NCBI GenBank assembly: GCA_026392465.1
Contig: JAPLCA010000008.1
Coordinates: 198,916-232,193 of the forward strand
Origin: Propionibacteriales bacterium
Lineage (GTDB): Bacteria > Actinomycetota > Actinomycetes > Propionibacteriales > Nocardioidaceae
Reading direction: 5' to 3'
DNA: 33,278 nt
Part shown: in pieces, positions 1 to 33,278 of the stretch
How positions within the stretch are numbered: position 1 is the first letter of the stretch
Layout: each line of letters opens with the position of its first letter
Program-made: the position numbers and the translations under genes
Notes under the pieces: model-generated
The model's database searches: none
Told to the model about the DNA's origin: nothing
What the model saw: only the letters and a program-made list of their open reading frames with translations

Positions 1-6
1 TGTGAG

Positions 7-43
7 GTTTCGGGCCCAGAAGCGCGGATTTCGGGCCCGAAAC
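7..43 (-). terminator. Stem-loop downstream of the FtsX-like permease gene
   Basis: Two 11-base arms (7-17 and 33-43) pair perfectly around a 15-base loop, 28 bases past the stop of the permease gene. The right arm lies in a 14-bp palindrome TTTCGGGCCCGAAA (29-42), and its left half recurs at 8-17. There is no clear T-tract, which is common for actinobacterial terminators. It could instead be an operator of a gene outside the window. Confidence 0.4.
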
Positions 44-70
44 GTCACACTCCGCGGGGAGGGGGAGGGC

Positions 71-2500
71 TCAGTCGAGGACGAGACCCTCCGCGGGGGC
101 GACCTTCGCGGCGCGGCGGGCGGGCACGACGCAGGCCAGCAGCCCGGCGAGGGCGGCGATGCCGACCACGGCGGCCAGCTCGCTCCACGGCGTCACGAGC
201 GGGACGTCCTGCACCGCGGCCGTGACGACCGAGACGGTGCCGACCCATCCGAACGCGACGCCCACGACGGTGCCCAGCACGGCGGCGACCAGCGCGAGCA
301 GCAGCCCCTCCGCCGCGAGCATGCGACGCAGCTCCCCGCGGGTCAGGCCGAGCGCGCGCAGCAGTGCGTGCTCCCGACCCCGCTCGAGCACCGACAGCCC
401 CACGGTGTTCGCGATCCCCACGAGCGCGATCGCCACCGAGATGCCCAGGAGGCCGAGGACGGCCCAGGTGAGCACGTCGAGCTGCTTCTCGATCGACGCG
501 CGGCTGTCCACCGTGCTCGAGACGCCCAGGCCGAGCTCGCGGGCCACCGCGCCGAGCTCGCCCGTGAGGCGGACCGTGTCGGTGCCGTCGGCGACGCGCA
601 CCCACAGGGCCTGCGGCGTCGCGCCGCCACCCAGCGCTTCCACGACCCCCGGCCCGGCCAGCACGGCCGATCCCCACTCGCTGCCGACGACCTTCGTCGC
701 CACCTCGACGCTGCGTCCGTCGCGGGTCAGCCGCAGCCGCTCGGGGATGCCGTCGGTCATCGTGGTCGCGACGGCACCGGGGATGAGCAGGGTGAGCCGG
801 GGCGGCTCGACGGTCGACGGATCGCGGGTCAGGTCGCGCGCGCCGCTGCCGGGAGTCAGCACCGGCACGACGCCCGCGCCCGGCAGCTCGGCCCGTACGC
901 CGGGCACGAGGCTCGCCCGGTCGACGCCGTCGAGGCGGCCCACCCGGTCGAGCGCGTCGTCGGGCAGGGTCGAGGAGCCCGTGAGCGCGACGTCGACCGG
1001 GTACTGCACCTCCAGCTCGTCGTCGAGCGCGCCGCGGGCGCTCGCCATGCCGGTCAGCACCGCGGTCGCGAGCGTGACGCCGACGAGCAGCGACGCCGTG
1101 GTCGCGGCGCTGCGGCGGGGGTTGCGGACCGCGTTGGCCGCAGCCAGCCGGGTGGCCAGCCCCGTCCCGCCGAGCAGGCGTCCGGCCACCCTCAGGAGCG
1201 CGGGGACGAGGACCGGACCGAGCAGCAGCACGCCGGTGAAGGTCACCATGCCGCCGAGCAGCAGCGGCGGCAACGTCGACGTCCTGACCGCGACGGCGAG
1301 GGTCGCGGCACCGGTGGCGACCACCGCGGCACCGAGCCCCACCCGCGCTGCACCGGCGCGACTGAGCACGTCGGCGTCGTGCGGACGCAGGGCCGCGAGC
1401 GGACTGACGCGCACGACCCGCCGGGTCGGCAGCCAGGCCGCGGCCACGGTCACCACGACCCCGCCGACGAAGGCGCCCCCGACCCACAGCGGCGACAGCG
1501 CGACGGGACCCAACGTGCTGGCGTCGCTCAGGGCGCGCACCGTGGCGACGATGCCGTAGCCCGCGCCGACGCCTGCGACGACGCCGAGCGTCGAGGCGAG
1601 CAGTGCCACCGCGACGGACTCGACCCGCACCGACCGCACCACCTGCTGACGGGTGGCGCCCACGCAGCGCAGCAGCGCGAGATCGCGGGTGCGCTGGGCG
1701 AACAGGATGGTGAACGTGTTGGCGATGACCAGCACGGCCACGAAGCCCGCCACCGTCGCGAACAGCAGGAGCAGGATGCCGATGGCGTCGAAGCCCTGGT
1801 TCAGCGTCACGACGCGCGCGTCGACGTACTCGCCCTGCGTGCGTACCGGCTCCTCGGTGACCTTGCTCAGCGCGGCGGAGGTGGCCGCAGGGTCGCCCGA
1901 GGTGCGCACGACCACGGCGTCGGGGAGGGCGTCGGGCAGGGCCGACAGCGTCGACCACGGCACGTACAGGTCGGCCGAGAGGTAGGTCGTCGCCTTCGCG
2001 ACGCCCACGACGGTGACGGTGCGACGGTCGCCGTCCGTGCCGACGACGAGCCGGTCACCGACCCGGATGCGGTCGGCCTTCGCGGCCCGCTGGTCCACGA
2101 GCGCCTGCCCGTCGGCTGCGGGCGCCCGGCCGGCCACGACCGTCTGCCGACGCAGCTCGGGGTCGAGGCTGACGGTGGACACCGAGGTGTCCTGGCCGAG
2201 CGGCGTCCCGTCGTGGGTGACGGTGGTGAACGCCGAGCCGATGACGTCCGCGGCGGCCCCCTGGTCCGCCGCGGCTCGTTCGACGGGCTCGACCTGGCTG
2301 CGGTCGAGGCCGTAGTCCTGGCCGACGACGAGGTCGGCGCCGCGGTAGGCGCGCTCGAACTCGGCTGACAGGCCCGACTTCGCGGCCGACCCGACCGCGT
2401 TGGTCGCGATGACGAAGCCGACGGCGACCATGACGGCCACGAACGCGGCGACGTACCGGCGGGTGTGCGTGCGCAGCGACGCGCGCAGGACGGTCCTCAT
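71..2500 (-). CDS. ABC exporter permease with two FtsX-like domains
   Basis: 809-residue membrane subunit of an ABC exporter of the MacB/LolC/FtsX type. It starts MRTVLRASLRTHTRRYVAAF, a typical amphipathic lead-in to the first membrane helix, followed by a large extracytoplasmic domain. A first FtsX domain sits near residues 250-370 (ILLLLFATVAGFVAVLVIANTF, with ARTRDLALLRCVGATRQQV after it). A second sits at the C-terminus (VLGLLGISVAIALVGIANT, with ERGREHALLRALGLTRGELRRML after it). ATG at 2500 overlaps the TGA of the upstream ATPase gene (TGATG), so the two are translationally coupled; a GTG one codon earlier is possible. With the neighbouring two-component system it probably forms a regulated export or stress-resistance module. 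The substrate (peptide, antibiotic or lipid) cannot be told from sequence. Confidence 0.93.
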   Translation of the reverse strand: MRTVLRASLRTHTRRYVAAFVAVMVAVGFVIATNAVGSAAKSGLSAEFERAYRGADLVVGQDYGLDRSQVEPVERAAADQGAAADVIGSAFTTVTHDGTPLGQDTSVSTVSLDPELRRQTVVAGRAPAADGQALVDQRAAKADRIRVGDRLVVGTDGDRRTVTVVGVAKATTYLSADLYVPWSTLSALPDALPDAVVVRTSGDPAATSAALSKVTEEPVRTQGEYVDARVVTLNQGFDAIGILLLLFATVAGFVAVLVIANTFTILFAQRTRDLALLRCVGATRQQVVRSVRVESVAVALLASTLGVVAGVGAGYGIVATVRALSDASTLGPVALSPLWVGGAFVGGVVVTVAAAWLPTRRVVRVSPLAALRPHDADVLSRAGAARVGLGAAVVATGAATLAVAVRTSTLPPLLLGGMVTFTGVLLLGPVLVPALLRVAGRLLGGTGLATRLAAANAVRNPRRSAATTASLLVGVTLATAVLTGMASARGALDDELEVQYPVDVALTGSSTLPDDALDRVGRLDGVDRASLVPGVRAELPGAGVVPVLTPGSGARDLTRDPSTVEPPRLTLLIPGAVATTMTDGIPERLRLTRDGRSVEVATKVVGSEWGSAVLAGPGVVEALGGGATPQALWVRVADGTDTVRLTGELGAVARELGLGVSSTVDSRASIEKQLDVLTWAVLGLLGISVAIALVGIANTVGLSVLERGREHALLRALGLTRGELRRMLAAEGLLLALVAAVLGTVVGVAFGWVGTVSVVTAAVQDVPLVTPWSELAAVVGIAALAGLLACVVPARRAAKVAPAEGLVLD

Positions 2501-3267
2501 CACGCGTCCCGGTGGGTGCTGCCGGCGAGCACGGACACCAGCTCGGCCCGCGAGGGGCTGACGAGGTGGGAGCGGATGCGCCCGTCGGCGAGGACGACGA
2601 CGTCGTCGGCGTACGCGGCGGCGTCGATCTCGTGGGTGACCATCACGACGGTGCGGCCGAGCTCGCGCACGGAGCGGCGCAGGTAGGAGAGCACCTCGGC
2701 CGACGCGGCGCTGTCGAGGTTGCCGGTCGGCTCGTCGGCGAAGACGATCGACGCCTGGCTGACGAGCGCGCGGGCGATGGCGACCCGCTGCTGCTGGCCG
2801 CCGGACAGCTCGCTGGGCCGGTGCTCGAGCCGGTCGCCGAGGCCGAGGACCGACACGACCGTGTCGAGGTCGTCGCGGACGTTCGCGTCGACGCGCCGGC
2901 CCGCGAGCTCGAGGGGCAGGAGGATGTTCTGGCGTGCCGTGAGCATCGGCAGCAGGTTGAACGCCTGGAAGACGAAGCCGAGGTGGTCGCGGCGGAAGCG
3001 CGTGAGCCGGTCGTCGTCGAGCCGGGTCAGGTCGACGCCGTCGACGGTGACCGTGCCGCGCGTGGGCCGGTCGAGGCCGGCGAGGCAGTGCATGAGCGTC
3101 GACTTGCCGGAGCCGGACGGCCCCATGACGGCCGTGAACCGGCCGGGCGCGAGGTCGACGTCGACACCGTCGAGGGCGTGCACGGCGGCGGCACCCGTGC
3201 CGTAGGTCTTGGTGAGGTCGCGGGCCGAGGCGGCGGTCGCGACCGGTGCGTGAGTGGTGGTCGTCAT
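2500..3267 (-). CDS. ABC exporter ATP-binding protein, MacB/LolD type
   Basis: 255-residue cytoplasmic ATPase that energises the FtsX-like permease encoded directly after it. Visible motifs are Walker A GPSGSGKST (49-57), Q-loop in FVFQAFNLLP (about 98-107), signature LSGGQ (154-158) followed by QQRVAIARAL, Walker B IVFADEP (174-180), and the H-loop in MVTHE. The LSGGQQQRVAIARAL run and the short length are typical of the MacB/LolD exporter group. The stop overlaps the permease start. No Shine-Dalgarno is visible before the ATG, but TAGCGT sits 7 bases upstream, consistent with a leaderless mRNA. The gene is separated by 86 bases from the response-regulator gene, so it can be read both from its own promoter and by read-through from the kinase operon. 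Confidence 0.95.
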   Translation of the reverse strand: MTTTTHAPVATAASARDLTKTYGTGAAAVHALDGVDVDLAPGRFTAVMGPSGSGKSTLMHCLAGLDRPTRGTVTVDGVDLTRLDDDRLTRFRRDHLGFVFQAFNLLPMLTARQNILLPLELAGRRVDANVRDDLDTVVSVLGLGDRLEHRPSELSGGQQQRVAIARALVSQASIVFADEPTGNLDSAASAEVLSYLRRSVRELGRTVVMVTHEIDAAAYADDVVVLADGRIRSHLVSPSRAELVSVLAGSTHRDA

Positions 3268-3274
3268 GGCGACG

Positions 3275-3280
3275 ACGCTA
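3275..3280 (-). promoter_or_regulatory. Candidate -10 box for a leaderless ABC transporter mRNA
   Basis: TAGCGT read on the minus strand, fitting TANNNT, ends 7 bases before the ATG at 3267. No Shine-Dalgarno lies between. The same hexamer precedes the isochorismatase gene at nearly the same distance. No good -35 was found. Confidence 0.5.
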
Positions 3281-3353
3281 TGGATCCGGACCCCCTCCGG
3301 TCGTCGGAGCGCGGGATGGTCCTGACGTCATCCCTGGGTCTGACACCGCGCGA

Positions 3354-4019
3354 CTAGCCCAGTCCCGCCTCGAGGGCGAGGAGCACCAGCTGGACGCGGT
3401 CGCGGGAGTCCGTCTTGGCGAGCAGGCGCCCGACGTGGGTCTTGACCGTCGCCTCCGACAGGAACAGCGAGGCGGCGATCTCCGGGTTGGTGAGGCCGCG
3501 GGCGATGAGCGAGAGCACCTCGCGCTCGCGGTCGGTGACGTCGGCGAGCCGGCGGGTCGTCGCCCCGCTGACCACGGCGCGCGACCCGGACGGCTGCACG
3601 AAGTGGTCGAGCAGACGGCGGGTCGTCGAGGGGGCGACGACGGCGTCGCCGGCCTGCACGGCGCGGATCGCGGCCAGCAGGTCAGGTGGCGCGGCGTCCT
3701 TCAGCAGGAACGCCGACGCTCCGGCCTGCAGCGCCGCGAACGCGTACTCGTCGAGGTCGAAGGTCGTGAGCACGATGACCCGCGGCGGCGACTCTCCCTG
3801 CAGGATGCGTCGCGTGGCCTCGACACCGTCGAGCACGGGCATGCGTACGTCCATCAGCACGACGTCGGCCGTCACCTGCGTGAGCAGGTCGAGCGCGGCC
3901 TGGCCGTCGCCCGCCTCGCCGACCACCTCGAGGTCCGGCTGGCTGTCGACGAGCATCCGGAACCCGGCGCGCACCATCTGCTGGTCGTCCACGAGCAGCA
4001 CGCGGATCGTGGCGGTCAC
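3354..4019 (-). CDS. Response regulator, NarL/LuxR family
   Basis: 221-residue DNA-binding response regulator, partner of the histidine kinase encoded just upstream. The N-terminal receiver begins TIRVLLVDDQQMVRAGF with acidic DD at 11-12, phospho-acceptor D57 in VLMDVRMP, the conserved threonine region VIVLTTFD and lysine in AFLLKDA. The C-terminal LuxR/GerE helix-turn-helix is LTNPEIAASLFLSEATVKTHV. The GTG start at 4019 was chosen because it overlaps the kinase TGA (GTGA) and the receiver begins at once; longer readings would run into the kinase gene in the wrong frame. The likely target is the adjacent ABC exporter, as is usual for this kinase-regulator-ABC arrangement. That is inference from gene order. 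Confidence 0.95.
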   Translation of the reverse strand: MTATIRVLLVDDQQMVRAGFRMLVDSQPDLEVVGEAGDGQAALDLLTQVTADVVLMDVRMPVLDGVEATRRILQGESPPRVIVLTTFDLDEYAFAALQAGASAFLLKDAAPPDLLAAIRAVQAGDAVVAPSTTRRLLDHFVQPSGSRAVVSGATTRRLADVTDREREVLSLIARGLTNPEIAASLFLSEATVKTHVGRLLAKTDSRDRVQLVLLALEAGLG

Positions 4020-5209
4020 CGAGGGATCCTCGCACGCACGCGCCAGCCGCCCCCGGGAGCAGGTCCCACGTCGAGCGTGCCGCCGTGCACGGCCACCCGC
4101 TCCCGCATGCCCACCAGGCCGAGCCCGCCCGACGTCGAGGGCCGGGCGGCGCCGTGGCCGTCGTCGACCACCTCGACGAGCACGTCGGGACCATCGACCG
4201 TGACGTCGACGGCAGCGGTGGCCCCGGCCCCGGCGTGCTTGCGCACGTTGGTGAGCGACTCCTGCACGACGCGGAACACCGTGAGCGCGACGCCGTCGGG
4301 CATGTCCGGAGCGGGGTCGGGGAGGGTGGCGCGCACCCGCCCCGCCTCGACGTCGGCGGCCAGGAGCCGGGGTAGGTCGGCGAGACCCGGCTGGGGTACC
4401 AGCTCCGGGTCGGACGTCCCGCGCAGGAGCCCGAGCAGGCGCCGCATCTCCGTGAGCGCCTCCCGCCCGGTCGAGGCGACGGTCTCGAGGGTACGGACGG
4501 CGACGGCGGGGTCGTGCTCCGCGGCGTAGCGCGCGCCGTCGGCCTGGACGATCATGCCGGTGATGCCGTGCGCGACGACGTCGTGCATCTCGCGAGCCAC
4601 CCGGGTCCGTTCCTCGGCTGCGGCCGCCCGGGTCCGCTGCTCGGCCTCCTCCGCCATCCGTTCGCCGCGATCCAGCAGGGCCTCCTCGTAGGCGCGTCGG
4701 ATGCGGCCCTGCGTGCCGAGTGCCCACGCGGCGATGACGATCGCACCGACGGTGAGCGTGTACGGCAGGAAGGTCGCGAGGGAGAGGTCGGGCTGGACGA
4801 CGCCAGGCGGCGGGTCGTCGTAGCGACCGGCGGTCACCCACACCCAGGCGGCGACGCCGGTGGCGACGAGGCTGAGCACGAGCCCGACGAGGGCGTCGCG
4901 AGAGCGGCCGAAGCGCGCGAGGGAGTACAGCGCGACGGGGTAGGCGAGCTGTCCGATGGCGGGGTAGTCGTAGACGAGTGCCTGCACACCGCTGAACAGC
5001 CAGACGAGGGCGAACGTCGTCGCGGGCCTGCTGCGCCGCCACGCGAGGGGCGCCACCTGCAGGGCGCTGAGCGCGGTCACGTGCAGCGGCTGTCCGACGA
5101 GCAGGGTGACGGCAGTCAGGCCGAGCAGCCCGACCACGAGGGCGGCGTCGAACCACTGCACCGCCTCGGGCCCCAGCCGCCAGGGGCGTCGCTCCTGCTC
5201 CGTCCTCAC
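4016..5209 (-). CDS. Sensor histidine kinase, DesK-like (HisKA_3)
   Basis: 397-residue membrane sensor kinase. The N-terminal third has about five hydrophobic segments (for example DAALVVGLLGLTAVTLLVG near 21-39 and ALVGLVLSLVATGVAAWVWV near 106-125) with little extracytoplasmic sequence. A coiled linker rich in E and R follows, then the HisKA_3 dimerisation motif with phospho-acceptor H209 in AREMHDVVAHG. The HATPase domain shows the N box NVRKHAGAGA and the G box GGLGLVGMRERV. The same frame stays open far upstream, but that part is antisense to the isochorismatase gene. GTG at 5209 is preferred: it starts just before the first membrane segment and lies 7 bases after TAGGGT. It ends in a GTGA overlap with the response-regulator gene. 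Confidence 0.92.
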   Translation of the reverse strand: MRTEQERRPWRLGPEAVQWFDAALVVGLLGLTAVTLLVGQPLHVTALSALQVAPLAWRRSRPATTFALVWLFSGVQALVYDYPAIGQLAYPVALYSLARFGRSRDALVGLVLSLVATGVAAWVWVTAGRYDDPPPGVVQPDLSLATFLPYTLTVGAIVIAAWALGTQGRIRRAYEEALLDRGERMAEEAEQRTRAAAAEERTRVAREMHDVVAHGITGMIVQADGARYAAEHDPAVAVRTLETVASTGREALTEMRRLLGLLRGTSDPELVPQPGLADLPRLLAADVEAGRVRATLPDPAPDMPDGVALTVFRVVQESLTNVRKHAGAGATAAVDVTVDGPDVLVEVVDDGHGAARPSTSGGLGLVGMRERVAVHGGTLDVGPAPGGGWRVRARIPR

Positions 5210-5216
5210 CTCTGAG

Positions 5217-5222
5217 ACCCTA
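5217..5222 (-). promoter_or_regulatory. Candidate -10 box for a leaderless kinase mRNA
   Basis: TAGGGT on the minus strand ends 7 bases before the GTG start of the sensor kinase gene. No Shine-Dalgarno is separate from the start codon region, so a leaderless transcript is plausible. Confidence 0.42.
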
Positions 5223-5299
5223 GGCGCTCCCGTCGCGCGGAGCGTCAGTCCCAGGTCTGATGCGTGCTCGCCCGGGTCGGAATCGTCACCGCTCAGGCG

Positions 5300-5305
5300 T
5301 AGCGT
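5300..5305 (+). promoter_or_regulatory. Candidate -10 box for a leaderless isochorismatase mRNA
   Basis: TAGCGT fits TANNNT and ends 6 bases before the ATG at 5312. No ribosome binding site lies between. This spacing places the transcription start at or next to the A of the start codon. Confidence 0.5.
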
Positions 5306-5311
5306 CGAAGC

Positions 5312-5869
5312 ATGAGCCAGTTCCCCGACCGTCACCGCAGTGCCCTGCTGGTCGTCGACGTGCAGGTCGACGTCGTCGCCGAGGCCCACGACCGCGACGG
5401 TGTGGTCTCGCGCGTCCGCGATCTCGTGGACCAGGCGCGGGCCGCCGACGTCCCTGTCGTGTGGGTGCAGGACACGTTGCGCAGCGGCGGGCCGTCGAAG
5501 TCCGGGACCGCCGGGTGGCAGGTGGTGCCCGAGCTCGACCCGGACCCCGAGGAGCCGCGGATCGAGAAGGACTACGGCGACTCCTTCGAGGCCACGGGGC
5601 TCAGCGATGTCCTCGCCGACCTCGGTGTCGGGCGCGTCGTGGTGGTCGGGGCCCAGACCGACGCCTGCATCCGCGCCACCGTGCACGGCGCGTTCGTGCG
5701 CGGCTACGACGTCACGCTGGTCTCCGACGCGCACACCACGGAGGACCTCACGGCCTACGGCGCACCGCCGCCGGGCCAGGTCGTCGCGCACACCAACCTC
5801 TACTGGCAGTTCCAGGGCGGACCCGACCGCACGGCCGACGTGGTCGCCGCGGCGGACGTCGCCTTCTGA
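5312..5869 (+). CDS. Isochorismatase-family cysteine hydrolase
   Basis: 185-residue soluble hydrolase of the isochorismatase/nicotinamidase superfamily. The catalytic triad of the family is complete: D16 in LLVVDVQ, K86 in IEKDYGDSF and the nucleophile C119 in GAQTDACIRAT. The cis-peptide region just before the cysteine (VVVVGAQTDAC) and the downstream VTLVSDAHTT are also typical. Family members hydrolyse amides, ureido compounds or isochorismate; the substrate cannot be assigned here. It is a single gene between the divergent kinase operon and the convergent HNH gene, so context does not help. The start is supported by the TAGCGT box 6 bases upstream and by the immediate beginning of the fold. 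Confidence 0.9.
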   Translation: MSQFPDRHRSALLVVDVQVDVVAEAHDRDGVVSRVRDLVDQARAADVPVVWVQDTLRSGGPSKSGTAGWQVVPELDPDPEEPRIEKDYGDSFEATGLSDVLADLGVGRVVVVGAQTDACIRATVHGAFVRGYDVTLVSDAHTTEDLTAYGAPPPGQVVAHTNLYWQFQGGPDRTADVVAAADVAF

Positions 5870-5893
5870 ACGACCTCACTGTCCGGTAGCGGC

Positions 5894-7057
5894 TCAGCCG
5901 GAGCGCGCGTGGCGGGTGCGGGTGCGCAGGGTGCGTTGGGTCTGGTGGGTGTCGGGGTCGATGGTGAAGACGCCTTGGTGCACGGCCGCATGGCAGCGGG
6001 GACACAGTCCGATGAGGTTGGTGAGGTCGGTGGGTCCGCCGTTGGACCAGTATTCGACGTGGTGAACGTGGACGACGGGTCCTCTGCAGCCGGGGCCTGC
6101 GCAGGTGCCGCCTTGTCGGTTCACGACCGCTCTGCGTTGGTTGGGTGTGGCGAGGCGGTGGGTGCGGCCGACGTCGAGGGTGGCGTGTCTGCCGGCGGTG
6201 AGGATGGGGGTGAGGTCGCTGTCGCAGAGCATCTGCTGGAGCTGGGCGGGGCCGATGGTCCCGAATCCGGCGAGCTCGGCGGTCGCGGTGCTCGCGTCGG
6301 CGGCGAGGGCGGTCAGGTCGGCGGTGAGGGTGACGTGTGGGCGCACGCCCTTGTCCTGCGGCAGACCGGATGCGAGCACTGTGGACAGCAGGGCGTCGAG
6401 TGCGGTGACGCGTCGTTCGGCGGCAGGTCGGTCGTCCTCGGCGCATGTGGGTGCGGACAGTGACTGCAGGACGGTGTGGAACTTGGCGCCGGTGTCGGCC
6501 GGCAGGAACCCGGTGAGGTGGACTCCGTCGCCGACGGGGGTGAGGGTGATGTCGTGGCGGTCCATGCCCTTGATCCAGGCCTCGTCGAGGTCGTCGGGGT
6601 GGGCGGTGGCGCGCAGCTTCTTGACGGCTTGGCGCACGGTCGCAGGTGCAGCGTGGGTGGCCAGGTCGAGCAGTGGGTTCATGCACTGCTCGACGACCAT
6701 GGGGTCGATGTGCTTCGCGGCGTAGCCGAACGCGTCGACATGGTCCAGGGAGACGGCTCCCTCGACGGCCAGCGACTCCAGGTCGGGCACGTCCCGCAGC
6801 GTCCGACCCGAACGGACCAGCTGAGACGCCTGCTTGCCGTCGAGGTGGAGCTGGTCGCGCAGCCAGTTCTTGAGGCTCGAGCAGCCCTCGGCCTCGAAGT
6901 CCCGATGCTCGTCCACCTCCGCGACCAACGCGACCTTCTCCGCGTCGACCGCGTTCGAGAGTCCCTGCAGCAGCCGCAACGCGTCGGTGGTCGTCGGGAA
7001 GGCCCGCAACTCGGCGGCGACGGCCTCGAGCCGGTCGACGAGTGCGGTGCTGGACAT
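5894..7057 (-). CDS. DUF222 / HNH endonuclease-domain protein (13E12-like)
   Basis: 387-residue protein of the actinobacterial DUF222-HNH group, which includes mycobacterial 13E12 repeat proteins. The N-terminal 280 or so residues are the DUF222 helical region ([18 protein letters not shown], then [26 protein letters not shown]). The C-terminus carries the HNH nuclease motif: paired cysteines in [19 protein letters not shown], then [23 protein letters not shown]. These proteins are abundant and often multicopy, and are thought to be linked to mobile DNA or repair; the role of this one is unknown. It reads away from dnaK. TATACT ends 6 bases before the ATG, so it may be leaderless. All HNH residues appear intact. 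Confidence 0.9.
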
Positions 7058-7063
7058 GTCCTG

Positions 7064-7069
7064 AGTATA
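7064..7069 (-). promoter_or_regulatory. Candidate -10 box of the HNH gene
   Basis: TATACT on the minus strand is a near-consensus -10 and ends 6 bases before the ATG at 7057. A TGTCTT-like -35 lies about 18 bases further upstream. This is the most convincing leaderless promoter in the window. Confidence 0.55.
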
Positions 7070-7185
7070 CCGAACAGAGAGACGAAAAAGACAGTATGCA
7101 CAGTCTCTTTTCGCCTCTGATTCCAGCCTTCTTCCTTCTCGTGCAGCGTGCGCTTCGGAGCCGGAATAGTGCGGCCTGGAACGAG

Positions 7186-7206
7186 GTTGATAAGATCAGA
7201 CTCAAG
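7186..7206 (+). promoter_or_regulatory. HAIR-like HspR operator overlapping the dnaK promoter
   Basis: HspR binds the HAIR element CTTGAGT-N7-ACTCAAG. Here the right half ACTCAAG (7200-7206) is perfect, and a weaker left half GTTGATA (7186-7192) stands at exactly 7 bases. TAAGAT (7191-7196), a TANNNT -10, overlaps the element, so bound HspR would block polymerase. The dnaK start follows 75 bases downstream with Shine-Dalgarno AGGAGGA at 7269-7275. The last gene of the operon encodes HspR, closing the usual feedback loop. The remainder of the 224-base gap between the HNH gene and dnaK shows nothing else clear. Confidence 0.7.
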
Positions 7207-7281
7207 TCAGTTGCCAGCGATTCAGCAACGACCCCAGAGCTTCCAGAACCCCGCAGCACCCGATCAGCAGGAGGAACCACC

Positions 7282-9123
7282 ATGGCACGTGCCGTCGGAA
7301 TCGACCTCGGCACGACGAACTCCGTCGTCGCCGTCCTGGAGGGTGGCGAGCCCACCGTCATCGCGAACGCCGAGGGCGCTCGCACCACCCCGTCCGTCGT
7401 CGCCTTCGCGAAGGACGGCGAGGTCCTGGCCGGCGAGGTCGCCAAGCGCCAGGGGGTCACGAACGTCGACCGCACCATCCGCTCCGTCAAGCGCCACATG
7501 GGCACCGACTGGAAGACGGAGATCGACGGCAAGTCGTTCAACCCGCAGCAGATCAGCGCCTTCATCCTGCAGAAGCTGAAGCGCGACGCCGAGGCGTACC
7601 TGGGTGAGTCGGTCACCGACGCGGTGATCACCGTCCCCGCCTACTTCAACGACCACCAGCGCCAGGCGACGAAGGAGGCCGGCGAGATCGCGGGCCTCAA
7701 CGTCAGCCGCATCATCAACGAGCCGACCGCGGCTGCGCTCGCGTACGGCCTCGACAAGGGCGACGACCAGACGATCCTCGTCTTCGACCTCGGCGGCGGC
7801 ACGTTCGACGTGTCCCTGCTGGAGATCGGCGACGGCGTCATCGAGGTCAAGGCCACCAGCGGTGACAACAACCTCGGTGGTGACGACTGGGACAACGCGG
7901 TCGTCGACTGGATCGTCAGCACCTTCAAGTCCAAGACGGGCATCGACCTGACGGAGGACAAGATGGCCATGCCGCGCATCCGCGAGGCTGCCGAGCGCGC
8001 CAAGATCGAGCTGTCCAGCTCGTCGTCGACGTCGATCAACCTGCCCTACATCACGGTGCAGGACGGCAGCCCCGTCTTCCTCGACGAGACGCTGAGCCGT
8101 AGCGAGTTCGAGAAGATCACGAGCGACCTGCTCGAGCGCACCAAGGCGCCGTTCAACAACGTCGTCAAGGACGCCGGCATCAAGGTCGCCGACATCGACC
8201 ACGTCGTGCTCGTGGGCGGCTCGACCCGCATGCCCGCCGTGAGCGAGCTCGTCAAGAGCCTCACCGGCGGCAAGGAGCCCAACAAGGGCGTCAACCCCGA
8301 CGAGGTCGTCGCCGTGGGCGCCGCGCTCCAGGCCGGCGTGCTCAAGGGCGAGGTCAAGGACGTGCTCCTGCTCGACGTCACCCCCCTGAGCCTCGGCATC
8401 GAGACCAAGGGCGGCGTCATGACGAAGCTGATCGAGCGCAACACCACGATCCCGACCAAGCGCAGCGAGGTCTTCACGACGGCCGACGACAACCAGCCGT
8501 CCGTGGCGATCCAGGTGTACCAGGGCGAGCGCGAGATGGCCGCCGGCAACCAGCTGCTGGCCACCTTCGAGCTCACGGGCCTGCCGCCCGCGCCCCGCGG
8601 CGTGCCGCAGATCGAGGTCACGTTCGACATCGACGCCAACGGCATCGTGAACGTGTCCGCGAAGGACCGCGGCACCGGCAAGGAGCAGTCGATGACGATC
8701 ACCGGCGGCAGCGCGCTGTCGAAGGACGACATCGACAAGATGGTCAAGGACGCCGAGCAGTACGCCGAGGAGGACCGCAAGCGTCGCGAGGCCGTCGAGA
8801 CCCGCAACCAGGCCGAGGCGCTCGTCCACACCACCGAGAAGTTCATCGCCGAGAACGGCGACAAGGTGGGTGACGACGTGAAGTCGCAGGTCCAGGCCGA
8901 CGTCGACGCGCTGAAGGCGGCGCTCGAGGGTGACGACAACGACGCCGTCCAGGCGGCCGTCACCAAGCTGGGCGAGTCGAGCTCGAAGATGGGCGAGGCG
9001 ATGTACGCCGCGGCCGCCGCCGAGCAGCAGGCCACCGGTGCTCCTGCCGACGACACGTCCGCGCCCGACTCCGACGACGACGTCGTCGACGCCGAGATCG
9101 TCGACGACGAGGAGAAGAAGTGA
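7282..9123 (+). CDS. dnaK: Molecular chaperone DnaK (Hsp70)
   Basis: 613-residue Hsp70, full length for actinobacteria. The ATPase domain begins [21 protein letters not shown] (phosphate loop DLGTTNS at 8-14) and has the diagnostic [33 protein letters not shown] and [13 protein letters not shown]. The substrate-binding domain includes [31 protein letters not shown]. The C-terminal lid ends in an acidic tail [19 protein letters not shown] 7282 has a strong Shine-Dalgarno (AGGAGGA, 6-base spacing); the frame is open upstream but has no homology there. DnaK folds and protects proteins with DnaJ and GrpE, and as co-repressor enables HspR. The stop overlaps the grpE GTG. Confidence 0.99.
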
Positions 9124-9758
9124 CGTCGGAGCCCGAGGGCACCCACCCCGACGCCGAGTCGGCCGACCCGGGGGTCTCCGCGGAGACCCCCGGCGACGCA
9201 GGGGCCGACGAGGCCGTGGAGGTGCCGACGGGCGAGGAGGAGGTCGTCGAGGAGGCTGCGTCGGTGGACGACGCACCGGCCGAGCCGACCGCCGAGCAGC
9301 AGCTCGCAGAGCGCACCGCCGACCTGCAGCGTCTGCAGGCCGAGTACGTCAACTACCGCAAGCGGGTCGAGCGTGACCGCGCCCAAGCCCGCCAGCAGGG
9401 CGAGGCCGCCGTGCTCCGCTCGCTGCTGACGGTGCTCGACGACATCGGTCGCGCGGAGCAGCACGGTGAGCTCACCGGCGGCTTCAAGGCCGTCGCCGAC
9501 GCCCTCACGCAGGCGCTCAAGGCGCACAAGCTGGAGGCGTTCGGCGCCGAGGGCGACGCGTTCGACCCGCGGCTGCACGAGGCGCTGTTCGCGGCGGGGG
9601 AGTCCGCCGAGGTGAGCGTCACGTCGGTCGGTCCGGTCGTCCGCACCGGCTACAAGGTCGGCGACGAGGTCCTGCGTCACGCGCAGGTCGGCGTCGTCGA
9701 GCCCGCCGAGGGCGACGCAGCGCCCGCACCGGACGAGGCGTCCGCCGAGGACGAGTGA
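9120..9758 (+). CDS. grpE: Nucleotide exchange factor GrpE
   Basis: 212-residue cochaperone that releases ADP from DnaK. The N-terminal 60 residues are acidic and low-complexity, a common GrpE feature. The coiled-coil [30 protein letters not shown] follows, then the conserved [31 protein letters not shown]. The C-terminal beta domain includes [10 protein letters not shown] and [21 protein letters not shown]. The GTG start at 9120 overlaps the dnaK TGA (GTGA), so the gene is translationally coupled. A perfect 26-base palindrome lies inside its first 75 bases (separate entry). Confidence 0.97.
9168..9193 (+). repeat. Perfect 26-base palindrome inside the 5' end of grpE
   Basis: Arms 9168-9180 and 9181-9193 are exact reverse complements with no spacer. 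It encodes the residues PGVSAETPG in the low-complexity GrpE N-terminus. As RNA it could form a very GC-rich hairpin 45 bases after the grpE start and might attenuate transcription or translation past dnaK. That effect is inference. Confidence 0.6.
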
Positions 9759-9763
9759 CCCGG

Positions 9764-9797
9764 CGGCGGGGCGGCGACCACGGTCGTCGCCCCGCCG
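9764..9797 (+). terminator. Strong hairpin between grpE and dnaJ
   Basis: A 15-bp stem with one G-U pair (arms 9764-9778 and 9783-9797, loop of 4) starts 6 bases after the grpE stop. It lacks a T-tract. It can act as a partial terminator or mRNA 3'-end stabiliser that lowers dnaJ-hspR expression relative to dnaK-grpE. The dnaJ Shine-Dalgarno lies about 26 bases after it. Confidence 0.55.
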
Positions 9798-9839
9798 CAC
9801 CACCAGCGACCATCGCGACACGAGAGGAAGGGGTGAGCC

Positions 9840-10994
9840 GTGAGCAACCCGAGTGACTGGGCGAGCAAGGACTTCTACAAGACGCTGGGCGTGTCCAAGG
9901 ACGCGTCGACCGACGAGATCAAGAAGTCCTACCGCAGGCTCGCGCGGGAGAACCACCCCGACTCCAACCCCGGCAACAAGGCGGCGGAGGAGCGCTTCAA
10001 GGAGGTCTCCGAGGCGTACGCCGTCCTGTCGAGCCCGGAGAAGCGCACGCAGTACGACGAGCAGCGGACCCTGTTCGGGCAGTTCAAGGGTGGCTTCGGT
10101 GGTGGGGGGTTCAGCCAGCCCGGCGGCGGCTACGGCGGTCAGAACACCGCTGACTTCGACCTGAGCGACCTGCTCGGCGGCATCTTCGGCGGTGGTGGAC
10201 GGGGCGGACGTCGTCGCCCCCCGCAGGGACGCCGCGGTGACGACATCGAGACCGAGGCCACGATCACCTTCCAGCAGGCGGTCGAGGGCGCGACCCTCCC
10301 GCTGCGGATGACGAGCGACGAGGCCTGCCCGACGTGCCACGGCACGGGCGCCAAGCCCGGCACGGTGCCGAAGGTGTGCACGAAGTGCCAGGGCAGCGGT
10401 ATGCAGACGAGTGCGTCCGGTGGCGTGTTCGCCATGACGGAGCCCTGCTCGCAGTGCCGCGGTCGAGGCCTCGTCGTGGAGCACGAGTGCACCACCTGCC
10501 GCGGCACGGGGCGTGCCCCCTCGAGCCGGACCCTGCAGGTGCGGGTGCCGGCCGGGGTGAAGGACGGCCAGAAGATCCGGCTGAAGGGCAAGGGCGGACG
10601 CGGCGAGGGTGGTGCCCCCGACGGCGACCTCTTCCTGCTCGTCCACGTCGAGCCGCACTCGATGTTCGGGCGCAAGGGCGACCACCTCACCATCACGGTC
10701 CCGGTCGCGTTCGACGAGGCCGTGCTCGGTGCGCAGATCAGCGTGCCCACGCTCGACGGTCCGCCGGTGCGGCTGAAGATCCCGGCGGGCACGCCGTCGG
10801 GCCGGACGTTCCGTGCCAAGGGCAAGGGAGCGGCCACGAAGTCCGGCACCCGCGGCGACCTGCTGGTCACCGTGGAGGTGCAGGTACCCTCCGACCTCGA
10901 CGACGCCCAGCGCGCGGCGGTCGAGGCCCTGCGTCAGGCGCGCGGCGCCGCCACCCCGCGTGACGGCCTGTTCGAGGAGGTCGGCACGGCATGA
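9840..10994 (+). CDS. dnaJ: Cochaperone DnaJ (Hsp40)
   Basis: 384-residue class I DnaJ. The J domain (about 10-75) has the essential HPD at 39-41 in [11 protein letters not shown] Gly/Phe-rich stretch follows (about 82-120). Four CxxCxGxG zinc-binding repeats are complete: C163/C166, C180/C183, C203/C206 and C217/C220. The C-terminal substrate-binding domains include [25 protein letters not shown] and [35 protein letters not shown] at 9840 is chosen for the AGAGGAAGGGG Shine-Dalgarno at 9823-9833. DnaJ delivers clients to DnaK and stimulates its ATPase. The stop overlaps the hspR ATG (ATGA). Confidence 0.98.
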
Positions 10995-11386
10995 CCGACA
11001 TGCCCTTCACCCCGCCGGGTCCCGACGCGAAGGTGTTCGTCATCAGCGTCGCGGCCGAGCTGTCGGGGCTGCACCCGCAGACGTTGCGCACCTACGACCG
11101 GCTCGGCATCGTCGAGGCCGGTCGCACCGGCGGCGGTGGCCGTCGCTACTCGCTGCGCGACGTCGAGCTCCTGCGCACGGTCGCGCGCCTCACCGCTGAG
11201 GGGCTGGGGCTGGAGGGCGTGAAGCGCGTGATCGCGCTGGAGAACCAGGTGCTGGCCCTCCAGCAGAAGGTCGCCGAGCTCCAGTCGGAGCTGGCGGCCG
11301 CGCACCACGCCCTCGGCACGGTGCAGAACCTGCCCGTCCTGGCGCAGCAGACGCAGCTCACCGTCTGGCGCCGCCCCGCTCGCTGA
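10991..11386 (+). CDS. hspR: Heat-shock repressor HspR, MerR family
   Basis: 131-residue MerR-family repressor. The winged helix (about 15-75) reads [53 protein letters not shown], typical of HspR. A leucine-rich dimerisation coiled coil follows ([27 protein letters not shown]). It overlaps dnaJ by 4 bases, so it is the last gene of the chaperone operon. Known HspR proteins bind HAIR sites with DnaK as co-repressor; a HAIR-like site is present in front of dnaK. A small 6-bp hairpin (11376-11390) spans its stop codon, and the next gene converges after 10 bases. Confidence 0.96.
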
Positions 11387-11396
11387 GCGGCCGTCG

Positions 11397-12533
11397 CTAC
11401 GCGCTCTCGACCTGCGCCTCCCAGCCGGGGACGGCGAGGCGGAGCGCGACCAGCAGCTCGAGCCGACGGTCGGGGTCGGTCAAGGGGTCGTCCAGCATGC
11501 GCTTCGCGGTGGCGAGGCGCGTGTGGATGGTCTGGGCGGGCGTGCCCGTCTGGCGCGCGAGGACGTTGACCGGCGTGCCGCGCTCGAGCCAGTCCAGGAC
11601 GGTGCGACCCAGGGCGGCGCGGCGCACCGCGGGCAGCTCGAGGAACGGACCGAGTCGCGAGCCGGTGAGCAGGTCGGCAAGCAGGGGCGAGCCGTGCACC
11701 ATCACCTGCGTCAGGACGTCGCGGGTCTGCGTGACCGGCGCCTCCGGGGCGGCGACGGCGGCGGTCGTGCGGGTCAGGCGGGCGGCTTCGGGAAGCTCCA
11801 CGAGGGGCACGACGGGCCCGCGCGCGACGTCGACTCCGCTGCGTCGGCGCACCTGGTCGTTGGTCCACGTGGCGGGCACGGCGCTCTCGCCGGGCGCCGT
11901 CCCCGCGAGGACGTCCTCGTGCTCGCGCAGTGCGGGGTCGAGCGCCGCGTCGGGGTCGATCGCCACGACCGGCGTGAGGCGGACGGACGGGTCCAGGCCG
12001 CAGGCCAGGGCGAAGCCACGCAGGGTCCGGACGTCACCCGAGCCGAACGCGGCCCGGGACAGGGCGTGACGACGCCGCTCCGGCGCGAGCGCGTGGAAGC
12101 GCTGCATCGTCTGCATGCCCTGGCGGATGTGCCCGAGGATGCGCATCAGGTACTCCTGCACCGACCGCGACAACGCCTCGGAGTCGAGCTGGTCGAGCTG
12201 GCGCAGCAGCACCGGCATGACGTGCCGGCGCAGACCCCGCCCGATGGCGCGCAGTGCCACCGTCAGGTCGTCGTCGGTGAGCCCGTGCACCGTCTGCAGC
12301 TCGCCGAAGTGCGTGCACTCGGCCGCCACCGCCTGGGCGGCGGCCCGGGGGTCGCCGTCGTGGGTGAGGAACGCGTCGACGCACGACCCGGCGAGGCGGG
12401 CGCTGACGACCGCTCCGTTCGGGACGGAGTCACGCACGAGTCTTTCGACCTGGCCGCGCAACCCCGCCCCGTCAGGGAGGGAGTTCGACGGGGGGTGCGG
12501 GAGGGATGGGTGCACCTCTCCCGTCGTCGTCAT
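11397..12533 (-). CDS. PucR/CdaR-type transcriptional regulator (first of three)
   Basis: 378-residue regulator. The C-terminus has the PucR-type helix-turn-helix (HTH_30): GRTVLDWLERGTPVNVLARQTGTPAQTIHTRLATAKRMLDDPLTD, then the closing LELLVALRLAVPGWEAQ. The N-terminal 180 residues are helical and resemble the sensing half of this family; the middle holds a VVAIDPD segment like a degenerate GGDEF-like domain. ATG 12533 is preferred over an in-frame TTG at 12569. A regulatory palindrome lies 72 bases upstream. It follows the degenerate P-type-ATPase gene in the same direction and converges with hspR. It is the most divergent of the three regulators in this window. Ligand and target genes are not known; the palindrome copies are candidate targets. 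Confidence 0.85.
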   Translation of the reverse strand: MTTTGEVHPSLPHPPSNSLPDGAGLRGQVERLVRDSVPNGAVVSARLAGSCVDAFLTHDGDPRAAAQAVAAECTHFGELQTVHGLTDDDLTVALRAIGRGLRRHVMPVLLRQLDQLDSEALSRSVQEYLMRILGHIRQGMQTMQRFHALAPERRRHALSRAAFGSGDVRTLRGFALACGLDPSVRLTPVVAIDPDAALDPALREHEDVLAGTAPGESAVPATWTNDQVRRRSGVDVARGPVVPLVELPEAARLTRTTAAVAAPEAPVTQTRDVLTQVMVHGSPLLADLLTGSRLGPFLELPAVRRAALGRTVLDWLERGTPVNVLARQTGTPAQTIHTRLATAKRMLDDPLTDPDRRLELLVALRLAVPGWEAQVESA

Positions 12534-12603
12534 GGGTGCACGGTCACAGGGGCCGTGGGGCCGCGTCAACGCTCGCCGGCCGACCGGCCCGAACGGCGTG
12601 GAA

Positions 12604-12625
12604 ACTTGTCACGCGGGTGACAAGT
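12604..12625. promoter_or_regulatory. Palindromic operator candidate, copy 1
   Basis: Core TTGTCACGCGGGTGACAA at 12606-12623; the arms extend to 9 bases each around a 4-base centre. It sits just past the stop of the degenerate P-type-ATPase gene and 72 bases before the ATG of the first PucR gene, with a TTGACG -35-like hexamer at 12564-12569 between. One of seven copies in the window. Confidence 0.75.
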
Positions 12626-14064
12626 CAGGAGGCCGTTCGAGTCCCTGCCGACAGCACCGTGACGCCTGCGCCGAGCCCGGCCGCGACGCTCGCGAGCCCG
12701 GGCCCGAGAAGGCCGGCCGCGGCGAGGAAGCCGGCGACGGCGCTGCAGGTCAGGGCCACGACAAGCCCGCGCCGTGCCGCGCTGACCGCGGCGCGGGACG
12801 CGCGCACGGCGGTCGCGACGCGCAGCACGTCGAGGTCGGGCAGGCCGAGGTCGTCGGCCAGGGTCGACGACGCCGCGACGTGCAGCACCCGCTGTCCCTC
12901 GCGTGCCCTGGTCTCGACGTCGGCCTGCTGCCCGGCCACGTCGACGTCGCCCGCAGCGTCGACGACGCCTACCTGGCGCGCGACCTCTCGGGTGCGGGCG
13001 TCGGTGTCGGCGGAGCGGAGGGCGACGTCGAGTCCGAGGTCGCGCAGGGCCTGCACGCCCTCGGCGGCGTCGGGGCGGACGTCGTCGCCGACGGTGAGCG
13101 TGCCGAGCACGCGGGCGTCGACCTCGACGGCGAGGGTCGTCCAGGTGCCGGGCCGGGGTTCGAGACCGAGCCACGCCGGGTCGCCGACGCGGACGGGATG
13201 CCGGTCGACCCGACCTGACACGCCGGTGTCGCCGTGGCTCTGCACCTCGGTGACCCGGCCGCGGCCGGAGAGGCGGGAGATCGCGCGGGCGACCCGGTCG
13301 TCACGCTCGTGCTCCAGGGCGCCGGCGAACCAGCGCAGGTTGCGGTCGTGGTCGGGCTCGACGGGGTCGACCGACGTCACGCGGAGGCCTCCGGTCGTGA
13401 CGGTGCCGTCCTTGTCGAGGAGGACGACGTCGGCGGCGGCCACGTCGGCGACGGCGGCGGGATGCGGCAGGCCGATGTCGCGGCGGGCGACCCCGGCCCG
13501 CGCCGACCGCAGGGCCGCAGGGCCGGCGCAGAGTGCCGCGGCGGGCCCGGCGGCCACGAGCACCGCGGCCGCGACGAGGAGTCCGCGGTCGGGGGTGTCG
13601 GCCACGGCCCACCCGATCCCGGTCACGACGGCTCCGGCGGCGAGCAGGACCGTGGCGGCGCCGGGAACGTCCACGAGGCTCTGCTCCCCGCGCCAGCGGA
13701 GGACGAGGCTGAGCAGCGCGGCGGAGGCGACGACCGCGACCGCCATGGTCGGGGTGGTGTCGACGACCGTCTCGACGACGGTGGCGGCGAGCGCGACGAG
13801 GAGGCCGACGCTGCCGATCATCCCGGGCCCGACGCGGCGGCGCGCCAGCTCGACCGCCGCCTCTCGGTGCACCGGCACGGCCAGCGCGACGGCGAGGACG
13901 GCGACGCCGACGAGCACCCACCGCCAGCCGTCGAAGTGCAGGTCGGGCACCATCGACACGCTCACGGTCGACGCGGTGAGCAGCAGCCCGAGGACGAAGG
14001 TGAGCGCGAGGCAGCGGTGCGGGCCGCGCGAGGAGAGGCCGGTGGCCGCGTGGGCAGCGGTCAC
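12625..14064 (-). CDS. Degenerate P-type ATPase-like membrane protein
   Basis: 479-residue protein with the layout of a heavy-metal P-type ATPase but stripped of key parts. Six membrane segments precede the phosphorylation site and about two follow it, as in P1B pumps. D217 lies in VVLLDKDGTVTTGG, compared with the canonical DKTGTLT. The CPC metal motif is replaced by AAGPAAALCAGP. The loop between the fourth and fifth segments is only about 15 residues, so the actuator domain with TGE is absent. The GDGxNDxPAL motif is missing after RTREVARQVGVVDAAGDV. Transport activity is therefore unlikely. GTG 14064 overlaps the TGA of the second PucR gene, so the two are coupled; it may be a sensor or partner of that regulator (inference). 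Confidence 0.82.
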   Translation of the reverse strand: MTAAHAATGLSSRGPHRCLALTFVLGLLLTASTVSVSMVPDLHFDGWRWVLVGVAVLAVALAVPVHREAAVELARRRVGPGMIGSVGLLVALAATVVETVVDTTPTMAVAVVASAALLSLVLRWRGEQSLVDVPGAATVLLAAGAVVTGIGWAVADTPDRGLLVAAAVLVAAGPAAALCAGPAALRSARAGVARRDIGLPHPAAVADVAAADVVLLDKDGTVTTGGLRVTSVDPVEPDHDRNLRWFAGALEHERDDRVARAISRLSGRGRVTEVQSHGDTGVSGRVDRHPVRVGDPAWLGLEPRPGTWTTLAVEVDARVLGTLTVGDDVRPDAAEGVQALRDLGLDVALRSADTDARTREVARQVGVVDAAGDVDVAGQQADVETRAREGQRVLHVAASSTLADDLGLPDLDVLRVATAVRASRAAVSAARRGLVVALTCSAVAGFLAAAGLLGPGLASVAAGLGAGVTVLSAGTRTAS

Positions 14065-15248
14065 GGGGTGTCCTCCGCCCGGAAGCGCTCGAAGTCGCTC
14101 TGGTCGCCGGCCTTCCACAGCGGCACGCTCGCCTTGAGCAGCATCGTCAGCTGCACGAGGAACTCCGTGTCGTGCATCGCCTCGCCGAACAGCTCGTTGA
14201 TGCGCTTCCAGCGGTAGCGGACCGTCTGCGGGTGCACGCCCAGACGGGCGGCGATCGCCGGTGCGCTGTCGCGGGTCTCGAGCCAGACGAGCAGCGTCTC
14301 GGAGAGGATCTCGCGCGAGTTCGGGGTCTCGGCGAGCAGGGGGCTCAGCAGCTCCTGCCCGAGCTGCTGGCGCAGCGTGGGCTCGGCGTGCAGCCAGATC
14401 TGCGTGCGGTGGGCCCGGCAGTCGATCACCTGCGCGTCGGGGATCACCCCGCGGCGCACCAGCTCGAGCGCCCGGCGCGCCCAGCGGAACGCCGAGGGCA
14501 CGTCGGCCGGCTCGACGGCCCAGCCGACCGCGGCGCGGGGGACGCCGGCGTCGACGAGCGCCGCCGTCATGCAGTCCTGGTGCGTGGCGTCGACCATGAC
14601 AACGACGGTGTCGTCGTGGCCGACGAGCAGCGCGTCGCGCGAGAGCACACCGAGGTCGCGGCGCTCTCCTCCGAGCTCGGCCACGGCGAGCACGATCGAG
14701 GTGGGGATCCGCCAGACCGTGTCGCTGCCGGGCTCGGCGGTGCCGGTGAGGAGCTGCTCGGCGAGGACGGCGCGTGCACGGTTCGGGTCCGCCTCGCGCT
14801 GCCGGACCGTCTCGGTGTGCCCGGCCTCGACTTGCTCGACGAGGTGGTCGACGAAGGCCAGCAGGCCGTCGGAGACGACGGCCGGTGTCGTGCCGTCGAC
14901 GGTGAGGTGCCGCAACCGCGACCACGCCGTGCGCGTGCCGGTGCCGAGGGCCAGGTGGAAGTCGTCGAGCGAGCGGCCGGCGCGGGCCTCGCAGCGACCG
15001 ATCGAGCGGAACATCTCGTCGAGGCCGCGGTCGCGGTGGGGCGCGCCGTCGAGCTCGTCGAGGAAGCGGTGGAGCGCGGTGGTGACCGCCTCGACCACGA
15101 TCGGGTGGCGGGGCGACTCCCCGTAGTAGGGGATGCGCGCGCAGACGGCGTCGACGAGACCGGTGGCCAGCTCGGGCACCTCGCGGCGCAGACGCCGTGC
15201 GTGGGAGGCGACGAGGTCGGACGTGGGGCGGTCCGCGGACAGCGTCAT
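14061..15248 (-). CDS. PucR/CdaR-type transcriptional regulator (second of three)
   Basis: 395-residue regulator. The N-terminal domain (HARRLRREVPELATGLVDAVCARIPYYGE) resembles the RsbRD-type sensing domain found in PucR proteins. A central GGDEF-like region includes IVLAVAELGG and TVVVMVDA. The C-terminal HTH_30 is SETLLVWLETRDSAPAIAARLGVHPQTVRYRWKRINELFGEAM. ATG 15248 is chosen over an in-frame GTG at 15314, because the likely promoter -10 (15318-15323) sits too close to 15314. The stop overlaps the GTG of the degenerate P-type-ATPase gene. The gene is divergent from the LPDTG surface protein gene, with a 30-bp palindrome between them, so it could control both itself and that gene. It is closer to the third PucR protein than to the first. 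Confidence 0.9.
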   Translation of the reverse strand: MTLSADRPTSDLVASHARRLRREVPELATGLVDAVCARIPYYGESPRHPIVVEAVTTALHRFLDELDGAPHRDRGLDEMFRSIGRCEARAGRSLDDFHLALGTGTRTAWSRLRHLTVDGTTPAVVSDGLLAFVDHLVEQVEAGHTETVRQREADPNRARAVLAEQLLTGTAEPGSDTVWRIPTSIVLAVAELGGERRDLGVLSRDALLVGHDDTVVVMVDATHQDCMTAALVDAGVPRAAVGWAVEPADVPSAFRWARRALELVRRGVIPDAQVIDCRAHRTQIWLHAEPTLRQQLGQELLSPLLAETPNSREILSETLLVWLETRDSAPAIAARLGVHPQTVRYRWKRINELFGEAMHDTEFLVQLTMLLKASVPLWKAGDQSDFERFRAEDTP

Positions 15249-15317
15249 CGCGCGGATCCGTGCGGTCCAGGTCCCATCGTCGGCTCCCCGTTCCGATGAC
15301 TCGTGTGGCTGCACCGA

Positions 15318-15346
15318 GTTCTACCCCGTCGCCGGGCGCACGTCAA
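15318..15346 (-). promoter_or_regulatory. Sigma-A-like promoter of the second PucR gene
   Basis: On the minus strand TTGACG (15346-15341) and TAGAAC (15323-15318) are separated by 17 bases. The transcription start would fall near 15311, giving a leader of about 63 bases before ATG 15248. Confidence 0.55.
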
Positions 15347-15507
15347 CGATACGCCGACCGTGCGACGTGGTCGGGCCGTGGTCGGACGTGGTGCACAGGG
15401 CCGTGCCCTCCTGTCGTCGCTCGGAACGGCCCGCTCCGGACCGCGCCCCCGTCGAGGACTGTGCCCCACGACCCGCGTCAGCGCAGGGCGGTCGTCCTCC
15501 ATCGGTC

Positions 15508-15537
15508 CGGTTCTTGTCATGCGGGTGACAAGAACCG
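15508..15537. promoter_or_regulatory. Palindromic operator candidate, copy 2 (longest arms)
   Basis: Core TTGTCATGCGGGTGACAA at 15514-15531, with perfect arms of 12 bases (15508-15519 and 15526-15537). It lies in the 444-base divergent region between the second PucR gene and the LPDTG surface protein gene, 161 bases before the latter's ATG. The same region also holds the PucR promoter (15318-15346), a 12-bp perfect palindrome GTCTGGCCAGAC (15596-15607) and the GGAAGGAC ribosome site (15681-15688). I see no other gene in it. Confidence 0.8.
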
Positions 15538-15692
15538 CGCCGATTTGCGACCGCCGGCTCCGAACGCGCGACGTCGACCCGCCGCGTACGACACGGTCTG
15601 GCCAGACATGTGACCCAGCGCACTGTGCTGCGTCCGCGTCGTCCCGCACCCAGGGACGTCGCGCCCCCCGATGTCGGTACGGAAGGACACCC

Positions 15693-18600
15693 ATGAGGTT
15701 CGGATCTCGACGGACGACCGCCGTGGTCGCTGCAGGTGTGGTGGCGGTGGCCGGCCTGGTGGTCGTGGCGGCCCCCAGCCAGGCGGCGCTGCCGACCAGC
15801 GGCGACCGGATCGCGCACTGGTCGGCGGTCGCCGACCCCGAGGGGGGCAGCAGCGTCGTCCAGCGCGCCGACATCCCCGCGCCGTCCGGCCAGCGGTTCA
15901 CCGAGGTCCTGCCCCTCACGAACGTGGACAACGTGGTGGCCCTGACGGACCGTCAGGAGGTGCACTTCTACGGCTCGGCGAACCTCAACGTGCCGGCCGG
16001 CCTCGACGGGTCGACGGTCCGTGACGTCGACGTCAGCGGGCCGGTCCTCGGCGTCGTGACGGCGAGCGGCGACGTGACGACGTGGAATCGGTTCGGGGGC
16101 GACCAGCCCGCACCGCAGCCGCCCGCCGACCTGTGCCCGGCGACCCAGCTCTCGGTCGGCGGCACCGTCGACTTCGCGGTGGTGCGTTGCGAGGACGGCT
16201 CGGTCGAGGCCTTCGGCCGCAGCGGCGTGCGCTGGAGCGTGCCCGCCGACCTGCCCGAGGTCACCGAGGTCCGGGGCGGTTTCCTGTCCGGTGCGGCCGG
16301 ACCGATCGTCCGCGTGCTGACGAAGGACCAGAAGGTCCTGCAGTGGACGCCGTCCAGCTCGACCGCACCCGTCACGGCGTCGGAGAACCCGGTGACCCAG
16401 GGCAAGCAGGTGGCGAGCCTGACGACGGCCACCGCGCTGACGGCGTCGGGCGCCTTCCTCGACCTCGGGATCAACGACCAGCTGGCCCCGACCCGGCCCG
16501 TGCGACGCGGCGGTGCCACTCCGGCGCTGCTGGCCAAGCCGCTCGCGCACGTCGCCGTCGCCGACACCGGCGCGGGCCAGTACCTCACGCGCGACGGGGA
16601 GTTCGACGGCTGGAGCCCCGACACCGGCGTCATGATCGAGCTGCGCAAGCTCCCGTCGCGGCTGTCGGGGGCGAGCCTCGTGTCCGTCGGCACGGCCTCC
16701 GGCCACAGCGCGGTCATCGTCGCCGACACGGCGGCGCCCGAGGGCCCGAAGGTCACGGCACCGTCTCAGGTTTCGGGCGCCACCAACGGCGCCGCGCGTC
16801 CCGGCGACACGCTCACCGGCAAGGCTGCGACCTTCGACCCGGCCTCCGACGACGTGACCACGCAGTGGCTCGTGGACGGCAAGCCGGTCGCCGGCACGCA
16901 GGACCAGCCCACGTTCGCCGTGACCTCCGCCCAGGTGGGCAGCACCATCGCCTTCCGTACCAGCGCCGCTTTCCCGGACTCCGGCGATCCCGTCGTCTCG
17001 GACTCCTCCGCGGTCACCGTGGTGAAGGCCGAGGGCCCGAGCGTGGTGAAGGTTTCGGCGGTCGAGGGGTTCGGTGCGCCGGACGTGTCGGTCAAGGGGA
17101 CGTTCGCGAGCTTCTCGGAGGAGCCTGAGGATCGTGAGGCGTACTGGTTGGTCGACGGCGAGAAGGTCGCTGGGCAGGGGACGCCGGATGCGAAGGAGCT
17201 GTTGCTGACCGAGGACATGGTGGGCAAGAAGGTGCAGTTCGTGACGGTGGGCTACTTCGCCGACGACGTGGAGGTGGAGTCGGTCTCGGAGCCGTTGACG
17301 GTGCGGGTGAAGCTGGTCGAGGTCTCTCCGCCGACGGTCGAGGGGACACCTGAGGTGGGCTCGACGTTGAAGGTCGCGAAGCCGGCGGTGTTCAACGACG
17401 ACTCGCCCGACGTGACCATCTCGCACAAGTGGTACCGCGACTTCGTCACCGTGGTCGGCGAGGGAGACACCTACACGCTGACCAAGGACGACGTCGGATC
17501 GACGATCTACTACAGCGCCGAGGCGATCCGTCCGGGCGAGGCCTTCCCGGCGTACTCGTTCGACTTCACCGGCATCGGACCCGTCACGAAGGCCGCGCTG
17601 ACGATCACGGGCCTGCCCGTCATCGAGGGCGACGCCGTGGTCGGCAAGACGCTCACCGCGGCTCCCGCGCCATCGAGCGACGAGGACGCGACGGTCGCGT
17701 TCCAGTGGTTCGCCGACGGTCAGCCGATCGACAGTGCGACCGAGAGGACCCTGGTGCTCACCGAGGCCCTCGTCGGGAAGCCGGTCACGGTCCGCCAGAC
17801 GGTGTCACGGGACGGGGCGACCGAACCGGGGGCCGACCTCGCGCAGGCGACGTCGGAGCCGCGGACCGTGAGAGCCAAGCCGGTCGACCTGGCGGTGACG
17901 AAGCCTGCCACCGTCGAGGGCAAGCGCATCGTGGGCCAGACGGTGACCGGTTCGCCGGCCACGTTCAGCGACCCGGAGGCCAGCGTGACCAGCTACTGGA
18001 TGGTCGACGGCAAGCGCACCACGGCGACCGGCACGACCCTCACGCTCACGGCCGAGCACGTCGGCGCCTCGATCCGCTACGTCAGCGTCGCCGAGCGCGC
18101 CGAGGACGACGCCACGGCGGAGTCCGTGAGCGAGGGTCAGGTCGGGCCGGTGCTGGCGCAGGTGGCCGTGAAGACCGCGACGAAGCTGTCGGGCACGGCG
18201 CAGGTCGGCAAGACGCTGACGGCCACCCCCGCGACGTTCACCGGTGGGGAGGTCACGGTCGACGGCTCCTGGTGGGCCGACGGGAAGAAGCTCGACCAAG
18301 GCGGCCTGAATCTGCCGCTGACCGCTGAGCTCGAGGGCGCGGTGATCACGTTCCGTGCCACGGCCAGCCGCTCGGTCGACGGCGTCGATGAGCAGAAGAC
18401 GTCGGACGCGTCGAGCAGGAAGGTGGCCGCGGCCGACACGTCGACCCCGCCCACGACCCCGCCGACCACTCCGCCCGGCGGTGGCACCGACCCGAAGCCC
18501 CCGGCGGCCGGCCAGCCGTCGACGGACATCGTCCAGGGCTCGACCACGGTGGAGCGCGGCGACGTGCTCACGCTCCGACTGAGCCCCCGGCGTGCCGGCG

Positions 18601-18950
18601 ACAAGGTCGTCGTGATGCTGTTCTCGACCCCCACCAACCTCGGCACCCACACGGTCGCGGCCGACGGCACGGTGCGGGTGAGGATCCCGCAGGGCGTGGA
18701 CCTCGGGCGGCACCGGATCGCGGTCTACGACGCCGCGTCGGGCGCCCTCCTCGCCTGGCAGGCCATCACGGTCGTCGACGCCGCCGGAGGCACAGGGACC
18801 GGCGTCGGCTCCGGCGGCGGCGCGAGCCTGCCCGACACGGGCACCCCCGTCGATGCGCAGCTCATCGGCCTCGGCGCTGCCCTGCTCCTCGTCGGTGCCG
18901 GGGCGATCGGCTACCGCGCCCGTCGGCGGCCCAAGCACCGGGTGGGCTGA
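15693..18950 (+). CDS. LPXTG-anchored surface protein with RCC1-like and Ig-like repeats
   Basis: 1085-residue cell-wall protein. It has a signal peptide (MRFGSRRTTAVVAAGVVAVAGLVVV, then PSQAA). An RCC1-like beta-propeller region follows (about 35-340; repeats such as VVALTDRQEVHFYGS, VLGVVTASGDVTTWN and VVRCEDGSVEAFGRSG). Six Ig-like repeats of about 95 residues run from about 355 to 915, each with a G.tLt....f.d...v...W..dG pattern. A Pro/Thr linker (TPPTTPPTTPPGGG) and one more beta domain follow. The sorting signal is LPDTG at 1046-1050 with a membrane segment and RARRRPKHRVG tail, so a sortase should link it to the wall; none is in this window. Start ATG 15693 has GGAAGGAC 5 bases upstream. 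Adhesion or ligand binding is likely but unproven. Codon use in the second Ig repeat differs from its neighbours. Confidence 0.9.
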   Translation: MRFGSRRTTAVVAAGVVAVAGLVVVAAPSQAALPTSGDRIAHWSAVADPEGGSSVVQRADIPAPSGQRFTEVLPLTNVDNVVALTDRQEVHFYGSANLNVPAGLDGSTVRDVDVSGPVLGVVTASGDVTTWNRFGGDQPAPQPPADLCPATQLSVGGTVDFAVVRCEDGSVEAFGRSGVRWSVPADLPEVTEVRGGFLSGAAGPIVRVLTKDQKVLQWTPSSSTAPVTASENPVTQGKQVASLTTATALTASGAFLDLGINDQLAPTRPVRRGGATPALLAKPLAHVAVADTGAGQYLTRDGEFDGWSPDTGVMIELRKLPSRLSGASLVSVGTASGHSAVIVADTAAPEGPKVTAPSQVSGATNGAARPGDTLTGKAATFDPASDDVTTQWLVDGKPVAGTQDQPTFAVTSAQVGSTIAFRTSAAFPDSGDPVVSDSSAVTVVKAEGPSVVKVSAVEGFGAPDVSVKGTFASFSEEPEDREAYWLVDGEKVAGQGTPDAKELLLTEDMVGKKVQFVTVGYFADDVEVESVSEPLTVRVKLVEVSPPTVEGTPEVGSTLKVAKPAVFNDDSPDVTISHKWYRDFVTVVGEGDTYTLTKDDVGSTIYYSAEAIRPGEAFPAYSFDFTGIGPVTKAALTITGLPVIEGDAVVGKTLTAAPAPSSDEDATVAFQWFADGQPIDSATERTLVLTEALVGKPVTVRQTVSRDGATEPGADLAQATSEPRTVRAKPVDLAVTKPATVEGKRIVGQTVTGSPATFSDPEASVTSYWMVDGKRTTATGTTLTLTAEHVGASIRYVSVAERAEDDATAESVSEGQVGPVLAQVAVKTATKLSGTAQVGKTLTATPATFTGGEVTVDGSWWADGKKLDQGGLNLPLTAELEGAVITFRATASRSVDGVDEQKTSDASSRKVAAADTSTPPTTPPTTPPGGGTDPKPPAAGQPSTDIVQGSTTVERGDVLTLRLSPRRAGDKVVVMLFSTPTNLGTHTVAADGTVRVRIPQGVDLGRHRIAVYDAASGALLAWQAITVVDAAGGTGTGVGSGGGASLPDTGTPVDAQLIGLGAALLLVGAGAIGYRARRRPKHRVG

Positions 18951-18964
18951 CGTCGGACGTCAGT

Positions 18965-18992
18965 GGGTGGCGGGTCGAGCGGCCCGCCACCC
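18965..18992 (+). terminator. Terminator hairpin of the LPDTG surface protein gene
   Basis: Arms GGGTGGCGGG (18965-18974) and CCCGCCACCC (18983-18992) pair perfectly; two further inner pairs (one G-U) leave a 4-base loop. It starts 15 bases after the stop codon. Confidence 0.7.
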
Positions 18993-19013
18993 GTCGGCGT
19001 CCCCAGCCAGGAA

Positions 19014-19031
19014 GTGTCACCTCCGTGACAG
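19014..19031. promoter_or_regulatory. Palindromic operator candidate, copy 3 (weaker)
   Basis: GTGTCACCTCCGTGACAG keeps the TGTCAC/GTGACA arms, but the outer pair is not T/A as in the other copies. It stands 102 bases before the ATG of the interrupted paralog, just after the terminator of the surface protein gene. Confidence 0.55.
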
Positions 19032-19133
19032 GTCTCGGGTACTCGGCGGGGCCCCGGGTGGTCCCGGCGCTGGACTCCTGCCGGCTCGTCGTCGATCTTC
19101 GGATCATCAGTGACGAGCGGAGGAGACCTTCTC

Positions 19134-19766
19134 ATGCACACGTGCACGAAGCGGGCCGTCTCAGCGGCGGCATTGGTGCTGTCGGTGGGCATCGCTTCTC
19201 CGGCCTGGGCTGGGGGCTACGAGGTCGTCGTGGGAGGAAGCGTCTCGGCGTCCGACCACCCCGTCACCGCGACGAGCGTCGCGTCCCCTCAGTGGGTCTA
19301 CGAGAAACCGAGCGGTTCCATCCTCAGCATGGCGTGCTCCAGCACACGCCTCGACCTGACGGTCCGGTCGGGCGCGAGCTCCGGTGCGTTCGCCCTCGCG
19401 CCAGGCGGGTCGAGCGCCGGCGGCAGCGGGCCGTTCAGTGTCATCAGCCATACCCACGTCGGGACCTGGCAGCTCGACCTCACGGGGTCCGCGACGGCAG
19501 GTAGTACCGACGTCGTCGACGGGGTGCTGCGGCACGTGCGGGTCGATCATGCGAACGCGGCCTGCAGGTTCTCGGTCGTCGGCGAGGCCCGTGTGCGCTT
19601 CCACGAGGCGACATAGCGTCTCGAGGTCGTCGAGAGAGGACGCTCAGGGTGGTTGCGTCAGATCGGTGTCGTCGGATGCCTGGGTCAGATCCGTGAGGGT
19701 GGGGTGGTCGACTGGCGGGTCACGTTCGACCTCGCCTCGCCGGACGGTGTGATCACGGTCAGGTAA
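19134..19766 (+). pseudogene. Secreted four-Cys-family paralog interrupted by an in-frame TAG
   Basis: First of five related secreted-protein genes. ATG 19134 has Shine-Dalgarno GGAGGAG (19119-19125) and encodes a signal peptide ending ASPAWA, then GGYEVVVGGSVSASDHPVTATS, as in the paralogs. After codon 160 (VRFHEAT) a TAG at 19614-19616 replaces the conserved Gln of the family's EATQ motif. The same frame then continues to a TAA at 19764, encoding RLEVVERGR...VVGCLGQIREGG...LASPDGVITVR, which matches the paralog C-terminus. Full length would be 210 codons, as in the intact copies, so a single CAG-to-TAG change explains it. The second family cysteine is also missing. It is either a young pseudogene, a readthrough gene or a sequencing error. 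The truncated 160-residue product would lack the last beta region. Confidence 0.82.
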
Positions 19767-19805
19767 GTGTGGCCTGCTTGGATGCGATGGGGCGCACCCT
19801 CTGGC

Positions 19806-20849
19806 TCACGGAGTCCTGTCCGGGAACGGAAGCTCCTCAGGCACGGGCCGGATCCGCGGGTTGTACGGCTGGTTGAGGTCGTCCGGGCACTTCGGGCCCA
19901 GGGTCTTCGGCGAGGTGCCGGGCGCCGGCGGGATGGAGCGCCCCGTGCCCTCCTCGTAGAACTGGCAGCCGAGAGATCCGATCCTCAGCGACAGCGGGTT
20001 GCCCGCACCGGAGATCGCGGTGGTCAAGAGAGGGGAGATGTCGTCACCGGAGGCGGTCGTGCAGCCTCGGAAACGCGGCACATCGATGGTTCCGTCGAGC
20101 TGTCCCCCCTGCAGTGCGACGAAGCTGGTCGACGGATCGAAGTCCGTCACCGACGGCGGCGGGGGTTCCCCGACAGGGAAGCTGGAAGGGCGGCTAGCGG
20201 TCGCGATGCGCGCGTCGGGCGCGAGGCATCCTTCGCCGAGGCGTACATCCTGGCCGTCGACCTCCACAGATCGCACCGCCACGTCGACCGTGGCGGAGAA
20301 CTCCGTCGACGGGTAGAACTCCGTGGTGCCTCTCGAGGAATTCACGAGATGGAGGTAGAACGGGATGGGCAAGTCGGAGCTGTCCCGCTTCTGGCTGATC
20401 TGCAAGACGACCGTCGCGGGAATCGCGCCGAAGGCGACCGTCCGGACGGAGATGCGTGGAGACTGCCCGTAGTTGTGACGAGAGCCTCGGGGGGAGACGA
20501 AGTGCGCCCACACATCGACGGTGGAGTCATTGCCGCCCGCATCGTTCTGGCTCACGGTGAAGGCCGAGTTGGCGGCTAGGAGGCCGATGGGGACGCGAGC
20601 CCACTGCTTCGAAGCGGACGACCCGGTCATGCCCGTTTGCATGACGTTCATCCCCGTGAAGTCCTCCTGCACGTTCGGGGTGCTCTCGCAGGTACCGGGC
20701 GCCCACGCGAAGGGTCGGCATTCGGCGTAGGGCAGACCGGGATACCACGTACCCGGTCGCTGGGGCTTCTCTTCGGCGGAGGAGGAACCGCTGATCAGCA
20801 CGAGGGCCAACGCGCAGCTCAGCACGGCGAACGGAAGGCGCACTCTCAT
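19806..20849 (-). CDS. Secreted protein of unknown function, six cysteines in mature part
   Basis: 347-residue exported protein that I do not recognise. ATG 20849 gives a clear signal peptide (MRVRLPFAVLSCALALVLISG, cleavage probably after SSSA); the upstream open frame has no such feature. The mature part contains six cysteines (AEC, GTC, EGC, RGC, LGC, PKC), which suggests three disulfides. Segments such as TVDVWAHFVSPRGS, SPRISVRTVAFGAIPATVVLQIS, FYLHLVNSSRGTTEFYPSTEFSATVDVAV look like beta strands, so a beta-sandwich is plausible. The tail is Pro-rich (SIPPAPGTSPKTLGPKCPDD, then RPVPEELPFPD). It has no membrane anchor or lipobox. It converges with the interrupted paralog (39-base gap) and has a regulatory palindrome 73 bases upstream of its start, tying it to the surrounding secreted-protein genes. 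Confidence 0.78.
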   Translation of the reverse strand: MRVRLPFAVLSCALALVLISGSSSAEEKPQRPGTWYPGLPYAECRPFAWAPGTCESTPNVQEDFTGMNVMQTGMTGSSASKQWARVPIGLLAANSAFTVSQNDAGGNDSTVDVWAHFVSPRGSRHNYGQSPRISVRTVAFGAIPATVVLQISQKRDSSDLPIPFYLHLVNSSRGTTEFYPSTEFSATVDVAVRSVEVDGQDVRLGEGCLAPDARIATASRPSSFPVGEPPPPSVTDFDPSTSFVALQGGQLDGTIDVPRFRGCTTASGDDISPLLTTAISGAGNPLSLRIGSLGCQFYEEGTGRSIPPAPGTSPKTLGPKCPDDLNQPYNPRIRPVPEELPFPDRTP

Positions 20850-20922
20850 CCCGACAGCGTCGACGTCAGTGGTCCCGCGGGTCAAGCACGAAGGGTCGTA
20901 GCAGCACTGTCCGGATGGAGGA

Positions 20923-20940
20923 TTGTCATCCGCATGACAA
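20923..20940. promoter_or_regulatory. Palindromic operator candidate, copy 4
   Basis: TTGTCATCCGCATGACAA, perfect 7-base arms around 4 bases. It lies 73 bases before the ATG of the 347-residue secreted protein (minus strand), in the 379-base divergent region that also contains copy 5 and the nested hairpin. I see no gene in the region between 20941 and 21092. Confidence 0.75.
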
Positions 20941-21092
20941 GTTGCCGGTGATCCTCCGGGCCGGGCCGGGGCGCGACGCGCAGAACCATCACATCCCCCT
21001 CGCGCCGCGGTCGGTGCTGTCGTCATCGTCGCGCCGGTTCACTCCGCGGAGACATCGTCGCGCTGGTGCGGGACGCGGCCGATCGAGAGAAA

Positions 21093-21110
21093 TTGTCACG
21101 CGCATGCCAA
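21093..21110. promoter_or_regulatory. Palindromic operator candidate, copy 5
   Basis: TTGTCACGCGCATGCCAA has one mismatch between arms (C for A in the right half). It lies 118 bases before the ATG of the first intact paralog (plus strand) and about 150 bases from copy 4, so the divergent genes each have their own copy. Confidence 0.65.
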
Positions 21111-21161
21111 TCTTTCGACCGATCCGAGCCGCGTCGGGGCGGGGGTGTTGCGGACAGTGGG

Positions 21162-21217
21162 CGATCTGTGGAGCCATGAGGTCGTGACCGCGGTCACATG
21201 ACCTCATCGGCAGATCG
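21162..21217 (+). promoter_or_regulatory. Nested hairpin in the leader of the first intact paralog
   Basis: An outer stem (CGATCTG 21162-21168 with CAGATCG 21211-21217) encloses a middle stem (ATGAGGTC 21176-21183 with GACCTCAT 21200-21207). Inside is a perfect 14-bp palindrome GTGACCGCGGTCAC (21184-21197). The structure ends at the GGAAGGA ribosome site, so it could control translation or mRNA stability. The inner palindrome alone could instead bind a dimeric regulator. Confidence 0.5.
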
Positions 21218-21228
21218 GAAGGAACACC

Positions 21229-21864
21229 ATGAAGATCAAGCACGCAGCCATCGGCACCGCCGCCCTCGCTCTCGCAGGAGTCGCGGCGGCTGGTCCGGCG
21301 CTCGCCACCGGCAGCTCCTACACCGTCGCGGTCGGCGGCAGCTCCGCGGCCGGGACCCACAACATCACTGCTGCGTCGACGGGATCGCTCAGCTTCGCGG
21401 TCCCCACCCTCAGCATGAGCTGCACCAGCGCGGCCGTCCCGTCGTCGCCGGCCTCGACCGTGGCCTCGGGCACCGGCGTGGTCGACATCGCCGCCATCAA
21501 CAAGATCAACTTCACCGGTTGCACGGGCCCTGGTGGTGCCCTGACGGTCACCACCAGCGGCTCCTGGAAGCTGCACGGCACCAGCGCCGCCACCAGCGGC
21601 TCGTCCGACGTCGTGAGCGGCCACGTGGAGAACATCACGGCCGTCGTCTCGAACGCCGTCTGCCGCTTCACCGTCACCGGCTCCGCCACCGGCAGCTTCA
21701 ACGAGGCCAACCAGCAGCTCAGCGTCAACGAGACCGGGTTCACCGGCAACCTCAAGGTCTCCAACGTGACCGGCTGCCTCGGCCAGGTGCAGAACGGCCA
21801 GTCCGCGAACTTCACCGGCAACTTCCAGGTGACGTCGCCCGACGGCGCCATCAACGTCAGCTGA
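21229..21864 (+). CDS. Secreted four-Cys-family protein (intact paralog 1)
   Basis: 211-residue exported protein; function unknown. The signal peptide is MKIKHAAIGTAALALAGVAA, with cleavage near GPALA. The mature part starts TGSSYTVAVGGSSAAGTHNITAAS, the family hallmark. Four cysteines are conserved across the family (MSCTS, TGCTG, AVCRF, TGCLG) and probably form two disulfides. Further family blocks are TSGSSDVVSGHVENI, NETGFTGNLKVSNVTGCLGQVQNGQ and the C-terminal TSPDGAINVS. It is Thr/Ser/Gly-rich with alternating hydrophobic residues, so an all-beta fold is likely. There is no anchor, so it should be released or held non-covalently. Start ATG 21229 has GGAAGGA 5 bases upstream. It has its own terminator and stands apart from the other three intact copies. 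Copy 5 of the palindrome and a leader hairpin precede it. Confidence 0.85.
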   Translation: MKIKHAAIGTAALALAGVAAAGPALATGSSYTVAVGGSSAAGTHNITAASTGSLSFAVPTLSMSCTSAAVPSSPASTVASGTGVVDIAAINKINFTGCTGPGGALTVTTSGSWKLHGTSAATSGSSDVVSGHVENITAVVSNAVCRFTVTGSATGSFNEANQQLSVNETGFTGNLKVSNVTGCLGQVQNGQSANFTGNFQVTSPDGAINVS

Positions 21865-21889
21865 ACCTGACGGACTCGCCAGGGACGGC

Positions 21890-21920
21890 GGGTGGGGTCG
21901 GGCGAACCCCGGCCTCACCC
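21890..21920 (+). terminator. Terminator hairpin after intact paralog 1
   Basis: A 13-bp stem with two G-U pairs (arms 21890-21902 and 21908-21920, loop of 5) lies 25 bases after the stop codon. Confidence 0.6.
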
Positions 21921-22044
21921 GTATCCCCACGGGGCGTGGAGCACGCGCTCGACGCCTCCCCAGCACGTCTGAGAACTCACGGCTCGACCTCCGCGTCGCG
22001 GTCCGCGCAGCGGCCCAGGGGCGCCCACCTCCCAAGGAGTACAC

Positions 22045-22680
22045 ATGACCACCACCCCCACCGCCCGCTGGCGCAAGCGCGCTGCCGTGGCAGCCACCGG
22101 CGCAGCCGTCGCGCTCGTCCCCCTGGCGGCGCACGCCGCCACGATCGTCACGATCAACTACGACGCCCAGGGCACCTCGCACATCGCGAAGACCAACTCC
22201 GACGTCGCGCTCGGACCCACCACGCTGCGCACGGACCTGGACATCGACACCGGTGACTTCACCGGCTCGCTGCCCCTGCCCGGCACCTCGACCGAGTTCA
22301 AGATCGCCGGCTTCCTGCCCGTCAAGGCGAACGTCGACTTCGTCGAGGCGGCCCCGCTGACCGGCAACATCAACCTGACGCAGACGCAGGCGCAGGTCAG
22401 CTCCACCGCGACGTACTACGTCAAGCTGTCGAACATCAAGGTCGCCGGCTTCCCGACGTTCGCGGGCTCGAAGTGCCAGACGAAGGCGCCCGTGTCCATC
22501 CCCGTCGGCACGCGCCCGGACGAGGGCTTCGACCTCATCAACGGCGGCGAGCTCGTCGGCACCTACACGATCGGCAAGTTCGAGAACTGCGGCATCAACA
22601 CCCCGCTGATCAACAGCCTGGTGCCCGGCGCCGGCAACACCGTCGACATCACGGTGACGAACGGCGTCATCGCGGAGTAA
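22045..22680 (+). CDS. Secreted beta-rich protein, unrelated to the four-Cys family
   Basis: 211-residue exported protein that I do not recognise. The signal peptide is MTTTPTARWRKRAAVAATGA with cleavage after AAHA. The mature part has many short alternating hydrophobic stretches (ATIVTINYDAQGTSHIAKTN, TEFKIAGFLPVKANVDFVEA, ATYYVKLSNIKVAGF), consistent with a beta-barrel or beta-sandwich. Two cysteines (SKCQT, FENCG) could form one disulfide. Segments like FLPVKANVDF and GSLPLPGTSTEFKIAG recall actinobacterial secreted proteins thought to bind lipids, but this is a weak impression. ATG 22045 has AAGGAG 5 bases upstream. It is bounded by hairpins on both sides, so it is probably transcribed alone. 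No copy of the 18-bp palindrome is seen in its upstream region. Confidence 0.82.
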   Translation: MTTTPTARWRKRAAVAATGAAVALVPLAAHAATIVTINYDAQGTSHIAKTNSDVALGPTTLRTDLDIDTGDFTGSLPLPGTSTEFKIAGFLPVKANVDFVEAAPLTGNINLTQTQAQVSSTATYYVKLSNIKVAGFPTFAGSKCQTKAPVSIPVGTRPDEGFDLINGGELVGTYTIGKFENCGINTPLINSLVPGAGNTVDITVTNGVIAE

Positions 22681-22696
22681 TCCCGTTCCGCCCAGA

Positions 22697-22728
22697 TCGG
22701 CCCCGCGTCACGTCCGACGCGGGGCCGA
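22697..22728 (+). terminator. Terminator hairpin after the 22045-22680 gene
   Basis: Perfect 13-bp stem (22697-22709 with 22716-22728, loop of 6), starting 16 bases after the stop codon. It separates this gene from the downstream paralog trio, whose first start codon is only 34 bases beyond it. Confidence 0.75.
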
Positions 22729-22762
22729 CCTGCTCCGGAACTGCTCGAGAAGGAGAGTCCTC

Positions 22763-23410
22763 ATGGCCATCGCACGCACCGCACGCCGCACCATCCTGGC
22801 TGTTGCCGCCGCCCTCGCCCTCTCCGTCGGGGTCGGCCCGGCAACGGCGGCGGGGAACAGCGTCACCGTCGCTGTCGGCGGGTCCAGCGCCGAGGGGTCG
22901 CACGCGGTCACCGCTGTGTCGACCCGCGTCGAGATGGCGACGCAGACCTTCAGCTGGACATGCCAAAGAGCACAAGTTCCGGCGAGTCCGGTGTCCGAGG
23001 TCCCCTCCGGCACCTCCGTCACGGACGTGCTCACCGTGCGTGCCATGGCGTTCGTGGGGTGCTCGTGGCCGGGCGGCACGATGCCGACTGCACTGATCTC
23101 TCCCGCGACCTTCCGGGTCACGGGCCCGGCTACGTCGGGCAGCAGCGATGTCGTTCACGGCCGCATCGAGGGTTTTGCGATCAAGGGCAGCTACTCCATT
23201 TGTGACTTCACCGCCACCGGTTCTGTCAGAGCGACGCTCAAGGAGAGCACACAACAGCTGACGATCGACGAGTCCGACTTCACGGGGAACCTGGTGATCT
23301 CCCAGGTCCGGGGCTGTCTGCAGTTGGTGCAGGTGGGCCAGGCGATGAACCTCAGGACAACCCTGCAGCTCACCTCGCCCGACGGAGCGATCAACATCAG
23401 CGGCTCGTGA
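22763..23410 (+). CDS. Secreted four-Cys-family protein (intact paralog 2)
   Basis: 215-residue exported protein, first of a tandem trio. The signal peptide is MAIARTARRTILAVAAALAL, ending GPATAA. The mature part starts GNSVTVAVGGSSAEGSHAVTAVS. Cysteines are at FSWTCQR, AFVGCSW, YSICDF and VRGCLQ. Other family blocks are FRVTGPATSGSSDVVHGRIEG, ESTQQLTIDESDFTGNLVISQVRGCLQLVQVGQAMNL and TSPDGAINISGS. Compared with the others the GCLGQVQNG motif is changed to GCLQLVQVG. ATG 22763 has AAGGAG at 22750-22755. The 34-base gap after a strong terminator leaves little room for a full promoter, so either read-through or a promoter inside the terminator region is needed. Confidence 0.84.
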   Translation: MAIARTARRTILAVAAALALSVGVGPATAAGNSVTVAVGGSSAEGSHAVTAVSTRVEMATQTFSWTCQRAQVPASPVSEVPSGTSVTDVLTVRAMAFVGCSWPGGTMPTALISPATFRVTGPATSGSSDVVHGRIEGFAIKGSYSICDFTATGSVRATLKESTQQLTIDESDFTGNLVISQVRGCLQLVQVGQAMNLRTTLQLTSPDGAINISGS

Positions 23411-23423
23411 GACCGGACGGGCG

Positions 23424-23462
23424 CTCCCGATGTCGGGAGTACCGCTCGCGACCGCGGAGCGG
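23424..23462 (+). repeat. Two small inverted repeats between paralogs 2 and 3
   Basis: CTCCCGA (23424-23430) pairs with TCGGGAG (23433-23439), and CCGCTC (23442-23447) with GAGCGG (23457-23462). Both stems are short. They may be weak attenuators or processing sites within a tandem transcript. The gap between paralogs 3 and 4 keeps a related segment and a 12-bp palindrome GAGCGGCCGCTC. Confidence 0.35.
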
Positions 23463-23480
23463 CCTCGACGATCCATCTCA

Positions 23481-23510
23481 GTCCTGGAGGACTCATGACG
23501 TTCACGCGTA
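23481..23510 (+). repeat. Duplicated leader and start region, copy 1
   Basis: This stretch across the ribosome site and start of paralog 3 is identical to 24211-24240 at 29 of 30 bases (T versus A at the fifth base). The flanking leader also aligns loosely, including a shared CCGCGGAGCG. It marks a recent tandem duplication that included intergenic DNA. Confidence 0.7.
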
Positions 23511-24139
23511 CCCCGCGGCGGGCCTTCGGTGCCGTCGTGGCGCTTCTCGCCGTCGGCATCGGCCCGGCGGCCGCGACGGGGAACGGCTACCGGGTCGCGG
23601 TCGGCGGGAACTCGGCGACGGCTGCTCATCCCATGACCGCCGCGACGACGATGTCCGTGAACTGGGCGTCCCCGACGCTCACCTGGACCTGCACCTCGGC
23701 GACCGTGCGGGCCTCGGCTCTGGCCACGGCGCAGGCCGGGTACCCGGTCACGGACATCCTGCGGTTCCCGACGTTCGACTTCCGGGGCTGCACGTTCCCT
23801 GGGGGAGCCATGGCCACCACGACGGCTGGCGAGTGGCAGTTTCATGCCGAGGGACCAGCGACGTCCGGAGCGACGGACGTGGTGGAGGGCCACCTGGACC
23901 ACATCAGTCTCACGTGGAGGAACGCCGTCTGCTCGATCACCGTGAGCGGCCGTGCCGCCGCCTCCTTCGATGAAGCGACGCAGCAGCTCGTCATCGAGGA
24001 GTCAGGATTCACCGGCAACCTGAAGACATCAGGCGTCCTGGGGTGCCTGGGGCAGGTGAGGAATGGCCAACCCATCAACCTCTCGATGCGGCTGCAGCTC
24101 ACCTCGCCCGACGGCGCGATCAACATCAGCGGTTCCTGA
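23495..24139 (+). CDS. Secreted four-Cys-family protein (intact paralog 3)
   Basis: 214-residue exported protein, second of the tandem trio. The signal peptide MTFTRTPRRAFGAVVALLAV ends near GPAAA. The mature start is TGNGYRVAVGGNSATAAHPMTAAT. Cysteines are in LTWTCTS, FRGCTFPGG, AVCSITV and LGCLG. The block EATQQLVIEESGFTGNLKTSGVLGCLGQVRNGQPINL and the end TSPDGAINISGS follow the family pattern. It differs from the others in the middle (TATTMSVNWASPTL; TATAQAGYPVTDILRFPTFDF). ATG 23495 follows GGAGG with a 4-base gap. It sits 84 bases after paralog 2 and 85 before paralog 4, so the trio is probably co-transcribed. Confidence 0.85.
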   Translation: MTFTRTPRRAFGAVVALLAVGIGPAAATGNGYRVAVGGNSATAAHPMTAATTMSVNWASPTLTWTCTSATVRASALATAQAGYPVTDILRFPTFDFRGCTFPGGAMATTTAGEWQFHAEGPATSGATDVVEGHLDHISLTWRNAVCSITVSGRAAASFDEATQQLVIEESGFTGNLKTSGVLGCLGQVRNGQPINLSMRLQLTSPDGAINISGS

Positions 24140-24210
24140 GACCGAGCGGCCGCTCCCTGACCAGGGGTGCGCCACTCGAAACCGCGGAGCGACCTTCATC
24201 ATCACTCGCA

Positions 24211-24240
24211 GTCCAGGAGGACTCATGACGTTCACGCGTA
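24211..24240 (+). repeat. Duplicated leader and start region, copy 2
   Basis: Partner of 23481-23510; covers the ribosome site and first codons of paralog 4. Divergence begins right after the sixth codon, so both proteins start MTFTRN/MTFTRT. Confidence 0.7.
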
Positions 24241-24875
24241 ACTCGCCACGGGCACTCGCTGTTGCTGGCGCCCTTCTCGCCCTCGCCGTCGGCATCGGCC
24301 CAGCGGCTGCCACGGGGAACAGTGTCACGGTCGCCGTGGGCGGGTCCTCTGCGCCGGGATCCCACTCCATCACGGCCGCTACGTCCGAGGTGGTCTCATG
24401 GGCATCGCCGATCCTGGCCTGGAGCTGCACCCAGGCCAAGGTCCCGCCGAGTCCGGTGTCGGACGTCAGCTCGGGGTCGGGCGTGACCGACGTCCTGCAG
24501 ATCCGCGCGCTCCAGTTCGGGGGCTGCGTGTGGCCCTATGGTTCGATCTTGATCGAACTCACCACTCCGGCGTCCTTCCGCGTCACGGGTCCGGCCACGT
24601 CGGGCAGCAGTGACGTCGTCCAGGGTCGGATCGATGACGTCACCATCAGGGCAAAGAACGCGATCTGCGACTTCACGGTCAGCGGTTCCATGCGAGCGTC
24701 GCTGAACGAGGCCACGCAAAAGCTGGCCGTCGACGAGTCCGGCTTCACGGGCAACCTCGTGATCTCCCAGGTCAAGGGCTGCCTCGGCCAGGTGCAGAAC
24801 GGGCAGGCGATGAACCTCACCATGAATCTGCAGCTCACCTCGCCCGACGGAGCCATCAACATCAGCGGCTCGTGA
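24225..24875 (+). CDS. Secreted four-Cys-family protein (intact paralog 4)
   Basis: 216-residue exported protein, last of the tandem trio. ATG 24225 is chosen over upstream in-frame starts because it has GGAGG just upstream, shares its leader with paralog 3 and begins a signal peptide (MTFTRNSPRALAVAGALLAL, ending GPAAA). The mature part starts TGNSVTVAVGGSSAPGSHSITAATS. Cysteines are at 68, 101, 148 and 186. Gln165 in NEATQKL is the residue that is a TAG codon in the broken copy. FRVTGPATSGSSDVVQGRIDD and GNLVISQVKGCLGQVQNGQAMNL are nearly identical to paralog 2 at the protein level, whereas the start region is shared with paralog 3. That pattern suggests gene conversion within the array. 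Function unknown. Confidence 0.86.
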   Translation: MTFTRNSPRALAVAGALLALAVGIGPAAATGNSVTVAVGGSSAPGSHSITAATSEVVSWASPILAWSCTQAKVPPSPVSDVSSGSGVTDVLQIRALQFGGCVWPYGSILIELTTPASFRVTGPATSGSSDVVQGRIDDVTIRAKNAICDFTVSGSMRASLNEATQKLAVDESGFTGNLVISQVKGCLGQVQNGQAMNLTMNLQLTSPDGAINISGS

Positions 24876-24966
24876 GGCTTGAGGCCAGGCTGAGACGAGC
24901 TGTCGCCCGAAGCTAGAGGATGGCTCGTGGACGAAGGCTTCCCAGGCTGCTACGCATCGGTATCCT

Positions 24967-25039
24967 GAAGGTGGCGCGGGCTCAGGAACGCCTTCCGATC
25001 TGCCGAGAGACGACAGCCTCCTGGGCCCGCGCCACCTTC
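24967..25039. terminator. Bidirectional terminator-like inverted repeat
   Basis: Arms of 21 bases (24967-24987 and 25019-25039) pair with a single G-U and enclose a 31-base loop. It lies between two convergent genes, paralog 4 and the third PucR gene, and could end both transcripts. A second small hairpin (25041-25047 with 25051-25057) spans the stop of the PucR gene. The 171-base gap holds no gene. Confidence 0.65.
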
Positions 25040-25046
25040 CGCGCGG

Positions 25047-26294
25047 TCAGACCGCGCGCCGCCACCGCAGCATGCTCGACTCCAGCGCGTTGAGGAGGGT
25101 CGCGGTCTGGGTGGGGTCCTCGAGGCGCGAGCCGAACAGGTCGCGCAGGCGACGCAGACGGTGACGCACCGTCTGGTCGTGCACACCCAGCTCGGACGCC
25201 AGGGCCGGGGCGCTGTGGTGCGTCTGCAGCCACAGCAGCAGCGTCTCCGCCAGGGCCATGCGGCGCTTCGGGGTCTGGGCGAGCAGCGGCGCGAGCTCGC
25301 GCTCGTCGAGCAGGCGGCGCAGAGCGGGGTCGGCGTGCGTGCACAGGAGGTCCTGGTGCTGCTCCACCTCCACCAGGCCGTCCGCGGGGGCCGAGATCAC
25401 GCCCTCCTGCAGGAGCGACAGCCCGCGTGACGCCCAGCGGCACGCCAGGTGGGTCTGGGCCGGCGGCACGCTCCACGCGAGCGACACCGCCTCGCCGGTG
25501 CGGTGCGCGACGTCGCGGGCGAGCTCGCGCGCGACGTCGGGGGTGGCCACGACGATGAGCCGGCCGTGCTGCACTCCGGAGAGCGCTCCGGTGCACGTGC
25601 CGGCGAGCCGCGTCGTGTCCTCGGTGTCGCGGGTGACCGCGACGACGACCTCGTCGGGGAGCGTCCAGGAACATCGCTCCGCGAGCATCTCCAGCTCGGC
25701 CGCACACGTGCCGCGCAGCAGGGCGACGAGCATGGCCGCGCGGCCCTCGTCGTGGTCGCGGCGCGCGCGGGCACTGGCCCGGGCGAACCCGCGCACGGCG
25801 TGCTCGAAGAGCCGCTTCTGGTAGGCGAGCAGGCCGGCGCCGAGCGCGCCGACGACCTCGGCCGACTGGCCCAGCTCGCTCGCCGCGAGCTGCAGGTCCG
25901 TCCACGACTCCTGGGTCGCGATCTGGTGGGCCGCGCGCATCGCGTCGAGGTTCAACCCCGCCGTCGACTGGTAGCTGCCGACCCACTGGTAGAAGGTGAA
26001 CACCTCGGTGCCCTGGGTCGGGGCTCCCGCGATGGTGTCGACGAACAGCTCGACGGCGCGACGGATGGCCTCGTCGATGCCCAGGTGGATCTTCGGGTCC
26101 CCCTGGGCGGCGAAGCCGGCCACCTCGCTGCGGATGCGCTCGACGATGCGCCGGGTCAGCTCGGCCGAGCGGGGCCGGTAGGCGGCGACGACGTCGGCGG
26201 GCAGCAGCGGCAGGCCCAGCGACTCGCGCAGGTTGGTGCGGGTGGACGTACGGGTGGCTTCCCTGTCGGAGCCGTGGTGGGTCAGTGCTGTCAT
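25047..26294 (-). CDS. PucR/CdaR-type transcriptional regulator (third of three)
   Basis: 415-residue regulator. The N-terminal sensing domain includes AAYRPRSAELTRRIVERIRSEVAGFA and IDEAIRRAVELFVDTIAG. The central GGDEF-like part includes EVVVAVTRDTEDTTRLAG and GRLIVVATPDVARELARDVA. The C-terminal HTH_30 is AETLLLWLQTHHSAPALASELGVHDQTVRHRLRRLRDLFGSRLEDPTQTATLLNALESSMLRW. ATG 26294 has a good ribosome site (AAGGGGGAG); the longer reading to 26345 has none. Palindrome copy 6 lies about 130 bases upstream, suggesting autoregulation or control by a sister PucR. The domain order matches the second PucR protein, with similar HTH sequence (SAPAxAxxLGVHxQTVRxRxxR), so they may read the same DNA site. 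Confidence 0.9.
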   Translation of the reverse strand: MTALTHHGSDREATRTSTRTNLRESLGLPLLPADVVAAYRPRSAELTRRIVERIRSEVAGFAAQGDPKIHLGIDEAIRRAVELFVDTIAGAPTQGTEVFTFYQWVGSYQSTAGLNLDAMRAAHQIATQESWTDLQLAASELGQSAEVVGALGAGLLAYQKRLFEHAVRGFARASARARRDHDEGRAAMLVALLRGTCAAELEMLAERCSWTLPDEVVVAVTRDTEDTTRLAGTCTGALSGVQHGRLIVVATPDVARELARDVAHRTGEAVSLAWSVPPAQTHLACRWASRGLSLLQEGVISAPADGLVEVEQHQDLLCTHADPALRRLLDERELAPLLAQTPKRRMALAETLLLWLQTHHSAPALASELGVHDQTVRHRLRRLRDLFGSRLEDPTQTATLLNALESSMLRWRRAV

Positions 26295-26416
26295 GTGTCT
26301 CCCCCTTGCTCGTGTCCGGGCGCAGTGCGGGGGCGCTCGGACCATTCCCTCGAGCGTCAGTCAACGGATCGTGCCGCGACGAGTCCAGGGTCGAGGAGGG
26401 GGAGGGGACGAATCGG

Positions 26417-26450
26417 TCAGGAAGTTGTGACGCGGGTTACAACTTCCTGA
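26417..26450. promoter_or_regulatory. Palindromic operator candidate, copy 6 (variant core, long arms)
   Basis: Core TTGTGACGCGGGTTACAA at 26425-26442 differs from the others at the fourth pair, but the outer arms are perfect for 12 bases (26417-26428 with 26439-26450). It lies 130 bases before the third PucR gene and 20 bases after the stop of the small XRE gene; both read leftward, so it could also act as a terminator for the latter. Confidence 0.7.
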
Positions 26451-26469
26451 GAGGGGTCGACGGGAGGGG

Positions 26470-26682
26470 TCAGGGACGCAGCAGGTCGAGCGGGTCGACG
26501 CCGAGTCTCTCGGCCAGCTGCTCGAGGCTGACGAGCGTCAGGTTGCGCTCCCCGCGCTCGACCGATCCGAGGTAGGTGCGGTGGTAGCCGAGCTGGTCGG
26601 CCAGCTTCTCCTGGCTCAGTCCCAGTTGCTTGCGGTGCGCACGCAGGCGCTGCCCGACGACGTGCTGCAGTGACTCGCTCAC
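26470..26682 (-). CDS. Small XRE/Cro-type DNA-binding protein
   Basis: 70-residue protein that is almost entirely one HTH_3 domain: VVGQRLRAHRKQLGLSQEKLADQLGYHRTYLGSVERGERNLTLVSLEQLAERLGVDPLDLL. The helix-turn-helix is SQEKLADQLGYHRTYLGSVERG. GTG 26682 is the only start that keeps the first helix. Stand-alone XRE domains of this size often act as repressors of adjacent genes. The gene lies between the third PucR gene and the DUF6907-like gene, all on the minus strand. An inverted repeat upstream of its start may be its own operator. Confidence 0.85.
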   Translation of the reverse strand: MSESLQHVVGQRLRAHRKQLGLSQEKLADQLGYHRTYLGSVERGERNLTLVSLEQLAERLGVDPLDLLRP

Positions 26683-26704
26683 GCAGGCAGCGTGTCGCAG
26701 TGCG

Positions 26705-26730
26705 ACTCATCGGTCGACAGACGGATGAGT
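26705..26730. promoter_or_regulatory. Inverted repeat upstream of the XRE gene
   Basis: ACTCATC (26705-26711) pairs with GATGAGT (26724-26730), 23 bases before the XRE start. The 10-mer TGCGACTCAT containing the left arm (26701-26710) recurs at 27195-27204 in the region upstream of the DUF6907-like gene. It may be an operator for the XRE protein. Confidence 0.4.
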
Positions 26731-26756
26731 AGCGCGTGGCGTCGGAGGCGCGCGAC

Positions 26757-27104
26757 TCACTCCCGCTCGCGATCAGCCTGCGCGGGATCCGTGGTGGCAA
26801 GGGCGGCCGCGAGGCGGCGCGCACCGGCGGGGTCGAGGACGAGGCGGGCGATACCTGACTCCTCCAGGACGATCCACTCCTCGGGGTCGTGGCAGCGTCG
26901 GGTGCGGACCACGCAGACCTCGCCGTGCGTCGGGTGCGGCGTGGGGTCGTCGGCGGTGCGGCGGGCGAGCACGACCGGGACGTGGACCGGGACGCCGTCG
27001 TGGTGCCGGTCGTCCGGGTGGTCGTCCTCGGCGTGCGCGGTCGCGCACCAGGCGGGGCAGGGTTCGTGCAGCCAGCTGGGGCGCTCGGGTCGGTCGCCGG
27101 GCAT
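26757..27104 (-). CDS. DUF6907-like small cytoplasmic protein
   Basis: 115-residue protein resembling the actinobacterial DUF6907 group: an N-terminal CPAWCATAHAEDDH motif (Cys/His pattern that could hold a metal), then a beta-rich part VHVPVVLARRTADD and EVCVVRTRRC, and the C-terminal helix LVLDPAGARRLAAALATTD. Function of the family is unknown to me; members are usually found near regulators with XRE domains, as here. ATG 27104 follows AAGGGAG with a 5-base gap. A TAGCGT -10 candidate on the minus strand (27149-27144) would give a leader of about 33 bases. Confidence 0.72.
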   Translation of the reverse strand: MPGDRPERPSWLHEPCPAWCATAHAEDDHPDDRHHDGVPVHVPVVLARRTADDPTPHPTHGEVCVVRTRRCHDPEEWIVLEESGIARLVLDPAGARRLAAALATTDPAQADRERE

Positions 27105-27256
27105 GCAGCTCCCTTCGTCGGTCGCGCGGTGGGGACACGAGGAACGCTAGGCGTCGCTGCGGACACCGGACCTGCGTCCGCATCGCCTCCATCCTGCGAC
27201 TCATGGGTAGCGGATGCGGACCGGTCGGTGACGGCGACGGCGGGTGCGATCGAAAG

Positions 27257-27274
27257 TTGTCACGCACCTGACAA
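27257..27274. promoter_or_regulatory. Palindromic operator candidate, copy 7, upstream of the mce operon
   Basis: TTGTCACGCACCTGACAA, perfect 6-base arms. It lies 139 bases before the ATG of the first mce-operon gene, in the 309-base divergent gap with the DUF6907-like gene. A TACGGT (27346-27351) could serve as -10 for the mce operon, placing the palindrome about 72 bases upstream of it, a position that would fit activation better than repression. The gap also holds the TAGCGT box (27144-27149) and one TGCGACTCAT repeat (27195-27204). Confidence 0.72.
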
Positions 27275-27413
27275 GCAAAGGTTACGAAAAGGTGAAGTTT
27301 GCTCTCGACGGGGTGCGGCCCTGGCGGGGTGGCGCACGACACACCTACGGTCACCACGGTTGGACGCATCGTGCACGCGTCCCGCGGACGGTCGACGGAG
27401 GGACGAGGACACC

Positions 27414-29174
27414 ATGGGCGGAAGCGTCGAGGTACGGGGGCTGACCAAGACCTTCGGCCGCCAGAACATCTGGCACGACGTCACCCTCACGCTGCCGCCG
27501 GGTGAGATCACCGCGCTGCTGGGCCCGTCCGGCACCGGCAAGTCGGTGTTCCTCAAGTCCCTCATGGGCATCGTCGACCCCGAACGCGGCGAGGTGCTCA
27601 TCGACGGGGTCGACATGGTCTCGGTCAAGGAGGCCCACCGCCTCGAGCTGCGCAAGAAGTTCGGCGTGCTCTTCCAGGACGGTGCCCTGTTCGGCTCGAT
27701 GAACGTCTACGACAACGTCGCCTTCCCGCTGCGTGAGCACACCCGCATGAGCGAGGACGAGATCCGCCAGGTCGTGCTCGACCGGCTCGACATGGTCGGT
27801 CTGCTCGGCACGGAGCACAAGGTCCCCGGCGAGATCTCCGGCGGCATGAAGAAGCGCGCCGGCCTCGCCCGCGCCCTCGTCACCGACCCCGAGATCATCC
27901 TCATCGACGAGCCCGACTCCGGCCTCGACCCCGTGCGCACCTCCAACCTCGCGCAGCTGCTGGTGGACGTGAACACGGCGACGGACGCGACCATGCTCGT
28001 CGTCACGCACAACATCGAGCTCGCGCGCACCCTGCCCGACAACCTGGGCATGCTCTACCGCCGCGAGCTCGTCATGTTCGGGCCGCGCGAGGAGTTTCTG
28101 CTCACCGACCACCCCGTCGTCAGCCAGTTCATGAGCGGCGACCCCGAGGGTCCGATCGGCATGAGCGAGGAGAACGACCACCGCACGATCGACCTCTTCG
28201 ACGAGCCCGTCGACTACGGGCCGGGCGGGCCGATCCGCGGCGGGGGCGCCCGCGCCATCGAGGTGCTGCCTCGTCAGCTCGAGCCGCGCTCGGGCGTGGC
28301 ACGACCCAGCTCGGTCCGGCACCGCGAGCGGGTCAGCGCCGGCAACGCACCCCTCTACGTCGCCGACGACGACGACACCCACCGAGCGGAGGCGAACCCG
28401 ACGTCGGGGGCGGTCACCCGCTCCCTGACCGCGACGGGCGACGTCTTCGCGCTCGCGCTCGACGCCACCCGCGCGACCTTCCGGCGTCCGTTCGCGGCGC
28501 GAGAGACGCTCGAGCAGTTCTGGTTCGTCGTGAGCGTCTCCTGGATCCCCGCGATCCTCGTGGCCATCCCGTTCGGCGCCGTCATCGCGCTCCAGCTCGG
28601 CACGCTGACCGTCCAGGTCGGCGCGCAGTCGTTCACCGGCGCGGCCAGCGTGCTCGCCGTCGTCCAGCAGGCGGCACCCATCGTCACGAGCCTGGTGATC
28701 GCCGGTGCCGGCGGCGCGGCGATCTGCGCCGACCTCGGCTCGCGGCGCATCCGCGACGAGATCGACGCGATGCGGGTCATCGGCGTCGACCCCGTGCAGC
28801 GACTGGTCGTGCCGCGCGTGATCGCCTGCATCGGGGCCGCCGTGCTGCTCAACGGCCTGGTCTCGGTGGTCGGCGTGGTCGGCGGCTACGTCTTCAACGT
28901 CATGGTCCAGGGCGGCACGCCGGGCGCCTACCTCGCCAGCTTCACCGCGCTCGCGCAGATCTCCGACCTCTGGGTCGGCGAGCTCAAGGCCGTCATCTTC
29001 GGCTTCATCGCCGGCATCGTCGCCTGCCACCGCGGCCTCAACACCGCGCCCGGACCGAAGGGTGTCGGCGACGCGGTGAACCAGTCGGTCGTCATCACGT
29101 TCCTGCTGCTGTTCTTCGTGAACTTCGTCGTCACGACGCTGTACCTGCAGCTCGTCCCGGGCAAGGGAGCCTGA
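27414..29174 (+). CDS. Fused Mce-system ATPase and YrbE permease (MceG-YrbEA)
   Basis: 586-residue fusion. Residues 1-245 are an MceG/MlaF-type ATPase: Walker A GPSGTGKS (37-44), signature ISGGMKKRAGLARAL (141-155), Walker B IILIDEPDSGLD (161-172), H-loop VVTHN. Residues 246-335 are a polar, probably disordered linker. Residues 336-586 are a YrbE/MlaE permease: FRRPFAARETLEQFWFVVSVSWIPAILVAIPFGAV, then the conserved GAAICADLGSRRIRDEIDAMRVIGVDPVQRLVVPR. No stop or frameshift separates the two; in most actinobacteria MceG is encoded elsewhere and YrbEA is separate. Start ATG 27414 is preceded by GAGGAC. It heads the mce operon and probably powers import of a lipid or sterol-like substrate with the YrbEB and Mce proteins. 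Confidence 0.92.
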   Translation: MGGSVEVRGLTKTFGRQNIWHDVTLTLPPGEITALLGPSGTGKSVFLKSLMGIVDPERGEVLIDGVDMVSVKEAHRLELRKKFGVLFQDGALFGSMNVYDNVAFPLREHTRMSEDEIRQVVLDRLDMVGLLGTEHKVPGEISGGMKKRAGLARALVTDPEIILIDEPDSGLDPVRTSNLAQLLVDVNTATDATMLVVTHNIELARTLPDNLGMLYRRELVMFGPREEFLLTDHPVVSQFMSGDPEGPIGMSEENDHRTIDLFDEPVDYGPGGPIRGGGARAIEVLPRQLEPRSGVARPSSVRHRERVSAGNAPLYVADDDDTHRAEANPTSGAVTRSLTATGDVFALALDATRATFRRPFAARETLEQFWFVVSVSWIPAILVAIPFGAVIALQLGTLTVQVGAQSFTGAASVLAVVQQAAPIVTSLVIAGAGGAAICADLGSRRIRDEIDAMRVIGVDPVQRLVVPRVIACIGAAVLLNGLVSVVGVVGGYVFNVMVQGGTPGAYLASFTALAQISDLWVGELKAVIFGFIAGIVACHRGLNTAPGPKGVGDAVNQSVVITFLLLFFVNFVVTTLYLQLVPGKGA

Positions 29175-29175
29175 C

Positions 29176-30078
29176 ATGACCCTCACGCCCGCCCAGGGTC
29201 CCGGTGCCCGCGCACCGCGTCCCGAGCCGACGCTCGCCGAGCTCGGCGTCGACGACCGCCCGCCCCGCTGGTGGGACCGCCCGCTCGACGCGATCGCCTC
29301 CGCGGGTGCGGAGCTGCGGTTCTACGGTCGCGTGCTCGCCTGGATCCCGGCGACGGTCAAGCGCTACCCGCGCGACGTGCTCCGCCTGCTCTCGGAGGTC
29401 AGCTTCGGCTCCGGGGCCCTGGCCGTCATCGGCGGCACCATCGGCGTGATGCTCGGCATGACCCTGTTCGTGGGCAGCGTGGTCGGCATGCAGGGCTACG
29501 CGGCCCTCGACCAGATCGGCACGTCGGCGCTCAACGGCTTCATCTCGGCCTACTTCAACACCCGCGAGATCGCGCCGCTGGTCGCCGCGCTCGCCCTGTC
29601 GGCCACGGTCGGCTCGGGGTTCACCGCCCAGCTCGGCGCCATGCGCATCAACGAGGAGGTCGACGCGCTCACCGTCATGGCGGTGCCCAGCGTCCCCTAC
29701 CTCGTCACGACCCGCGTGGTGGCCGGCTTCATCGCGATCATCCCGCTCTACGTCATCGGCCTGCTCACCTCCTACTTCGGTGCGCGCATGGTCACCGTGT
29801 ACCTGCACGGGCAGTCGGCCGGCACCTACGACCACTACTTCTCGCTGTTCCTGCCGCCGATCGACATCCTGTTGTCGTTCGCGAAGGTGCTCGTGTTCGC
29901 GGTGCTGATCATCCTCATCCACTGCCGGCTCGGGTTCACCGCGCACGGCGGTCCCGCGGGCGTCGGCATCGCCGTGGGCACGGCGGTGCGTCGCAGCATC
30001 GTCACGGTTGCCGTGCTCGACCTGGTCCTCTCGATGGCGCTCTGGGGCACCACCACGACCGTCAGGATCGCCGGATGA
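29176..30078 (+). CDS. yrbEB: Mce-system permease YrbEB
   Basis: 300-residue MlaE-family membrane protein, the second permease half of the transporter. After a polar N-terminus (about 50 residues) come VLRLLSEVSFGSGALAVIGGTIGVMLGMTLFVGSVVGMQGYAAL and the family signature TREIAPLVAALALSATVGSGFTAQLGAMRINEEVDALTVMAVPSVPYLVTTRVVAGF. Five or so membrane segments are visible. ATG 29176 lies 1 base after the stop of the fused ATPase-permease gene, and its own stop overlaps mceA (ATGA). It should pair with the YrbE half of the fusion protein to form the membrane channel. Confidence 0.95.
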   Translation: MTLTPAQGPGARAPRPEPTLAELGVDDRPPRWWDRPLDAIASAGAELRFYGRVLAWIPATVKRYPRDVLRLLSEVSFGSGALAVIGGTIGVMLGMTLFVGSVVGMQGYAALDQIGTSALNGFISAYFNTREIAPLVAALALSATVGSGFTAQLGAMRINEEVDALTVMAVPSVPYLVTTRVVAGFIAIIPLYVIGLLTSYFGARMVTVYLHGQSAGTYDHYFSLFLPPIDILLSFAKVLVFAVLIILIHCRLGFTAHGGPAGVGIAVGTAVRRSIVTVAVLDLVLSMALWGTTTTVRIAG

Positions 30079-31376
30079 GCGCGCGCCGTCGTGAGGCACC
30101 GCGCTGGGTCGACGTGCTGCTCGGGCTCACCTACGGGCTCGTCGTCGTTGCCCTGGTCGGTGGGGCGGTGCTGGCGTACAACCGGGCGTTCGTGCCGCGC
30201 TCGGACGTCGAGTTGCGCACCGACTCGGTCGGCAACGCCCTGCAGAAGGGCTCGGACGTGAAGCTGCACGGCGTCCCGGTCGGCGAGGTCGCCAAGATCA
30301 GCACCGCCCCCGACGGCGCGGTGCTCACGCTCGCCCTCAAGCCCGACGTGCTGAAGCGGCTCTCGCCCGACACGACGGCGCGGCTGCTGCCCAAGACGCT
30401 CTTCGGCGAGCGGTACGTCGACCTGCAGTCGACCTCGGCCTCCGCCGCTGACCACCTCCAGGCCGGCGCCACGATCCACCAGGACGCCTCGTCCGACGCG
30501 ATCGAGCTGCAGAAGGTGCTCGACGAGCTGCTGCCGTTGTTGAAGTCCATCCAGCCGGAGAAGCTGCAGGCCACGCTCAACGAGCTGGCCACGATGCTGC
30601 GCGGCCGCGGCGGCGAGCTCGGCGACACGCTCCAGGCGTGGGGCGAGTACGTGCAGCGCCTGCAGCCGAGCGTCCCCCTGCTCACCGAGGACCTCGGCCG
30701 GCTCGCCACCGTCGCCGACACCTACGCCGACGCCGCGCCCGACCTGCTGACGGCGCTCGACGACCTGACCACCACGTCCGGGACCCTCGTCGACAAGGGC
30801 TCGGCGCTCACCGAGGTGTACCAGCGGGTCATCGCGTCGGCCGACGAGAGCCGCGGCTGGGTGGCGTCGAACGCCAACACGATCGAGATCCTGTCCGGCG
30901 AGAGCCGCAAGGCGCTCGAGGCCGCCGCGCCGTACGCCCGCACCTTCCCGTGCCTGCTGCGCTCGGCCCGCCAGTTCATCCCCCGGATGGACAAGGCGCT
31001 CGGCAAGGGCACGAGCAAACCGGGCCTGAAGGTCGTGCTCAACGTCAGCCCGCCACGCAGCGGCTACCAGCCCGGTCGTGACACGCCTCGCTTCGGTGGC
31101 GGCGGCACGCCGTCCTGCCCTTACGTGCCCACCGGCTCCGCGCCCCGCGCGGCGAAGGCGTCCGCCCAGCCCGCCGCGATCGCGCCACCCGCCTACGACA
31201 CCCGCGCGTCCGCCGTCGCGTCGCCGGGCCTCGACGAGGCGAACTCGCCGGCCGAGAACCAGCTGATCGCCGAGCTCATGGGACCCAGCCAGGGCATGAG
31301 CCCCGACGACTACCCGCGCTGGGCCAGCCTGCTCGTCGGCCCGACGCTGCGCGGCACGGAGGTGGAGCTGCGATGA
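30075..31376 (+). CDS. mceA: Mce family protein MceA
   Basis: 433-residue Mce protein. One N-terminal membrane helix (DVLLGLTYGLVVVALVGGAVLAY) is followed by the MCE domain (SDVELRTDSVGNALQKGSDVKLHGVPVGEVAKISTAPDGAVLTLALKPDVL, then LFGERYVDLQ). A long helical region continues (ELQKVLDELLPLLKSIQPEKLQATLNELATML), which in Mce proteins builds the periplasmic tube. The MceA-type TFPCLLRSARQFIP follows near 290, then a Pro/Ala-rich tail. ATG 30075 overlaps the yrbEB stop (ATGA), and its own TGA overlaps mceB. It should carry substrate across the envelope to the YrbE permease. Confidence 0.94.
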   Translation: MSARRREAPRWVDVLLGLTYGLVVVALVGGAVLAYNRAFVPRSDVELRTDSVGNALQKGSDVKLHGVPVGEVAKISTAPDGAVLTLALKPDVLKRLSPDTTARLLPKTLFGERYVDLQSTSASAADHLQAGATIHQDASSDAIELQKVLDELLPLLKSIQPEKLQATLNELATMLRGRGGELGDTLQAWGEYVQRLQPSVPLLTEDLGRLATVADTYADAAPDLLTALDDLTTTSGTLVDKGSALTEVYQRVIASADESRGWVASNANTIEILSGESRKALEAAAPYARTFPCLLRSARQFIPRMDKALGKGTSKPGLKVVLNVSPPRSGYQPGRDTPRFGGGGTPSCPYVPTGSAPRAAKASAQPAAIAPPAYDTRASAVASPGLDEANSPAENQLIAELMGPSQGMSPDDYPRWASLLVGPTLRGTEVELR

Positions 31377-32386
31377 GGGCGACGATCGTCAAGAGCGTGG
31401 TGTTCACCGTCGTCACGGTGCTCGCCACCGTCATGCTCGCGGGCACCATCCGCAACTCCACGCCCGGTTCCACGAGCCGCTACACGGCCGTGTTCTCCGA
31501 CGCCACCAGCCTCAACCGCGGCGACGACATCCGCATGGCCGGCGTCAAGGTCGGCACCGTCACCGACGTGCGCGTGCGCGACAACCGGGTCGCCGGGGTC
31601 GAGTTCACCGTGCAGGACGCGGTCCGTCTGCCGCGGGGGACGATCGCGCAGCTGCGGTTCCGCAACCTCGTCGGCCAGCGCTACATCTCGCTCGAGCCGC
31701 CGGAGACCAGCACGGGCGGCTCGCTGCCCGCGGGCCACACTTTCGGACTGCGCGAGACACGTCCCGCGCTCGACCTGACCATGCTGTTCAACGGCTTCCA
31801 GCCGCTCATGCAGTTCCTCGACCCGAAGGACGTCAACGCCTTGAGCGGTCAGATCATCGCCGTCTTCCAGGGGGAGGGCGCCACCGTCGAGGGTCTGCTG
31901 TCGAGCACCGCGAGCCTCACGTCGACGCTCGCGCAGAAGGACCGGGTGATCGGCGAGCTGATCGACAACCTCACGCAGGTGCTCGACACCGTGAACGGTC
32001 GCACCGACGAGCTCGACCGCACGATCGTCACGCTCCAGCAGCTCGTCTCCGGACTGGCCGAGGACCGCAAGACGATCGGCGACACCCTCGACGGCATGGG
32101 CCGGCTCACGACGAGCGTCTCGGACCTGCTGGAGGAGGGTCGCCAGCCCCTCAAGGCGTCCATCGGCTCGCTCGGCGACCTGTCGGCGCAGCTGGCCGAC
32201 GCCGAGGACACGCTCAACACGTTCTTCGCGCGCCTGCCCGTCAAGCTCGACCGGATCGGCCGCACCGCGTCGTACGGGTCCTGGATCAACTTCTACGAGT
32301 GCGAGATCACCGGCGTCATCCCGCGGCCCGAGGGCTACTTCGGCGACCTCGGCGCCAAGCCGGTCGCGAAGAGGTGCACCGCATGA
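31373..32386 (+). CDS. mceB: Mce family protein MceB
   Basis: 337-residue Mce protein. N-terminal helix ATIVKSVVFTVVTVLATVMLAGTI, then the MCE domain (TAVFSDATSLNRGDDIRMAGVKVGTVTDVRVRDNRVAGVEFTVQDAVRLPRGTIAQLRFRNLVGQRYISLEPP). A helical tube region follows (LMQFLDPKDVNALSGQIIAVFQGEGATVEGLLSSTASLTSTL). The C-terminal SWINFYECEITG is typical of MceB proteins. ATG overlaps the mceA stop, and its TGA overlaps mceC (both ATGA), so translation of the whole set is coupled. Confidence 0.94.
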   Translation: MRATIVKSVVFTVVTVLATVMLAGTIRNSTPGSTSRYTAVFSDATSLNRGDDIRMAGVKVGTVTDVRVRDNRVAGVEFTVQDAVRLPRGTIAQLRFRNLVGQRYISLEPPETSTGGSLPAGHTFGLRETRPALDLTMLFNGFQPLMQFLDPKDVNALSGQIIAVFQGEGATVEGLLSSTASLTSTLAQKDRVIGELIDNLTQVLDTVNGRTDELDRTIVTLQQLVSGLAEDRKTIGDTLDGMGRLTTSVSDLLEEGRQPLKASIGSLGDLSAQLADAEDTLNTFFARLPVKLDRIGRTASYGSWINFYECEITGVIPRPEGYFGDLGAKPVAKRCTA

Positions 32387-33278
32387 GCCCGTCCCGCAAG
32401 GCCCGTTCGTTCCCGACCGCGTTCGGCGAGCGCAACCGCGTGTGGATCGCGGTCGTCGGGCTCACCGTCATGGCCGTCGTGTTCCTGCTGGCGTTCAACG
32501 CGCAGGCGCTGCCCGTCGTCGGCGGCGGAGCCACCCACCAGGCGCGGTTCGCGGAGGCGGGTGGCCTGAAGCCCGGCAACGAGGTGCGCGTGGCCGGCGT
32601 CAAGGTCGGCGAGGTGACCGACCTCGACCTCGACGGCGCATCGGTGCTCGTCACCTTCCGCGCCAAGGGCGTGCGCATCGGTCCGCAGTCACGCGCCGCG
32701 ATCAAGGTCAAGACGACGCTCGGCCAGAAGTTCCTGGCGGTCGACCCGCTCGGCGCCGGCGAGCTCGACGGCCCCATCCCGCTGCAGCGCACCAGCACCC
32801 CCTACGACGTCAACGCGGCGTTCTCCGACCTGTCCGACACGATCGGCGCCATCGACACCGACCAGCTCGAGACCAGCCTCGACGTCCTGTCCGACGCCTT
32901 CCAGGACACGCCGAAGGCCGTGCGCGAGTCGGTGTCCGGACTGACCGACCTCTCCCGCGTCATCGCCAAGCGCGACGACGAGCTCGCCCGGTTGCTCAAG
33001 TCGACCCGCGAGGTCAGCGGCACGCTCAAGGACCGCAACGCCGAGTTCTCGAAGCTGCTGCAGGACGGCAGCGCGCTCCTCGACGAGCTCGCGGCACGGC
33101 GCCAGACCGTCCAGGCCCTGCTCGACGGCACCAAGCGCCTCGGCACCCAGCTCGTCGGACTGGTCCGCGACAACGAGGCCCAGCTGCGTCCCGCGCTGGC
33201 GAAGCTCGACCAGGTCGCGCGGATCCTGCAGGCCAACCAGGGCCAGCTCGAGGCGTCGCTGCGACGTCTGGCCCCCTA
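32383..33278 (+). CDS. mceC: Mce family protein MceC, truncated by the window end
   Basis: At least 298 residues, open at the right edge. Helix VWIAVVGLTVMAVVFLLAF is followed by the MCE domain (THQARFAEAGGLKPGNEVRVAGVKVGEVTDLDLDGASVLVTFRAKGVRIGPQSRAAIKVKTTLGQKFLAVDPLG). The helical tube region begins at about 145 (PYDVNAAFSDLSDTIGAIDTDQLETSLDVLSDAFQDTP) and continues with heptad-like repeats (LARLLKSTREVSGTLKDRNAEFSKLLQDGSALLDELAARRQTVQALL). The start overlaps the mceB stop. Order and overlaps suggest mceD, E and F follow outside the window. Confidence 0.92.
   Translation, partial: MSPSRKARSFPTAFGERNRVWIAVVGLTVMAVVFLLAFNAQALPVVGGGATHQARFAEAGGLKPGNEVRVAGVKVGEVTDLDLDGASVLVTFRAKGVRIGPQSRAAIKVKTTLGQKFLAVDPLGAGELDGPIPLQRTSTPYDVNAAFSDLSDTIGAIDTDQLETSLDVLSDAFQDTPKAVRESVSGLTDLSRVIAKRDDELARLLKSTREVSGTLKDRNAEFSKLLQDGSALLDELAARRQTVQALLDGTKRLGTQLVGLVRDNEAQLRPALAKLDQVARILQANQGQLEASLRRLAP

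Follow-up and report, generated by a model that had tools for sequence, protein, structure and literature searches.

What links the genes around an mce operon to a shared palindrome was the question raised by this locus, a 33,278-nucleotide stretch of a Propionibacteriales genome (Nocardioidaceae) that was analysed as a whole and is called the window here. A sequence-only reading had located seven palindromes and proposed a local envelope regulon controlled by PucR proteins. The palindrome was present at each of the seven positions. It was an 18-bp inverted repeat, TTGTCA-N6-TGACAA, with weaker AA/TT-rich symmetry on its flanks. Six places in the window matched TTGTCAYGCGSRTGACAA at ≤3 mismatches (12 strand matches), with 0.09 expected from 100 shuffles of the window. 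No place was found in positions 1-12600 at this threshold, in line with the empty first 12.5 kb of the earlier reading. The seventh copy, box 3 at 19014, was called degenerate because its full pattern exceeded the 3-mismatch cut. By our gene calls all seven boxes lay between genes, and the 12-base perfect arms claimed for two copies were readable from the flanks at 15514 and 26425. A distance of 72-161 bases to the start codon had also been claimed. We measured 73-153 on six gene sides and 207-421 on the other sides; the called starts are approximate, so the claimed range was roughly confirmed.

Box 1 (12606..12623, TTGTCA...TGACAA arms perfect) was located upstream of pucR1 (11397..12533, minus strand, HTH_30 1.4e-8). 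Box 2 (15514..15531, arms perfect) was located between pucR2 (14061..15248, minus strand, HTH_30 4.4e-14), the proposed core regulator, whose model matched the domains of MabR, and the gene of a repeat protein ending in LPDTG (15684..18950, plus strand). The latter is a predicted surface protein and matched the NCBIfam ZirU family under the cut-off. Box 2 was retained in four related loci (L063, L074, L068, L081). Box 3 (19014..19031, GTGTCACCTCCGTGACAG) had 2 of 12 arm bases off and was upstream of a broken four-Cys paralog (19134..19616, plus strand) with a TAG within the family span. Off-consensus boxes were also found upstream of the same paralog in relatives, as CTGTCACAGAGGTGACAG in L074 and TTGTCACCCCCATGACAG in L081. 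Box 4 (20923..20940, arms perfect) was upstream of a gene for a predicted secreted protein (19806..20846, minus strand) with relatives in many loci; this protein, previously given as 347 residues, had 346 aa as cut here.

Box 5 (21093..21110, one arm mismatch) was upstream of the four-Cys secreted paralog 1 (21229..21864, plus strand). Its four Cys were invariant across 23 sequences, and the predicted model was barrel-like. A Foldseek structural search with the four-Cys paralog gave zero matches at E ≤0.001. The gene of a predicted secreted 211-aa protein (22045..22680, plus strand) adjoined paralog 1 in many loci and was likely co-transcribed with it. Three more four-Cys paralogs were located at 22763-23410, 23495-24139 and 24225-24875, all on the plus strand. 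Box 6 (26425..26442, TTGTGACGCGGGTTACAA) had two arm mismatches and was upstream of pucR3 (25047..26294, minus strand, HTH_30 3.3e-12), and its off-consensus half-site was common to relatives. A DUF6907 protein was encoded at 26757..27104 on the minus strand. Box 7 (27257..27274, arms perfect) was upstream of the mce operon, which included a fused Mce ATPase and YrbE permease (27414..29174, plus strand, ABC_tran and MlaE domains). The second YrbE and the Mce proteins followed (29176..33278, plus strand), and the operon ran beyond the window. The composition was that of an actinobacterial Mce operon, with an ABC_tran+MlaE fusion, an MlaE protein and five MlaD-domain proteins; a further Mce-like gene (32383-33420) was outside this count of five.

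The genome was scanned over 39 contigs (3,693,493 bases, 3.69 Mb). The relaxed pattern TTGTCAYNCRNRTGACAA at ≤2 mismatches gave seven places, six in the window and one on contig C3, and the reversed control pattern gave zero in the same scan. The near-match on C3, at position 1945, stood upstream of a Flp-pilin-like gene, and neither the best nor the second-best predicted -35 was found 36-37 nt from it. The positions were not random in the genome, and Aeromicrobium and Nocardioides relatives kept the box in intergenic DNA, contrary to the outcome named earlier as refuting. Across 30 loci, each of 108 sites was intergenic, in DNA that was 84.7% coding. When the spacer of TTGT-Nk-ACAA was varied in these loci, k=10 gave 106 occurrences, all intergenic, and each other k gave 0-3. 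In genus g1, TTGT-N10-ACAA was upstream of the fused ATPase-YrbE mce gene in all 20 genomes having that gene. These related genomes are not independent, and some were counted twice under two handles.

Some loci lacked the box. At ≤1 mismatch it was missing from 12 of 40 named loci, including both Mumia loci. Five box-less loci (L143, L145, L146, L150, L167) had no TTGT-N8..11-ACAA, and their de novo palindromes, when inspected by eye, looked like terminators or were repeats unrelated to the box. PucR2 was encoded without a box nearby in four loci of Aeromicrobium (L146, L149, L151, L154). Both sites counted in G062 were one-sided near-matches distant from its PucR2, and they may be chance matches. 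Outside the family, a match at ≤1 mismatch was found in 15 of 57 genomes, 10 of which, from genus g28, shared one identical sequence; no genome there had a PucR2 match below 1e-24. Remote boxes were mixed as regulon members. In G044 a perfect box was located 91 bp upstream of an unlinked Mce-domain gene, where the best predicted -35 was not at 36-37 nt. Among the remote boxes examined, a -35 at 36-37 nt ranked first or second only for those of L065, L071, L077 and L085.

The distance between the box and the predicted promoter was fixed. In 81 of 174 promoters, 36, 37 or 47 nt separated the box from the best predicted -35, and in a shuffled control at most eight promoters shared any single offset (20 rounds). 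This spacing put the box near -81 or -91, which is an activator position. The offsets differed by about one helical turn and the box was clear of the predicted -35 and -10, as expected for an upstream activator site on predicted promoters. In the window, a -35 was predicted 36 nt from box 1 (TTGACG, 12564-12569, minus strand) and 37 nt from box 4 (TTGACC, 20880-20885, minus strand), box 5 (TTGCGG, 21148-21153, plus strand, tied for best score) and box 6 (TGGACT, 26382-26387, minus strand). For box 7 it was 47 nt away (TGGCGG, 27322-27327, plus strand), with TACGGT as the -10. Neither side of box 2 had a strong -35 at 36-37 nt. The 36/37 rule was followed by 1 of 11 LPDTG promoters and 0 of 10 DUF6907 promoters, and several remote boxes were likewise off it.

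We considered which protein binds the box. The HTH_30 scores were 34.8, 52.4 and 46.4 bits for PucR1, PucR2 and PucR3, all above the Pfam cut-off of 27, and three of the four PucR-type HTH proteins of the genome over this cut-off were encoded among the boxes. PucR2 was predicted to have an N-terminal non-heme globin-like domain, a GGDEF-like domain and an HTH fold, as in MabR. It occurred in each of the 20 genus genomes that carry the box before mce, which none of the other three candidate locus regulators did. Because three of the four PucR-type proteins were encoded among the boxes, the box resembled the MabR operator, and PucR2 was present in 20 of 20 genomes, a PucR protein as the binder was the best reading of the sequence. 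PucR2 and the fused mce gene occurred in exactly the same 20 genomes of genus g1; therefore their distribution does not distinguish the regulator from its target, and neither was the better predictor of the box. In six genomes (G009, G010, G023, G032, G037, G038) the box was between mce and a PucR1-like gene. PucR2 was 8.7 kb off in G010 and much farther or on another contig in the other five. There, the PucR1-like protein was as good a candidate as PucR2. PucR3 as the sole regulator was rejected, since 9 of 22 PucR2-bearing genomes searched had no match of at least 40% identity, and 7 of these 9 still had sites at ≤1 mismatch; the search left out G089 and G090, and G090 has a PucR3 of 42%. 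PucR1 was also rejected as the sole regulator, with no relative at E ≤1e-15 in 8 of 24 genomes. In G039 the PucR1 search matched only PucR3, and G033 had a weaker PucR1-like gene (26%).

Conservation and fixed promoter geometry strongly supported the local regulon proposed earlier, in which the mce operon is joined by three pucR genes and by genes for secreted and surface proteins. The PucR part stood as the best reading. The box is probably a PucR activator operator that defines an Mce-plus-envelope regulon in Nocardioidaceae. A possible, clearly less favoured arrangement is that each PucR reads its own subset, PucR3 the TCACAA-type boxes and PucR1 others, giving two or three overlapping regulons. 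C at position 14 was found in 19 of 51 pucR promoters vs 9 of 123 others (Fisher 4e-6) and in 12 of 17 pucR3 promoters. The recognition helix of PucR1 differed, and mce with its box adjoined a PucR1-like gene in the six genomes above. However, the helices of PucR2 and PucR3 were alike by eye, and target boxes were similar with or without PucR3 or PucR1. It is unlikely that the same proteins bind the box as repressors released by a ligand. B. subtilis PucR acts as both activator and repressor in the part of the source available (PMC7652997), and MabR was read as a negative regulator in early overexpression work, as described in the available part of another (PMC5541348). Evidence against repression is that the box is 36-47 nt upstream without overlap of the predicted -35/-10, that its offsets differ by roughly a helical turn, and that the mce -35 hexamers are poor (TGGCGG, TGGAAC).

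The small XRE-type HTH protein (26470..26682, minus strand), or another unlinked regulator, might bind the box while the PucR proteins use other sites. XRE proteins are often palindrome binders, and this gene sits between boxes 6 and 7 and had HTH family matches. However, no match at E ≤1e-15 was found in 12 of 24 PucR2-bearing genomes, which ruled it out as the sole regulator; 10 of these 12 kept the site at ≤1 mismatch, and in G010 and G038, the remaining two, TTGT-N10-ACAA stood upstream of mce. An unlinked regulator may still be the binder. We consider this explanation quite unlikely, slightly more so than repression. The long perfect arms of boxes 2 and 6 might suggest an element with no regulatory role, either a dispersed repeat or an RNA hairpin. 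This reading was rejected on the intergenic placement of every site in the 30 loci, the promoter distance and box variants specific to gene class, with outer flanks unshared between classes, and is hardly credible.

With PucR-type activation as the preferred reading, PucR proteins, PucR2 foremost, would bind the box as a dimer, its centre lying about 81 bp, or at some mce promoters 91 bp, upstream of the predicted transcription start. From there, they would activate the fused Mce operon, the genes of the predicted four-Cys secreted proteins and of the predicted LPDTG surface protein, and their own pucR genes. In pucR promoters the proximal half-site was often off-consensus, reading TCACAA, and self-activation could be weaker as a result. 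By analogy with MabR, one may speculate that the globin-like N-terminal domain senses as its ligand a long-chain acyl-CoA or some other product derived from the imported lipid.

The closest known system was MabR (Rv2242), a PucR-type activator with globin-like, GGDEF-like and HTH domains. In the available part of the source it binds TTTTGT(N)9ACAAAA at -87 of the M. tuberculosis fasII promoter (PMC5541348). Both sites are inverted repeats with TTGT/ACAA ends upstream of a promoter. However, our box did not have the MabR form, and its TTGT-N10-ACAA spacer was one base longer; TTGT-N9-ACAA occurred once in the 30 loci. The MabR site is at -147 in M. smegmatis and that of the S. coelicolor activator FasR, which was compared by position upstream of the promoter and not by site letters, is at about -67, according to the portions available (PMC5541348, PMC11617747). 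As described there, MabR and FasR control fatty-acid synthesis, in contrast to an Mce importer and envelope proteins with several boxes in one locus here. GabR of Corynebacterium glutamicum, compared by description and not by motif letters, is a PucR-type activator with two 21-bp inverted repeats upstream of the promoter, but its target is GABA catabolism, its binding region spans -87 to -23 and it is described, in the accessible text, without a GGDEF-like domain (PMC7652997). In the same family as our genome, Nocardioides simplex has steroid-induced mce genes and the predicted motifs Lcin1 (TCCCGGTSACCGGGA) and Lcin2 (non-palindromic), both different from the box in the part of the report available (PMC7593942). 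The mycobacterial KstR and Mce3R likewise control mce or lipid genes, but in the descriptions available are TetR-type repressors. Mce1R and Mce2R are GntR-type mce regulators. All four were set apart by protein family and repressor mode, by descriptions alone.

In the literature outside subscription journals and preprints, no PucR-Mce link and no such motif was found among the matches listed. Few PucR family members have been studied so far, as stated in the available part of one source (PMC7652997). Mce cargo and control outside mycobacteria are little known. A conserved operator predicted to tie an importer to given secreted and surface proteins would supply the parts list of a lipid route in environmental actinobacteria, along with a simple reporter of its inducer. 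If true, a PucR-type activator would be added to Mce control, and the PucR family would gain an operator geometry that is checkable across many species.

A rather doubtful extension is that PucR2 and a degenerate P-type-ATPase-like membrane protein form one lipid sensor, with the -81/-91 code driving the importer, secreted barrel-like lipid carriers and an anchored surface protein. The sensor would report lipid entering via the Mce importer, and uptake and cargo delivery across the wall would be made together. The P-type-ATPase-like gene (12625..14064, minus strand, HAD hydrolase 2.6e-9) matched the heavy-metal P-type ATPase model at 4.7e-31, yet far under its cut-off. The catalytic DKTGT phosphorylation motif was absent from all 55 called relatives, and 46 of the 55 had no D[KR][TDSNA]G[TV]; these are rough gene calls, some truncated and with some genomes counted twice. 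The window copy had DKDGT, and the gene was in the same orientation as pucR2 and shared 4 nt with the end of that gene.

The box, an 18-bp inverted repeat TTGTCA-N6-TGACAA, was searched for in the window and in the whole genome of this bacterium (3.69 Mb, 39 contigs). The sequence-only reading had counted seven palindrome copies in the window, between 12606 and 27274. With its consensus at up to three mismatches, six places were found, against 0.09 expected from shuffles. The seventh copy, at 19014, was a real palindrome but degenerate. In the genome, the relaxed pattern at up to two mismatches gave seven places, six of them inside the window, and a control pattern gave none in the same scan. 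A broader search with TTGTNAN6TNACAA (up to one mismatch) gave eight places: six lay in the window, and the remaining two, on contig C39, were unlike the others. The whole-genome scan thus found the box concentrated here, indicating that it belongs to this locus.

Gene names in the locus were assigned by eye and with Pfam. From left to right, the locus carried dnaK-grpE-dnaJ-hspR, pucR1 (11397-12533), a P-type-ATPase-like gene (12625-14064), pucR2 (14061-15248) and the LPDTG protein gene (15684-18950). These were followed by a broken four-Cys paralog (19134-19616), a secreted protein gene and a row of genes for secreted four-Cys paralogs and for a 211-aa secreted protein. The last part held pucR3 (25047-26294), a small HTH gene (26470-26682), a DUF6907 gene and the mce operon, which opened with an ATPase-YrbE fusion and extended past the window end. 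The broken paralog contained a TAG within the family span, and its copies were open in two relatives (G005 and G029). The P-type-ATPase-like gene adjoined pucR2 in 36 of the 40 named loci described below. DKTGT was found in none of 55 called copies of its protein, and 46 held no related form at all; this protein may be a sensor, not a pump. HTH_30 gave six matches in the genome, four above the cut-off, three of which were in this locus. The fourth lay at G000 C26:81359 (locus L198), beside a gene resembling by eye an FAD-dependent dehydrogenase, and TTGT-N8..12-ACAA was absent from that 3.2-kb locus.

Conservation was examined by a scan of 148 genomes, own genome included, at up to one mismatch. 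A site was found in 21/49 genomes of the genus, 5/42 of the other genera of the family and 15/57 of the other families of the order. Among genus members, a site was present in 18 of the 20 that carry a PucR2 ortholog versus 3 of the 29 that lack one (Fisher 1.8e-8), and these three had one one-sided match each. The two PucR2-bearing genomes siteless at this threshold (G010 and G038) had TTGT-N10-ACAA before mce. In the other genera of the family, the site was present in 4/4 genomes with PucR2, including G062, whose two matches may be chance, versus 1/38 without (site surroundings inspected in G090). Ten of the 15 order-level genomes, from genus g28, had the identical single near-match TTGTCGTGCAGGTGACAA. 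When named genomes were searched with a PucR2 alignment, 40 loci were recovered, from Aeromicrobium, Nocardioides, Pimelobacter and Mumia and from a few relatives that are unplaced or metagenome-assembled. Several of these genomes were also in the scan. The closest named relative was Aeromicrobium sp. CnD17-E (PucR2 96%). Sites at up to one mismatch were found in 28 of the 40 loci, with perfect arms in 25; there were 90 sites in total versus none for the reversed pattern. The local regulon proposed from the palindrome was right in substance, and the case was stronger than its reader could know: a conserved likely operator with its regulon. No report of it was found among the papers listed by the literature searches.

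Placement was analyzed in 30 loci picked to lower redundancy. All 108 sites (up to one mismatch) were between called genes, where the coding fraction of the DNA was 84.7%. TTGT-Nk-ACAA had 106 occurrences at k=10, and no other k from 2 to 24 gave more than three. TTGT-N10-ACAA lay within 400 bp before the fused mce gene in all 20 genus genomes having that gene. In the named loci with this gene, the box was directly before it in 14 of 19. In the other five (L147, L157, L159, L163 and L164), one or two same-strand genes intervened and the box was upstream of those. Such placement is what a promoter-linked operator would show.

Four DNA-binding proteins of the locus were candidates for binding the box: PucR1, PucR2, PucR3 and the small HTH. 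The boxes were kept in genomes lacking a PucR3 ortholog (9 of 22 searched), a PucR1 relative (8 of 24) or the small HTH (12 of 24). G044 retained boxes without PucR1 and PucR3 at the cuts used. PucR2 was found in 20/20 genus genomes with the box before mce. However, the fused mce gene (27414-29174, E up to 1e-120) was carried by just those 20 of the 49 genus genomes that have PucR2 and was absent from the other 29, which counts against reading PucR2 presence as evidence for the regulator. In addition, the box sat between mce and a PucR1-like gene in six genus genomes, where PucR2 was 8.7 kb off (G010) or farther or on another contig (the remaining five). Weighing the presence of PucR2 against these two observations, we consider that the box is probably bound by PucR proteins encoded in this locus, with PucR2 as the leading candidate; for PucR2 in particular, the case leaned somewhat in its favor.

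Promoter geometry was consulted by stacking 174 gene-oriented promoters on the nearest site and taking the best sigma-70-like -35/-10 pair from a simple weight table. The distance from the box to the start of the -35 was 37 nt for 52 promoters, 36 nt for 17 and 47 nt for 12, and the shuffled control reached a maximum of 8 at any offset (20 rounds). The 36/37 offset was seen for pucR1 (10/14), pucR2 (6/20), pucR3 (14/17), the secreted protein (12/19), the paralogs (9/26), the 211-aa protein (4/6), mce (6/24, plus 47 in 9) and other genes (7/22), and was nearly missing for LPDTG (1/11) and DUF6907 (0/10). On the opposite side of the boxes these peaks recurred, but weaker (14 at 37, 10 at 47), a pattern that divergent promoters would be expected to give. 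Within the window, the rule was obeyed at 36 nt by pucR1, at 37 nt by pucR3, the secreted protein and paralog 1 (the last tied best), and at 47 nt by mce; the LPDTG, pucR2, DUF6907 and broken paralog sides were off it. Reckoned from a canonical -10, the predicted box center would be near -81 or -91, suggesting an upstream activator site, not a typical repressor site. On the sequence evidence, a PucR activator site is the best supported reading of the box.

The promoter-proximal half-site TGACAA was replaced by TCACAA in 19/51 pucR promoters, 12/17 for pucR3, versus 9/123 other promoters (Fisher 4e-6, a p too small because the species are related). The change may serve to tune self-activation, or it may mark a site specific to PucR3. 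Perfect boxes were also observed before other genes. In G044, one (L072:5830-5847) lay 91 bp upstream of an unlinked gene whose product carries MlaD and Mce4_CUP1 domains, suggesting action in trans. In G004, another (L078:5118-5135) was 122 bp before an ECF-like gene with sigma-70 regions 2 and 4.
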